From NCBI RefSeq assembly GCF_029392815.1, contig NZ_CP113942.1:62001-126000 (forward strand): a DNA stretch of 64,000 nt. Reading direction: 5' to 3'. The notes under the pieces were generated by a model, which saw nothing but the letters and a program-made list of their open reading frames with translations, ran no database searches and was not told the origin of the DNA. The DNA comes from Bifidobacterium sp. ESL0682 (lineage in GTDB: Bacteria; Actinomycetota; Actinomycetes; Actinomycetales; Bifidobacteriaceae). This document shows, piece after piece, positions 1 to 64,000 of this stretch. The translations under genes were made by a program, and so were the position numbers. Every line of letters begins with the position of its first letter. The stretch's first letter is position 1.

Positions 1-64
1 AATTGCAACGAAATCGCAGATTGTGTGATGCGTTCTTGTACCTGTTCGCCGATACCATGGAACA

Positions 65-832
65 ATGACCAATCAGAGCAATGACTTGCAACGCTGGTTC
101 CGGAAACTGCGGTATTACTGGAAGTCCGACGGGCCGGTGTTTACGTGGGCGATTGTCGTCATCTGTGTGGCGGTGTGGCTCTTTGAAGTGCTTTTCTACT
201 ACGGTTCGCCGCAGCAGTTCAACGAGATGGTCTACAACGGGTCGTTTATCCCCGGCCAGGCGCTTTTGAAGCCGTGGACGTGGCTGACGTCGATGTTCAT
301 GCACGACCCCAATGTGCTGCATGTGCTGGGCAATATGCTCACGTTAGTTGCCATAGGGCCGTATCTGGAGAGGCTGCTCGGGCACTGGTGCTTCCTTGCG
401 GTTTACATGCTTTGCGGGCTCGGCGCGGCCGACGGTATGATTGTATCCAGCTATTTCACCCACGATTGGGCGACGGGCGGGTACGGCGCTTCCGGCGCAC
501 TGTTCGGCCTTTTTGCGGTGTTGCTTCTGGTCTTCCGGCGTACGCATGCGGATATTCGCGCGATGGTGGTGTGCATCGTCATCAATTTCGCGATGCCGCT
601 GTTTATCCCGCACGTGGCGTGGCAGGCCCACGTCGGCGGATTCATTATTGGGCTGCTTGTGGCCTGGCTGCTGCTTGACGGGATTCGCCCGCTGAGGCGC
701 CGTCCGCTGTGGGTGCGCATGCTGGTTTACGGCGTGATTATCGCGGTGTTGCTGATCGCTTTGGCGGTGGCTCTGACCCCGTCGTGGATGCTGAACGTTG
801 AGTTGTATGCGCGGCAGCTCAATCTGCCGTAA
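65..832 (+). CDS. Rhomboid family intramembrane serine protease
   Basis: 255-aa polytopic membrane protein predicted to cut transmembrane substrates inside the bilayer. Rhomboid hallmarks are visible: HVLGN (H86 to N90) in one helix, the catalytic serine in GASGALFG (S143) and the partner histidine in WQAHVGG (H189). An N-terminal hydrophobic segment (about 26-45) precedes a loop and at least five further helices, ending in a hydrophobic C-terminal helix. The gene is intact. It is the only plus-strand gene here, convergent with the D-Ala-D-Ala ligase gene, with a shared hairpin terminator between them. The natural substrate cannot be inferred from the neighbours. Confidence 0.9.
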   Translation: MTNQSNDLQRWFRKLRYYWKSDGPVFTWAIVVICVAVWLFEVLFYYGSPQQFNEMVYNGSFIPGQALLKPWTWLTSMFMHDPNVLHVLGNMLTLVAIGPYLERLLGHWCFLAVYMLCGLGAADGMIVSSYFTHDWATGGYGASGALFGLFAVLLLVFRRTHADIRAMVVCIVINFAMPLFIPHVAWQAHVGGFIIGLLVAWLLLDGIRPLRRRPLWVRMLVYGVIIAVLLIALAVALTPSWMLNVELYARQLNLP

Positions 833-873
833 ATCGGCGGCAACAAGCCTATATGAAGACAACAAGCCTATAC

Positions 874-913
874 AAAAATGTGCAACCCGAATAGTCAGGT
901 TGCACATTTTTTA
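874..913. terminator. Bidirectional rho-independent terminator
   Basis: A 13-bp perfect stem (875-887 with 898-910) encloses a 10-nt loop and is followed by T-runs on both strands. It lies between the convergent rhomboid and ddl genes and can serve both. Confidence 0.8.
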
Positions 914-935
914 ATGAGTCGATCAGTAAAAGCGT

Positions 936-2039
936 CTACTTATCGGCGCGATTCTGGTGCAGGACGGACTCGACCAAACGCGAGTAGAGGTCGGAGAGGC
1001 TGTAGCCTGCAGCGATGGCGGCCTGGGGGAGCTGCGAGGTCGCGGTCATGCCGGGGGCCACGTTCGACTCGAGGAACTGCGGGGTGCCGGATTCGTCGAC
1101 GATGAAGTCGGTGCGGGAGATGTCGCGCAGGCTCAAGGTGTTGTGTGCGGTCAGCGCCGCGTCCTGAAGGGCCTTGAGCGTGGCTTCGGGCAGGCGTGCG
1201 GGAACGTAGAAATCTGTAGGGCCGGGGGTGACGCGGGCCTCGTAATCGTAGTCACCGTCGGGCGTAGCCACTTCCAGCGGTGGGAGGACGAGTGGTTCGC
1301 CGTCGATTTCGAAGACGGAGACAGAAACCTCGGTACCGGTAACGGCCTGCTCGACGAGCGCGACGTCGCTATACGCGAAGCTGTTCACCATCGCCTGCGG
1401 CAGCTCCGATGCCTTGTCGACGCGGGTGCAACCCATGGCCGAGCCGCCTTGGGTGGGCTTGACAAAAAGCGGCAGTTTCAGCGATTTGACGAGCAGATCG
1501 ACCACTTTCTTCGCGCCGAGTTCGCGGAACATGGATTCAGGCAGCACCACCGAAGTCGGGGTGGAGAGGCCGCCAAGCTTGCGCACCACGTTTTTGGCAA
1601 TGGGCTTGCTCCAAGCCGTGCGTGAGGCCTTCGCGCGCGAGCCGATGTAAGGCAGGCCTTCCATCTCGAGGATGTCGCGGATTGAGCCGTCTTCGCCGTT
1701 GGCGCCGTGCAGTAGCGGCCAGACGATGTCAGGGCGGGTCTCAGGATTGCTCAGATACGGCAGCAGCTCGCTGTCCATGTCGTGCATGGAGACGTTCCAG
1801 CCGGCCTCCTCAAGGTAACCGCCGACGCGATGGCCGCTGGCGAGCGAAACGTCGCGCTCGTGGCTCATGCCGCCGCAGATGACGAGTACCTTGGTCGCCG
1901 CGCGGTCGATGGGATCGTTCTGGTCTGCGCTGTGTTTGCCGTGACGGGCTTTGATAGACGCCGAATCTGAAGGGGACTTGGCGGAACTGGCAGCTTTGCC
2001 GTCGTTTGCGTTGCTGCTGGCTTTGATATGACGTGCCAT
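936..2039 (-). CDS. ddl: D-alanine--D-alanine ligase
   Basis: ATP-grasp ligase that joins two D-alanines for peptidoglycan precursor synthesis in the cytosol. Visible signatures are GGMSHERDVSLASG near the N-terminus, HGANGEDGSI, the ATP-lysine region FVKPTQGGSAMG, and the C-terminal metal/product region ESNVAPGMTATSQLP. The last differs from the usual NTxPGMT by having a V, so strict D-Ala specificity is likely but not proven. I chose the ATG at 2039 because AAAGG lies 8 nt upstream; an in-frame TTG at 2054 would add five residues and remove that ribosome site. A roughly 45-residue Ser/Ala/Lys-rich extension precedes the fold. Next upstream on the same strand is the aminotransferase gene (65 nt away). 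Confidence 0.88.
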   Translation of the reverse strand: MARHIKASSNANDGKAASSAKSPSDSASIKARHGKHSADQNDPIDRAATKVLVICGGMSHERDVSLASGHRVGGYLEEAGWNVSMHDMDSELLPYLSNPETRPDIVWPLLHGANGEDGSIRDILEMEGLPYIGSRAKASRTAWSKPIAKNVVRKLGGLSTPTSVVLPESMFRELGAKKVVDLLVKSLKLPLFVKPTQGGSAMGCTRVDKASELPQAMVNSFAYSDVALVEQAVTGTEVSVSVFEIDGEPLVLPPLEVATPDGDYDYEARVTPGPTDFYVPARLPEATLKALQDAALTAHNTLSLRDISRTDFIVDESGTPQFLESNVAPGMTATSQLPQAAIAAGYSLSDLYSRLVESVLHQNRADK

Positions 2040-2104
2040 GCTATCGCCTTTCAATGATTGCTATATATACGGTTTGAAGTGGTGACGAAAGTGAGGTGTT
2101 GCGC

Positions 2105-3499
2105 TCAGTCTTTCTTATCCGTGCCGGCGGCAGAGTGTGCGTCTGCGTCGGCCTTGGCGGTGCCGAAGAGTTCGGCGGTCTTGAGCTCGTTGTTCATCAC
2201 GCCTGCAAGCCGCTGGATGCCGAGCGTAATCTTGTCCGGAGTCGGATAGCAGAACGAAAGGCGCATATGGTGCGTGCCGCTACCGTCGAGGTAGAAGCCG
2301 GTGCCGGCCACGTAGGCGACCTTCGCGGTGATGGCGCGGGGCAGCATTTCCTTGGAATTGAGGCCTTCCGGAATCTTCAGCCAGATGTAGAAGCCGCCCT
2401 TGGGCTTGTTCCACGAGCAATACGGCAGGTATTTCTTGAGTGCCGCGTCCATGGTGTCGCAACGTTCCTTGTACATGCCGCGGTACTGGCTGATCTGGTT
2501 CTTCCAGTCGAAGTTATCGAGGTAGGTGGTGATGGTCATCTGGCTCATGGCCGGCGGGCAGAGGATTGACGCCTCGTTGGCCAGCACGAGCTTCTTGCGG
2601 ATTCCCGGAGGCGCCACGATCCACGCGATGCGCATGCCCGGCGCGATGATCTTGGAGAAGCTGGAAAGATAAACCACGTTTTCGGCGTCCATCGAGCGCA
2701 GCGCAGGGTAGGTCTGGCCGTCGAAACCGAGCAGACCGTAAGGGTTGTCTTCCACGACGAGGACGTGGTATTTGCGTGCGATTTCAAGGATTTTCGGACG
2801 ACGCTCGACGCTCATCGTCACGCCGGCGGGGTTGTGGAAATTGGGGACAGTGTAGAGGAACTTGACCTTCTTGCCGGCTGCAAGCTGGGCTTTGATGGTC
2901 TCCTCGAACGATTCGGGAATGAGCCCGTCTTCGTCGGTTTGCGCGTTGACTACTTCGACCTGGAAGGACGAGAAGACGCCGAGCGCACCCACGTAATTCG
3001 GGGCTTCGGCAATTACGACGTCGCCCGGGTCGCACATGATGCGCGTGACCAGATCGATGGCGTTCTGTGAACCGTTGGAAATCACCACGTCGTCGGGCTG
3101 GACGTCCTTGATGCCCTCGAGTGCCATGATTTGCAGCACGTCCTCGCGCAGATGCGGGTCGCCCTGCGCCGAGCCATACTGCCAGGCCACGTCGCCCTTG
3201 TCGACGAGCATCTTGGCGATGAGCTCGGAAAGTTCCTTGAACGGCAGGTAGTCGAGGTAGGGCATGCCGCCGGCCAGCGAGACCACGTCCGGGCGCGAGG
3301 CCGTGGCGAAGAGCGCGCGGATCTCGGAGGCGCGCATGTTGTCGGCGCGGGCCGCGTAGGAGCCGTACCACGGGTCGTTCTTGAAAACCTTGGATTCCGT
3401 GGCTTTCGGCTCGGTGGCCTTCGCGTCAGCGGCTGCGGCCTTCGTGCTTGTGGCTTTCGGTTCGCTTGGGCTTCCGGAAATGTTCTTGGACTCAGACAT
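2105..3499 (-). CDS. PLP-dependent aminotransferase (class I/II)
   Basis: 464-aa fold-type I aminotransferase. The PLP lysine is in SSFSK (K283); PNFHNPAG and the EDNPYGLLGFDG segment hold the usual pyridine-ring and phosphate contacts; the C-terminal arginine region is HHMRLSFCYP. It resembles the 2-aminoadipate/MocR-like aminotransferase group, so a broad amino-acid aminotransferase is likely, substrate unknown. The start at 3499 is favoured by AGAAAGG about 10 nt upstream; an ATG at 3508 sits too close to that site. The first 50 residues are a Lys/Ala/Thr-rich low-complexity extension with repeated KATE(P/S)K units, not part of the fold. It may be co-transcribed with ddl, 65 nt downstream. 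Confidence 0.85.
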   Translation of the reverse strand: MSESKNISGSPSEPKATSTKAAAADAKATEPKATESKVFKNDPWYGSYAARADNMRASEIRALFATASRPDVVSLAGGMPYLDYLPFKELSELIAKMLVDKGDVAWQYGSAQGDPHLREDVLQIMALEGIKDVQPDDVVISNGSQNAIDLVTRIMCDPGDVVIAEAPNYVGALGVFSSFQVEVVNAQTDEDGLIPESFEETIKAQLAAGKKVKFLYTVPNFHNPAGVTMSVERRPKILEIARKYHVLVVEDNPYGLLGFDGQTYPALRSMDAENVVYLSSFSKIIAPGMRIAWIVAPPGIRKKLVLANEASILCPPAMSQMTITTYLDNFDWKNQISQYRGMYKERCDTMDAALKKYLPYCSWNKPKGGFYIWLKIPEGLNSKEMLPRAITAKVAYVAGTGFYLDGSGTHHMRLSFCYPTPDKITLGIQRLAGVMNNELKTAELFGTAKADADAHSAAGTDKKD

Positions 3500-3701
3500 T
3501 GATTTCATGCCTTTCTTCGGTTGCGGTCGGGTCGGCCGACCGTTGCCTGTCAATCAGTTACATCACGCGATTAAGAATATAAAAGAAGACTTTAGTCGCC
3601 ATCCGTCGCCGAGTAAACGCCCAAGTAAAAACACCACCGCTTCAACACGCTTCCGGCGGTTCGCGGGCGTGGGGGAGCGGTGTGCGGCTGGCTAAAGATG
3701 G

Positions 3702-4010
3702 CTACTGTAATGGGCCCTGAAAGAGCTGGGCGTGCTCGCCTATGCGCACGAGGCGAATAATCGGATTTGATTTGTGGGGCAGGTACAGGACGACTACATC
3801 GACTTCTCCATCGGAAAGATGGAAATCAATGTGCCCGTTGTAGTTACCGCCTGGATTGCTCAACGGATGTGGGCGATATCCGGGTGACACCTCGCCATTC
3901 TGAGCCAGTTCATCGATAGCAGCTTGCAATTCCGAAACAAGATACGGATATCGTCGCCTGAATGTTGCGTAATCTTTGACGAACTGAGGGTCGATTTTAA
4001 TCTGAAACAT
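3702..4010 (-). CDS. yafQ: YafQ-type RelE/ParE-superfamily toxin
   Basis: 102-aa toxin of a type II toxin-antitoxin pair, a ribosome-dependent mRNA endonuclease in characterised homologues. Family motifs are present: YRPHPL in the middle, a histidine/aspartate cluster DFHLSDGEVDV, and RIGEHAQLF near the C-terminus, the histidines and aspartate expected for a YafQ active site. The start overlaps the end of the antitoxin gene by 14 nt, giving translational coupling. Intact. Activity is inferred from the family only. Confidence 0.88.
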   Translation of the reverse strand: MFQIKIDPQFVKDYATFRRRYPYLVSELQAAIDELAQNGEVSPGYRPHPLSNPGGNYNGHIDFHLSDGEVDVVVLYLPHKSNPIIRLVRIGEHAQLFQGPLQ

Positions 4011-4311
4011 GATCGGCCTTTTGGTTTAGGTAAGCCATGGTGTCGGCGGCATTGGTGAACGTCGGTGAATCGTCGGATGTTTTGCCATTGGCTCGCTCTT
4101 GTGCGTATTGCATGGCTTCGATGGTGGTTTGATTGGGGTCATAGGATTCTGGTAGACGTACGGAGAACGGGAATCCTCGGTCTTCGACGAATTTCTTAGC
4201 CATAACGTTGAACGCAGCTGTTGCGGAAAGTCCCAAGGCGTTGGCTATGGCATCAAACTGTCGTTTGAGGTCGCTGTCCATGCGCATAGTAAAAGCAGTA
4301 GTGGTGGCCAT
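3997..4311 (-). CDS. dinJ: RelB/DinJ-family antitoxin
   Basis: 104-aa antitoxin with an N-terminal ribbon-helix-helix segment (TAFTMRMDSDLKRQFD... followed by GLSATAAFNVM) that should dimerise and bind DNA; the charged C-terminal half would wrap the toxin. AGGAG lies 5 nt before the ATG. It precedes and overlaps yafQ, the normal order. Autorepression is likely through the inverted repeat directly upstream. Confidence 0.88.
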   Translation of the reverse strand: MATTTAFTMRMDSDLKRQFDAIANALGLSATAAFNVMAKKFVEDRGFPFSVRLPESYDPNQTTIEAMQYAQERANGKTSDDSPTFTNAADTMAYLNQKADHVSD

Positions 4312-4324
4312 AATAACTCCTTTG

Positions 4325-4339
4325 ATACCTGATAGGTAT
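4325..4339 (-). promoter_or_regulatory. Candidate operator of the dinJ-yafQ pair
   Basis: Perfect inverted repeat ATACCT-gat-AGGTAT centred about 20 bp upstream of the dinJ start. RHH antitoxins of this family bind short palindromes at this position. A related GGTACC half-site follows at about 4346-4351. Confidence 0.5.
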
Positions 4340-4710
4340 ATTTATGGTACCAAAATTATGATAAAATGCAATCCATTCCGTTTTTGGTATAGCGATTCAA
4401 ATAGCATCTACGGAAGAAATCATGCCGACGTTGTCGTAGACGACTTGGTATGTGTTGCCGCCGATAGTAGTTGTTGCAAAATGTGCAATAACTGGGATTG
4501 TCTTAAATTCTTCGCGTTGAGTAGGGGCTTCATTGCCTGTGTGATGAGGGAAAGATAAGAGTGGGGCGGGCGCCAGTTGGTTGGTTGGGTTTGATGTTGG
4601 CGTCCGCCCCGGTTGGTGTTCCCGCCCAGGGTGTTGGGTTCCAAGCGGGAAGTCTTTGATTGTTGTCCGCGCGGGAGTTGTGGGTTTTCGCGCGGGGATT
4701 GAGGTGGACA
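4340..4710. other. Gene-poor stretch with GC-rich hairpins and a possible coding remnant
   Basis: No convincing full gene. Several GC-rich inverted repeats occur, for example 4563-4574 with 4599-4610. A minus-strand reading frame ending at 4397 has a protein-like tail (FKTIPVIAHFATTTIGG followed by NTYQVVYDNVGMIS), but upstream of it the frame becomes proline/glutamine-rich noise. It may be the 3' remnant of a lost gene or chance. Confidence 0.3.
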
Positions 4711-4746
4711 GTATGGTCCAGTCTGAACTTGCGGACTGGACCATAC
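4711..4746 (-). terminator. Hairpin after the surface-protein gene
   Basis: 13-bp perfect stem (4711-4723 with 4734-4746), 10-nt loop, starting 10 nt past the stop codon of the large surface protein. No T-run follows, so termination is probable but not classical. Confidence 0.55.
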
Positions 4747-4755
4747 CGCCATGGA

Positions 4756-7700
4756 CTATCTGTTGCGGTGTGCTCGGCGGCGGTCGCGCAGCGCGGTGGC
4801 CGTGGTGAGTAGAAGGAGCAGGGTGCCGAACGCGAAGGCAAGAAGCGTTGCGAGGCGTTGTGGCCGTCCGCCGGTGAGCGGCAGGGCAAAGAGATAGTAG
4901 CCGTTGATCTGTGTGCTTGGACTGGAACCGTAGAGGGATGCAGCAGTGCTGGTGGTCTCTCTCCAACGATCGGGAACAATGAGTGCAGCCTTGGCGGTAT
5001 AGCTACCTGCATGATCAAGCAGAATGCTGCGGCTGTACGTGTGTGTCCAGGAGTGGTTGGTCGATCCATCCCATGCCGGCGGGGTTCCTGAATCGTTCCA
5101 GCTGGCGGTCTCGCACTGGCCGTCGGGGGCTGGGTCTGGCTTAAGACATACTTGGATGCCATTGGCCGAGGCTGACGGTTTGGCGGTGCCGTTCACGGTG
5201 ATCTTGTAAGTGCTGGAATTGCGCTGTATGCCGTCGCTACTGATCGAGGGTACGGGGATAGCCTTCCATACCGGGTAGAGGGTGAGAGCTGCATTCCCGT
5301 GTTCGTTGGTTTCGGCTTGGGTGACTGCTGCCGTGACCCTGCGGAAGTCGGGGTCTCCCATGCGATAGGACGGCTCTGAAGCTCCGGCGGCAGTGGCCCA
5401 TCCGCTTATCAAGGCGCCAGCCTTAGCCATGCCGCCGTTGTCGGTGGTCTTGAGCAGGGGCAGAGTGACGCGTGTGTTGTTATTGCTGGTATCGGTGAAT
5501 GTTTTGACGGGATCGGGCGGGTTGCCGCTGTTGGATCCGTTATCAGAGAAGGAAATCGTCGTATAGGGAAGCGTGCCTTCCATGGTTGCCGTTGTCACCA
5601 TTTCGCCGGTGTTCGGGTCAACCAGAGCGTTTTCTTGCTGAACAGTCAGGCTTATAGAATACTGGCTGCCTACTGGGTACACAGTCGTGAATCGGTCTAT
5701 GGCGAAATAGGTGCTCCAAGAGGAAATTGCGGTGGAGTTCGTCCTGTAAGCGTAGTTGGCTTTGAGAAGCTGGGGCTGTGAATGGTTGAAAGATTCGGAC
5801 CAGATATAGAGATCGTATAAACCTGGCTGGTTCGGCACGCTAGTGTCGGGAGGATTGAAGCCGAGTTGGGCGAATTGGTTATCGTCAGTTTCGGCCTGCC
5901 AGCGCCACGTTCTACCGTTTGAGCATCCCGGACCGTTTGGAGGGTCGATGCATCCCGGATATCCTGGCCCACCCATCATTTCCTGGAATTGGTAACTTTG
6001 GGGTCGGTATCCGCATAGTCTGGGAGAAATTCTGCTGTAGTCTGTCCCGGCAGGGCAAGCAACAAATGTCAGTGTTCCTCCATGAAAAGAAGGGTCGCTA
6101 CTATCTGTAATGATTCCCCTGGCTGTTATGTGGCCCGGGTCGTCATTGTCGACAAAAGCACCTTCAACGCCAAAATCGCCGCCCAGGTTAAAGGAAATCT
6201 CATCCCCTGGCGTAGAGGCATTTGCGCAATAGGTTGCGTTCAAGCAAACCTTCACTGTGTTGTATTGCAGCGCGGTGCCGCTGACCTCGATGAGGTCGTT
6301 GTCGCTGCTGTAAACCACTTTTGAATTTGGCGGCAATGTTTTCCATTGAGCGTAAGCAGTGGCGACATAGCACACGAGTGTGTGGTCAGAGTCGTATTGA
6401 GGCTGGTACTGTGTTTGGTCGAGTGTAAGGTTCCCGCCGGGGGAGGCGCTGGCCCCGCTGCCATCGATGTTAGAAGTCCATTTGGTGATTTCCTTGTTTG
6501 GTCTTTTCAAGTCAACGGTTTCGGGTATAGCGAACGAGACCGTGGCGCTGTCGGTGTCGATTGGCGATTGTATCTGATTAGGCGTTGTGCCGATTCCGTC
6601 GTGTGCATTAAAAGACAGCTTCGCATACGGTATGGGTTGATTCATGTCAACACTTGCGTAGACCCATCTACCAGTGGCAGGATCTGTATAACTTGTGTCG
6701 ATTGATGTATTGTAAATTGTTGATCTGTCAAAGTTAATACCGGAGATGGTAATGATACCACCGCCGCCGTTGGCTGTGTATGTATAGCTTTTGTTCTTTG
6801 CCCTGATTGTCTCGCCAGCGTAGAACTCGTTTGGGGAGTTCATTTTGATTTCGGCAGTCGGTTCTTGACCTGCCAATGCATGTATTTTCATGCTATTGAA
6901 CGTTGCTGCTGCAATTTTTTTCCATTGCGCATAGAAAGTGATTGTTTTCTTGGTTCCTTGAGGGTAGGTGAAGGTTTTTTGGGCGGAGGAGTATGAATCG
7001 CCTGTTCCGTCTGGTGCGGTGTTCCAGCCGGTGAAGATATAGATATAAGTACTGCGTAATATACCAAATTGGGGATTGACTAAGTTGCTGGCTGAGGGGA
7101 CGGTCAGTGTGCCTCCTGTATTCGTGCTGTCGAACCCTGATCCGGCTGAGGTCATATATGCTCCATATTGTCCGTATCCATTACCCGATAATGGAATGGG
7201 TGAATTGGGGTTAATGGCAAATACAACGCAGGAGACATCCTCGGGCACTGTTACGTCGTTGCGAATATAAGTTGCTGGATAGTGTGCAAATATTTGCAGA
7301 GGAGACAAGGGAGTGCAGTAATCACCTACCTTGCGCCACCAGTGGCTGTCATCGAGTCCAAGGTTTAACCAGGGATCGGGATAATCATGGATGATGGTGT
7401 TTGCGCCAAGTGTAAGTTTTTTCAAGGCAAAGGGAAGCATCCAACGCATGTAGTCTGAGGTGACGTGGCTGGTGTCGAAGTTGCTCAGGTCAAGTGTGGT
7501 GAGTACGGTGTTTTGGAACATGTAGCTCATGTCAGTGACGAGGCTCGTGTTGAAGTTGCTCAGGTTAAGGCTGGTGAGATTGCTGCAATCTTGGAACATG
7601 CTGTTCATGTTGGTGACGTGGCTGGTATTGAAGTTGCTCAGGTCAAGGCTGGCGAGACTGGTATCACTGAACATGTTGCTCATGTTGGTGACGTGGCTGG

Positions 7701-8641
7701 TGTCGAAGTTGCTCAGGTCAAGGCTGGTGAGGTTGTAGCACAAGTGGAACATGTTGCTCATATCAGTGACCTGACTGGTGTTCCACCCGCTTGTGTCTAT
7801 GCTTCTGGGGTGTGATTGGACAGCACTGGAATAAAATAAATTCTTCGCGGAGGTGCCGGTGAGAGTAAGCGTGTGCCCTTGCATTTCGAAGCTGTTGAGA
7901 TTCATGCAGCTGAAGGCGCCTACGTTGTTGTAGAGTACGTGGCCATTACTGAGCTCTGACGGAAGAGTGTAATCGTTGTTGATGGTAAGGTTGCCTTCGA
8001 TAACGAGTCGATTAACGCTGTACCCTATGGCGGTTCTGTTCGGTTCGTAATAGTAGGAAAAAGGTAGCCATGGGAAACCTTGTCTAGTGTCGGCTGGTGC
8101 GGTGCCGCCGGTGAGGTGGAGGGTGCAGCTGCCCCCGCCGTCGTCGCTGACCTTCCATTGAACGTTGGAGCTTCCCCATTGTTGCCAATCCAAGTTTGCG
8201 CATCTTAAACTTCGTGGGCCGAATAGAACTGGAGACTCGAGCCGTGGCTGGCCGGAGCGGAGCATTTGAGCAGGTTGCGCAAGCTGCGTGGAATCGTTGG
8301 ATTTTATAGCATCTGCGGATTTGACCCCATGTGCAGCCGTAATGGGTGACGGTGCTGTGCGAAGCTTGGCTATGGCCGGCTTGACTGCTGGGGCGTCGGA
8401 AGAAGCCGATTGTGCGGTAGGAACGTCGGAAACGGTGGGCTGTGGCGCCGGAGTGGAAGAAGACTGGCTGTGATGGACGGCCTGAACTGAGGATTTGCGT
8501 GATGCCAGCTGCGACGGTGCGGTGGCGGATGCGGAAGTTGGCTGAGAACCTACTGAATTGTCATGAAATTGCGGGGGGTAGAATATTCGATGTTAATGTA
8601 ATGCACAATGCGGTTGAAACAATACGTATGACAAAACCCAT
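4756..8641 (-). CDS. Sortase-anchored BspA-like (DUF285 repeat) surface protein, signal peptide out of frame
   Basis: Very large secreted wall protein, about 1290 residues if repaired. Order from the N-terminus: signal peptide beginning MGFVIRIVSTALCITLT (ATG at 8641); Ser/Ala/Pro-rich linker; a small beta domain; four to five 25-26-residue DUF285/BspA leucine-rich repeats of the type LTSLDLSNFDTSHVTNMSNMF (7459-7790); an InlB-B/Listeria-Bacteroides-type repeat ending FTFYAQW-like; further beta modules with repeated YAQWK segments; and a C-terminal LPLTGG, hydrophobic helix and arginine-rich tail for sortase. The signal-peptide frame stops at 8561, while the body is open from 8590 downwards but has no ATG before 8265. 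The frames meet at a run of six C (6 G on the plus strand, 8573-8578); losing one base joins them. Either phase variation or a read error. Adhesion is a guess from the architecture. Confidence 0.82.
7459..7795 (-). repeat. Tandem DUF285 leucine-rich repeats in the surface-protein gene
   Basis: Four to five imperfect 75-78-nt repeats, each carrying GAAGTTGCTCAGGT on the plus strand (starts near 7459, 7535, 7613, 7688, and a degenerate unit near 7766). They encode the 25-26-residue LDLSNFxTSxVTxMSxMF units. Confidence 0.8.
8573..8578. repeat. G6/C6 homopolymer at the surface-protein frameshift
   Basis: Six G on the plus strand, exactly where the signal-peptide frame and the mature-protein frame meet. 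With five C on the coding strand the reading becomes ...ILPPQFHDNSVG..., a continuous protein. Confidence 0.7.
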
Positions 8642-8669
8642 GACCAAACCCTAACCCTAGAACATAATA

Positions 8670-8701
8670 GGACGCACCATCTCGGCCGAGAGGCGGCGTC
8701 C
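8670..8701 (-). promoter_or_regulatory. Hairpin in the 5' leader of the surface-protein gene
   Basis: Outer stem GGACGC (8670-8675) with GCGTCC (8696-8701) around the perfect palindrome CTCGGCCGAG (8682-8691 region). It is upstream of the ATG at 8641 and downstream of a TATACT -10-like box near 8710-8716 on the minus strand, so it would lie in the transcript leader. The remaining 8702-8918 holds no gene I can support. Confidence 0.4.
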
Positions 8702-8918
8702 CGTAAATTCATTTACCAAACCAGTATAGCAGATTTGCAATACAAAATTAGCGCGTTGTATTAGTTTCGGATATTTTTGCATATAGTAGATGGGGAATTT
8801 CTACTACTCGCTTCTTGGAAGAATCGATTGCGTCTGCCGATGCGGAGAGTCCTTTTTGGAGTCGCTGGACGTGGCCAATGCGGGCCGACACAAAGGACAG
8901 CCCGCATCGTTTGCAGTT

Positions 8919-11525
8919 TTAGTACAGCTGGACGTGGTTGATGTAGAGGGAATGGTTCGGCAGAGAGTCCATGGGGACCCAGAGCAGGAAGTCCTGCGAC
9001 TTGACGGGCTTTTGCAGCTTGACGTCGGTGGTGCCGCTCGCGTCGAAGGTGAACTGCGCGACCTGCTGGCCGGCGTTCGGGTCCTGTGCAGTGTTGGCGA
9101 TGAGGTAGCCTGTGCCGCCGGATGTGCGGATCTGGACCACGAATCGGGTGACGGTGCTGGGCTCGCTCACGTGCATGTAATAGGCAAGGCCATTCTGACC
9201 GGCCGGGCTGCGATAGAACTCCTGCTTGTCGATGGTCAACGGCGTATTGTTCACCGGAATCGAAGGTGCGGGCACGGCTTGGGCGATTTTGTCGTCATTC
9301 GAGACCTTGGGTGCTGCCTCCGACTTCTCTCCGGATTTGGCCGAAGAGTCGCCTTGCTTGTTGGCATCGGCTTTTTGATCGGATTCGCCGTTGCCATTTT
9401 CAGCCTCAGCGCCGTTGCCCTGGGAGCCGAAAGGCACCTTGTTGACGTCGATGTCCGGCCACGGGTCGGAACTGGAGTGCTGCGAAGTGCTGGCGCCCGG
9501 CTTGTTTTCGTTGTGGCTGACCAGCGCATAGGCCGCGACTCCGGCCGCTGCGATGATTACTACGATCACGGCGACGATGGCGACCACCTTGGTCTTGAAT
9601 TTTCCAAACAGCGGGGTATCGGCAATATCCTCGTCGGTGGGATTGATGGATTGTGCGGCCGCTTGGTTGCTTTTCTGCGGGGTGAAGCTTGGGGGCGTGA
9701 CCGTTGAGCTCGCGGCCTCGATGGCCTCTTGCTCAGCCTCGAGTGCCTGCGCGGATTCGTGACCAGGCTCGATGAGGTTGCCATTGGTGTCGAGCAGCGG
9801 GATGCGGCCTGTCGCTTCGGTCCGATTCATCGGGCCTTCGGCAGAGGACATGCCTCCGTTGGCCTTGAGCGCGAAGTCGAATTGCATCGTCGGATTCGTG
9901 TTCTGCGGGGCGCTCGGGTCGAAGTCCGGGAAGATGGAATCGTCGGCGGTCGAATCGAGGGATTTGAAGGCGTCGGCCATTTCCGCGGCGGTCAGATCGT
10001 GCAAATCGAGGTGGGGGAAGATGCCGTCTTCGTTCGTTTCAGAAGCCGCCTTGGATTGTTGTTCCTCATTGCGTGTGCGGTTGCGTTGATGCCACCACTT
10101 GTTGGGGGACTTTTCTTGTCGATCGGAGCTTGAAGCGGAGCCGCTTTGCTTGGCGGGATTCGGCTTGGCAGAGGTTGATTCGGCGGCATTTGCTGCTGTG
10201 CTGTCAACAGTATTGGCAGTGCTGGAAGCGTTGGCGGACGAGCCGGTGTTTGCGCCTGTTTTTGGCGTTGATGGAGTATTCGGGGTCGCCTTGGCTTTCC
10301 CATTGCTTGCTGCGTTTACGGAAGACGATTCGGTGTTCTTGTTGCCCTTTGCGTTCTTGTTGGCATTCGCTTTTGCGGCATCAGCATTCGTGCCATTGCC
10401 ACGCTTGCCGCTACCTGACTTGGCGCCGTGATTGGTTTGAGAAGTCGATGACTTGGCAGTGGCCGACATTGCCGACTTTGAATTGGACCCGGAAGCTGCG
10501 GCTGCAGATGCGGCTTTTGATGCAGAAGTAGCCGCCGCAGCTTCGGCGCCCTTAGCTGCCGAAGCGGCCTTGTTCGCCGATTGTTGTGTTGCATTCGCTT
10601 TCTTGGCTTTTCCGGCCTTCGTCGGTTTGCCTGCGCCGGCGGCCTGCCGTGCCCTGAACTGCAGCTGGTTGGCCGAAAGATTCTGCGGGAAATCAAGCAG
10701 ATTGCCATGGCGAGAGGCGCGAAGCGGAAGCCTCAGAATGGAAGCCTCGCCGTCGCTGGTGGGCCTCTTCACCTCGCTGGTCGGGAGCTTGGCAAGCGGC
10801 TTCCAGTCACCAAGCAGGGCGACGAGTTCGGAGAGCGAGACCATGGAAAGGGTGGATTGCCCGTCCATGTTCTGCACTTTCAAGCCGCGCTCGCAGATAA
10901 TCCGGAACTCCTCGGGTACGTCGTCGGGCAACGCAGAAAGGTCGAAGCCCTTGATTTCCGAGGTCCATTTGCCGGTGATCATGGCGTAGAGCAACGCGGC
11001 CAGCTCATGCACCGCCAGCATTTCAGGATCCATGTGCGGCATGTGCAAGGTGTCGGCGAACATGGCCTCGATGGGGGCGTCGGCGATTTGCACGCCCTTT
11101 GATGTAATACGAATGATGTCCGTGTTCAGGGCGCTCACCTTCAGATCATCGTGCAGCAGCGTTTCCAGGCCATCAGCCGTTTCCGCGATGATGGATCGCA
11201 TGGCCTCGTAGCCGAGTTTGTGCGTGCCGTGGCCGAGGTAATTGTTGAGCGATAGCCCTTGGTCGAGATGGGTGATGAGCACGGGAAGGTCGCCGACGTG
11301 CTGAATCTGAATGATCGGCGTGAAATGCGGGTTGCGCGAAAGCGTGAGCGTCGACGCGATGGCTTCGAATGTCGGAATGACGGATTTGTCGGTGACGATG
11401 AAGAGTTGGCAGTCGCGCGCGAGGATGCGATCGTTGGCCTTCCAAGCCTCGAGGCCGGGTACGCTACGCAGCGGCGACACCAACGTATACCTGCTGATGA
11501 TGATGTCTCCCAGCTGTGGCTTCAT
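8919..11525 (-). CDS. Membrane pseudokinase with extracytoplasmic C-terminal domain (MurJ partner)
   Basis: 868-aa protein. Residues about 10-250 have a protein-kinase-like fold, but the glycine loop is replaced (PLRSVPGLEAW), the HRD motif reads HDDLKVSALNTD and the DFG position reads IADAP, so it should be catalytically dead. A long Ala/Ser/Thr/Asn-rich linker follows, then one transmembrane helix (about 645-668) and an extracellular beta domain (about 730-868) resembling galactose-binding-like modules. Mycobacterial MviN/MurJ carries a pseudokinase and such an outer domain fused to the flippase; here they are a separate gene directly downstream of murJ (inferred equivalence). ATG at 11525 is supported by GAGG 5 nt upstream. 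Likely role: regulating lipid II flipping, perhaps through an FHA protein outside this window. Confidence 0.8.
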   Translation of the reverse strand: MKPQLGDIIISRYTLVSPLRSVPGLEAWKANDRILARDCQLFIVTDKSVIPTFEAIASTLTLSRNPHFTPIIQIQHVGDLPVLITHLDQGLSLNNYLGHGTHKLGYEAMRSIIAETADGLETLLHDDLKVSALNTDIIRITSKGVQIADAPIEAMFADTLHMPHMDPEMLAVHELAALLYAMITGKWTSEIKGFDLSALPDDVPEEFRIICERGLKVQNMDGQSTLSMVSLSELVALLGDWKPLAKLPTSEVKRPTSDGEASILRLPLRASRHGNLLDFPQNLSANQLQFRARQAAGAGKPTKAGKAKKANATQQSANKAASAAKGAEAAAATSASKAASAAAASGSNSKSAMSATAKSSTSQTNHGAKSGSGKRGNGTNADAAKANANKNAKGNKNTESSSVNAASNGKAKATPNTPSTPKTGANTGSSANASSTANTVDSTAANAAESTSAKPNPAKQSGSASSSDRQEKSPNKWWHQRNRTRNEEQQSKAASETNEDGIFPHLDLHDLTAAEMADAFKSLDSTADDSIFPDFDPSAPQNTNPTMQFDFALKANGGMSSAEGPMNRTEATGRIPLLDTNGNLIEPGHESAQALEAEQEAIEAASSTVTPPSFTPQKSNQAAAQSINPTDEDIADTPLFGKFKTKVVAIVAVIVVIIAAAGVAAYALVSHNENKPGASTSQHSSSDPWPDIDVNKVPFGSQGNGAEAENGNGESDQKADANKQGDSSAKSGEKSEAAPKVSNDDKIAQAVPAPSIPVNNTPLTIDKQEFYRSPAGQNGLAYYMHVSEPSTVTRFVVQIRTSGGTGYLIANTAQDPNAGQQVAQFTFDASGTTDVKLQKPVKSQDFLLWVPMDSLPNHSLYINHVQLY

Positions 11526-11694
11526 AATATCCTCGACCCTACGATGCAAAACCAGTATGAACGGATGTCAGGCGACAAAGCGCCTCTTCCATTCTATCCA
11601 TGGCCGTAGCCGGAGAGAAAGTTTTTCTGACAAGGTTTTGTGTCGGTTTTAGCGCCGTGTTGCGATTTTTGTCGCGCGAAAGGCGCCTGGAGGA

Positions 11695-13631
11695 TTACTC
11701 GGCTGCGTGATGACGCGGCGCTTTCGCAATCGCATCGTCGCTGCCGACTGTTGGCTCAGGCTCGTCGGGAATGCCGTAATTGCCTGGAATGCCAGCGTTT
11801 TCAATCTCCTCCGCTTCTGCGGAGTCGTCGTCCTGGCTGCTATCCGAAGGAGTCTCGCCGCTGGTGATGTCGCTATTGGCGATGTCGCTGTCGACGCGGC
11901 TCTCGTTGGCTTGGGCGATGTCGTTGGCGGCGCCATGATTTTCCGCATTGCTGCCGCCGGGAATCCTGATGCCGAACTTGCCGGCCAACGAGCGTGCAAT
12001 CGGCATTAATTCGTGTGTACGAAGTACCCACAACGTGCCCACATAAAGCAGGATGATGACGATGGCCAGCACGCAGCAGACGCCGACGGCCTGGAACCAG
12101 TTCATGTGTCCGCCGCGTACGCCCGAGCCCGGCTCGATATCCGCGCGGAACAGCGCGTACACCGGGTAACGCAGCAGCAGACCGCCCGCGATCGCGACCA
12201 GCGTGGCGATGATGCCTTTGGTGTAGGTCGCCGTGATGCGCTTGCCGTCGATGTCACCGTTGAAGCGTTTGCGGATCATCACCAGCAACGTCGGGAACGA
12301 AAGAATATAGCCGGCAGCGCTCGAGAACGCCAGCAACGAAGCCCAGTTCGAGGGCGAGATGAAGAGGCAGCCAACGAGCAGAATGCCGATTTGGATAACA
12401 TTTTGGATGACGACGAACAGGAAGGGATGATAGCCGTCCTCGAAGCCGTAGAACGTGCGCTGAATGAGCAGGTAGGCCGAGGAAATCGGCAGACTCAGCG
12501 AGAGCAGGCTCATTGGCGTGGCCATCAGCACCGCTTCCTTGACGCTGACGCTAGGAAGCAGGGCCAGCGCAATCGGCGTGGGCATCACAACGAAGGCGAC
12601 GGTGAAGAAGCACATCATCAGCCACACGTTGCGTAGGGATTCGCTCGATCGCCGCGCGCGGCATCGATGTTGTGCTCGGCGATGGATTGCGCGATTTTCG
12701 GAAAGACTGCCGTGGCCACGGAGACGGCGATGAGCGAATACGGCAGGATGTAAATGGTGTAGGCGTTCTGGTACGAGGCGTTACCGGCGACGTCGAACTG
12801 GCTCAGGTGCTGCGCTGCGGCGGCTTTCTCGGGAATGCTGGTGAGCACGCGGGTATTGACGATGTTCGAGATCTGCCCGGCCACCACGATGCCGAGGCTC
12901 CACGCCGCCACAGATCCCATCGAACGCAGGCCGATGCCGCGGATGCCCCAGCTCGGGCGGTAATGGATGCCGATGCGGAAGAGCGGGACGAACAGAATCA
13001 GCGCCTGGAAGGCCACACCGAGCGTCCATGTACCTGCCGTGAGCGCCATCTTGCCGGGGGTCCAGTAACCGAGCGGCTGATGGCTCGAGCGGCCGAACAG
13101 CACGATAAAGATGGTGAAGCCAATGCAGCTGATGACGTTGGCACCCACCGAGCTCCAGGCATAGGTGCCGAAGTGGTCTTTCGCCGCTAGAATCTGGCCG
13201 ATGACCGTGTAAAGCCCGTAGAAGAAGATCTGCGGGACGCACCAGAAGGTGAACGAGGTGGAAAGTGCGAGCATGTCCGACCCGGCGTGGACGTAAAGCC
13301 GGATGAGCAGCGGGGTGAGCGCCGCAACCAAAATGGTGACGCCGGCAAGCAGGATGATGGCGAAGGTGATGAGCTTGTTGAGCCGGTCTTCGGCGTCCTT
13401 GGCCTTGAGCGTGCGCACGATTTGCGGAACTAGAACGGCGTTGAAGATGCCGCCGGAGACGAGTGTGAAGATGACCTGCGGAATCGTAGAGCCGGCCTGG
13501 TAGGCGTTCGCCGCAAGACCGGTGGTGCCTAGGGCTGCGGCGAGCAAAATGGTGCGAACTTGGCCGGTGACGCGGCTCGCGGCCGTGCCCACGGCCATAA
13601 CCATGGAATTATGACCTACAGAAGAACTCAT
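11695..13631 (-). CDS. murJ: Lipid II flippase MurJ (MviN), frameshifted near 12645
   Basis: Polytopic MOP-superfamily flippase that moves lipid II across the membrane. The N-terminal half (337 residues from 13631) has GTAASRVTGQVRTILLA and the amphipathic helices of MurJ. The second half continues from about 12640 with NVWLMMCFFTVAFV and has a cytosolic acidic tail. The break is at 12641-12650: adding one A (CGAGCG to CGAAGCG on the coding strand) gives a smooth SESLRNVWLMM junction. Full length is about 645 residues. The ATG overlaps the stop of the upstream DUF6049-like gene (ATGA), so both are co-translated. As murJ is normally essential, the break is probably a sequence error. Confidence 0.88.
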
Positions 13632-16474
13632 TCGTCAGGATCTTTCTTACGATTGAATTGGCGCCACAAGCCGATGACCCCAAGGACCAGCGCGATGGCT
13701 ATGAAAATGATGCCGCTCATGTCGCTCAGGCGCAAGGCACTAGTGATGCGTGTCGATTGCGGGGTGGAGAACTCCTCTCCGTTGCGGTCCATAAGCGACA
13801 GATGTGCCGTGGCAGTGCCGGAGGTCGAGACGCGTACGGTGAACGTGGTCTGGGCCTCGCTGCGGGCAGGGATGGAAAGCGTGACGAAGCGCGTGGTGAC
13901 GATCTCCATCGAATCGGAAAGCGACGAAATCTTGACCGTGACCGGGTAGGGATGGTTGTTGCTCACCGTCACCGGCATTTTCGCGGACTCGCTCAGTACG
14001 GTGATGGATTCCGAAGGGGTGATGGTGATGCCGTTCATCAGTTGGCTGGCGAGGTTTTGGGCGCTCGCGGTCATACGTTTGGCGACGGCGTTGTCGCTGG
14101 AAAGCGCATGTAGAGCCATGGTGTTTTGCATGGTGGCGATGGCGGTGATCCAGTCGCAACCGTTCTTGGAACGTTTCGCCGTCGTATCGGCGTCTTGGCG
14201 GGCCAGAGCCTGTACATCTCCGGTATCGGTCTTGTTGCTGGCGTTGCCGCCGCCGTTGGCATTGTTGGTCCCGTTTGCGAGCGTTGAGGATGACGCGTTG
14301 CTGGAAGCGTCGGACTTATTCGATTTGTCGGATTTGTCCGCGTCGCTGGAAGAGGTGTTGGAATCTGCCGACTGGCTCGATTTTCCGCTGGCGGCTCCAC
14401 CTGATTCGGAACCTGAACTTGCGCCGGAATTTGACCCCGATCCCGAGCCTGACGAAGAGCCGCTCTGCCCGCTTTGCGCGTCGCTTCCCGTCGATGATTT
14501 GGCGGAGGATTCGTCGAGAATGGAGGTGCTGAAGCGATCGATGTCGTTTTTGCTGGCGGCAAGTCCGGCAAGGGTTTGCCGCATGCGGTTCAGCACGGAA
14601 ACGTGGATATTCGGAGAACTCGGCACCAGTGCGACGGCCTTTTCGCCGGAAAGATAGGCCGTGCTCTGGTTGAGATCGTTCAGACTGCTCAGCTTGAGCC
14701 AAGGGGCCTGCTCCACCGTCTGCATCAAGGTGCTCGCATCCTCCGCGGCGTCCTCGGAAGTGGCGGTTCCGATGTCGAAGCAGACCAGCAGATTGCGGTC
14801 GGCATACGGGCTTTCCATCTGGTAGAAGGCGCTTTGGGCCATGAACCGGGCTAGCCTGCCCGCCGCGCTCGATTCGCCGTCCACCGTTTTGTCGGTGGGC
14901 TTGCCTTGCGCGAGCGTGCTGAGCACGTCCTGCGCGGTGAGCACGGTGACGTCACCTGCCGAGGTATGGATGATGTATTTGCCGGTGTGGATGGTGGAAT
15001 TGGTGTTGCTGTTGCCGGCAGCGGACGTGTCGAGCGCGATAACGGTGGAATACCCTTGTTGCACGGCGGTTTGCAGTGATGCCATCGTCCATTGCCCGCG
15101 GCCCGGCCAGGCGTAAATGGTTGGGTTGGCTTTGGTGTCGCCGAGCGCTGAACGGAATTCCTGCACGCCGGTTTCTGCATTCCATGCCTTGGCCGTGACA
15201 CCCGCCTTTTCGTAGGCAGCGCCGTCGTTGAGGGCCGAATATGTGGTGATATCGAAGTCGCCGGGCTGCATGATGCCGCTTGATGCAGGTGGCACGGAAA
15301 GGCTCTGCGCCAGCGTCGGATCGGTGATTACCTGCAATCCCGGATGCTTGCTGATGAGCTGGTCGGTGGCTTGGGGCAGCTTGCCCGCATTGACGATTTT
15401 GGCGGTGTCGCCCTCGCCGGTGGTCATGAATTGCGTCAGTTTGTCGTTGTCTGTCTGCCAGCTGTTGCTGGTCAGCGGCATGGCGATGGTGATGTTCAGT
15501 GGTGGGGTGCTGGCGCTACTGAGCCCATCGTTGGAGCGGGTTAGGAAGGTGTGGATGGTTTTGGTGCTCGTCGTCGATGAGGACGCGGAACCTGATCCGT
15601 TGTCGTTCGGATTTGCGGGGAACGTGTAATCGATGCGTACCGGCTTCGGCCCCCAGGAAGTCATGTTTTTGAGGCTTGGCTGATTAGGGTCGGCGTCGAT
15701 GTTGACGCTCGTCTTGCTGCCTTTGGCGATTTGTGCAACCGCGACCTGACCGAGCTGGTTGGGCGTCTGAATCCGTGAATTTCCTTGCGCCCACTGCTGC
15801 AGATTCGAGCGTGAGGCGAAGGTGTAGGAATCGTTGGCAGACACGGTCAGCGTGCCGGCGGCGATAGTGGCATCGCCGGTGTTTTCGATGGTGGCGGTGA
15901 GGTGATAGCCGGAGGTCGAAGTAACTACTGGTGTCGAGGATTCGATGGTGATTTTGGCGGTTTTATCGTCGTCGCTGCTGGTCGTGCTCGTGCTCGCCGT
16001 GTCGTCTTGCGAATCGTTGGTTGCGGCGTTCTGGCTTGACGTCGATTTTCCCGAAGTTGACGAGGAACGGTTCGAAGCGTGTGGCGTCGTTGGTGACGTT
16101 TGCCGGTTGGATGATGATGATTTGGAAGACCCGTTTTGCGACGGTGTCGTCGGCTGTGTTGGCTGCGTCGAAGGTGCGGGCTGTGCCGGCGTGGCAGGCT
16201 TGGACTGCTCGTTGCTGTTGCCGGGGTTGCTGCTGGAGTCCGGTGTGCCTGTCGAAGTGCCTGGAATCCCGGATTCATCGGGTTGCGGCGTGGTTTCGGA
16301 AGGTGAATTCGCTTCCGGTGGATCGGCCGCCATGGCCATGTCCGCAGGCAGAACCAACGCGAAAGCGCACAGCATCGCAATCACCGAGGCCACAAATGCC
16401 GATACACGCTTGGATATGGTTGGCCGTTTGCCGCGCGTATTGCCGGCGGTGATGCAGGGGTGCGAGTGTTTCAA
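13628..16474 (-). CDS. DUF6049-like secreted/membrane-anchored envelope protein
   Basis: About 948 residues. A signal sequence (core VIAMLCAFALVLPADMAMA) is followed by a long Ser/Thr/Pro/Asn-rich low-complexity region, beta-rich domains, a second Ser/Gly-rich stretch, another beta domain and a C-terminal transmembrane helix (SGIIFIAIALVLGVIGLW) with a basic tail. The bulk should be outside the cell. Function is unknown, but position between the NUDIX gene and murJ matches the mycobacterial Rv3909 slot, hinting at cell-wall assembly. Start: the TTG at 16474 overlaps the NUDIX stop (TTGA) and has AGGCAGG 7 nt upstream; an ATG at 16513 lacks a ribosome site. The 3' end overlaps murJ by 4 nt. 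Confidence 0.78.
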   Translation of the reverse strand: MKHSHPCITAGNTRGKRPTISKRVSAFVASVIAMLCAFALVLPADMAMAADPPEANSPSETTPQPDESGIPGTSTGTPDSSSNPGNSNEQSKPATPAQPAPSTQPTQPTTPSQNGSSKSSSSNRQTSPTTPHASNRSSSTSGKSTSSQNAATNDSQDDTASTSTTSSDDDKTAKITIESSTPVVTSTSGYHLTATIENTGDATIAAGTLTVSANDSYTFASRSNLQQWAQGNSRIQTPNQLGQVAVAQIAKGSKTSVNIDADPNQPSLKNMTSWGPKPVRIDYTFPANPNDNGSGSASSSTTSTKTIHTFLTRSNDGLSSASTPPLNITIAMPLTSNSWQTDNDKLTQFMTTGEGDTAKIVNAGKLPQATDQLISKHPGLQVITDPTLAQSLSVPPASSGIMQPGDFDITTYSALNDGAAYEKAGVTAKAWNAETGVQEFRSALGDTKANPTIYAWPGRGQWTMASLQTAVQQGYSTVIALDTSAAGNSNTNSTIHTGKYIIHTSAGDVTVLTAQDVLSTLAQGKPTDKTVDGESSAAGRLARFMAQSAFYQMESPYADRNLLVCFDIGTATSEDAAEDASTLMQTVEQAPWLKLSSLNDLNQSTAYLSGEKAVALVPSSPNIHVSVLNRMRQTLAGLAASKNDIDRFSTSILDESSAKSSTGSDAQSGQSGSSSGSGSGSNSGASSGSESGGAASGKSSQSADSNTSSSDADKSDKSNKSDASSNASSSTLANGTNNANGGGNASNKTDTGDVQALARQDADTTAKRSKNGCDWITAIATMQNTMALHALSSDNAVAKRMTASAQNLASQLMNGITITPSESITVLSESAKMPVTVSNNHPYPVTVKISSLSDSMEIVTTRFVTLSIPARSEAQTTFTVRVSTSGTATAHLSLMDRNGEEFSTPQSTRITSALRLSDMSGIIFIAIALVLGVIGLWRQFNRKKDPDE

Positions 16475-17127
16475 CCTTCTGCCTGCCTGTTCAGTTTCTT
16501 GGCGTAAAGCCATGCGATTTTACGTTCGTTAGGATAACTCAGCACATTGTCAAGATCGTCGAAATCCACCCAAATGGCGTCTTCGGCCTCATGGTCGGGG
16601 TCGCCCTCCACCGTCAGCGTTCCGCCGATCTGATGCAACGCAAAGTGATGGACCAACTTATGCACGCGCTCGGACTGGCCGGTGAACCAATAGTCGATGG
16701 TAGCGATGGAATCCACGACTTCGCCCAGAATTCCGGTTTCCTCGTGCACCTCGCGAACCGCGGTCTCTTCCGGCGTCTCGCCCTTTTCGATATGGCCTTT
16801 CGGCAGGCACCATTCGAGGTGGCCGCTGCGCGAATGCCGGGCGATGAGCGCGACTCGGTTGTGTTCGTCGAAAATCAAGCCGCCGGCTGAATATTCGCGC
16901 GCGACAGGCAGCTCCTGGGCGTCGAGCGTGGCGAATTTCGTGGGTCCGTGGGCGGCACGATGATGCGGCATCATCTTCGGTGTGGGCGCCCCGTCCGGCT
17001 CGATGAAGCGGACGATGCGCTCCTCAGATTCCGAGGTATACAGCAGCTTGTCGTGCTGGTCGTCATTTTGGGCATGCTCGCCCGAGGCATTGGCTATCAT
17101 GCGAGCCAGGTCTGCGGGCGTTATCAT
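16471..17127 (-). CDS. NUDIX hydrolase (MutT4-like)
   Basis: 218-aa hydrolase. The Nudix box is complete (GHIEKGETPEETAVREVHEE followed by TGI), giving the glutamates that bind Mg2+. The roughly 70-residue N-terminal extension is poorly conserved. Actinobacterial homologues at this locus (Rv3908) act on nucleotide di/triphosphates; the substrate here is unknown. It is first in the leftward operon NUDIX-DUF6049-murJ-pseudokinase and is divergent from cca, as in mycobacteria. Confidence 0.88.
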   Translation of the reverse strand: MITPADLARMIANASGEHAQNDDQHDKLLYTSESEERIVRFIEPDGAPTPKMMPHHRAAHGPTKFATLDAQELPVAREYSAGGLIFDEHNRVALIARHSRSGHLEWCLPKGHIEKGETPEETAVREVHEETGILGEVVDSIATIDYWFTGQSERVHKLVHHFALHQIGGTLTVEGDPDHEAEDAIWVDFDDLDNVLSYPNERKIAWLYAKKLNRQAEG

Positions 17128-17651
17128 ACAACCCAGCTTACTCAGACGGATGTGCAGGTAGGGTAACGGAATGCTTTTCGTTGTGATACGGCCATACTAA
17201 TTCGTTGGCAGCTTTTGGCGGGCATGTTGCCAATCTCTATATAAGCCGTGAGGTTATGCTGGATTTGCAGCGCGGCATAGCACGGAATTCCGTTTAAGGT
17301 TCGCAACGAGTTCCCTGCTGCATGTATTACGTTATTGGAAATGAGAAATGGCTGAATACCAACGAATCGTATTTTCGACTATCGTGCATCTGCAGCACGG
17401 AACCGTTTTTATGACAGCTTCTTGCTTCCCTGCTGCGATGGCTGCGCGTATAAAAATATAGAATGGCGTGTTTTCAGCGAATCGTATTTTCGATGAATGA
17501 CCGTGGGCAGCACGGAAGCCGTGCTGATGCCTTTGAATCCTTCAGTGCTGTGAATTGCTGTATGGATGATTGAATTTTCGGTTCCTGTGTGTGCGTGCAA
17601 CGGTGACGGTATGCTGGAAAGCGCGTGAAATTCGAATGTTGGAGGCAAATC
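17128..17651. other. Divergent intergenic region between the NUDIX and cca genes
   Basis: No gene supported. Most of it is a degenerate 115-bp tandem repeat (separate entry). Minus-strand open frames over 17409-18131 are antisense shadows of cca. No clear consensus promoter was identified. Confidence 0.5.
17279..17560. repeat. Degenerate tandem repeat, 115-bp period, about 2.5 units
   Basis: AGCACGGA recurs at 17279, 17394 and (as GCAGCACGGA) 17507-17516. TTCCCTGCTG occurs at 17311 and 17426, with TTCAGTGCTG at 17541. CGAATCGTATTTTCGA occurs at 17363 and 17478. All spacings are 115 bp, so the units are tandem although diverged. Confidence 0.7.
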
Positions 17652-19078
17652 GTGGAGTTTGAGGTGTGGCCTGAGGCCATCGAGCTGGGGCACATGTTTG
17701 CAGAGCAGGGGTACGAGCTTTCGCTGGTGGGCGGGCCTGTGCGCGACCTGTTGCTGCATCGTAAAAGCCATGACCTCGACTTCTGCACTTCCGCGCGGCC
17801 CGAGCAGTTTGAGCCGATTTTGAAGCGTTTCGGCCATGATGGCTTCTGGGACATGGGCCGCAAATTCGGTACGTTGGGCGCGATGCGGCGCCGCAAGGAC
17901 GGTACCGAAGTCAAGGTTGAAGTCACCACGTACCGCTCCGATACGTACGACCCCGATTCCCGCAAGCCCGAAGTAAGCTATGGCGATTCGCTTGAGGGCG
18001 ACCTTTCGCGGCGCGATTTCACCGTCAACGCGATGGCATTGAGCGTGCCCGATTTGAAGTTCGTCGATCCGTTTGGTGGCGCCAGCGATTTGTCGAAAGG
18101 CATCCTGCGCACGCCGGTCGATCCGCGCCAATCCTTTGAGACGACCCGCTGCGCATGATGCGTGCGGTGCGTTTCGTCGCCCAGCTCGGCTTCCGCATCG
18201 AGCCGGATACCGCCGAGGCCATCACCGACATGGTCGACCGCATTTCCATCGTTTCCGCCGAGCGTGTGCGTGACGAGATCACCAAGCTGCTGCTGTCCGA
18301 GCGCCCGCACGAAGGCATCGAAGCACTGGTCGATTCCGGCTTGGCCGATATCGTTTTGCCTGAGATTCCGGCACTGAAGCTGGAGATTGACGAACATCAC
18401 CGCCATAAGGATGTTTTCGAGCACACGCTGATGGTGCTCGACCGCGCGATTGCGCTGGAAACTGGCCCTGACGGCCCGGTGCCCGCGCCTGACCTGACCC
18501 TGCGCCTGGCCGCGCTGCTGCACGACATCGGCAAGCCCGCCACGCGCCGTTTCGAGCCGCACGGCAAGGTGAGCTTCCATCATCACGACGCGGTGGGCGC
18601 CAAAATGGTGCGCAAACGCCTGAAAGCGCTGCGTTTCGACCATCATCTCATTTCCGATGTCAGTGAGCTGGTGAACCTGCATCTGCGCTTCCACGGTTAC
18701 GTCGATGAACCGTGGACCGACTCCGCTGTGCGCCGGTATGTCAAGGATTCCGGACACCTTTATGAGCGTCTGAACCGCCTGACACGCGCCGATGCCACCA
18801 CGCAGAACAAGCGCAAGGCATTGGTGTTCTCCGAGGCGATGGATGAACTGGAAGCGCGCGTTAAGGAACTCAAGGAGAAGGAGGACTTCGACGCGATTCG
18901 TCCAGACATCAACGGTAACGAAATCATCGAAATCCTAGGTATCAAGCCGGGCCCGGAGGTCGGCCGTGCCTACAAGCACATGCTCGACTATCGCCTGGAT
19001 CACGGCCCCGCCGACCACGACACAGCCGTCACTGAGCTCAAGCGCTGGGCCGCCGAAGAGGGCTTAATCGTTAAGTAA
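17652..19078 (+). CDS. cca: CCA tRNA nucleotidyltransferase (pcnA/cca family), frameshifted near 18142
   Basis: Adds or repairs the 3' CCA of tRNAs. The N-terminal nucleotidyltransferase motif is intact (LVGGPVRDLL and HDLDF, the metal-binding DxD), followed by RRDFTVNAMA and a basic ATP-handling region. The second part carries an HD domain (LLHDIGKPATRRF with HHHD) as in other actinobacterial PcnA proteins. The frame breaks at 18138-18146: inserting one C in GAGACGAC restores SFDDDPLRMMRAVRF, a family-conserved stretch. The start is the GTG at 17652 with GGAGG 6 nt before; upstream in-frame GTG at 17625 lacks such a site. Total about 476 residues. Divergent from the NUDIX gene. Confidence 0.9.
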
Positions 19079-19091
19079 CTGCAAAGAAAGC

Positions 19092-19129
19092 TTGTGCGGG
19101 CCGTTAACTGAAGCCAACGACCCGCACAA
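19092..19129 (+). terminator. Hairpin terminator after cca
   Basis: TTGTGCGGG (19092-19100) pairs with CCCGCACAA (19121-19129), starting 14 nt after the cca stop. The T content downstream is modest. Confidence 0.5.
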
Positions 19130-19262
19130 ATCAAATTAATATAGGACGAAGTAATAGGCCGCCTTACCGGTGAAATCCAACGAGGCGAAGCTTTAAAAAC
19201 CCGGCTGATGCCTCGAGGTTTCTAGATTTTGGCGATATGTGCGGGAAATCAATTTCGGGCAA

Positions 19263-19892
19263 TTATTGATTGGTCTGGCGGAAATCCTTGGGGAGCTTGG
19301 ACTGGTCGACTTTGCTCGGCAGAGTGCAGCCTTGGATATTCTTGATTTTCGAATTGAAGATCGGTGCTGATTCCTTGGGAGCCAGATCGGTGAAGGTCGA
19401 GCCGATAATCACGCTGACAACCCCGTCCTGCCTGCTGTCCATCACCAGTTTCGCGTCCGTGAAGTTGCCGTAGAGCGTGTAGGCCTGCCAGATGTTGTTC
19501 ATCCCGTAGTAGATGGTCGTCCGTTCCTCTTTGCGAGAGGAGAAGTTGCCGACGGCGGTCACGTTGAAATGGCGGTTTTCCAAAGCGTCACCGACTGCCT
19601 TGGCAAGACCGACCGATTTGGTTCCGTTGAGCACATTGACTTCGACATCGCTGTTTTGCATGTACACCGCGGGGCTTTTGTCCGGGTCGTTGGAAGCGCA
19701 GACCAGAGTTGAACCGAAATTCGTTTGGGCCTGCGGCACCCCGGCGTTGCTTTTGCCGATGGTATGGAAAAAGACGAAGAACGAGATGACCAGCGCGACG
19801 ACCATGATGGCTGCAAGCGTTGAAAACACACGCACCTGACGGTGATGCACATATTGCTTGCGTGCTTCGCGTTCATCACTAAATTGCTGCAT
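19263..19892 (-). CDS. LytR_C domain membrane protein
   Basis: 209-aa protein: short cytosolic N-terminus, one membrane helix (about 25-46, VFSTLAAIMVVALVISFFVFF), then an extracytoplasmic domain containing VEVNVLNGTKSVGLAKAVG and a FNVTAVGNF segment, typical of the LytR cell-envelope C-terminal (LytR_C) domain. There is no LCP catalytic domain, so it is a stand-alone LytR_C protein with probable envelope function. AGGAA is 6 nt before the ATG. Intact. Confidence 0.82.
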   Translation of the reverse strand: MQQFSDEREARKQYVHHRQVRVFSTLAAIMVVALVISFFVFFHTIGKSNAGVPQAQTNFGSTLVCASNDPDKSPAVYMQNSDVEVNVLNGTKSVGLAKAVGDALENRHFNVTAVGNFSSRKEERTTIYYGMNNIWQAYTLYGNFTDAKLVMDSRQDGVVSVIIGSTFTDLAPKESAPIFNSKIKNIQGCTLPSKVDQSKLPKDFRQTNQ

Positions 19893-19980
19893 TGTTCGTT
19901 CCTGTCAACCCGTGCCCGTTCCTCGTAAGCGCATAAAATTCATTTGACGCGCAGAAAGTTTGGCGAAATATCGACGTTTT

Positions 19981-19998
19981 CACTCTACCGTGAGAGTG
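19981..19998. other. Short inverted repeat between lytR_C and rsmA
   Basis: CACTCT-accgtg-AGAGTG in the 253-bp gap 19893-20145. It could act in transcription of the LytR_C gene or in termination after rsmA; nothing else stands out in the gap. Confidence 0.3.
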
Positions 19999-20145
19999 TG
20001 ACGCGCGAAACGGTGCCGAGCCGCGCGGCGAAGTCTGGTGTCGGAGCCGTTGTCAAAGTCTATTTTGCCTATCTTTTATCCATCTGCCCCATACGTTTTT
20101 CGGTTCGGACGGCCTTCAAATGCGCGATAGTGCAGCTAGTGTATG

Positions 20146-21214
20146 TCAGCTTTCCACAGCAGCGTCTAGCGCAACGAATTCGTTAATGGTGAGGGTCTCG
20201 CCGCGTCTCGTTGGATCGATGCCGGCGGCTGCGAACGCTTCATCTGGTACCAGTTTTTTCAAGGCTGCATGCAAAGTTTTGCGGCGTTGGCCGAAAGCGG
20301 CGTCAATGAGCTGGAATGCCTTCTGCCGATTGGCTTTTGAGGCTATATTGTGTCCGTCGCTTTCTTCGGCGTAACGCGTAAACGAAACCAGCGCAGAATC
20401 GACGTTCGGTGCAGGCCAGAAAACGTTGCGGCCGACAAGCCCGACGCGTTCGGCGCGGCCATACCACGCCAGTTTCACACTCGGGGTGCCGTAGATCTTG
20501 GAACCCGGTTTAGCCGCGAGCCGGTCGGCCACTTCTTTTGCACCATCACGAGGAAATGATCGAGGTTCTCAAATCGTTCGAGCAGTGTCAGCAATATCGG
20601 TGTCGCCACGTTATATGGCGGCAGTCGGAAACGAGTGTAAAAGAGTTGTTGGATGCAGTCGCGGATGGTGTCGCATTATCGTTCGCGGTATCTGCGCGGG
20701 AATTTTCCTTGGCTTCTGTAGACAAGACGTTATCGTTGCCGTTGCTCGCCGCGGTCCTGTTCGGAGCAAATTCTGGCAGAGTCTCAGGACTCAGGCTCAT
20801 CGCGTCAGCATTGATGACCGTAAGACGATCGACCGCTTCTGGCATAAATTCGGCCACGGTCTCAGGAAGCCGTGCCGCCAGCGCCGGATCGATTTCTACT
20901 GCGGTAACGGCAGCTCCGGTTTCCAGCAATGCCAAGGTAAGCGATCCCAGCCCCGGCCCGACTTCAAGCACGCGGGTGTCAGCGGTTACTCCGGCCTCGC
21001 GCACAATGCGCCGCACAGTTCCGGGGTCGATGACAAAGTTCTGCCCGAATTTCTTGGTTGGGCTAATCCCAGCCTCGGCCGCAATCCGCCGGATATCCGC
21101 TGCCCCCAGTAGGTGGCCTGTGTGTGCTGTTTCAGTTGATGTGGCTTTTATCGTGTCTTCCATTTCCTGTGCCCCGGCTTCGGCCGGCATGTTCCTCGAT
21201 GCTCGCTCGTTCAT
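20146..21214 (-). CDS. rsmA: 16S rRNA dimethyladenosine transferase RsmA (KsgA), two frameshifts
   Basis: Dimethylates two adjacent adenines in the 3' helix of 16S r[13 protein letters not shown] and the SAM-binding [12 protein letters not shown] (about 82-93) are clear, followed by VEIDPALA and INADAM. A low-complexity insertion of roughly 45 Asn/Thr/Ala-rich residues separates this from the catalytic motif, which after repair reads [13 protein letters not shown] instead of the usual NLPYN. The frame breaks near 20620-20627 and 20531-20539; inserting one base at each yields [20 protein letters not shown] and then the C-terminal rRNA-binding half ([16 protein letters not shown]). It is 61 nt downstream of rpfB on the same strand, a conserved actinobacterial order. 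Confidence 0.87.
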
Positions 21215-21275
21215 GCTTTTAACATACCCTCAGCTCACGAGTCATGGATTTCTGCCGTCCCGGTAATCATGCGTA

Positions 21276-22816
21276 TCAGTAGCTGCCGGTTTGTTGCCAG
21301 TGGCGCCAAGCTCCTGTTGGGCTGCCGTACTTGTTGTGAATGTAGTTCAGGCCCCAGTCGATTTGGGTTCCGGCGTTGTCCAGCCAATCGTTGCCTAAAT
21401 CGGCCATCTTGCGGCCGGGATATGACTGCGGGATGCCATAGGCGTTGTTGTATGGATCGTCGCGGCCGTTATTGTAGTACTGTGCATTCCAGCGCCAGCC
21501 AGATTCCTTGTTCCATATGTTGATGAGCGGTTGGCAATCCCCTTGGCCCCAGCCCCAGCCGCTATGCTGCATCACCATTGCGCAGGCGTAGGTCTGTGCC
21601 ACTGTTGCGGAAGCGTGCCACAAACCGTTATGCCCAGGCGTTGAAGGTGCGGGGGCCGGAGCCGGTGCAGGGCTCGGCTGTTGCGGGGTCTGCGGTTGCT
21701 GAGGCTGTTGTGGTTGCTGGCTGGGTTGTTGCGCAGGAACGGAAGGCGTGCTCGGCTGACTGGGCTGCTGTGGTTGTGAGGGCGTTGAAGGAGCTGGCAC
21801 AGACGAAGTTGAATTGTCATTCGAGTTGTCGTCTTTGCCGGAATCGTTATTGCTGCTCGACCCGTTGTCTGTACCTGTTCCGGTGTCACTGCCGTTATCG
21901 TTGCCGTTGCCGCCCGAAGGCGCGGGCGTGGTGGGTGTGCTGGGTGCAGCAGGGGCTGCCGGTGCGGCCGGGCCGACGGCCACAACTTGGTCGAGTGCTG
22001 CTTGTGTGACGGTTTCGGACTTAAGCGTCGAGCTTTCGGCCTGACCGTCGACGTAGGTGACGTCATAAACCTGCTGTTTGTTGCCGTTCTGGCCAGCCTG
22101 GCGAATCTCGGTCTGGCCGGGTTGCAGGTTTGAATCGACCACCGTGCGCGTAGAGAAGGGCAGACTGACGTCCTTCGTCTCCTGGCCGTGGGTGACGCGC
22201 TGGACGCGCAGGATGGTCTGCCCGTTTTCCTCGCTGACGCTGACACGATCGTCCTTACCGATGGTGATGTTCTTGGAATCGAGAATCGAGGCAGCCGTAA
22301 GCTTGCCGTTGGGCGCGACGGAGGTCTTGCCGTCGGCAATCACCGTGACCGGGCCGTCCTTGTTGATGACGAACCCGCCGGTGAGCTGGTTGTAGACGTT
22401 GCCGACGTTGACCGATACCTTTGCGGCGTTCTTGTCGTTCGCTTTGAAGAAGCCGAGCAGCTGGTCGGCGCTGGTGGCGTAGGTCCAGAAAGGCACTTCC
22501 TGGCCTTCGATGTTGATGGTGGTTTGATAGGCGCTGCGCACGGTGACCACGTCGTGGTCCTTCAGCCCAGCCCTGTCGTCGGTGGAGTCGATGAAATCGT
22601 GAGATTTGGTTTTGACGCCTGCTCTTGAAGCAGTCTGGGCACGCTCGTTGCATAGGTGACGACGGTTTTGGTCTCGCCGTTAACGGTCAGTGCCACCGTT
22701 TTCCTAGCCGTAACTGCAAACATACCGACGCTGGCGAGCGTCACCGCCGCCGCACAAATCGCCACGCGAATTCTACGCAACGTCACAAAGCGTCGCGGAG
22801 TCCATCGACGTGCCAT
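21276..22816 (-). CDS. rpfB: RpfB-like G5-domain protein with lytic transglycosylase-like C-terminus, frameshifted near 22618
   Basis: Secreted peptidoglycan-remodelling protein, about 513 residues. A basic N-terminus and membrane/signal helix (IRVAICAAAVTLASVGMFA) lead into DUF348 ubiquitin-like repeats (VALTVNGETKTVVTYATS; later TINIEGQEVPFWTYATSA), a G5 domain (TILRVQRVTHGQETKDVSLP), a Pro/Gln/Ser-rich linker, and a C-terminal domain (CQPLINIWNKESGWRWNA) resembling soluble lytic transglycosylases, with the glutamate in NKESGW as the likely catalyst. The frame breaks at 22615-22622; adding one G (CAGGC to CAGGGC) joins QEQ to GVKTKSHDFIDS. Homologues cleave peptidoglycan and promote growth resumption. 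Followed by rsmA. Confidence 0.82.
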
Positions 22817-23362
22817 CCAAGCCCCCTGAAGAAATGTTCAGGCATGTTTTGCATGCCTAGCCTTGCTATCTGCCGTCCAGTCTAGCGGCTTCACCTTAAA
22901 GGCTGCAATACGGAAAGAAAATATGGAGTCAAGATTTTGCAAAGACGATACAGGATTACAGTTTGCATGATATGAGAACGGCCAAGGTATTTGATTGCCT
23001 CGATGCAATTCCGGCAAAAGCCATGAATAAAAGATAAGAGGGAACAGGGGCGGGAGAGAAGGGGATGTTCCCGCCCCTAAAGGACGAAGCAAATTGGGGG
23101 AAGTTTCGCCCTTGGACGTTGTCTCCATCCAGAAGACAACGCTAACTTACTCGAGCTAAGAGTAAGACCAGCTCCCCTTTCACGCTGGAAATGCGGCAAC
23201 CAACATGCCCGGTCGCCACAACGCACGCAACCCACTCTCGTGGGCCACTGTTATCACTACAAACTACATAACGATCAAAGCATATTGCCTGCCTTAATCG
23301 CGAACACAGCACTACTAATTGCTGCTTGTTTCTCTCCGTCTCACCGCTTCATTGCTCCGGTG
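22817..23362. other. Long leader/intergenic region between tRNA-Thr and rpfB
   Basis: No coding sequence supported. It has a strong 10-bp hairpin at 23047-23079 (AGGGGCGGGA with TCCCGCCCCT) and a second inverted repeat near 23125-23147 (GTTGTCT with AGACAAC). On the minus strand both would lie in the 5' leader of rpfB. I looked for the conserved blocks of the ydaO (cyclic di-AMP) riboswitch, known upstream of some actinobacterial rpf genes, and did not find them. Confidence 0.4.
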
Positions 23363-23436
23363 AGCCTCCTGTCGGGATCGAACCGACGACCTGCCGCTTA
23401 CAAGGCGGCTGCTCTGGCCATCTGAGCTAAGGAGGC
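23363..23436 (-). tRNA. tRNA-Thr (anticodon UGU)
   Basis: Cloverleaf on the minus strand: acceptor GCCTCCT with AGGAGGC, D-arm GCTC...GAGC-like, anticodon arm GCCGC-CTTGTAA-GCGGC giving UGU, T-arm GTCGG-TTCGATC-CCGAC. CCA is not encoded as a full triplet in the mature end (CACC follows). Confidence 0.93.
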
Positions 23437-23540
23437 GTTGGCTTCCTATCGTATCCGACAGAAACCAGACAGAGCATTACTTTAACAGTAAGGCTCGATT
23501 AGGCAGACATGTTGCGGGTCAATTCGACGCTGAGGAAATG

Positions 23541-23582
23541 AAAAACCGGCGGGCAGATACTCGCTGTATCTGCCCGCCGGAT
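23541..23582 (-). terminator. Rho-independent terminator after the DsbA-like gene
   Basis: 15-bp perfect stem (23546-23560 with 23566-23580), 5-nt loop, followed on the minus strand by a run of five T. The inner part GGGCAGATAC-N5-GTATCTGCCC resembles terminators at 30339 and 41426. Confidence 0.85.
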
Positions 23583-23619
23583 TGCATCAGGGATATACCG
23601 AATGCTCGTGGCTCCGTGA

Positions 23620-24590
23620 CTACTGCAAGGACTCAGGCGCTCCCGCGCTGCCGATCTTCGGCAGCACACCCTTCTGGCCGACTTGGGATTCCTTGAGGCC
23701 CAGCGATTTCAGTAGGGCTTGCTGCTGAGGAAGTCGCAGCTGGGAGATTTCGGTCTGGTCGATGAGCGTGCCGTTGATGGTGACAGCAGGCGTGCTCATA
23801 CTGCCCTTGTTCTGTCCGGACTGGTTCTGCAGCTCGGGGCGGCTGACCGTGTAATTGTAAACGGCCGTAAGCCACTTGTTGTACTGACCGTCGAACGCCT
23901 TGTCGATGACCGCTTCGGGGACACCGGCCTTAAGCGCCTGTGCCTTGATCTTGTCGTTGCCGGTCGCCTTGTAATCCGGGCCTTCGGAGGGCTGGTAGTC
24001 CTCGCTGTAAAGGTTGCTGACGAAATTCATCAGGTGTTCGGTGTTCGGGTCGTTGCTGGCGACATAGAGAATGGCGCCAGAGGCACGGGTGGAGTACTGG
24101 TCGGTGGAATCCTGATCGAGGAAGTTCATGGGGTGGTAGACCAGGTTGATCTGGCCGGCGTTGACCATTTTGTCAAGGTCTCCGTCGATCTGGCGGTGCA
24201 GTGAACCGCAACCGGGGCACAGCGGATCCATGTAGATCTCGACCGTAGGCGCCTTGTCGACCTTCTTGCCGTAGCCATCCTTGAAATGAGGATGCCGCCC
24301 TTCTTATCGGCGACGGTGGGCTTGACCTTTACCTTCTGCAAGGCGCTGTATGAAGCATCAGGCGTTACCTTCTTCGCTTCCGACTTCTTATGGATGGAGC
24401 GGAGCGAGACGATGGCGATGACGGCAACGAGCACCACGATGACGGCGACGACAATGCCTCCGATAATGGTCTGCTGCTTGCGTTCCTTGGCGGCGGCTTC
24501 CGCCTGCGCGCGTTCCAGCGCCTCTTGCTCGGCCTGGCGCCTAGCCCGGGCCTTACGTTTCTGCGACTTGTTAGTGCTCTGTTGTGCCAT
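23620..24590 (-). CDS. DsbA-like thioredoxin-fold membrane protein, frameshifted near 24281
   Basis: About 323 residues. A basic, Ala/Glu-rich cytosolic N-terminus (coiled-coil-like, about 1-40) precedes one membrane helix (TIIGGIVVAVIVVLVAVIAIV) and an extracytoplasmic thioredoxin-fold domain with MDPLCPGCGSLH (a CPGC redox centre) and TPAVTINGTLID, the cis-proline loop. It should form or reshuffle disulfides in exported proteins. The frame breaks at 24279-24284; adding one A (TCAAGG to TCAAAGG) gives ISKDGYGKKVDKAPTVEIYMDP. The start at 24590 has GAAGG about 4 nt upstream. Terminated by the hairpin at 23541. Confidence 0.87.
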
Positions 24591-24677
24591 ATGTCCTTCT
24601 TTGTGGTTACCTCGTAGCCGAGTGTCGTCAAACCTCAATACTTACGCGGTTTGAGCGGCCAAAGCAACAAGTTACTC

Positions 24678-24688
24678 AAAAAAAAAAA
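24678..24688. repeat. A11/T11 homopolymer flanked by ACTC/GAGT
   Basis: ACTC + 11 A + TGAGT. On the minus strand it is a T11 run 70 nt past the kinase stop and may aid termination. Its length is unreliable in most sequencing chemistries. Confidence 0.4.
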
Positions 24689-24760
24689 TGAGTGCTCTCT
24701 TATTTTGCTCGTATGGGTAGATGAATCTCCGAGAGCTGAGGGTGGCGATATTGCGAAAAG

Positions 24761-27021
24761 TCAGAGTTGTGGGTTGGGCAGAGGAATCCAATCGATTTGA
24801 TGATTCGTAAGTATCAAGGTGAGAGCAGCCACCGTGACGATAAGCCATGTAATTAGTAGGATCCAGTGCCAAGTCGAATGACGCTTGGATTTGACGGTTT
24901 CTTTGGTGTCGGTGTCTTCTTCGTCGTTCGGTTCGCTGATTTGGGAGCCGCCGTATTCGCCGTTTGGTGACGGGACGGTTGCGGCGGTCGCCCTGTTGGT
25001 AGCGGCGTCCGAACCGGTGCCGGATTTGGGTTTTGAGCCGCGCAGCTTTGCCAGCGCCGATGTCCAGCAATGTCGTTTTCGGGCCAAAGACGGCGATGAT
25101 CCAAGCTGCGGCCATGAATATCGCGAGCAGGAGGCTCGAATATGAGAGAGAAAGATCGGCCGATAGGGGAAGCGGGATGTGCCACGAGCCGATGGTCAAC
25201 TCGACCATTCGTGTGGGCAGGCCAGAGACGAGGCTGACCACGACTGGCCCCACACTGGCGATAAGTGCCATGATCAACGTTCTGGGAATGGTGAAAACTA
25301 AGGCTTTGAGGATATGCCATGGCAGGCTGGCCAAGCGCAAAAATATGTCGCCTCGCTTGCGGACGCCACCGTGCTTGGCCTCGCGCTCCAGCTGAGCCTC
25401 TTCGCTGTATCCAACCGCAAGCAAAAGCCACAGAAGGGCAGCGGCGCAACAGATGGAGACCATCGGGGCTGCGGCCGAAAGCAGCGCTAGCGGAATTGCT
25501 GCCAGCCATAGCAACAGCGTCGAACGTGAAATCAGTTTGTCACGTCTGACGCTCGCTGGGTTCATCGGCGGTGCTGGCGGTTGAAGGGGCACGTTCGGTT
25601 GCGCGTTTTGGTCATATGGATAAGGCGCGTAAGGTGCCGGTTGCATCTGTTGGCCTAAGGAAGCCTGCTGCGTCTGCGCTTCCGGCGCGACCGTAAGCGG
25701 CATGGTACCGTCTTCGCCCTGCTCGGCGGCTCGTAGATTCGCGGCGGGAAGCGCTGACGTCGGCTCTGGGCTTTGCGCTATCGCGGCAGTTGCGGAGTTT
25801 GACACTAATGGCATCGCCCTCGTGGAACCGCGCAACTGGCGGCTTTGTGGGGTCATTGGCTCTGTGGCGAGGTCGTCGTTTTCGGATTGGTCAGTATCAA
25901 CTGGCGCCTCAGACGTAGGAACAACATCGTCTGTCCATGCGGTTCGAGGATTACTGGCTGCTCGGTCCGGGGAGCCGAGTCAGGCTGAGGCGTTTGGCCA
26001 AAAGGGGGCACCACCCCTTGGATGTTGCCGTTATCTTCATCGTCCAGCTCGCCGCTTTCGAACGGATTCAGGGCATCAAGTGTGATGGCTTGCAGCAGCT
26101 GATCGGGGCTGCAACGTTTCGCGGGGTCGGGGTTGAGCGCGCTACGCAGCGCCTCGACCGTATTGGGTGGGAGGCCGGCGAGATTCGCGTTGCCGCTCGC
26201 CTCACGTTCGAGCACGGCCATCATTGGCTTGCTGCCGAAAACAGGCCGGCCAGTAGCGGCGAAGGCGATAACGCTGGCCAGCGACCACCAGTCGGTGGCC
26301 TCGTTGCTCTCCGCTCCGTCGATGATTTCTGGAGCGATGAAACCTGGCGTGCCCATCACCAGACCGGTTCGCGTGACGTGGCTTTCGCCCTCCGTCATCG
26401 CAATGCCAAAGTCCACCAGAACCGGGCCTGACGCCGAAATCATGACGTTGGTGGGTTTGATGTCGCGATGGATGATGCCTTGCGCGTGCACCGCCCGCAC
26501 GGCGTCGATGAGTTTGGAAGCGAGGCGTTGCAAATCGTTGCCGACGTACCGACCGTTTGCCGCCACGTCATCCCGCAGATTCTTGCCTTCGATCAGTTCT
26601 GTGACAATGAAGGCGAGGGAATCATCAGTTCCATATCGACGATGGCGCAGACTCCGGGATGGTGCACCTTGCGCATGGCCACCGCCTCGCGTCGCATGCG
26701 CTCGCGGGCCGTAACGTGCGGGTCGCGGCTGTGATGATGAGTTGTATTATCGGCGTCTGCATCGTTGCCGTTGTAAGCGTCCGCATTGCCATAGTCCCCG
26801 GGATTGCCGTCTGATGACATTTCCGTGTTTTGGTAATTCTGCTCGTCGGTTTCGCTGTCGTCCTTGAGCGAATCCCGTAAAATCTTCATGGCGTAAATCT
26901 GCCCACCGTCGTCGCGCACGCGCCAGACCGAGCCCATCGCGCCGCCGCCCAGCCGTGAGATCAGCGTGTATCCGCCGACGATCTCTCCAGGTTCCAAATC
27001 CAACGCGTTCAAGTCGCTCAT
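24761..27021 (-). CDS. Ser/Thr protein kinase with polytopic membrane C-terminus, three frameshifts
   Basis: Hanks-type kinase, about 753 residues when repaired. N-terminal catalytic domain: glycine loop LGGGAMGSVW, lysine in YAMKIL, an acidic Asn/Asp-rich insertion, HRDIKPTN, DFGIA, and MGTPGFIAPE, so it should be active, unlike the pseudokinase at 8919. A Pro/Gln-rich linker leads to four or more membrane helices and a basic cytosolic loop, then a final helix (WHWILLITWLIVTVAALTLIL). No PASTA repeats. Breaks: 26625-26632 (one T missing restores ELDDSLAFIVTEL), 25953-25963 and 25040-25052. Start ATG at 27021; no strong ribosome site. Divergent from the first GH3 gene. Confidence 0.82.
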
Positions 27022-27121
27022 GACTTTAATACTACCTAGATAGGCGGAGTGTGTGGCCTCGCAGTCATTTTGAAAGCAATGGTTGGCAATAGGCGTGAGA
27101 TATCGGCGGTTATTGCACTTA

Positions 27122-27158
27122 TGTAGCAAGCTATGCAAATTATGCATAGTAAGCTACA
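27122..27158. promoter_or_regulatory. 37-bp interrupted dyad between the kinase and GH3 genes
   Basis: TGTAGC-aag-CTATGCA-aatta-TGCATAG-taa-GCTACA: 13 paired positions of perfect symmetry with one internal mismatched triplet. It is in the divergent intergenic region, 180 bp before the GH3 start. An operator for a dimeric regulator or an RNA hairpin are both possible. A short direct repeat TATCGGCGGTT lies on both sides (about 27101 and 27167). Confidence 0.45.
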
Positions 27159-27338
27159 GAATAAGTATCGGCGGTTGAGCGTGTACCGGCTAGACGCACA
27201 ATGGTGATGAGTCTGAAGCGTAGGAAGCTACATTTCTGTCGTTGGCAGCAAAGACGGCTTGATGGTCATGTAACTCCATTTGGCAAAGTTGTCGAAGCGA
27301 TGCGCTTCATACAAGGATGAACAAAGGAGAGACTCGAC

Positions 27339-30285
27339 ATGCTGCAAATCAACATGGCTGATGTCATCAATGTCCTGAAATCGCTGGTGCCCTATCTTGT
27401 GGTCGTCGGCGTGATCTTGGTGTTGGCGATTGTCATCAGCGTCGCAGTCAATAAAAAGTCGGTGCAGAATACGGCGGTGCGCAAACTGGTGCGCAGCGAG
27501 ACCTGGCTGGTGGTCCTGGTGGCCATGGTCGTGGCGGTTTCGATGATGCTGACCGGCCCGGTGCAGACGCTGCTCAACAACGCAACGGCGCAGAAGCACG
27601 AACTGTCGCAAGGCACCGTGGACCATGCCAACAAGTTGGCGGCGAAGGTACAGACTGAAGCGGTCACGATGCTGCAGAACGACAGCGACAATCTGCCGTT
27701 GAAGAGCAAGAAGGTCAACGTGTTCGGCTGGGCTTCGACCAATCCGATTTACGGCGGTTCCGGCTCGGGTTCCATCTCCGCGCAGTATCCGAAGGTTTCG
27801 ATGCTGCAGGGCATGAAGAACGCCGGCATCCAGACCAACACGCAGCTTTCGAAGCTGTATACCAACTATCGCAAGACCCGTCCCGAGTTCAACATCTTCA
27901 AGGCGGATTGGACGCTTCCCGAAGTGCCGGCCAACCAATATTCCAGCGACGTGATTAGCGGTGCCAAGAAGTTCTCCGATCAGGCCGTCGTGGTCATCTC
28001 CCGCATGAGCGGCGAGGGCGTCGACCTGCCGACGGATATGAAGAAGCCCGGCACGATCTACCAGGACAATTCCAAGAGCTATCAGGATTTCCAGAGCGGA
28101 CAGTCCTACCTGCAGCTGAGCAAGACCGAGCAGGACATGCTCGACATGGTGACCAAGAACTTCCAGAATGTCACTTTGGTCTACAACGGCGCGAATACCT
28201 TGCAGTTCGATTTCCTGAGCAAGTACCCGCAGATCAAGTCCGTGCTGTGGTGCCCGCCCGCCGGCCAGACTGGTTTCACGGCCCTCGGCCAGGTGCTGAG
28301 CGGCGAGGTCAACCCCTCCGGCCGCACATCCGACACGTTCCTCAAGGATCTCAAGAAGGCCAATAACTACAACAACTTCGGCGATTTCAAATACAGCAAT
28401 GTTGACGAATTCGCACAAACCGTGCCGAGCCCGATGGGTGGCACCTCGACCGTCAAACCGACGTTCGTGAACTATTCCGAAGGCATCTATCTGGGCTACA
28501 AGTTCTATGAGACCGCCGCCAAAGAAGGTCTCATCAACTACAACGACGTCGTCCAATATCCGTTCGGTTATGGCCTGAGCTACACGAAGTTCAAACAGTC
28601 GATGGGCCCGATTTCCGATTCCGGCGACAAGGTGAGCTTCGATGTCACGGTCAAGAACACCGGCAACAAGGCCGGCAAGGACGTTGTTGAGACCTATTAC
28701 AACCCGCCGTACACCAACGGTGGCATCGAAAAGGCTTCCGCCAACCTCGTGGCGCTCGAGAAGACCAAGCTGATCAAGCCCCACGAGTCGCAGAAGGTGA
28801 GGATTTCCTTCAAGAAGTCCGACATGGCTTCCTACGATTCCAAAGGTGCGAAGGCCTACGTGCTGGAGAAAGGCGATTATGATGTCTCCATCAACGCTGA
28901 CTCTCACACGGTTCTCGACCATGCGCCGGTGAATATCGCCTCGACCGTCGCCTACAACTCCAAGAACAACACGCACAGCGGCGACAAGACCCCGGCCACC
29001 AACCGCTTCGACGACACCGCCGGCGATGTGACCTACCTGTCCCGCGCCAACCACTTTGCGAACTATTCGCAGGCCACCGCAGCCCCGGCAAGCCTGGAGA
29101 TGAGCAACAAGGTGAAGTCCGAGTTCGTCAGGTCAACAACGGCAACTACAAGCCGACTGATCACGACAATGCCAATGACAAGATGCCGACCACGGGTGCG
29201 AAGAACAACGTGCGCTTGGCCGATCTGCGTGGCAAGTCCTATGACGATCCGGAGTGGAACAAGCTGCTCGATGAGATGACCTTCAAGGACATGGATAACC
29301 TGATCGCCAACGGCGGTTACGGCACTCCTGCCGTGAAGTCCATCGGCAAGGTCCAGGTCTCCGACGCCGACGGCCCCGCAGCGCTCAACAACATCTTCAC
29401 CAAGGTCGGTTCCATCGGCTTCCCCTCCACCACGTCGTTCGCGTGCACTTGGAGCAGGGACCTCAACCGCCAGTTCGGCGAGATGATCGGCGACATGGCG
29501 CATGACATGCACGTGGACGGCTGGTACGCCCCGGGCATGGATATGCATCGCAGCGCCTTCTCGGGCCGCAACTTCGAGTACTTCTCGGAGGATGGCGAAC
29601 TCGCCGGAGTCATGGCCGCAAGCCAGATTCAGGGCGCCAAGTCCAAGGGTGTCTACGCGTTCATGAAGCAGTTCGCGCTGAACGATCAGGAAACTAACCG
29701 CACCAGCATGCTCTGCACATGGGTCAACGAGCAGGCGCTGCGCGAGGTCTACCTCAAGCCGTTCGAGATCAGTGTCAAGACTGGCGGCACCACTGCCGCG
29801 ATGAGCGCGCTCAACTATGTCGGCCCGGTGTATTCGGGTGCAAGCTCCGCGTTGCTGAAGAGCGTCCTGCGCGATGAATGGGGCTTCCACGGCTTCGTCA
29901 TCACCGATTACTTCGGCGGTTTCGGCTACCAGAACGCTGACCAGATCATCCGCGCGGGCGGCGATACGATGCTCGCCACCACCAAGGTGACCAACAACGT
30001 CACCGACCATTCGGCCACCTCGGTGATCGCAATGCGTCAGGCTTCGAAGAACATGCTCTACACCGTCGCCAACAGCTGGGTCTACCAGAATGGCGAGCCC
30101 AAGGAGCCTACTCCGATCTGGCGTACGGCCAGTATGTGGTCTGGGTTGTCGCCGCGATTGCGGTCGCCGGACTTGAGGTCATCACCATCATGCGCTACAT
30201 GCGTCGCCGCAAGGAGGCCACGGTCAAGGTCGTGTCGGGAGCGGATGCCGATGCGGGCGATGATACCGATGCCGACCAGCAATGA
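27339..30285 (+). CDS. Membrane-tethered, domain-reversed GH3 glycosidase A, two frameshifts
   Basis: About 982 residues. Two N-terminal helices (about 14-38 and 54-73, separated by a basic loop) and one C-terminal helix with a basic tail (RYMRRRKEATVKV) place the catalytic parts outside by the positive-inside rule. The GH3 domains are in reversed order: the (alpha/beta)6 domain first, with the acid/base candidate E226 in RMSGEGVDLP; then an Fn3-like module (YPFGYGLSYTKF, VKNTGNKAGKDVVE); then the beta/alpha barrel with the nucleophile aspartate in FVITDYF (about 856). Breaks at 29126-29131 and 30123-30129 are each fixed by one added base. GGAGAG precedes the ATG. Probably a beta-glucosidase; the substrate is unknown. 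Confidence 0.85.
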
Positions 30286-30338
30286 CCAGTGATGGGCGAA
30301 TATAACTGAACACCAACACCATATAACTGAATATCAAA

Positions 30339-30387
30339 GCGGCGGCCCGGCGATACTTTGTGTATCTGCCGGGCCGCCGCTTTTTAT
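30339..30387 (+). terminator. Strong rho-independent terminator after GH3-A
   Basis: GC-rich 13-bp stem (30339-30351 with 30368-30380) extended by GATAC/GTATC around a 5-nt loop and followed by TTTTTATTT. It also faces the end of the convergent GH2 gene. Confidence 0.9.
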
Positions 30388-30490
30388 TTGAATGATGAAG
30401 TCAGCTGTATGGTTGCCGGCAGCCTGTTTGGGCGTGGGGGCTGAAACGGTTCAGATGGTTGAATATCTTGATATTGATACGAATGGGCTG

Positions 30491-33261
30491 TTACGCCACC
30501 GTGATGGCGAGGCTGGTGCTCAGATTGCCGTCCGTGATGCTTAGGATTACCGGCGATGTTCCGGCGTTAGTTTGTGGAGTGTCCTCGGAGCCGGGCATTT
30601 CGATGATGGCGAGGGCTTCGCCGTAGTAGGTGTCGGTGCGACCGATGACGAAACTGCCCGGATTATATGGTGCTGCGCTGCCGAACGCGACCAGTCGTCC
30701 GGCGCTGACCGTCGCGCGTAAAGTTCCGCGTTCCAATGGTTTGGTAATGCCGTTGGCGTCGGTATAGCGCACGCGCACGTATGCTAAGTGCCCGGAGCGG
30801 CAGGTGTTACGGTTGTGGGCCCTGCGGTCCTCTGTCTCCTGTCGATGTTGCTGCGCAGTAGCATCGGCCGAATCGGATTGCGACTCCTCGAACCCGTCTT
30901 GAGGCTCCAGAGAAGCTGTCAACTGTGTCGGCCCTTGGGCGCTGGTCAATGCGCATCGCCCGATTTCCTTGCCATCTTCATCGAAGCTAATGGCCTCAAG
31001 GATGCCGGGTTCGTAATTGCAGCTGAAACGCGCCAAGCAGTTGCCGTGCAACGGTTTTCGCCCGATTTCCCGGCCGTTCAATAGCAAAGCGGCGCTCACC
31101 GCCCGTGCATAGACCTCCACGTTCGCCTTATGCCCTTCGCAGCTCTCCCAGCTCCAAGAAGGCATGGCGTCGGTCATTTTCCATGCACTAGGGGAGTGTT
31201 TGTCACCCGTATGATTCACTGGACGCACGGCGAGATAAGGGCCTTGGCTCTTTTCGAGCGCGACGCGGGTGTACAAGGCCTCACCAGTCACTCGTCCGGT
31301 CAGGTCGAGACGGCCGGATCCTGCGGTGAGCCAACCAAAACCGTTTTCCTCTGGTGCGTAATCCTCGTATTCCCAGGCTCCAACGCCGGTTTCGCCCATG
31401 TAATCCATGCCGGCCCATACGAAATCTCCGATGAGGCGAGGATTCTGTTTGGCCAGTTCTCGGAACTGGTAGGCGTCGCTGCAGAATGTTTCGGAACCGA
31501 GGATGAGGCGGTGTGGATAACGGCGCAGGTCCTTTTGGTAGCGCTTGATGCCGTAGTTGTAGCCGGCGATATCGAGCTGTGCGAAGGCATCGCGGGTCTT
31601 GACGTCGCAAGCGTGCAATGTGGCACCGGTTTTCATGAAGCCGGAGCCCATGATTCCTGCCAGATTGTTGAAGAATTCGCTGCCCACGGCTCTGTGTTTG
31701 GGCTTTGCCGTTTCGTCTTCAGGGCGGGAAGACATGCACGCTCCCGGTACGATGGCGCTATTGTTCTGGCCCTTTCGCGAACGTTCGAGAGTGCGTTCGC
31801 TGGATGCCAATTTGGCCTCTTTGCGCGCCTTGTCGTCGGAATAAACCCCGAAACCGATAGAACTGAGAAAATTGAAGAAGATGTTGATTCCGCAGGTCAC
31901 CGGTCGGCTCGGGTCGAGCGTGTGCAGCAGTCCGACCATGGAACGGGTCAGCTCAATGCCTTTCTTTTCGGCGGTTTCGCTGACCTCGTTGCCGATCGAA
32001 TACATGACGACACTGGGGTGGTTGCGGTCTTTGAGCACCATGCCCTTCAGATCGTTGCGCCAGTTGGTTGGGAAGTGATCGACATAGTCGTACAGGGTTT
32101 TGTGAATGTACCAATGGTCAATGTATTCGTCCAGAACGAGCATCCCCAGTTCGTCGCACGCCTCGAGCAGTGCCTTGGAGCAGGGGTTATGGGCCGAACG
32201 TATAGCGTTGTAGCCTTGCGCCTTCAGCTCTTGGACTTTCCGCCGTTCGGCGTCGGGGAATGCCGCGGCTCCCAGTATGCCGTTGGTGTGGTGGACGCAC
32301 GCGCCCTGCATAATGGTGCGCTCGCCGTTGATGAGGAACCCGTCATCGCCCCAGACCAGTGTACGCACGCCGAATGTTGTGCTGGCAACGTCAAAGATGG
32401 GGGCCTTTGTAACGTCGGCAGAAGTGTTGTCGCTTGTATCTACGGTAGCGGTATCGTCACCGTCGGCTGTGATATCGATGGCAGGTTCGTGGCTATTGGC
32501 CTGATAACTGACTTGGCAAGTATAAAGATTGGGATGTTCCGGACTCCACAATTGAGCATCGGGGATATTCAACGTGACGGTTGCGTTGCCTTCTTCGTTG
32601 GTTTCGCAGTCTGCAGATACGATTGCTGGAGCTGCCCAGCGACCTTGGATGTAATACGTTTGGATGTCGGTGTTGAAGTGGCCGTATCGGCATTCTGTTG
32701 CTTTTCGAAGATCTCAATATGCGCTTTGCCTGCCCCGGTGGTCTGCAACGAGACCTCGATGCCCGTCGGATCTGTAGATAGTGTGCGCACGCCGATTCCG
32801 TCAACGTCGATATGCTCGCGCGGCCCAGTCCAAAGGGTGACCGGACGATAAATGCCCGCCCCTGAATACCAGCGGGAATTGGGCTGGTCGGCGTTATGCG
32901 CCACCACCCGGATTTCGTTGTCCTCGCCAATGGCGACCAGATCGGTGATGTCGACCGTAAACCCGGTGTACCCGTAGTCGCATGAGCCGGCTTTTTGCCC
33001 GTTGACAAAGACCTCAGCAAGTCGGTAAACGCCTTCGAATTCCAGAATGATGGCTTCTCCGCGCAAGTCTTCGTCGGGCCTGAAGCGTCGGATATATTCG
33101 TAATCGCATCCGTCGAACCACCCTGTGTTACTGCCTCCCGGCGCGTTCTCCAGACGAGGCTCGTAGAGCATGGCATCATGCGGCAAGGTCACCGGTGTGA
33201 ACGCTTCCTCGCTGTTCAGATGCCTGTAGGCCCAAGAATCGTTGAATGGTGTGGCTTGCAT
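30491..33261 (-). CDS. Glycoside hydrolase family 2 protein (beta-galactosidase-like), frameshifted near 32638
   Basis: About 923 residues, cytosolic (no signal). Order: GH2 sugar-binding jelly roll (WYSGAGIYRPVTLWTG), immunoglobulin-like domain, TIM barrel with the acid/base glutamate in YSIGNEVSE and the nucleophile in LILGSETF, then C-terminal beta domains like the DUF4982 type of bacterial GH2 enzymes. A long charged insertion in the barrel (DDKARKEAKLASSERTLERS) is unusual. The frame breaks at 32631-32645; one added base gives AGAAPAIVSADCETNEEGN. Beta-galactosidase is the default guess; beta-glucuronidase or other activity is possible. It lies 67 nt after the symporter gene on the same strand, indicating an uptake-and-cleavage operon. 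Confidence 0.85.
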
Positions 33262-33327
33262 GATTTCTGCTTTCTGCTGGTATACGAATAGTACGCGAAT
33301 TCTGCGTCGTGAACGTAAGTTTCTATA

Positions 33328-34890
33328 TCATTGCTGCGATGTCGTTGGCGCGGCCCATGTGCCACCCTGCTCTTCAACCGACTGTTTCTGATGCTCGACA
33401 ATAGCCGCCTGATCCTCCTCGATGTGCTTCTCCACATTAAGAGGCACCATCAGAACTGCAATCAGCGTATAGCACACCAATTCGGCACCCAGATAGCAAA
33501 CGACCAGAACGGTCTGCACTCCGGTGTTTTGGGCAGTCAGTGCAGGGTTGTAGCCGGCCGAAGTCAGCAGCATATTGATTATGCCGTTGCCGAGTCCGGC
33601 CATGCCGACCATGATCGCCCCGTAAACCGACATGGTGAAGCCGTCGGAGCGGAATCCGTTTTTTGCCTCGAGGTGGTCGAGCACATCGGAAAGCAGGGCG
33701 AGAGTAACATACATTGCTGGTATGGAGCCTATGCCTTTGAGTACGACGCCGATGCATACCACTACAAAACTGTGGATGTTGATGAAGCTTACACATCCGC
33801 CAATCACGGCGATGACCATGCCGATACCGACCGCATTGCGTTTGCCGATTTTATTGGCGATGGGCCAGGCGAGCAGCATGCCGATGGCTGTAGGGATGCC
33901 GCCGATTAGCCCAAGTGCGGACATAGCCGCACCTGCTTTGGCTTCGGTGTTGATACCGGAGAACATCCAGCGGCTGTAATAGCTCATCGAACCGTTTTTG
34001 ATCATGCCAGAGAGCTGGAACAAGAAGAAATAGATGATGATGATCCACCAGTAGCTGTTGGACATGCAGGTCTTTGCTTGGGTGGAGACTGGGAGCTTTT
34101 CCTCCTTGATATTGAGATTCATATTCTCTTCAGTGATGCGCTCGCGGGTGAAATAATACTCGCAGAGAATGCCCAAAGCGGTCAGTACGCACAGGCCGAT
34201 GGCAAAGATGCGCCAGTGAGTGTAGCTTTTGGCCACGTCGATTTTGCCGTTGGTTTGGACGAAAAGGAAGCTTTGCAGCACAATTGGCACCACAATACTT
34301 GCCCCGATTCCGGTGGCGGCGACATTTGATGCATTGGAAAGTGTAGCTAAAAGCCCTCTCTGGCTAGTGTTGCGTGTGGAAAGCCCAACCATGGAGCTAT
34401 GCGAGGTGTAATACAAAGGGTAGGCAATCGCGTAATAAAGGTTATAGGAGATTGCGATCCATGTCATTTGAACCAGAGGTGATGTATTACGTGGGTCAAG
34501 GAATAGTAAAACAATAGCCACTACCAGGAATGGTGTGGACAGGAGCATGAAAGGCCTGGCTTTGCCCTGCCGGGTTCGTGTGTTGTCGATGAAATGGCCG
34601 ATCACAAGATTGCCGATGACAACTGCAATCACTGACACGATCGGCAGCGCTGCTGAAAAACCTCCAAATTTTGCGGTGTTAGTCCAACCCAGAACGTCCG
34701 AATAATATCTATTGAGGTATGAGGCGAAGATTGCGTTGGAGATAATGGCGCAAAATGGCCCGACAAGATAACCCAACAACATTTCCGGGGGCTTTACGGT
34801 GCTGCTGGTGATGCGTGTTCGGATGGATTCGTGTTCGAAGAACCGTTCAAATCGGTTTTGCTCCCGCGGGTTTGCGATATCGTTGATCAT
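33328..34890 (-). CDS. GPH-family sugar:cation symporter (MelB/LacS-like)
   Basis: 520-aa transporter of the MFS_2/GPH group with 12 predicted helices. The cytosolic loop NTRTRQGKARPFML and the early segment LLGYLVGPFCAIISNAIF fit the family; a second basic loop (IGKRNAVGIG) marks the C-terminal half. It has no IIA-like domain. The ATG at 34890 is preferred over the adjacent TTG because AGAAGG is 4 nt upstream. Intact. It precedes the GH2 gene, suggesting import of a beta-galactoside or related glycoside for cleavage inside. It lies 165 nt downstream of the first sensor-kinase gene. Confidence 0.86.
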   Translation of the reverse strand: MINDIANPREQNRFERFFEHESIRTRITSSTVKPPEMLLGYLVGPFCAIISNAIFASYLNRYYSDVLGWTNTAKFGGFSAALPIVSVIAVVIGNLVIGHFIDNTRTRQGKARPFMLLSTPFLVVAIVLLFLDPRNTSPLVQMTWIAISYNLYYAIAYPLYYTSHSSMVGLSTRNTSQRGLLATLSNASNVAATGIGASIVVPIVLQSFLFVQTNGKIDVAKSYTHWRIFAIGLCVLTALGILCEYYFTRERITEENMNLNIKEEKLPVSTQAKTCMSNSYWWIIIIYFFLFQLSGMIKNGSMSYYSRWMFSGINTEAKAGAAMSALGLIGGIPTAIGMLLAWPIANKIGKRNAVGIGMVIAVIGGCVSFINIHSFVVVCIGVVLKGIGSIPAMYVTLALLSDVLDHLEAKNGFRSDGFTMSVYGAIMVGMAGLGNGIINMLLTSAGYNPALTAQNTGVQTVLVVCYLGAELVCYTLIAVLMVPLNVEKHIEEDQAAIVEHQKQSVEEQGGTWAAPTTSQQ

Positions 34891-35055
34891 CAAGCCTTCT
34901 TTTATGTTCTGCAGACGTGTGCGGCATCCATGAACCGAACACGTATGGGTATTGATAATCAGTCTGCTCTAATTTCAGGGTTCTGTACAACGCGAACGTC
35001 GTGAAGCGCGGTTTTGGATTCACGAATTGCAGGTCTGGTATTTGAAACCTAGCGT

Positions 35056-36404
35056 TTATTCTTTCGAGAGAATAATATTGAGAACGAACAGATTATTTTG
35101 TGTCTCGACGCTCAGTGCCCCGTGGTAGTGTTCCGCTACCATTTGCATGGAGCGAAGGCCGAAACCGTGGTAGCGCTGATCGTCTTTTGTAGTCATCGGC
35201 AGGCCGTTGTTGAGGGTTATTTCGCCGTTGTAGGGATTGCTTACGTGAATCACTGCCATCCCTTTTTCGGTCTTTACCTGCATGCGGATGAAACGAGGGG
35301 ACGAGGTGTCGATTTTGTTCAATGCCTCCATGGCATTGTCCATGGCATTGCCGAAAAGGGCGTAGATGTCGCTGGGCTTCATAAAATCGATGGCTTTCCC
35401 GTCAATGAGTCGTTCAAACTGGATGCCGCGTTGCTCACAGATCAGAGATTTTTGTGCCAATAGCACGTCTAACGTCTCGTTGCCAGTGCGTACAGAGGAA
35501 TCGTAGACGTCGGCTAGGTTTTTCAGGTCGTTGATTTCGTCGGCCTCTAGATGGTTGCCGAATGTGGATAACTGTTTTTTTAGATCGTGCGTTTTGATAT
35601 TGATGAGGTCAACGGTTTCCTTGTCCCTTATCATTTGTGATTTTTGCTGGTTCAACAGTTGCTGGAGCACGATGCTGTCATGTTCTGCCTCGTTGCGGTC
35701 TAAGATTTCTCGCAAAAGTACCAGAAGGAAACAGCAGGTCACGAGCCGGGTGAGTACGCACATCATGTAGGCAAGTGGGGGAATGGTACTTTCGCTACGA
35801 AATCGTCGAAGAGACAGGCGAAAACGTTGACGCACAACAGTACTCCGACAAGTAGTAGAAGGATTCGAGCATTGAAGGCAATATCTGGGGCTTTACCTTC
35901 CAACGGTCTGGCAAATACCAGATAAGACAATATGAAACAGGGAATGAGAGTCAACGGGTAGACCAGCGAATTCGATAATGTTCCTATGGTCAAATGTCCC
36001 GGATTGATCAGCAAGGTGACAATGATGCCAGCGCAATAGCAGAGATGTTGTGTAGCAATGCCTGCTACCAGATAAAATAGTGATTGCCGTGTGTTCAGTT
36101 TCAGACAGCAAAACAGGCTCAGATAGCACATCAGATAGAAGACTGTGCATCGAAGGATGAGGGTCCAGGCGTTGGTGGGTACGAAAAGTGACCAGCAGCA
36201 GCCGATAGAGAGCATCAGTAGCAGGCAGAGTATCAGACGTCTGGCAAAGTGCGGCCTCCGCTCGAGTTTCCAAGTGAACATTCCAATGGCGATGCACATT
36301 TCGATGAGGAACCCACAGGCATTGAAAAACCACAGGATGTGTCCGATAATTGGCTGTGGCGGCAGAGCTGCGCCTAAGGTGACGGGATCGGCTTCATAGA
36401 ACAT
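35056..36404 (-). CDS. AgrC/ComD-like GHKL sensor histidine kinase 1, frameshifted near 35790
   Basis: About 449 residues. Six or more N-terminal membrane helices, typical of peptide-sensing AgrC-type kinases, precede a coiled coil and a GHKL catalytic region: a histidine box KTHDLKKQL, N-box FGNAMDNAMEA and G-box YHGFGLRSMQ. The frame breaks at 35786-35795; adding one A (GCGAAAG to GCGAAAAG) gives DDFVAKSTIPPLAYMM. The start is uncertain: ATG 36404 lies inside the 3' end of the regulator gene. It forms an operon with the LytTR regulator upstream. No obvious pheromone gene or AgrB processing enzyme is next to it. Confidence 0.83.
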
Positions 36405-37119
36405 GGTCGTTGCCGAGACTTTGCGCAAGTTGGGTGAGGAATGTCTTATGGTACGAACGCCCTATGGGTAGTTGTGTCCCACCGGTCATAGTGATGGTGG
36501 ATCCGTGCACTTGCTCGATGAAGCGTTGATTGACCAGATAGGATTTGCCGTTGCGCAGGAACCCTTGTCCGTCAAGCTTTTTGGCGATATCCGTAAGGCT
36601 TCCGGTGCCGGTGAGGTCAGCTGATTCGGTATGGAACACCAACGTATGCCCTTTGACCTCGATATACGACAGATCCTGTAGCCGGATGATTCTCGTATCG
36701 CTCCTTTGCGTGATGGCGATGGTTTGGCTGCTTTTGCGGCACAGATTCACGGCTCGTGAAAGTTTATGTTCGAAATCGGTGTAGGAAAAGGGTTTGATGA
36801 TGTAATCCAGAGCGTCGACCTCATAGCCTTTGGCGGCAAATTGCGACATATTGGTTACGAAGATCAGGATGGTGTGTTTATCTATGGTCCGAAGGCGCCG
36901 TGCGGCCTCCATCCCGTCCATATTGGGTAGCTCGATGTCCATGAATACAATGTCATAACAGGCTTTGTAAGGGTCGAGAAAGGCAGTCGGCTCAGTGAAT
37001 TCAGTGACTTTGAATTCGATATCCTCGTTTCCCGGATTTTCGCTGAATTGATTGAGACAATTCTTTAGATGGTTCGCCGCCGAAGGGTCATCTTCGATCA
37101 CTGCGACGGTCACCAACAT
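36394..37119 (-). CDS. LytTR-family response regulator 1 (AgrA/ComE-like)
   Basis: 241-aa regulator. Receiver domain with the acidic pocket (VIEDDPSA), phosphoacceptor aspartate in IVFMDIELPNMDG and lysine in YIIKPFSY; then a LytTR DNA-binding domain (ITQRSDTRIIRLQDLSYIEV, NGKSYLVNQRFIEQVHG). LytTR proteins bind direct repeats about 21 bp apart; such repeats occur upstream in the shared intergenic region with GH3-C. AAAGGAA precedes the ATG by 9 nt. First gene of the regulator-kinase operon and divergent from GH3-C. Confidence 0.9.
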   Translation of the reverse strand: MLVTVAVIEDDPSAANHLKNCLNQFSENPGNEDIEFKVTEFTEPTAFLDPYKACYDIVFMDIELPNMDGMEAARRLRTIDKHTILIFVTNMSQFAAKGYEVDALDYIIKPFSYTDFEHKLSRAVNLCRKSSQTIAITQRSDTRIIRLQDLSYIEVKGHTLVFHTESADLTGTGSLTDIAKKLDGQGFLRNGKSYLVNQRFIEQVHGSTITMTGGTQLPIGRSYHKTFLTQLAQSLGNDHVL

Positions 37120-37217
37120 GTTTGCAATTTCCTTTCGCGGCTGTGCAAATCAATTGCGCTGCGTGGCGCGAATTGAGCGTATCCCAGCGATGATAGCGTA
37201 CATGCCGATTTATTGAT

Positions 37218-37246
37218 ATTATACGTGCGTCTTCTTCTATCGAGAA
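37218..37246 (-). promoter_or_regulatory. Candidate promoter of the LytTR regulator 1 operon
   Basis: Minus strand: -35 TTCTCG (37241-37246), 17-nt spacer, -10 TATAAT (37218-37223), about 100 nt before the regulator start. The -10 is perfect; the -35 is weak, consistent with activator help. Confidence 0.5.
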
Positions 37247-37260
37247 TAGCGCAGAATAAT

Positions 37261-37294
37261 GTCGTTTACGCTTTCAAAAAGTTGTTTTACGCTT
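37261..37294 (+). promoter_or_regulatory. Direct repeats resembling a LytTR binding site
   Basis: TTTACGCTT occurs at 37265-37273 and again at 37286-37294, exactly 21 bp apart (two helical turns), each preceded by GTYG. This spacing is what LytTR regulators (AgrA, ComE) use. The site lies between the divergent LytTR regulator and GH3-C, 90 bp before the GH3-C start and just upstream of the regulator promoter. Confidence 0.6.
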
Positions 37295-37383
37295 GTTGGG
37301 TTTCGTTTTGCCGCTCTTTTTTACTCTTAAAAGGGAGAGTCCACTGTAGGCTCTTTATGCTCTACACAAGGGAGTAGTGGAAG

Positions 37384-40300
37384 ATGAACAATAAAACGGG
37401 AGGGGCTCCACAGTCCGGAGCTCCGCAAAATGAGGGCAATAAGGCTCTCGCAGGCTCCGCGGCACCGTTGCGAAAATGGCGTGGTCTTTTTACCGTCGGT
37501 GCGTTCCTGTTATCGGTTGCCATGATTGCCGGAACGGTTCTGGAAACCTACCGTACTTCGGTGGATGCGTTTACTGGCACGAGAAGCGAGGCGCAAATCA
37601 CCGACCATTCCGCAGATAAGGCGGATAGCTGGAACTATAAATCCGAATTCAAGACGGCGAAGAGTGCTTACGAAGGCTTTAAGTCCTTCGCTATCAACGA
37701 ATCTCAGGAGACTATGGCGTTGCTGAAGAATGAGAAGAGTGCATTGCCCATCTCGAAGAACGCCAAAATCACCATGTTCGGGGTGCGCAGCTATGCACCG
37801 GTGTATGGCAGCTCCATGGGCTCGCAGTCCAATGGCGCGTCCGTGGTAAGCATCACTGATGCTTTTAAAGAACGTGGCTTCGATTTGAATCCTTCCATGA
37901 CGAAGGCCTACCAACAGTTCTTCAGTGGCAAGAAGTGGGCCAAGCCCAAATTCGGCGGCGGCGGTCCAAAGCCTGAGTATGAAGAAATCACCAAGTACAA
38001 CGACCCTTCGGAATTGAGTCTTGACCAGTTGGCCAAGCTTAATCCGCAATATGCTTCGCAGTACGACCAGTACAATGACGCCGCAATCGTGGTGGTCGGC
38101 CGTCCTGGTGGAGAAAATGGCAATGGCTATCTTCCGGGCAAGGCTGGTCGCGCTGAGGGCGTGGACACCGTCACGGGCAATATTCTGAGCCTCGATACCA
38201 ATGAAATGGCCATGGTCCATGAGGCCGAGGCTCATTTCAAGAAGGTCATCGTGCTGGTCAATTCCGTGCATCCGATGGAGATCGCGAATCTGAAAAGCGA
38301 CCCCAAGGTCAATGCCATCATGTGGATCGGCTATCCGGGATGCTATGGATTCTACGGTGTCGCTGACGTGCTTAATGGTACTGTCTCTCCTTCGGCCCAT
38401 CTCGGCGACGTGATGGCTGTGAACTCTGCTTTGGCTCCTGCCATGGCCAACTATGGCAATATTCCTTGGAAGAATGCTTCGAAGTTCGCCAAGACGGCCA
38501 ATGTCAACTCCTATCTGATTGAAGCGGAAGGCATTTATACCGGTTATCGCTATTACGAGACTCGTTATGCGGATACCGTAGCTGGCGGAGATGCTGCGCA
38601 GAGCGCCAAGACGGCCAAGGCTGGTACCTACGCCAATGCCGACGGTACTCCTGCCACAGCAGATGGCACTTGGGAATACGGCAATGAGGTCTCCTATCCG
38701 TTCGGTTATGGCCTGAGTTACACCAAGTTCTCTCAGAAGCTCGACGGCGTCAAGATTCGCGGTGACAAGAAAGCCGCCACGGTCTCCGTCACTTCCACCA
38801 ATACAGGTAACGTTCCGGGTAAGGCGGTCGTGCAGCTTTATGCTTCCGTGCCATATACCAAGTATGACAAGCAGTATGGTGTTGAGAAATCCGCGATCCA
38901 GTTGATGGACTTTGAGAAGACCAAGACGTTGAAGCCCGGTGAATCCCAGAGCATCAGCATGAACGTTGATATGGCTAATCTTGCCAGCTACGATTCCCAG
39001 CACGCCAAGACCTACATTGTTGATCCGGGCAGTTATTATTTCGCGATTGGCGATGATGCACATGACGCTCTCAACAACGTGCTTGCAGCCCAGGGCCACA
39101 GCACCTCTGACGGCATGACCGCTGCAGGGGACAAGTCCAAGACCTATACGTGGAAGTGGGACGGTAATGTGGATGCACGTACCTTCTCCACTTCTGACAA
39201 TGGCAAGAAGATCACCAATCAGCTTTCCAAGGGAGATTACGCGACTGATTTCAATGCGTTTGAGCCGGGAACCGTAAAGTATCTGACTCGTTCGGATTGG
39301 AGCGGAACCTTCCCGAAGACCTATTCTGGCCTGTCTGCTGACGCCAAGCTCACCAAGCTTTTGAACAACGACTTCGTTCCGCTTACCAAAGGAGACACTT
39401 CGGCTTACAAGGTGGGTGACAAGTCAAGCCATCTCAAGCTCAGTGACCTCAAAGGCGCTTCGTTCAACGACAAGCGTTGGGGCGCATTGGTCAGTCAGGT
39501 GAGCATACCTGAATTCATGAAGTTTGCCGAGAAGGCATTCCATGCCATTGGTGCTATCCCCTCCGTCGGCCTGCAGAACCAGACCACTGATGACGGCCCC
39601 GGTGGTTCGGATTCCCACACGTTGAGTGAAGGCAAATATCAAGGCAAGGCGTTCCCAGATGCCAAAGACCCCAAGTATGCGAACAAGGGAACTACCGTGG
39701 CTCCTGCCCCCACCAATCTGGCCTATAGCTGGAACAAGGAACTCGGATACCGCAACGGGCAAGTCATCCTGGGCGAGACCGGATTAATTTTCAATCTGCC
39801 TATCGTCATTGGACCGGCTATGAATCTGCATCGTCATGCCTACAATACGCGTGCAGTCGAGTACTATTCCGAAGATCCGATTCTCTCTGGTTTCATGGGA
39901 AGTTCCGTCACTCAAGGCGAGCAGTCCAAGGGCACGATGGCCAATGTAAAGCATTTCGCGTTCAATGATCAGGAAATCAATCGTTCCGGTGTCGCGCCGT
40001 TTATGAGTGAGCAGCGTGCGCGTGAAATGGAACTGCGTAATTTCGAGCAGGCCATTGAAGCTAAAGGTGAGCCTGCCTCATTCAAGGGCAATGAGAAGCA
40101 ACTGAAGCAGGCCGGCGCAAAGACCATCTTGCCGGAAGGTATCGTTGGATCCTCCGTTGCTCCTTACAAGCAAGGCGCATTGGGCATTATGACTTCCTAC
40201 AATCGTGGAGGCGCTGTCCCGGTGAGCGCGAATTATGCGGTCTCCAACAGCATCCTTCGCCAGGAATGGGGCTTCACTGGATATGCCGTCACCGATTTCA

Positions 40301-40671
40301 CGTCGGTTGCGCCTCTGGCCGCGCCTAAGGAATCGATTCTTGCTGGGACGATGGCCTTCTGTGGGTTTGGCAACATGGGTGTGCCTTATTGGAACGCCGA
40401 TACGCTGGGCAGTGATCCGAAGATGGTCAAGGCCATCCAGACTGATTTGCACTATGCCTTGTGGGCGATTGCAAATTCCAACGCCATGAACGGTGTCAAC
40501 TCCACCACCCATACCAAGGAAATCATTACATGGTGGCGTGCGGTGTATATCGCAGCTATCGTCGTGACCGCATTGGTGACCTTGATTGGCATCATCGGCT
40601 ATGTCATGGTTTGTGTACGTAGGAAAAGCTCGTCGGTAGCCGACGCGCAGCCCGCAAAAGGGAAGGAGTAA
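37384..40671 (+). CDS. Membrane-tethered, domain-reversed GH3 glycosidase C
   Basis: 1095 residues and intact, the best copy of its class in the window. One N-terminal helix after a basic stretch (LRKWRGLFTVGAFLLSVAMI) and one C-terminal helix with a basic tail (VMVCVRRKSS) anchor an outward catalytic part. The (alpha/beta)6 domain comes first, with an acid/base candidate in RPGGENGNGYLPG; then Fn3-like (YPFGYGLSYTKF); then the barrel with the nucleophile D971 in YAVTDF. It carries insertions missing in copies A, B and D, including a glycine-rich loop (FGGGGPKPEY) and a long barrel loop around residues 745-780. Four nt separate it from the next gene (operon). Probably controlled by the adjacent LytTR system. 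Confidence 0.86.
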   Translation: MNNKTGGAPQSGAPQNEGNKALAGSAAPLRKWRGLFTVGAFLLSVAMIAGTVLETYRTSVDAFTGTRSEAQITDHSADKADSWNYKSEFKTAKSAYEGFKSFAINESQETMALLKNEKSALPISKNAKITMFGVRSYAPVYGSSMGSQSNGASVVSITDAFKERGFDLNPSMTKAYQQFFSGKKWAKPKFGGGGPKPEYEEITKYNDPSELSLDQLAKLNPQYASQYDQYNDAAIVVVGRPGGENGNGYLPGKAGRAEGVDTVTGNILSLDTNEMAMVHEAEAHFKKVIVLVNSVHPMEIANLKSDPKVNAIMWIGYPGCYGFYGVADVLNGTVSPSAHLGDVMAVNSALAPAMANYGNIPWKNASKFAKTANVNSYLIEAEGIYTGYRYYETRYADTVAGGDAAQSAKTAKAGTYANADGTPATADGTWEYGNEVSYPFGYGLSYTKFSQKLDGVKIRGDKKAATVSVTSTNTGNVPGKAVVQLYASVPYTKYDKQYGVEKSAIQLMDFEKTKTLKPGESQSISMNVDMANLASYDSQHAKTYIVDPGSYYFAIGDDAHDALNNVLAAQGHSTSDGMTAAGDKSKTYTWKWDGNVDARTFSTSDNGKKITNQLSKGDYATDFNAFEPGTVKYLTRSDWSGTFPKTYSGLSADAKLTKLLNNDFVPLTKGDTSAYKVGDKSSHLKLSDLKGASFNDKRWGALVSQVSIPEFMKFAEKAFHAIGAIPSVGLQNQTTDDGPGGSDSHTLSEGKYQGKAFPDAKDPKYANKGTTVAPAPTNLAYSWNKELGYRNGQVILGETGLIFNLPIVIGPAMNLHRHAYNTRAVEYYSEDPILSGFMGSSVTQGEQSKGTMANVKHFAFNDQEINRSGVAPFMSEQRAREMELRNFEQAIEAKGEPASFKGNEKQLKQAGAKTILPEGIVGSSVAPYKQGALGIMTSYNRGGAVPVSANYAVSNSILRQEWGFTGYAVTDFTSVAPLAAPKESILAGTMAFCGFGNMGVPYWNADTLGSDPKMVKAIQTDLHYALWAIANSNAMNGVNSTTHTKEIITWWRAVYIAAIVVTALVTLIGIIGYVMVCVRRKSSSVADAQPAKGKE

Positions 40672-40674
40672 GTC

Positions 40675-41160
40675 ATGACGGAAGCAACGATTGAGACAGG
40701 AAAATCATCCGATTCGACGTTCTCGCTCAAGGGTTCTGTACTTGAATGTATTGCTGTTCTTGCCGCATTGGTGGGTGTGATCGTATATGTTTATACTTCC
40801 ACAACTGGCTATATGTCTGGCAGTGGTATGAGCGTCTGGCCTCTGATTCTAACCATCGTGGCGATGATTGCTGTAGCGTGCAAAGTCATCTTCATGCCTC
40901 GAAGCAGGATGTCAGCTGCCGATTCTAGCCGCGACATTCTGTCCGACGTGTTGGTGATGGGTGGTGAAGTGCTGTTGGTTATTTCGTTCGCGTTGTTCGT
41001 ACTCGCGCGCGTGCGTCTTGCGGCTGACATCTACTTCATTCCTGTTAATTATCCGCACAGCGAGGTGACGGCACTCAACATTTCCGTGGTGGGTGTGCTG
41101 TTCTATCTTGTGGCGATAATCGCTTTGATTATCCGTGTCTGCCGTAGGGGCCGCCGGTGA
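40675..41160 (+). CDS. Small four-helix membrane protein of unknown function
   Basis: 161 residues, four predicted membrane helices (about 22-42, 54-73, 93-113, 133-154), short cytosolic ends with a basic C-terminus (RVCRRGRR). I do not recognise the family. It starts 4 nt after GH3-C with AAGGAG upstream, so it is co-translated. It may be a partner or anchor of GH3-C; none of the other GH3 genes has such a companion. Confidence 0.72.
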   Translation: MTEATIETGKSSDSTFSLKGSVLECIAVLAALVGVIVYVYTSTTGYMSGSGMSVWPLILTIVAMIAVACKVIFMPRSRMSAADSSRDILSDVLVMGGEVLLVISFALFVLARVRLAADIYFIPVNYPHSEVTALNISVVGVLFYLVAIIALIIRVCRRGRR

Positions 41161-41425
41161 TTTTCGGCAACCTTTAAGGCTGGGTGGGAATCCATCCTGT
41201 AATAGTGGCCGGGCCTTTGTTTTGGTGACCGTTGTTCGACGGGTGCTGAGACGGAGATCTGGTCACTATTTAATTTGGAGGCCATGAGGTGCATGTTTTT
41301 AACGGTAGCGTGACAGGTTTGCCGAGTAGCCGCAAGATTGTGCGGAAAATGGCAGGCTGAGTGCGTCGGCGAAGGTTTCAGAATTCGTATGTGCAGTGAC
41401 AATGAGCATGAATTACGCGAATACA
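41161..41425. other. Intergenic stretch with a partial copy of the VKNM repeat element
   Basis: No gene. At about 41290-41312 the sequence TGCATGTTTTTAACGGTAGC resembles TGCATGTTTTTGACGCTACT at 52818-52838, part of the repeat between the second LytTR genes. Confidence 0.4.
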
Positions 41426-41467
41426 GCAGTGGCCCGGCGGATACTTGCATATCTGCCGGGCCACTGC
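41426..41467. terminator. Hairpin terminator between convergent genes
   Basis: 13-bp perfect stem (41426-41438 with 41455-41467), inner ATAC/TAT arms, 38 nt past the GH3-D stop on the minus strand. Same style as the terminators at 23541 and 30339. Confidence 0.7.
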
Positions 41468-41504
41468 GCTCTGCGGTAAGGTCGCGGACGAGCCGCGTCA
41501 GGCC

Positions 41505-44390
41505 TTACTCAGCGGAGGTCGTCGTGCCTTCCTTCTTGCGCTTGAGGTAGCGACGCACGATCACCACTTCGAAGCCGATGGCGAGGATGGCGGTGATGAC
41601 ATCGACGATGATCATCGCAGTCTTCCAGGCCGGCGTCTTCTGGGCGTCGCTATTGGCATCGTAGGCACCGCTGTTCACAGTCGTGTACAGGATGTGCTTG
41701 CTCGCGTTGCGCAGCCACTTTACGGAGGTGGCGGAGGACTTGTCCTTCACGACATTGTCGCCGTCGCCGTAGGTGGAGAGCATCGCGTCGACGCCGCCTT
41801 GCAGTGCGTTGTTGGCGTTCATGAAGCCACGTCCGTCAGCGCCGAAGGAGTCGGTGAGGGCCATGCCCTTGAAGCCCCACTCGTCGCGCATGATGGTGTT
41901 GACCCAGCCCTGCTCGCCGCTCCACTTGGTACCGATGTAGTCCCAGCCAACCATGGTGGCGTCGGCCTTGCCCTGCTCAACAGCCATCTCGAACGGGCGC
42001 AGATAGACCTCGCGGGCCGCCTGCTCATTCGACCAGATGCTCACCATCATGGCGTTGGCATCGTAGAGCGCGAAGTGCTTGATGTAGGCGTAGACGCCCT
42101 TCGACTTGGCCCCGGCCACGGCGTTGGCGGCGCGATGGTGCCGGCCAGCTCGCCGTCCTCGGAGTAGTACTCGAAGTTACGTCCGCCGACAGCGGTGCGG
42201 TGCGTATTCATAGCCGGTGCATACCAACCGACGATGCCCATTTCGCGCGCCATCTGGCCCATCATCTCGCCGTACTGGCGGGCGAGCGTCGGGCTCCAGG
42301 TGTTCGCCAGAACCACGGCGATCGGGAAGCCGAGCGAGCCCTGCTTGGTGAAGTTGTTGTTGATGGCTGCGGGGCCGTCGGCGTCGGTGGTGGCCACCTT
42401 GCCGATGGAATCGACCGCAGGAGTCTGGAAGCCGGCCATGGAGCTCAACTTGGACATGTCGTCCACGCTCATCTCGTCAAGCAGCTTGTCCCAGCGTGGG
42501 TCGTTCGGGTCCACGCCGCGCAGATCCTTGAGCTTGATGTTGTTCTTCGCTCCGGTCGTCGGCATCTTGTCGTTCTTGTTGATGTAGGTGTTGCGATCGA
42601 AGTTCTTGTTGACGTGGTACTGGTTCTTGTACTTGTCGGGCATCACGTCGCTTGCCGGAGCGGCGGTGGCCGCAGCGTAGTTCGCGAAGTGGTCCTTGCG
42701 GGACAGATACGTCACGTCGCCGGCGATCTCCGAGATCTTGTTGGTCGCGGCCTGCTTGTCGGTGGAACGCGGGTTGGACTTGTCGAAGGTCACCTTGTTG
42801 GCCACGGTGTAGGTCTGCTTGTCAAGGATGTTGTGGGAATCGGAGTTGACCGAGAGCTGGTAATCACCTTGGTCGAGCACATAACCCTTGGTGTTCAGGT
42901 AATCGTAGGAGGCGAGCTGCTCGAGCGGGAAGGAAATCTTCACGTTCTGCGATTCGCCGGGCTTGAGGAGGTTGGTCTTCTTCATCGTTACGAGGTTGGC
43001 GCTGGCCTTCTCGATGCCTCCGTTGGTGTAAGGCGGGTTGTCGTAGACTTCCACGGCGTCCTTGCCCGCGACGGAACCGGTGTTCTTCACGGTGACGGTG
43101 AACTCGAGGTTCTTGCCGTTCTTGGTGACCGGGCTCATCTTTTGGGTGAAATCGGTGTAGCTCAGGCCATAGCCGAACGGATACTGCACGGTCTTGCCAT
43201 AGTCGATGGTGCCTTCGGCGGCGGCCGTCTCGTAATACTTGTAGCCGACGTAGATGTCCTCGACGTAATTGGTGAACGAAGGAGCGAGGTTGAAGTAGAC
43301 GCCCTTGGCGACCGGCAGCTTCAATGCCATGTCTTGCATGTTCGTGTACTTGGTCGCGCCGGAGTTGTTCCACCATGGGGACTTGGTCAGGTCATAGAGG
43401 AAGGTGTCGGTGGTCTTGCCGGAGGGGTTGATTTCGCCGTTCAGGATCTTGCCGAGCGAATCGAAGCCGACGTTGCCCGGAGCCGGATCCCAGATGGCCG
43501 CCTTGATTTGCGGGTGGTCGTTGAGGAAACCGAGCTGCATCGGGTTCGAGCCGTTGTAAAGGAAAATGACCTTGTTGAAGTTCTTGCAGACCAGGTCGAT
43601 CATGTTGCGCTCGGTCTGGTTGGGCTGCAGGGTGCTCGCCCGGCTTGAAGTCCTTGTATTCCTTGGAGTTGTCCTTGTACTTCACCTTGCTCACGTCGGT
43701 GGGCATGTCATCGTAGCCTTCGCCGCCCACGCGGGCCAGTGAGATGACTGCGGTGTCGGAGAAGTCCTTGGCGTTCTGCATCACGTCGCTGGTGTACTTG
43801 TCGGCGGTGAGTTCAGGCAGCGACCAGCCCGTGCCGAGCGCGCTGTTCTTGCTGTCTCGGGCGCCGAGCTGCTTGTAGAGCTTGCTCAGGGAATCGTTCG
43901 TTTTGAAGCCGGCGTCGTGCAGGCCGTCCTTGAGCGAACGCATCTGATAGTTGGCATTGATGGCGCCGGAGCCGGTGCCGCCGTAGACCGGGTTCTCGGA
44001 GGCCCAGCCGAAGAGGTTGAGCTTCTTGGTGTTCTTCATCGGCAACATGTTGTCGTCGTTCTTGAGCATCACGAAGCCTTCGCCGGCGATGTCCTTCGCC
44101 AGCGTGGTCGCCTTGGCGGTGGTCTCGGCGGAGACCGTCTTGGCCTTGGTGCCAGCCAGGTTCAGCAGTGTCGACATAGGGCCGGCAAGAATCATGCTGA
44201 CCACGGCGACGACCGCGACCAGCGGGATGACGATGGTGTTCGAACGAATCAGCTTGCGTTCGGCTACATTGACTTTCCTTACCGCGATGGCCACGATAAT
44301 GGCCACAACGATAATCGCGAGCAATGCGTAAATATACCATTGAATGGAGTTCCAGACGCCTATGACGTCGGACCATGCAATTCCTAACAT
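41505..44390 (-). CDS. Membrane-tethered, domain-reversed GH3 glycosidase D, two frameshifts
   Basis: About 962 residues with the same plan as copy A: two N-terminal helices (WYIYALLAIIVVAIIVAIAV; IVIPLVAVVAVVSMILAGP) separated by a basic loop, the (alpha/beta)6 domain (acid/base candidate in RVGGEGYDDMP), Fn3-like (YPFGYGLSYTDF), barrel (nucleophile candidate in ALTDSFGADG), and a C-terminal helix with tail RRYLKRKKEG. Breaks at 43633-43640 and 42129-42135 are each fixed by one added base (giving GESTLQPNQTERN-like and TIAANAVAGAKSKG). The ATG at 44390 has GGAGGGG 7 nt upstream. Divergent from GH3-B; shorter loops than A and B suggest a different specificity. Confidence 0.84.
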
Positions 44391-44998
44391 TTCTCTTCCC
44401 CTCCGTGGGAAACGGTGCAGAGCCACGGTGCAGTCCGTTCGGCATTCAACAGCTGTTGTTGTGCTGTCGAACAGGCTGAGACACTCTCTCTTTGAGCATC
44501 TCCTCTGCATTGGTGACTTGATTATACGCGCAGGTCTATGCGGTCATGAACGGTGTCAAGATGGTATGTAGTCTCCGATCCAGGCTCTCTTATGCCTTTT
44601 ATAGTGCGGTTTTGGGGGATGGCGGATGAAAACGGACAGCCATGAGGAATTCATCGTTGACAATAATATGCACCAATTATCTGTATAAATTTAAAGAAAA
44701 TTCGAGTTCTGACGACAAGAACCAGAACAAATTATGCTTGCGTTGTTGCAGTCTAGGGGAATCGCCTTATGTTGTAGCACGATTTTTGATGAAATGAAAT
44801 CCTTGGCATAATGAGGTGTTTGTTAACGCCAACGGACGGGTCAGGGACGATTTGAACGGTCCTGGCGTGCAGTCCATAGGTTTTGCTTCACCCCTGGCGG
44901 GAAGTGTGGCGTATTGTCGCACGGTTTCGCTCGGTTGCCGGTAAGAGTTGCCGGTGCCATGCCGCTGTTTCGAAAAGAAACAAGGAGGAGGACTTCTC
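44391..44998. other. 608-bp divergent intergenic region between GH3-D and GH3-B
   Basis: No gene. It is AT-rich around 44650-44740. A TTGACA box (44657-44662) is followed 21 nt later by TATAAA (44684-44689) facing GH3-B; on the minus strand CTATAAAA near 44600 could serve GH3-D. No 21-bp LytTR-type repeat was seen. Confidence 0.35.
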
Positions 44999-47916
44999 AT
45001 GTTGCAAATCAACATGGCTGATGTCGTCAACGTCATCAAGTCTCTGGTGCCCTATCTTGTGGTCATCGGCGTCTTGCTGGTTCTGGCCATTATCATCAGC
45101 TTTGCCGTCAACAAGAAGACGGTGAAAAACGTAGGAACTCGCAAGCTTGTGCACAGCGAGACATGGCTGGTGGCCTTGGTGGCCATCGTCGCTGCAGTGT
45201 CAATGATGCTCACTGGCCCGATGTCTACGTTGCTCAACAACGCCAGCGCGCAGAAATACGAGCTGTCGCAGAACACGGTGAAGAAGGCAAACCAGCTGGC
45301 AGAGGATGTCGAGAACGAAGCTATCACCCTGCTGAAGAATGACGACAGCACGCTCCCGCTCAAATCCAAGAAGGTCAACGTGTTCGGTTGGGGCTCCACC
45401 AACCCTGTTTACGGTGGTACTGGTTCTGGTTCGATGTCGAAGCAGTATCCCACCGTCTCCATGCTGCAAGGCATGAAGAATGCTGGCCTCCAGCCAAACG
45501 CCAAGCTTTCCAAGCTTTATACCGATTATCGTAAGGAACGTCCGGAAGTGGGTATGTTCGCCCAGGACTGGACCCTGCCTGAGGTGCCTGCGAACCAGTA
45601 TTCTCAGAGCCTCATCAACCAGACAAAGTCCTATTCCGATCAGGCCGTCGTGGTCATTAGCCGCGTGGGCGGCGAAGGTGCGGATCTGCCGACCAACATG
45701 AAGTCCAAGGACATCAAGTACACCAATAATTCCAAGGATTATGAAGATTTCCAGGATGGTCAGTCCATCTTGCAGCTTGACCAGACCGAGAAGAACATGC
45801 TTGATCTCGTCACCAAGAACTTCAAGAACGTGACCGTGGTTTACAACGGGGCGAATACCTTCCAGTTCGATTTCCTCGACCAGTATCCTCAGATTAAGTC
45901 TCTGGTGTGGTGCCCGCCCGCTGGCCAGACCGGCTTCACCTCGTTGGGCCGTGTGCTCGCAGGCGATGTCAATCCTTCCGGCCGCACCTCCGACACCTTC
46001 CTCAAGAACCTGAAGCAGTCGGTCAATTACAACAACTTCGGCGATTTCAAGTACAACAACGTCGACGAATTTGCGCAGACCTTTGCTGGCTTCACCGGCA
46101 AGAATGAGACCGTCAAGCCGCGTTCGTCGACTACACCGAGGGTATCTACGTCGGTTACCGTTTCTATGAGACCGCCGCCAAGGAAGGCCTCATCAACTAC
46201 AACGATATGGTGCGTTATCCGTTCGGTTACGGCTTGAGCTACACCAAGTTCAGCGAGAAGATGGGCGCGATCAGCCACGAGAACGGCAAGATCAGCTTCG
46301 ATGTGACCGTGAAGAACACCGGCGATAAGGCCGGCAAGGACGTTGTGGAAACATACTACAATCCTCCTTACACCGACGGCGGCATCGAAAAGGCGAGCAC
46401 CAATCTGGTAGCCTTTGCCAAGACTGACAAGCTCGAGCCAGGCGCTTCGCAGACTGTTAAGATTTCCTTCAAGGACTCCGACATGGCTTCCTACGATCAG
46501 AAGAAGGCCAAGTCTTACGTGCTCGAAAAGGGCCAGTACGATATCTCCGTGCAGTCCGATTCGCACACGGTCATCGACACCAAGCCGGTCACCATTGACT
46601 CCACCGTGACTTACAACACCAAGGGTCAGACGCATAACGGCGACAAGATCCCGGCGACTAACCAGTTCGATAACGCAGAGGGCGACAACGTCACTTATCT
46701 GTCTCGTGCAGGCCATTTCGCCAACTTTGCCAAGGCCACCGCAGCCCCGACGAACTTCGCGATGAGCGACAAGATTAAGTCCGAGTTCACCAATAATGGC
46801 AACTACAAGCCGACTGATCATGACAAGGCCAGCGACAAGATGCCGACCACCGGTGCGAAGAATAACCTGCGTCTGGCGGCTCTGCGCGGAAAGTCCTATG
46901 ACGATCCGACGTGGAACAAGCTGCTTGACGAGTTGACGTTCAAGGACATGGACAACCTGATCGCCAATGGCGGTTATGGCACGGCCGCAATTGCTTCCAT
47001 CGGCAAGGCTCAGGTCACTGACGCTGACGGCCCGGCCTCTCTGAACAACAACTTCACCAAGGTCGGTTCTATCGGCTTCCCCGCTTCCATGGCGTTCGCT
47101 TGCACCTTCAACAAGGATCTGCCAAGCGTTTCGGCGAGATGATCGGCGAAATGGGTCATGACATGCATGTCGCCGGTTGGTATGCACCGGCTATGAACGT
47201 TCACCGCAATGTCTTCGGCGGCCGTAACTTCGAGTACTTCTCGGAGGACCCGCTGGTGGCAGGCACGATGGCTTCCAACCAGATTGCTGGCGCACGTTCG
47301 CAGGGCGTTTATGCGTTCATCAAGCACTTCGCAATGAACGAGCAGGAAACCAACCGCACCAATATGCTCTGCACCTGGGCCAACGAACAGTCGATTCGTG
47401 AGGTATTCCTCAAGCCCTTCGAGATGAGCGTGAAGACCGGCGGCGCACAGGCCGCGATGAGCTCCTTCAACTACATCGGACCCACCTATGCGGGCGCGAA
47501 CCCGGCACTGCTCAATGGAATGCTGCGTAACGAGTGGGGCTTCAAGGGCTTCGTCGTTACCGATTACTTCTCCGGTTATGGCTTCCAGAACGCTGACCAG
47601 ATCATCCGTAATGGCGGGACACGACACGATGCTCGCTACCACCAAGGTGACCAACCACATCACTGACAAGTCCGCTACTTCCGTCATCGCAATGCGTCAG
47701 GCTTCCAAGAACATCCTCTATTCCGTGGTTAACGGCTGGGAATATGAGCATGGTGAGCCTAAGGCTGCCACCCCGATCTGGAAGACGGCTATGTACGTCG
47801 TCTGGGTTGTCGCCGCAGTGCTCTTCGTCGGCCTTGAGGTCGTAGCGGTTCGCCGTTACCTCCGCCGCCGCAACGAAGCCAAGATCACGGTGACCGACGA
47901 TTCGGCCGAAGAGTGA
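44999..47916 (+). CDS. Membrane-tethered, domain-reversed GH3 glycosidase B, three frameshifts
   Basis: About 972 residues and a close paralogue of copy A throughout (both start MLQINMADV and share most motifs). Two N-terminal helices, (alpha/beta)6 domain with RVGGEGADLP, Fn3-like module, barrel with FVVTDYFSGYG, C-terminal helix and tail (RRYLRRRNEAK). Breaks at 46118-46123 and 47118-47123 each lack one base (DLAKRFGEMIGEM after repair). The one at 47614-47618 has one G too many (GGGG-type run) and reads NGGHDTMLATT after repair. AAGGAGGAGG lies about 8 nt before the ATG at 44999, preferred over an earlier in-frame ATG at 44948. Terminated by the hairpin at 47955. Confidence 0.85.
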
Positions 47917-47954
47917 TTGACTGATCGATTTCGTTGATTCGGAATCGTGAGATG

Positions 47955-47990
47955 AAGCCCCGCCGTTTGAGTAACGGCGGGGCTTTGTCG
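47955..47990 (+). terminator. Rho-independent terminator after GH3-B
   Basis: 13-bp perfect stem (47955-47967 with 47973-47985), 5-nt loop, followed by T-rich sequence. The rest of 47917-48235 holds no gene; it is the promoter/leader region of the next GH3. Confidence 0.88.
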
Positions 47991-48235
47991 TTTCTTTATA
48001 TAGGGGATATAAGGGTGCGCCAATCGTGCGAAAGAAATGACAGCTTAGGTTTCTTGCGGTTCCGCTGTTGGCATTTGTTGATTAAATAGAAATAGTAGTG
48101 GGTGGAGGTATGCGATGTGGCACAGGCTGTGCAGCGCCGCATATATGTGCCGACTATTGTTTGTTTCGCAATCCGTTGAGTCCAAGCTTCGGTGAAGAGA
48201 CAAAAGACATCGGCAACATTGTTATAAGGAGGACT

Positions 48236-50684
48236 ATGGAACTCGAAGAACTGACGGTCACGGAAAAAGCCGCAATGCTTTCCGGTGGCTCTGAATGGGA
48301 TTCGCGCGGCAATGAACGGGCTGGCATTCCCAGCTTCGTGATGAGCGATGGTCCCCATGGTGTGCGTCGCCAGCTTGGCGCAGGCGATCACCTGGGCATC
48401 GGCGCATCCAAGCCCGCAACATGCTTCCCGACGGCTGGAACCGTGGCCAATTCATGGGACCCGGAACTGGCCGAGGAAATGGGCAAGGCGCTGGGGCGCG
48501 AGGCACACGATCTCGACGTCAACGTGCTGCTCGGGCCGGGCATGAACATCAAGCGCAATCCGCTGTGCGGACGCAACTTCGAGTACTATTCCGAGGATCC
48601 GCAGGTCGCCGGCCGCATGGCCGCGGGCCTGGTCAAGGGCATCCAGAGCAACGGCGTGGCCTCCTGCCCGAAGCATTTCGCCGTTAACAGCCAGGAGCTG
48701 CGCCGTCAGGCTTCCAACTCCGTGGTCGACGAGCGCACGCTGCGCGAGCTGTATCTGACCGGCTTTGAAATTATGATCCGCGAGGCTCGTCCGTGGGCCA
48801 TCATGACCTCTTACAACCAGATCAACGGTACGTATGCCCATGAGAACAAGCATCTTCTGACTGAGATTCTGCGCCAGGAGTGGGGCTTCGACGGCACAGT
48901 CATCTCCGACTGGGGCGGCTCCAACTCCGCCGTCGCCGCCGTGAAGGCCGGCGGCTCGCTTGAGATGCCGTCGCCTGGTTACACCTCCGTGCGTGAGCTC
49001 ACCGGCGCTGTGAAGGCCGGCACGCTGGCCGAGGCCGATATCAACGTGCGTGCCCGCGAGGTCGCCAAGTTGGCCGAGCGCACCCGTTTCGAGGGTGTGG
49101 GCCGCGATGACCTCATGGCCGACGACGTCGCCAAGGATCATCACAAGGTTGCCCGTCGCGTCGCCGAAGGCACCAGCGTGCTGATGAAGAACGGCAGCGC
49201 GGACGGCAAGATTGCCCCCGTGCTTCCTCTCAAGCCCGGCACCCGCGTCGCGGTCGTCGGTGATATGGCCGAAACCGCGCGTTATCAGGGCTCCGGCTCT
49301 TCCAAGGTCAATGCGACCGACGAGGAGAACCTGCTCGACCAGCTCAAGAAGATCGACGGCGTTGAAGTCGCCGGCTATCAGCAGGGCTACGAGCGTCACG
49401 GCGGCAAGAACAGCGTCCTGGTTGAAGATGCCGTCGCGCTGGCCGCGGCCGACACCACCGATGTGGTCGTCGCCGTTGTCGGCCTTGACGAGCGCAGCGA
49501 ATCCGAAGGTCTTGACCGTTCCACCATGGCCATTCCTGAAGGCCAGAATGAGCTGGTGAAGGCGCTGACTGCCACCGGCAAGCCTGTGGTTATCGTGCTC
49601 GTTGCCGGTTCTCCTGTCGAAGCTGCCTTGGTTCGACGATGTTTCCGCCATTCTTTATATCGGTCTCTCCGGCCAGGCAGGCGCTTCTGCCACGGCCCGT
49701 GTGCTCACCGGTGCGGTCAACCCGTCCGGCCACCTCGCCGAGACTTGGCCGCTCAAGTATGATGATGCCCCCAACTCCGGTTGGTATCCGGCCATCGGCC
49801 GCGACGCCATCTACCGCGAAGGCCCGTTCGTTGGCTATCGCTATTACGAGACCGCCGGCGTTCCGGTGCGCTTCCCGTTCGGTTACGGCCTGAGCTACAG
49901 CACGTTCACGTATTCCGGTTTGGCCAGTGACGAGAAGGGCGTTTCCTTCACCGTCACCAACGACTCCGACGTTCCTGGTGCCACTGTGGCCCAGATGTAT
50001 GTCCGCGGCCCGCAGGGCGGCGCGATGCGCCCCGACCGCGAGCTCAAGGGCTTCAAGAAGGTCTTCCTCGACGCACACGAGACCAAGACGGTCACGATTC
50101 CGTTTGACCGCTACACGTTCCGTCATTACGACGTAGTGCCCGGCACTTGGAAGACCGAGACCGGCGAACGCGAGATTCTCGTTGGCGACAGCGTGGAGAA
50201 CCTGCCGCTCAAGACCACTCAGATGGTCCAGGGCGACATTGACCTCTGCCCGCCGGATCCGCGCCTCGGCCACTATCTCAAGGGCCAGGTCAAGGATGTC
50301 ACCGATAACGAAATGACCGCTCTCTTCGGCCACGGCGTCATCGCCCCTGGCAAGACCGTCGTCTTCGGCGAGAACGACCCGATCTCCTCTTGGGTTGATT
50401 CGCGCGGCTTCGTGGCACGCACCATTGCCAAGAAGCTGACCAAGCACGAGGCCAAGGTCCGTCAGAAGACCGGCCAGCCCGACCTCAACACCCTCTTCAT
50501 CCTCAACATGCCGCCGCGCGCGATGTGCAAGATGACCCAGGGCATGATCGACTCGGCGATGGTTCAGGCCGTCGTCAAGATCGCGAACGGCCACACCTTC
50601 CGCGGTGCCGGTTCGTTCATCGCCGGTTATTTCCGCAATATTTCCGCCAACAAGCGCGTAGCGAAGGAGCTTGAAAACAAATGA
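48236..50684 (+). CDS. Cytosolic GH3 beta-glucosidase-type enzyme E, frameshifted near 49621
   Basis: About 815 residues in canonical order with no signal or helix, so cytosolic. Barrel first, with substrate motif KHFAVNSQE and the nucleophile D225 in TVISDWGG; then the (alpha/beta)6 domain with GLDERSESEGLDRS, where the acid/base glutamate lies; then Fn3-like (FPFGYGLSYSTF). A further roughly 150-residue C-terminal region (VDSRGFVARTIAKKLTKHEA, then ANGHTFRGAGSFIAGYF) is beyond the usual GH3 length. The break at 49618-49625 has one base too many; removing it gives SPVELPWFDDVSAIL. AAGGAGG precedes the ATG at 48236 by only 3 nt. Its stop overlaps gtrA (ATGA). Confidence 0.87.
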
Positions 50685-51257
50685 GTGACAACAATAACGA
50701 GAACGCACAGCAGGTTGAGGGCAAGGGCTTTGTCGCCGCGTGTAAGCGCCTGATCAAGAAGTACCCGAACCTCTGGGAGTTCATCAAGTTCAACGTGCTG
50801 TCGAACATCTCGACCATCACGCGCTTCGTGGCCGTATGGATTCTGACGGCGCTGTTCGTGCACGCCCTGCACCTGACTCAGCCGTTCAGCTTCCTCATCT
50901 TCAACTATTCGAAGCCCAGTACCAACGGCATCGGTGGCTTCCTCACCTTCCTGATCGCCGAGATCTGCGCGCAGGCCGTCAACTTCGTCGTGCAGATGAA
51001 GTGGGTCTTCAAGTCTGACGCGAGCTTCAAGTCCACGGCTTGGAAGTACACCATCTTGGCCATCATCATCGTCATCGTCGGCCTGTTGCTGCCTGGTTAC
51101 ATCTCCACGATTTAAGAGCTACGGCTGGAATGACGCCGTTTCCTCGACGCTGACCTCCGTGGTCAACACCCTGCTCGCAGTGCTCGTGAGCTACCCGCTG
51201 CTCAAGTGGTGGATCACCCCCGACAACTCCAAGAAGGAAGACAAGTCCGAAAAGTAA
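50681..51257 (+). CDS. GtrA-like membrane protein, frameshifted near 51112
   Basis: About 191 residues, four membrane helices after a cytosolic N-terminus. EFIKFNVLSNISTITRF and the EICAQAVNFVVQMKWVFK block fit the GtrA/DPMS-like family, often linked to lipid-linked sugar flipping. The frame breaks at 51108-51116; removing one T (ATTTAAG to ATTAAG) gives ISTIKSYGWNDAVSS and a further helix, ending at 51257 in a Lys/Asp-rich tail. It overlaps the cytosolic GH3 gene by 4 nt (ATGA), an unusual pairing. Function with the GH3 is unknown. Confidence 0.8.
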
Positions 51258-51283
51258 GCGAACGCCGTCGGCTCTGAATGAAT

Positions 51284-51357
51284 GCGAAGGCCGGCCGGTA
51301 GGGAACCAGTATTGGCGCAATGCCACTGATGCTGATAACCTACCGGCCGGCCTTCGC
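51284..51357. terminator. 19-bp perfect inverted repeat between convergent genes
   Basis: 51284-51302 pairs with 51339-51357, leaving a 36-nt loop with its own short inverted segment. It lies between gtrA (+) and kinase 2 (-). The stem is far longer than usual but lacks T-runs. Confidence 0.55.
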
Positions 51358-51374
51358 GTTACCGGTGATTGCTT

Positions 51375-52712
51375 TTACTTCGGCAACAACACGGTCAGTA
51401 CGAACCAGTGATTATGCGTTTCGATGGTGACATTGCCATGGTAGAGGCCGGCGATGTGCTTGATTGACTTCACGCCGTAGCCGTGCGAGTGCATGTCCGA
51501 TTTGGTGGTGCGCAGGTTGCCCTCGTCGTCCTTTTTCAAGGCGGATTCATAGTAGTTTTCGACGCGGATGACGGTGAATTGCCCGTGCTCGTGAAGTGCG
51601 AGCTTGATGAGTCGCCGTTCCGGTTCCTTGACCTGCGAGGCCGCCTCGATGGCGTTGTCGAGTGCATTGCCGAAAAGTGTGGCGATGTCCATCGAGCTCA
51701 TGTCGCCCAGCAGTTTGCCGTCGGCGACAGTCGTCAGGGTAATGCCCTGTTGCACGCAGGTCTTCACTTTCGAAGTCAGGATGACGTCGAGCACGGAATT
51801 GCCGGTGTGCTCCTGCGCGCTGTATTCCTGTACCGACTCTTCAATCTGTTCGAAGCCGGCGGCCGCATGTTCGGGGTCAACCTCGGCGCGAAGCGCGGTG
51901 AGCTGATGCTTTAAATCGTGCGAGATACGGCCGAGTGATTCGATGTTTTCTTTGGATTGCAGGTATTCCTGATGCTCGCTCTGCAGCTTGGCATCGATGG
52001 AGGCGAGCTCGATGTTCGCCCGTGTTACCCTTGCCTGTTCCTGTTGTGCGCCGAGAATTGCGTAACCGCAAAGGTCAACGAGCGTGCGGATGTAGAAGAT
52101 TTCCTGCCCTACGGATCCTGAGAAGGGCGTATTGGTCGAGACGAAACTCAGATTGCTCATCGCGAACGTGACGATGGTGATGATGATGGAACCAGCGACC
52201 GCTGTACGGCTGGGGTTCATCGCGCGGTCTCGCTCGAAATTCCGCCGTTCGACGGCCCAAGCTAAGCCAAACCCGACCAAATAGATTACCGTCGCCAGCA
52301 TTGCGGTAGACAGATCCAGCCCCAAAACGGAAGTGTGGCCATGGTTGTATCTGTCGAACCCAATGAACGCGGCGATTTGCCAATGCAGTGAGGCAATGAG
52401 TTCCGCAAGCACGAAAGCGCGGGCGGTGATGTAAAGGCTTTCGCGTGATGTCGTCTGCCCGCCCAGAAAAATAACAAGATACATTCCTGCAACCGCCAGC
52501 AGCATGCCGAAAACCCAGAAGTCAAGGCTCATCGCTCCGGCAAAATATTGGATTCCGATAATCGCCGGCAGCCCGATTGCCGCCACAAGCACGCTTCGCG
52601 ATTTCGATGCTCGCCGATAGATGACCAGCAGATAGACCATGCAGGCCAGCCATTCGCAGATACCGGTGTAAAGCCGCGGAATGTTGGGCAGCGCGTTGGT
52701 GATGATATTCAT
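51375..52712 (-). CDS. AgrC/ComD-like GHKL sensor histidine kinase 2
   Basis: 445 residues, intact. Six to seven N-terminal helices, a coiled coil (QQEQARVTRANIELASIDAK), histidine box GRISHDLKHQL, N-box FGNALDNAIEAAS and G-box SHGYGVKSIKHIA. Same build as kinase 1. Its ATG overlaps the stop of the 63-codon ORF upstream by 4 nt (ATGA), so translation is coupled through that ORF to the LytTR regulator. A peptide ligand is likely by family but not identified. Confidence 0.88.
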   Translation of the reverse strand: MNIITNALPNIPRLYTGICEWLACMVYLLVIYRRASKSRSVLVAAIGLPAIIGIQYFAGAMSLDFWVFGMLLAVAGMYLVIFLGGQTTSRESLYITARAFVLAELIASLHWQIAAFIGFDRYNHGHTSVLGLDLSTAMLATVIYLVGFGLAWAVERRNFERDRAMNPSRTAVAGSIIITIVTFAMSNLSFVSTNTPFSGSVGQEIFYIRTLVDLCGYAILGAQQEQARVTRANIELASIDAKLQSEHQEYLQSKENIESLGRISHDLKHQLTALRAEVDPEHAAAGFEQIEESVQEYSAQEHTGNSVLDVILTSKVKTCVQQGITLTTVADGKLLGDMSSMDIATLFGNALDNAIEAASQVKEPERRLIKLALHEHGQFTVIRVENYYESALKKDDEGNLRTTKSDMHSHGYGVKSIKHIAGLYHGNVTIETHNHWFVLTVLLPK

Positions 52713-52900
52713 CGGTTATCTCCCCAGTTGCAATGGCGCATGCCCGCCTGCTGCTTGCGCTTCGGCTGTATGCTCCTGCGTTTGCTGCCGTCGTTAAAGT
52801 GCATTTTGACGAAGCTAAGCTGCATGTTTTTGACGCTACTGTTAAGAAAGTGCACTTTAGTCTGGCTAAGTTGCATATTTTTGACAGCGAGTGTGCTCAT
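52709..52900 (-). CDS. 63-codon ORF with two 17-residue repeats between regulator 2 and kinase 2
   Basis: The ATG (52898-52900) overlaps the regulator stop, and its stop overlaps the kinase ATG, both as ATGA. The peptide holds two tandem repeats, VKNMQLSQTKVHFLNSS and VKNMQLSFVKMHFNDGS, then a basic tail. The position is where peptide-signal genes sit in some sensor systems. However, no export leader is visible, and the repeat DNA also has a partial copy near 41290, so it may instead be a mobile intergenic repeat that stays open by chance. Its own ribosome site is not obvious. Confidence 0.45.
   Translation of the reverse strand: MSTLAVKNMQLSQTKVHFLNSSVKNMQLSFVKMHFNDGSKRRSIQPKRKQQAGMRHCNWGDNR
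52785..52890. repeat. Tandem repeat, two units of about 51 bp
   Basis: Plus-strand units AAAGTGCATTTTGACG...GCTAAGCTGCATGTTTTTGACG and AAAGTGCACTTTAGTC...GCTAAGTTGCATATTTTTGACA, 51 bp (17 codons) apart. A partial related copy is near 41290. Confidence 0.65.
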
Positions 52901-53619
52901 TGCAGCCCGCCGTTGATGTAGCTGGCCAGCGCGGCGACAAATGCCTTCTTGCGCGGCCGGCTGATACGCAGGCGTTCTCCGTTGCTCATAACGCAGTCCT
53001 GGTCCTCAATGCCGGTGACGTGCCGCAGATTGACCAGATAACAGGAATTGGAACGGAAGAAATCATGCTCGGCCAACTGCGCTTCCAGTTCCTTCAGCGT
53101 CGAAGTGATGGAGAGTGCCATGCCATCGAGCGTATGGATGATGATGGTGTGACGAATCGATTCGATATAGACGATGGATTTGAGCTCGACGCGTGTGCGC
53201 TGCGACCCGGCTTCAAAAAGCATTGAATCGTCGGCCTGACGCCGCACCGTTTCGATAGAGCGTTTGATTTCCTGGCTGAATGCAAAATATGGCACAGGTT
53301 TGAGCAGGTAGGAGAGTGCCTGTACTTCGTAGCCGTTGATGGCGTATTGCGAGGCGTTGGTGATGAAAACGATGACGACGCTGCTGTCGATTTTGCGGAT
53401 TCGTCGCGCCGCCTCCATGCCGTCCATCTTTTTCATTTCGATGTCAAGCAAAAGAATGTCGTAAATTGGCCGATAATCCTCTACGATTTCCGAACCGTCG
53501 TTGAAGACGGAGACCGTAAAGTGTTCATTGTTTTCGGTCTGATAGCGGTTGAGGTAATCGAGTACTTTCTGGCATGCGGCGGGCTCGTCTTCCACTACTC
53601 CGATTCGTATGCCGCGCAT
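52897..53619 (-). CDS. LytTR-family response regulator 2
   Basis: 240 residues, intact. Receiver: VVEDEPAA, phosphoacceptor in ILLLDIEMKKMDG, lysine in YLLKPVPY. LytTR domain: RVELKSIVYIESIRHTIIIH and FRSNSCYLVNLRHVTGIE. First gene of a three-ORF unit (regulator, 63-codon ORF, kinase) with 4-nt overlaps, whereas in the first system kinase and regulator are adjacent. Targets unknown; the FIVAR surface-protein gene is divergent from it across an AT-rich region. Confidence 0.9.
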   Translation of the reverse strand: MRGIRIGVVEDEPAACQKVLDYLNRYQTENNEHFTVSVFNDGSEIVEDYRPIYDILLLDIEMKKMDGMEAARRIRKIDSSVVIVFITNASQYAINGYEVQALSYLLKPVPYFAFSQEIKRSIETVRRQADDSMLFEAGSQRTRVELKSIVYIESIRHTIIIHTLDGMALSITSTLKELEAQLAEHDFFRSNSCYLVNLRHVTGIEDQDCVMSNGERLRISRPRKKAFVAALASYINGGLQ

Positions 53620-53683
53620 CGTTGCCGCCTTTCGTTTGAGGAACTTTACCCCATGATATTTTTTATCATAGTGTTGTTATATC

Positions 53684-53710
53684 GGCACGGTTGCGCTATA
53701 TTGCCGTGCC
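53684..53710. promoter_or_regulatory. Inverted repeat in the AT-rich region between regulator 2 and the FIVAR protein
   Basis: GGCACGG (53684-53690) and CCGTGCC (53704-53710) around a 13-nt loop, in the 289-bp gap 53620-53908. A smaller palindrome, ATGATATTTTTTATCAT, lies just left of it. Either may be an operator; no 21-bp direct repeat was found. Confidence 0.35.
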
Positions 53711-53908
53711 CAATTCACGAATTGCCATTACGTGTAATAGCAAGTAGGCAAAAAAATTATATCTGAACTATTATTGCACAAAATTAGCAAAGAATAAAAT
53801 AATAAAAATAATTTTTCCATCTCACTCTCTTTTATTCTAAATGGACAAAAAAGTAATGCAGAGTTATGATTTAACGGTTTGTAGTTCGAAGTAGAAAAAG
53901 AGGTAAGT

Positions 53909-55445
53909 ATGAAGAAGTTAGGTAAAGCAGTTGTCGCGTCGATTGCGGCAGCTTGCACGTTGTTCGCCGGTGCGGGCTTCGCAAATGCCGGTGAGGCGCC
54001 GAGTGGAACCCCTTCGCAGGTTTCGGTGCGCTCGATGTACAACAAAACGCGCTTGCAGTCCGCCTATAATGCTGTTCTTGCTATTGCCAATGGCAATACC
54101 GCACGTAATTACAAGCAGAGTTCTTGGATGGTCATGCATAGTGATATGGAAACCGCCAGGGCTATGCTCAATGATGCCAATGATGGTATTTCGCATGCCA
54201 ATGGTGCTATGTCGCAAGCTGATGTCGACAATACCGCGAATCTCCTTAGCGGGTATCCGGGTATTATGCAGACTGCCGTACCCGGTGAACCTACCGGAGC
54301 CGATCCGCTGAAGAGCAAGGGTGATTTGCAGGCTTTCTACAACCGAGTAAAGAACGTGCAGGAAAGCAGCTACCCGGGCAACGAAAATTGGGCGTCATTC
54401 CGGATCGCCCGGAACTCGGCTAGCTATCTGTTCGAGCCGAGTCATGGGAATGAATCGCAGTATGAGATTACGTTGACATATGACAATCTGTACCATGCGA
54501 CTAAGGAATTGGATCCTTCGCTGCTTCCGGCCTCGCATACTCCGTCACATAATCCGGCTCCGGCACCCGCTCCAGCTCCGGTCCCGACGCCTGCTCCGGC
54601 TCCTGCCGATCCGAAGACCCCTTTGCGCAATGCTTATGACAAGGTGAAGGGTTACAAGCAGGCTGATTTCGTCGCTTCCACTTGGTCTGCGTTCGCCGCC
54701 GAGCGTACTGCTGCCAAGGCTTTGCTCGACAATGCCAGCGCTACCCAGGCTGCGATTAATGCTGAGACGAAGAGCCTTAACGACAAGGCTGCCGCGCTGA
54801 TTAATATTGCTCAGCTCAAGTCCGATATTGCCAAGGCAACTTCACTGAAGCCTTCCGACTATACCGAGTTCTCTTGGTACCGCGTCACGCTTTCCCTGCC
54901 GTATGCCAAGTATGTTGTGGCTAACAACAATGCTTCAAAGAATGACGTTGACAGCGCTGAAGGCGTGCTGAGCTCGGATCTCAACGGTCTTAAGGCCCCG
55001 ATTGCCGGTCAGAAGACCGGTGCGGACGTGCCTACTTCCCCGAAGAGCAAGAAAGACCTGGCCGCTCTGGTCGCACAGGCCGAAAAGCTCAAGGAGAGCG
55101 ATTACACTGCCGATTCTTGAGAAGGTCTTCTCCGAAGCTCTCAAGGATGCCAAGGACGCCCTTAACCCGGAGTCTTCATTGACTCGCGGAGAGCCCAGTG
55201 CTGATTTCACATATGAATATGTCGAGCTTGAGAGCGCACAGACCGGCTTGGTCCGCAATGCCTCTCAGCAGGTTGCCGGACAGCCTGGTCAAGCTAAGCA
55301 GGCTGGAGCCAAGGGCAAGAAAGCTGCCGCTGGTAAGAAGGGTCTGGCTAAGACCGGTGCCAGCGTCACTCTCGTTGCCAGCATTATGGCTTTGCTGGCC
55401 GCTGCCGGCGTCGCTGTGAAGCTCGCCAGCCGCAAGCGCGCATGA
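53909..55445 (+). CDS. FIVAR-domain sortase-anchored surface protein, frameshifted near 55118
   Basis: About 512 residues. A clean signal peptide (MKKLGKAVVASIAAACTLFA, then GAGFANAGEA) is followed by an alpha-helical region, a Pro/Ala-rich spacer (SHNPAPAPAPAPVPTPAPAP), FIVAR-like helical modules (LRNAYDKVKGYKQADFVAST) and the bifidobacterial-style sorting signal LAKTGAS with hydrophobic helix and SRKRA tail. The break at 55116-55122 lacks two G, or an equivalent change; TCTTGGGAGAAG gives ADSWEKVFSEAL. The AAGAGG ribosome site is close to the ATG. FIVAR proteins are wall-bound and sometimes bind glycans; the ligand here is unknown. Confidence 0.83.
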
Positions 55446-55477
55446 TTCGCTGATAAGCTGCCGTTAAGCAGTTTCTG

Positions 55478-55533
55478 AAACCGTACAAATCAGTAAACGG
55501 GTTCGTCCCGTCTGCTGGTTTGTACGGTTTTTT
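55478..55533 (+). terminator. Rho-independent terminator after the FIVAR protein gene
   Basis: AAACCGTACAAA (55478-55489) pairs with TTTGTACGGTTT (55519-55530) and runs into seven or more T. Confidence 0.88.
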
Positions 55534-55739
55534 TATTGCGTGGATCTCGGTGAAGGCAATGAGGCTGGCTCTGCAATTTCGAGGTTGTCTCCGCTGTCTT
55601 TCACGGGAAAGCTCAAAGGCCTCGGGCAAGGGCAGCCTCATATGAGGCTGTTAGTGAATGAAGCATCTTACCGTGTATGGGCCCGGCGGCGAGGTGATTT
55701 TCTTGGTTGACCGATAAGTGTTCGAGCAGGGGAAATATA
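55534..55739. other. Intergenic stretch with an 18-bp palindrome
   Basis: No gene. Perfect palindrome CAGCCTCATATGAGGCTG at 55633-55650, possible protein-binding site. Confidence 0.35.
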
Positions 55740-55786
55740 TAAAAATGCCGTATCGGCGACATGGAAGACGTCGATACGGCATTTTC
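55740..55786 (-). terminator. Terminator of the dicarboxylate-type symporter gene
   Basis: 14-bp perfect stem (55742-55755 with 55772-55785), 16-nt loop, T-rich on the minus strand after the stem, 32 nt past the repaired stop at 55818. Confidence 0.75.
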
Positions 55787-55817
55787 ATAACTGATTGGAA
55801 GAGCCGACTACATGGGA

Positions 55818-57456
55818 TTATTCGGCTTTGTTGTCGCTCTTGCTGTCGGATGAGCGCAGACCGCACATGTCGTCACCCTGTCCGTCGAGTGCGGCGGTGG
55901 GTGAGAAGTTCAGCATGTTGCCGGCTGTAGAGAGGTTCAGCGAGGCAGCGGTTGAGCCCTGAGTCGGAGTAACATGTTCTTCGACATTCGTGCTTAGGCC
56001 CGTTGCTGTGCTGGCGTTGGCTGCGTTCGTGTCGGCATCGAAGCCGTGATTCGCTAGGGGTGTGGAGGCTCCGGCCGATTCCTTGGCGGAATCCTGCTCG
56101 GCGTCAGTATCCAGATCCGAGCGGTGAATTCCTTGCGGCCGTTGTAAAGGTCAAGATCGAGCTGATGCTCGGTGGCGGCGACGATGAATGCGGTATTGGA
56201 GGCGCCGGCCACGTTCAGGGCGGTACGGCCCATGTCCACAATCTGCGAGATCGGCTGGGAGATGGCGATGAAAGCAATCGGCAGGCCGGTGGCTGCGAAC
56301 AGCGAAGTCGCGGTAATTGTGGCGGTGCCAGGCACGCCGACGGTGCCGAGGGAGACCAGCAGGGTCAGAGCGACAATCATCAGATACTGCATCGGAGTGT
56401 AGTGCATATTCAGTGAGTTGACCGCAAACACCGCGAGTAGGGTCGGCCAGACACCAGCGCATCCGGGCATACCGAGGTTCGCGCCCAGTGAGGCCACGAA
56501 CGAAGCGATATCATCGGGCACGCCGCCCTTGCGCAACTGGCGTACGGTCACGGGGATGCTGCCGATGCTGGATTCAGAGGTGAACGCGACGACGCCTGCG
56601 GGCCAGAAGAACTTGAAGAAGAAGTGCATTGGAGTATGTGCAGCGGATTGGTACGCGTGGTAACGCCGAGGATAGCGGGCTGGACGACGAACATCTGCAG
56701 TGCAATGGCGATGTAGGCCACGACGAGCACGAGCAGCAGCGGCAGCAAGGCCACGAGGTTGCTCTTCGAGATGGCAGCGGCAATCAGCGCGAGCACGGCG
56801 TAAGGGGTGAAGCCGACGATGATTTGCGTGGCTTTGGAAAGCACGACGTTGCCGGCATCGACGAAGGTCTTGAACGGTTTGACGGCAGCCTCGCCCTTAG
56901 GCGTCGAAGCCGCGGCGTTGTAGGCCAGTCCGATGAGAATGGCAAAGATAACGACCGGGACGACCTGGTTGGCAGCCCAGTTGGCTACGAGATTCGAAGG
57001 GAAAAGCCCGATGATGGTGTCGAGCACTGCCGGAACATGCTTGGCCTGATAATGCTGCGGCATGGCGGCGTTAAAGCCCTTGCCCACGCCGAACACCAGG
57101 GCGAGTCCGAGCGTGATCAGCGAGGCGGTCAGGGTGTTCAGGAGCAGGAACACCACGGTTTTGATGCCGATGTTCTTCAATCTCAGCGACGAGCCGAGGT
57201 TGGTGATGCTGGCGATGACGCTGAAGAGCAGCAGCGGCACGACGATGGCCCCGATGGCGTTCGACCAGACGGTTCCGAACGCGGCGACGTAGGTGGTGTG
57301 CCCCTTGAAAATGAGTCCCATCGCAATGCCGAGCACGGTGGCGATGATGACGCGGGCACTGAACCCGGCTTTCTTTTTAACGCTCAGGAACGCCAGTCCG
57401 GCGAAGAGCAGAACGGTGACGCCAAGCGCCAGCCATTCCCATGCAGTTTCAGTCAT
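55818..57456 (-). CDS. Dicarboxylate/amino acid:cation symporter (DAACS; TcyP-like), two frameshifts
   Basis: About 546 residues. Eight-helix GltP-type fold: IGAIVVPLLLFSVIASI, the serine-rich re-entrant loop FTSESSIGSIPVTVRQL, TVGVPGTATITATS, and the substrate-site segment DMGRTALNVAGASNTAF. Among the DAACS family this pattern resembles cystine transporters (TcyP) more than glutamate ones; substrate not settled. The breaks are at about 56622-56636 and 56115-56125. After the second, an acidic 90-residue tail (SDLDTDAEQDSAKESAGAST) continues to a stop at 55818, where the tail frame has natural composition. ATG at 57456 has AGAGGA 5 nt upstream. Confidence 0.82.
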
Positions 57457-58061
57457 GATCTTCCTCTCAATCAATATTTATCTAAAATTTTGTATATATG
57501 TGCCACATTGACAGTTGTGGTATTGAATTGTTACTGCGTTGAATTCTGGATAGCCCATCTCGTTATCTATTAAAAAATATGGAAAATCTGAGATTTTCAA
57601 GGCTATGCGAGAGTCTGCTGGTCCTGTTGCTGGAAATTTTGCAGCTATAGCAAGTCGGTAATGGTATGAATATTACTTGGATTATTCATAGGGTCGGAAT
57701 ACCGGTTAATAAGGGAATTTCAACCGCCGAACAACTTGTTATGCATACAAAATTATCAACAACAGAATATGTTGAATTTCAGCGACAACAAGAAATCGTC
57801 ATACAGGACATCATCATGCGCAGACGAGAGAAACAGCTCATGCCGGTAAGGTTGAACCCGGCCTGAATGCTGCTGTCTGCAGAAACAATTTGTGATGTCA
57901 TGATTGCGAGAATAACGGATACCGTCTACGAAAGCAACAAAGAATGTCGAATTAATGCGATTTTTGTGCTAGCAGGTGAATGTTGGGAAGGGTCCTGTCA
58001 TCTCGTACGGCGATGTACAAATAAATAAATGTTGTTTCGATGTGCTGTTTCAATAGCAAAT
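57457..58061. other. AT-rich gene-poor region upstream of the symporter
   Basis: No reliable gene. A 66-codon plus-strand frame at 57666-57866 (MNITWIIHRVGIPVNKG..., with a helical QQEIVIQDIIMRRREKQ) has no ribosome site, so I leave it unannotated. The stretch likely carries the symporter promoter. Confidence 0.4.
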
Positions 58062-58095
58062 CGGGTTGGCGGTAGATAATGGTGCCGCCAACCCG
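58062..58095. terminator. GC-rich hairpin downstream of the HTH gene
   Basis: CGGGTTGGCGG (58062-58072) pairs with CCGCCAACCCG (58085-58095) in otherwise AT-rich DNA, 160 nt past the HTH stop. Possible terminator; no T-run. Confidence 0.45.
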
Positions 58096-58255
58096 GTGAT
58101 CTTACATAAATTTCGCTCTAAAGTCAGTAGATTGATTGAGAGTGCGTGATTCCGTCAGATTCTATGGATGCTTCTCGAATCGTATATGTGTATACGACCG
58201 GTTGCGTGTGACCTGGCGAGTGTGATTCTGGCAGTGCTATTGAAAATGCGCTGAC

Positions 58256-58603
58256 TCACGCGTTTTCTGGCTGCTTGACAGGTTGAGTTTTCTCGTTGTC
58301 GCGACGGACGATTTCGTGAGCGATCGATTCGATGCTGCACAGGCGCAGAGCGTTGTCGCCGCGCACGCCAGAAGCCTCTTCGTCGGAGATGATGTTCGTC
58401 TTCACCAGAGCCTCTACGGGATTGATGCCGTAGCTGCGGGCGATGGCGATGATCTCGTCGGTCGCCAGCTCGTTCGACTTGAAGCGCTTATATAGCGTTG
58501 CGTAGGGAATGCTTGCTTGTTGCGAGATTTTGTTGATGGAATCGTCATGGGTGATTTCACGTAGCCAGTCAATGTGATTATTAGAGTCAGAAATATTGTT
58601 CAT
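58256..58603 (-). CDS. Small helix-turn-helix protein (XRE/Cro-like)
   Basis: 115 residues. The central part SINKISQQASIPYATLYKRF followed by ATDEIIAIARSYGINPVEAL has the spacing of an XRE-type HTH. The N-terminus is acidic and the C-terminus charged. No Shine-Dalgarno is seen before the ATG, while a TATCATAAAAT box lies just 10-20 nt upstream, so leaderless translation is possible. Similar proteins occur as single genes in actinobacterial genomes and in phages. Target unknown. Confidence 0.65.
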   Translation of the reverse strand: MNNISDSNNHIDWLREITHDDSINKISQQASIPYATLYKRFKSNELATDEIIAIARSYGINPVEALVKTNIISDEEASGVRGDNALRLCSIESIAHEIVRRDNEKTQPVKQPENA

Positions 58604-59145
58604 ATTGCTATTTTATGATAAATTTATTGATTCTGCAACACAATCCTCTTGGCAAATCATTTAAAAATAAAGAAAATGGTTTTGTGCGGTTAATAGGTGT
58701 TGCGCTTTTTAATCCAGCCGGAATTCGTCCAAATCGTTGGAAAATGATTGAAATCATTGATAAATCAACGGTCGTTATTTGAGGCTGGTTGCCGCGTGAA
58801 TGCATGTATACATATTTGGAATACAGCTATTAAAACGTTTGATTAAAAGTCAAAAAATAATTATATAAAACATCCAATAATGCATAAATTTTGTTATGAG
58901 CGAAATTATACAACAGTGAATGATGCGATTGACTAATTAGATGATATGCAAAAATTGTCTACTTTATAATCAAAAATCACTAAATTCTAATTATCGCTAT
59001 CGTAGTTGACTATATGGGTTTTGCAAAGCAAACCTGATGAAAGTAAAGGGAAAATTTACAGGCCTTATTGCATCTTGCTATGTTTTACGCAAAACGGCTG
59101 AGCGCTTTCGAAACCCGTGGTGTAATGTTGCTGCAAACCGTGTAT
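58604..59145. other. AT-rich intergenic region before the MsmK gene
   Basis: No gene. Poly-A/T-rich with weak promoter-like boxes. GCTGAGCGCTTTCGAAAC near 59097-59114 resembles a LacI-type operator half-symmetry around AGCGCT. Confidence 0.35.
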
Positions 59146-59191
59146 AGTGGGGTTTGAGTCGAGGGGGATGGACCCCTCACAAGACCCCACT
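59143..59191 (+). promoter_or_regulatory. -10 box and nested hairpin in the MsmK leader
   Basis: TATAGT (59143-59148) with an upstream TG is a candidate -10. Just after it, AGTGGGGT (59146-59153) pairs with ACCCCACT (59184-59191), and inside this GAGGGG (59161-59166) pairs with CCCCTC (59173-59178). The nested hairpin would be at the extreme 5' end of the transcript. Confidence 0.45.
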
Positions 59192-59306
59192 CATAATGGA
59201 ATGAAAGTGCGGAAATTCGCTTGCCGATGTTGGCTTGCGAGTGGATGCAAAACCCCTTCACTACGGATCGTTCGGCACGTACCTGCCGATGAAAGGAACT
59301 ATTATT

Positions 59307-60450
<1,144 letters not shown>

Positions 60451-60560
60451 GTGCTCAGTACTAATAATTGAATGAATAATTAAACAGATGAGTCGGATTG
60501 TGTTCCGGCTTGAAGCGTACAGCGAAGTGTATTCTTTTCTCCTTTTGCTTCGCGTCGCTG

Positions 60561-60595
60561 AAGAGGTCCGTACATTCGTGTGCGGGCCTCTTTTC
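60561..60595 (+). terminator. Terminator after msmK
   Basis: AAGAGGTCCG (60561-60570) pairs with CGGGCCTCTT (60583-60592), with one wobble, and runs into TTTT. Confidence 0.6.
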
Positions 60596-60724
60596 GTATG
60601 TGCTGTACTGCTGATTACGGTGCTTTTCTTGGGAAAATCGGGGTTTGAGATGGATTATGCACTATCCCGTTCGGGCGCTAGATTTAAAGGTATGGAATTA
60701 ACCGGTGGAATGCAAGGAATGCAA

Positions 60725-62512
60725 ATGGATCCGCGCGCGCTGAAGGCGACGTCCGTCACGGCAGCCGAGGCTGGCGATGAAGATGTCGCCGAACCGCAGG
60801 CATTGCAGATTACTGCGGCCAGTTCGAACCCGAAAATGTTTACTTTGCCATGGGAGAAGCCGCTGGCGACATGGCCCAAAGAGCTGTTGGCCAATCTGCC
60901 GCGAGGCATTTCCCGGCACGTCGTGCGTTTCGTACATGTCGGCGACGAGATTTACGCGATGAAGGAGATCACCAGCCGTGTGGCCGCCCATGAATATGAG
61001 CTCTTGCGGCGTCTGCAGAAGCTGGAACTGCCCACTGTCAGGCCGATTGCGGTCGTCACGGGGCGGCATACGCGCGAGGGCGAGCCGCTCGAATCGATTC
61101 GATTCTGTGACCAAACAACTCAAGTTCTCGCTGCCGTATCGCGCATTGTTCGCCGGCAACCTTCGCCCCGATACCGTCGATCGCCTCATCGATGCACTCG
61201 CCGTGCTGATGGTGCGTTTGCATCTTTCGGGCTTCTATTGGGGCGACGTCTCGCTTTCCAACGTTCTGTTCCTGCGTGATGCGGACGCATTTTCAGCTTT
61301 TCTGGTCGATGCGGAAACCGGTGCGCTCTATACCTCGCTGACAGTGGGCCAACGCGATTATGACATGGACCTGGCGCGCACCAACATCATCGGTGAACTC
61401 ATGGATTTGAGCTCCGGCAAGCTGCTGCCCGATGACGTCGACGAGGTTGCGGTCGGCGATCGGCTGATTGAGCGTTACAACTCGCTCTGGGGCGCGTTGA
61501 CCGACCAGGATGATTTCGGGCCGGACGAGATGTGGAAGATCGAGAAGCGCGTCAACAAGCTCACGACGACCTGGGCTTCGACGTCGACGAACTCGAGGTC
61601 AAAACCGCCGACGACGGCAAACGTGTGCTCGTACGGCCGCGTGTGGTCGACGCAGGGTATGCCTCTCGTAAACTCTTGCGGCTCACGGGTCTGGATGTGC
61701 AGGAGAACCAGGCAAGGCGTCTGCTTAACGACCTCGATGCCTATCGTGCCTCCACATGGCGTGACGGCGAGGAGCTGGAAATCGTTGCGACCGACTGGAT
61801 GCGTGAGGTTTTCGAACCCGTTGTGCGCATGATTCCTCGGGAATACCGTTCCAAGATCGAGCCGGCTCAGTTCTTCCATGAGGTTTTGCAAAACCGTTGG
61901 TTCATGGCTGAAAAAGCCGGACATGACGTGGCCACGGCTGTTGCGGCGAGCGATTACATCAAGAACAATCTGCCTCAATACAATATTGACTCCAGGGCGC
62001 TCGCCGAGATCAATGCCGATGCGGATTCTGGCGTGGTGGATGATAGCTCGACCTACGACGAGGCGGGCGGTTCGCAGAATAACGGGAATGGTGCCGATGC
62101 TGCGGACGTTGTCGGTTCCGACAACGATGATGTCGACAACATTGGACGCGTTGATTTCGGCACTCTTGGTGATGGTATGGGCAATCTGGGAGCCACCCAA
62201 ACCGCTGGTAGCAATTGCGTTCTTGATGCGGATTCGGATGTGTCCGAAGACATCTGGCCGACTCAGCCGGATCCAGCCGTTGCTGCTGTCCGTAATGTGG
62301 ATTCAAAGGCTAGAGCTGATGCTGGTGCAGAAGTTAATTCGGCCAAGAACAATGCAAATGGCTTGGATGATGCCGATGGCAAAGTAACCAATGGCTATCC
62401 AGAGAACGGTGGCGACGCTGCGGCCGATGCTAATAATGACAGCGACAGTTCAGATGACGACTACTACGATCCGGCTGAATACGACCAGGACGCAGCCGTC
62501 TGGAGCCACTGA
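60725..62512 (+). CDS. DUF4032 domain protein (LPS-kinase-like), two frameshifts
   Basis: About 595 residues. The kinase-like region has VGDEIYAMKEI (lysine), GFYWGDVSLSNVLF (catalytic-loop-like aspartate and asparagine) and AFLVDAETGALY, followed by DYDMDLARTNIIGELMD, the pattern of the actinobacterial DUF4032 family related to lipopolysaccharide kinases. A second conserved part (RKLLRLTGLDVQENQARRLL...) follows, then an acidic Asp/Asn-rich tail of about 160 residues, probably disordered. Breaks at about 61095-61105 and 61559-61563. The start at 60725 is chosen for AAGGA 6 nt upstream; earlier in-frame ATGs (60650, 60692) are possible. No substrate is known. Confidence 0.75.
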
Positions 62513-62535
62513 AAAAATCCATAGATTATAGAAGA

Positions 62536-62570
62536 AAATCTCCCAATGGAATCGTTCCGTGGGAGATTTC
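62536..62570 (+). terminator. Hairpin after the DUF4032 gene
   Basis: AAATCTCCCA (62536-62545) pairs with TGGGAGATTT (62560-62569); convergent with rlmB. Confidence 0.55.
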
Positions 62571-62631
62571 GGGCGCGAATTCTATCAAATTATTGTCGAT
62601 TCAGCCATCAGCCCGATAGCAGATGTTTCGA

Positions 62632-63638
62632 CTATTTGGCGCTGTTGTCGGCTTTCTCACCGGCCTTGCTGCGGGCGCGAGAAACGGCATAAAGGCTGAT
62701 TCCCGCGGCAACTGAAGCGTTGAGCGATTCGACTTCGCTGGAAATCGGGATACCGGCGATGGAATCGCAAGCCTCACGCACCAGGCGGCTCAGGCCCTTG
62801 CCTTCCGAACCCAGCACGACGACCAGTGGATCGCTCTCGAAGCCGCTTTCGCCTACGATGGCGTTGCCGCCGCCGTCAAGCCCGACCACGTAGTAGCCGC
62901 GTTCCTTCATCGCCTCGATGGCCTTGGTCAGGTTGACCACGCGGGCTACGGGCAGATGCGCGGCCGCGCCGGCCGAAACCTTCCAGGCTGCGGCGTTGAC
63001 GGAAGCCGAGCGACGTTCCGGCAAAATGACGCCATTGGCGCCGAATGCTGCTGCCGAACGAATCACTGCACCGAGGTTCTGCGGATCGGTGACGCCGTCG
63101 AGCGCGATGAAAAGCGGCCGCGCGTTGATGCGTGCGCTCTGCGAATCGGCCTCTTCCATGGCGTGCGATTTCTTGTCCGCGCGATCGGCCAGCTCCGCCA
63201 GCGTGTGGTACTGGTAGGGCTGCACCTTCAGAATGATACCTTGATGATTGCGCGAGTGCGCGATGCGGTCCATCTCGAGCCTGTCGGCCTCGAGCAGGTT
63301 GAGCCCCTGCATGCCGGCCAGTTTGACGATTTCACGGGTGCGGGCATCGTGCTCGATGCGATTGGCGATGTAGAGCTGCGAACTCGGCACGCCAACGCGC
63401 AGTGCCTCAAGCACTGCGTTGCGGCCGACCACCAGGTCGTCGGAATCCGAGGTGTACTTGGCCGCGCGACGGCGTGCTGCCAGCCGCGGATCGGCGAAAC
63501 GGCGCTTCTCGTTCTGTTTCGCGCGCGATAAGCCTTGTGATATACGCGGTCCTCGGCCTTGGGCGTCGGCCCGTGGCCTTTCAGCGCATTGCGATGTTTT
63601 CCGCCCGAACCTTTGACCGGGCCCTTCTTGTTAGCCAT
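62632..63638 (-). CDS. rlmB: 23S rRNA 2'-O-methyltransferase RlmB (TrmH/SpoU family), frameshifted near 63524
   Basis: About 335 residues. A basic N-terminal tail (MANKKGPVKGSGGKHRNALK) leads into the SpoU substrate-binding domain (VVGRNAVLEALRVGVPSSQLY) and the SPOUT catalytic domain with the three motifs ALDGVTDPQNLGAVIRSA, VVVLGSEGKGLSRLV and IPISSEVESLNASVAAGISLY. It methylates a guanosine of 23S rRNA in homologues. The break is at 63520-63528 in a GCGCGCG run; one base changed gives YRAKQNEKRRFADPRL. The ATG at 63638 has GGGAG nearly adjacent. Confidence 0.9.
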
Positions 63639-63688
63639 ACTCCCAATTGTCCCAGCACCCCGCGCCAACCTTTGAAAGTAGACGAAAA

Positions 63689-64000
63689 TCAGTCCTTGAT
63701 CTCGGCCTTATAGAAGTTGACGTAGGAACGTGACGGGGTGGGGCCGCGCTGACCTTGATAGTGCGAGCCGACGCCGTTTGAACCGTAAGGATGCTCGGCC
63801 GGCGAGCTGAGCTCGAAGAAGCACATCTGTCCGATTTTCATGCCGGGCCAAAGTTTCACCGGCAGCGTGCTCACGTTCGACAGTTCCAGCGTGATATGCC
63901 CTTCGAAGCCGGGGTCGATGAAACCGGCGGTGGAATGGGTGAGGATGCCGAGGCGGCCGAGCGAGCTTTTGCCTTCGAGGCGGGCTGCGGTGGCCGAGTT
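63689..64000 (-). CDS. dcd: dCTP deaminase, C-terminal part (cut by the window edge)
   Basis: 104 codons visible, open to the right edge. [33 protein letters not shown], and [20 protein letters not shown] are family-typical; the glutamate in FEGHITLE and the ring of residues around HSTAGFID form the active site. It deaminates dCTP to dUTP (or, in bifunctional forms, to dUMP). Ends in [10 protein letters not shown]. Follows rlmB by 50 nt on the same strand order (dcd upstream). Confidence 0.92.

What the first reader, a model, noticed from the sequence alone, without database searches (positions are those of the whole stretch)
27339..47916. Four domain-reversed GH3 glycosidases tethered to the membrane at both ends
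GH3-A, B, C and D each have one or two N-terminal helices, then the (alpha/beta)6 domain, an Fn3-like module and the catalytic barrel, and finish with a helix and basic tail. The reversed GH3 order is known from a few enzymes (Butyrivibrio fibrisolvens, Ruminococcus albus), but those are not held by both ends to my knowledge. Positive-inside charges put all catalytic parts outside. Both ends in the membrane would fix the barrel close to the bilayer. A, B and D appear to be paralogues; C is a longer outlier with insertions.
Basis: partly seen in the sequence, partly recalled or inferred. Interest (0 to 1): 0.78.

Follow-up and report, generated by a model that had tools for sequence, protein, structure and literature searches.

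The report
Sugar-cutting enzymes pinned at both ends
A Bifidobacterium chromosome encodes four family-3 sugar-splitting enzymes with rearranged domains (three of the genes are interrupted in this assembly) whose two ends are both predicted to sit in the cell membrane; relatives in many gut bacteria share this build and often lie beside a sensor gene pair, so the enzymes likely work on the outer cell surface, probably under that sensor's control.

Summary
The four GH3 genes have the permuted order (alpha/beta)6 sandwich - Fn3 - barrel, with predicted membrane helices at both ends: two N-terminal plus one C-terminal in A, B and D, one plus one in C. Only C is a single open frame; A, B and D carry 2, 2 and 3 frame breaks. 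Unrelated neighbours are broken too and related genomes have intact copies, so assembly error is likely. The build is not peculiar to this genome: 120 of 120 listed A-type and 115 of 120 listed C-type proteins have helices at both ends, and it recurs in Clostridia, Streptococcus and other Actinomycetota. In a six-genome census 13 of 27 permuted but 0 of 31 classical-order GH3 have it. Two further results: anchored permuted GH3 are linked to an AgrC-like kinase / LytTR regulator pair (8 of 12, against 0 of 10 soluble permuted and 1 of 25 classical; 17 of 44 in a set chosen by similarity), and the GH3-C promoter has a LytTR-type repeat with a 21 bp period, imperfectly kept in relatives. I read them as surface exo-beta-glycosidases in a membrane-anchored branch of the GlyA1 subfamily that the papers found do not describe. 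Substrate, topology and cleavage are untested.

The parts
27339..30285 (+). GH3-A, permuted GH3; frame breaks near 29.2 kb and 30.1 kb; two N-terminal helices, one C-terminal helix in a third frame (30133 on), stop at 30285
37384..40671 (+). GH3-C, permuted GH3, intact 1095 aa, one N-terminal (35-53) and one C-terminal (1053-1071) predicted helix
41505..44390 (-). GH3-B, permuted GH3, two frame breaks (near 43.63 and 42.12 kb)
44999..47916 (+). GH3-D, permuted GH3, three frame breaks (near 46.12, 47.12, 47.62 kb)
37260..37291 (+). LytTR-type direct repeat upstream of GH3-C; a 9-base word recurs exactly after 21 bp
36394..37119 (-). LytTR response regulator, divergent from GH3-C
35056..36428 (-). 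AgrC-like GHKL histidine kinase, one frame break near 35.78 kb
40675..41160 (+). 161-aa protein with four predicted helices, no Pfam match, 4 bp after GH3-C; present beside the C-type GH3 in 10 of 10 genus loci, this one included
48098..50684 (+). GH3-E, classical-order GH3 without terminal helices, one frame break near 49.6 kb; frequent partner of the anchored GH3
50681..51254 (+). GtrA-like membrane protein, one frame break near 51.11 kb
51375..53619 (-). second GHKL histidine kinase (51375-52712) and LytTR regulator (52897-53619)
30491..33261 (-). GH2 glycosidase (beta-galactosidase type), one frame break near 32.64 kb
33328..34893 (-). GPH-family sugar:cation symporter

Best explanation
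GH3-A, B, C and D belong to the permuted-domain (GlyA1-type) branch of GH3 and are predicted to be exo-beta-glycosidases held on the outer face of the membrane by helices at both chain ends, likely trimming short beta-linked sugars at the cell surface. SHOWN from sequence: domain order, recurrent helices at both ends, conserved catalytic Asp and Glu, and linkage to AgrC-like kinase / LytTR regulator genes and to a classical-order GH3 without helices. TAKEN FROM PRINT: in GlyA1 the first and last parts of the chain pair as a two-stranded sheet (PMC5104943). INFERRED: because that order brings both chain ends together, a helix can be added at each end without disturbing the fold, giving two anchors at one spot; products enter through transporters such as the neighbouring GPH symporter and are finished by cytosolic GH3-E and GH2; the divergent LytTR regulator controls GH3-C through the repeat at 37260-37291. 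Substrate, membrane topology and retention of the N-terminal helices are untested.
Against: No topology program or experiment; helix calls rest on hydropathy and charge. The C-type N-terminal helix could be cut by a signal peptidase (105 of 118 meet a loose motif). Three of the four genes are broken in this assembly. 14 of 27 permuted genes of the census lack one or both helices. At the named loci only 17 of 44 anchored genes have kinase and regulator within 4 kb, and in the genus 54 of 101 A/B/D-type genes have no listed LytTR within 10 kb. In the ten aligned upstream regions the first GTT core is present in 10 but the second at the exact 21 bp offset only in 4, one base off in 6. GH3-A, B and D of the window have no repeat near the level of C: 91, 4 and 6 of 100 shuffles do as well. 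No substrate evidence.
Confidence: 0.66

Rival explanations
1. One-end anchoring: the N-terminal helix is a cleaved signal peptide and the mature enzyme is held only by its C-terminal helix.
For: A loose small-x-small motif follows the N-terminal helix in 105 of 118 C-type proteins. B. proteoclasticus Bgl3A was predicted with a signal peptide and a C-terminal helix (PMC5217386).
Against: A, B and D have two N-terminal helices with a basic loop between them, which is not a signal-peptide layout; strict A-x-A is rare (3 and 4 of 120; 6 of 118); the N-terminal stretch is strongly conserved (for example M1, L2, I4, N5, D8 invariant in 14 A-type proteins).
Confidence: 0.2
2. GH3-A, B and D are decaying pseudogenes, so only GH3-C is functional here.
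For: 2, 2 and 3 frame breaks.
Against: Four other neighbours are broken as well (E, GtrA, histidine kinase, GH2; 7 of 11 genes compared); apart from the divergent B, the pieces keep 69-96% identity to intact relatives; relatives in the genus are intact.
Confidence: 0.1
3. The anchored GH3 is a co-sensor: through its membrane helices it informs the neighbouring AgrC-like kinase whether substrate is present, besides or instead of feeding the cell.
For: Linkage of anchored, but hardly of soluble, permuted GH3 to GHKL kinase / LytTR pairs; a conserved four-helix protein after GH3-C; LytTR-type repeat at the GH3-C promoter.
Against: Linkage is also what plain regulation of the enzyme by the pair would give; no physical interaction shown; the window's GH3-A, B and D lack a clear repeat.
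Confidence: 0.15
4. The enzyme trims the cell's own envelope glycans or glycolipids next to the bilayer rather than dietary sugars.
For: Anchoring at the membrane; a GtrA-like membrane protein lies beside GH3-E in 8 of 12 genus regions.
Against: GH2, GPH symporter and helix-free GH3 neighbours fit catabolism; GlyA1 acts on free oligosaccharides and lichenan (PMC5104943 abstract).
Confidence: 0.08

Closest known systems
GlyA1 (PDB 5K6L-5K6O), rumen GH3 with permuted topology (PMC5104943)
   Different: The main text does not use the word 'transmembrane'; GlyA1 has an extra C-terminal domain instead. A-type proteins have Tyr where GlyA1 has the stacking Trp-710, and GH3-A has Gln for His-631.
Paenibacillus barengoltzii beta-glucosidase (PDB 5WUG, 5WVP) and BrGH3A (PMC11233000)
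   Same: Permuted order; 5WVP is the best structural match.
   Different: BrGH3A has no signal peptide and is proposed to be intracellular (passages seen). No paper on 5WVP was read.
Butyrivibrio proteoclasticus Bgl3A (PMC5217386)
   Same: GH3 with a predicted N-terminal signal and a C-terminal membrane helix; the authors call it possibly membrane-anchored (passages seen).
   Different: Function untested there; its domain order and sequence were not examined here.
Classical-order GH3 (for example PDB 5WAB of B. adolescentis)
   Same: Same catalytic family; GH3-E is of this order.
   Different: Barrel first; 0 of 31 and 0 of 18 classical genes examined have helices at both ends.
LytTR regulatory systems and AgrA-type regulation (PMC6193735, PMC4227749)
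   Same: LytTR regulators bind direct repeats, mostly separated by 12 bp (passages seen); the GH3-C repeat has the same period.
   Different: Here the regulator sits beside a glycosidase gene; binding not tested.

Membership tests
GH3 subfamily with permuted topology (GlyA1 type) | Sandwich - FnIII - barrel order | tested here: met
   Pfam hits in this order for A and C, piecewise for B and D
GH3 subfamily with permuted topology (GlyA1 type) | Fold of the three-domain core | tested here: met
GH3 subfamily with permuted topology (GlyA1 type) | Catalytic Asp (barrel) and Glu (sandwich) | tested here: met
   50 of 50 each in alignment A2; in the window read by eye from the ORFs (TD and GE motifs in A, B, C, D)
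GH3 subfamily with permuted topology (GlyA1 type) | Exo-beta-glycosidase activity | not testable with these tools
   needs enzyme assay
Two-end membrane-anchored branch (proposed here) | Predicted membrane helix at both chain ends | tested here: met
Two-end membrane-anchored branch (proposed here) | N-terminal helix retained in the mature protein | tested here: inconclusive
   motif counts only
Two-end membrane-anchored branch (proposed here) | Separate from soluble permuted GH3 in a tree | tested here: met
   4 soluble rows against 45 anchored rows, 100/98 support, midpoint root, 225 columns; long branches on the soluble side make their place unsure
LytTR-regulated gene | Direct repeat with about 12 bp between the copies, upstream | tested here: met
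   GH3-C: 9 of 9 bases at 21 bp, imperfect in relatives; not seen for the window's A, B and D
LytTR-regulated gene | Regulator binds and activates the promoter | not testable with these tools
   needs binding and expression assays

The most novel reading that the evidence does not exclude
Permutation of GH3 domains was kept because it brings both chain ends to one spot, making an enzyme that can be stitched into the membrane at both ends and coupled to an AgrC-like kinase / LytTR regulator: a widespread class of membrane glycosidase-sensor modules in gut Gram-positives, in which the tethered enzyme helps report its own substrate.
Probability: 0.15. Interest if true: 0.8.

Novelty: new variant of a known kind. 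Interest (0 to 1): 0.52.

Why it matters
The authors who described the permuted GH3 order in 2016 suggested that it widens the substrate range, and that an extra C-terminal domain might hold the enzyme at the cell surface (PMC5104943 discussion). In the genes examined here two-end anchoring occurs only with that order, in a branch that is abundant in sequence collections (one unnamed A-type cluster, P0186, holds 5455 member sequences). That gives a structural reason for the permutation that can be tested, and the link to LytTR pairs gives a handle on how these genes are switched on.

Tried and rejected
Topology inside: rejected on charge. Decay of A, B, D: disfavoured because neighbours are broken as well; only 2 of the 11 break regions contain a run of four or more equal bases, so simple homopolymer error is not the whole story. 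The bee-gut amygdalin GH3 (PMC9897726, passages seen) as a member: by my own reading of its cloning primer the protein starts unlike ours, and the text does not use the words membrane or transmembrane; not pursued. PHROGs and Pfam for the four-helix protein: no hit. A LytTR repeat before A-type genes: 2 of 14 genus genes (both in L079, beside the kinase pair) reach a score met by 0 and 1 of 100 shuffles; the window's A, B, D and E are met by 91, 4, 6 and 20 of 100. Papers: in the titles and abstract starts of the ten searches I saw none on a GH3 anchored at both ends or on LytTR control of a GH3; most subscription papers are not held. PMC8106489, PMC8406136 and PMC5716241 were searched for passages and gave nothing on this.

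Full report
WHAT IS THERE. The window lies in a 2,093,512-base single contig in the genus Bifidobacterium: same-genus relatives G088 and G013 have contigs of the same length as those holding proteins named from Bifidobacterium sp. ESL0775 and B. bombi. Pfam finds Glyco_hydro_3_C, Fn3-like and Glyco_hydro_3 in that order in A and C, and piece by piece along B and D, the reverse of the usual order.

FRAMES. Only GH3-C (37384-40671, 1095 aa) is one open frame. tblastn with intact relatives shows GH3-A in two blocks plus a third frame for its C-terminal helix, GH3-B in three blocks and GH3-D in four. GH3-E, the GtrA-like gene, one histidine kinase and GH2 are also broken; GH3-C, the response regulator, the GPH symporter and the four-helix protein are not. 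That is 7 of 11 genes compared, with 11 breaks in about 24 kb, which speaks for errors in the assembly rather than loss of one gene family; reads were not available.

HELICES. A hydropathy scan puts two helices at the N terminus and one at the C terminus of A, B and D, and one at each end of C. In 12 regions fetched from relatives, 14 of 14 intact A-type genes have two N-terminal and one C-terminal helix. Of the 120 listed nearest proteins of an A-type relative, 120 have two plus one. Of the 120 listed for GH3-C (itself included), 113 have one plus one, 2 have these and a weak internal stretch, and 5 lack one end. These lists hold close relatives and are not independent. Charges are positive-inside: A-type K+R means 0.07 / 5.0 / 1.0 / 1.9 / 5.2 in N tail, loop, after helix 2, before and after helix 3; C-type 3.0 / 2.0 around the N-terminal and 1.2 / 4.9 around the C-terminal helix; by net charge 108 of 115 C-type proteins agree at both ends. 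Cleavage motifs leave the C type open.

STRUCTURE. AlphaFold2 models of an intact A-type relative (P0121, pLDDT 91.2, pTM 0.89) and of GH3-C (pLDDT 80.0, pTM 0.85) match the two solved permuted GH3 best. The part matching GlyA1 spans residues 90-921 and about 82-1039, with the helices outside. In GlyA1 the beginning and end of the chain form a two-stranded sheet (PMC5104943, section read). The GH3-C model has strands 69-73 and 1042-1046 just inside its two helices; which strand pairs with which was not visible to me. From this I infer that both anchors leave the enzyme at one place. In that paper's SAXS models the C-terminal region lies relatively far from the catalytic pocket but near a mobile loop that lines it (section read), so closeness of the active site to the bilayer is not established.

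CATALYSIS. Mapping to GlyA1 by the alignment and the residues named in PMC5104943 (part 1 of the section): nucleophile Asp and acid/base Glu are present in 50 of 50 sequences, Arg-597 and Lys-630 equivalents in 50, His-631 in 48 (Gln in 2), Asp-532 in 48 (Asn in 2), Arg-641 in 43. GH3-A shares Gln at the His-631 position with five relatives. The enzymes therefore look active; the substrate cannot be named.

HOW WIDE. The genus search with the N-terminal part of GH3-A found a match in 90 of 112 genomes at E <= 0.001, weak ones among them, and often many copies. Named genomes with the anchored build include Anaerobium, Butyrivibrio, Pseudobutyrivibrio, Pauljensenia, Cellulomonas and Streptococcus. 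Among full-length genes at the 80 loci kept, 57 of 84 permuted and 0 of 18 classical have helices at both ends. Those loci were chosen by similarity to A, so I made a census of six genomes: of 65 PF01915 hits 57 stretches were fetched and 58 genes classified; 13 of 27 permuted and 0 of 31 classical have both, while 6 classical and 3 permuted have one and 11 permuted none (Fisher 6e-6, genes treated as independent). In a tree of a 225-column segment, 4 soluble permuted rows split from 45 anchored rows with 100/98 support; C sits with Clostridia, A, B and D within a Bifidobacterium group. The soluble rows have long branches, so their exact place is unsure.

NEIGHBOURS. A classical-order GH3 follows within 1.5 kb in 10 of 46 anchored loci with enough sequence and lies beside the A-type gene in 9 of 12 genus regions, with a GtrA-like gene in 8 of 12. 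Next to many anchored genes lies a GHKL kinase with a LytTR regulator. In the census (49 of 58 genes with enough flank): anchored 8 of 12, one-helix 1 of 2, soluble permuted 0 of 10, classical 1 of 25. In the named loci (79 genes): anchored 17 of 44, one-helix 1 of 8, soluble 1 of 10, classical 1 of 17 (Fisher 4e-5 for anchored against all others of the census). In the genus, from typed rows of cut lists, LytTR lies within 3 kb of 9 of 9 C-type genes; of 101 A/B/D-type genes 18 have one within 5 kb and 47 within 10 kb, 54 none; in single-contig genomes 12 of 33 within 5 kb against at most 0.9 expected.

OPERATOR. Between the regulator (36394-37119, minus) and GH3-C lies a repeat at 37260-37291: a 9-base word recurs exactly after 21 bp. 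The upstream regions of ten C-type genes of the genus, this one included, align there without gaps. The first half-site has its GTT core in 10 of 10; the second has it at the exact 21 bp offset in 4 and is one base off in 6 (blocks printed). Among spacings 15-30 only 21 gave a match of 8 or more of 9 in as many as three of ten sequences; four other spacings gave one each. A fixed pattern taken from two of the ten hit 4 of 10 against 0.14 expected from simple shuffles. A matrix built from the ten, so circular for C itself, hit two A-type genes outside the set (L079, 0 and 1 of 100 shuffles) and not the window's A, B or D. LytTR repeats mostly 12 bp apart are in print (PMC6193735, passages seen).

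READING. The best account is a surface-held exo-beta-glycosidase with two anchors, in a broad branch of the permuted GH3 subfamily for which I found no characterisation, at least for GH3-C probably under a LytTR two-component pair. Shown: order, helices by hydropathy, residues, gene linkage, repeat. Inferred: orientation, retention of the N-terminal helices, one-spot anchoring, substrate class, regulation. Prior notice: Bgl3A of B. proteoclasticus (PMC5217386).

Noticed in passing
window 40675-41160: A 161-aa four-helix protein without Pfam match directly follows GH3-C; a relative (42-80% identity) lies beside the C-type gene in the other 9 of 9 genus loci.
   Followed up: partly
window 27339-51254: Eleven frame breaks in 7 of 11 genes compared with relatives; only two break regions hold a run of four or more equal bases.
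   Followed up: partly
window 41505-42119: GH3-B reads KHFALYDANAMMV where the others have KHFALNDQETNR-like text, so it seems to lack the Arg-641 equivalent, and has TDS instead of TDY (by eye); its specificity may differ.
   Followed up: no
window 27339-30285 and loci L069, L072, L074, L075, L076: GH3-A and five relatives have Gln instead of the subsite -1 His.
   Followed up: partly
genus genomes such as G042, G031, G057: Large expansions: up to 19 LytTR genes in a genome alongside many permuted GH3 copies; compared by eye, each of the 56 other genomes with a strong A-type hit (about E < 1e-90) also has a LytTR hit.
   Followed up: partly
window 25853-27147: A protein kinase-like gene (by eye, from an HRDIKPTN-like motif) appears split into two frames just upstream of GH3-A.
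   Followed up: no
L125, L145: Two anchored permuted GH3 carry extra sequence after a pair of C-terminal helices (1258 and 1180 aa).
   Followed up: no
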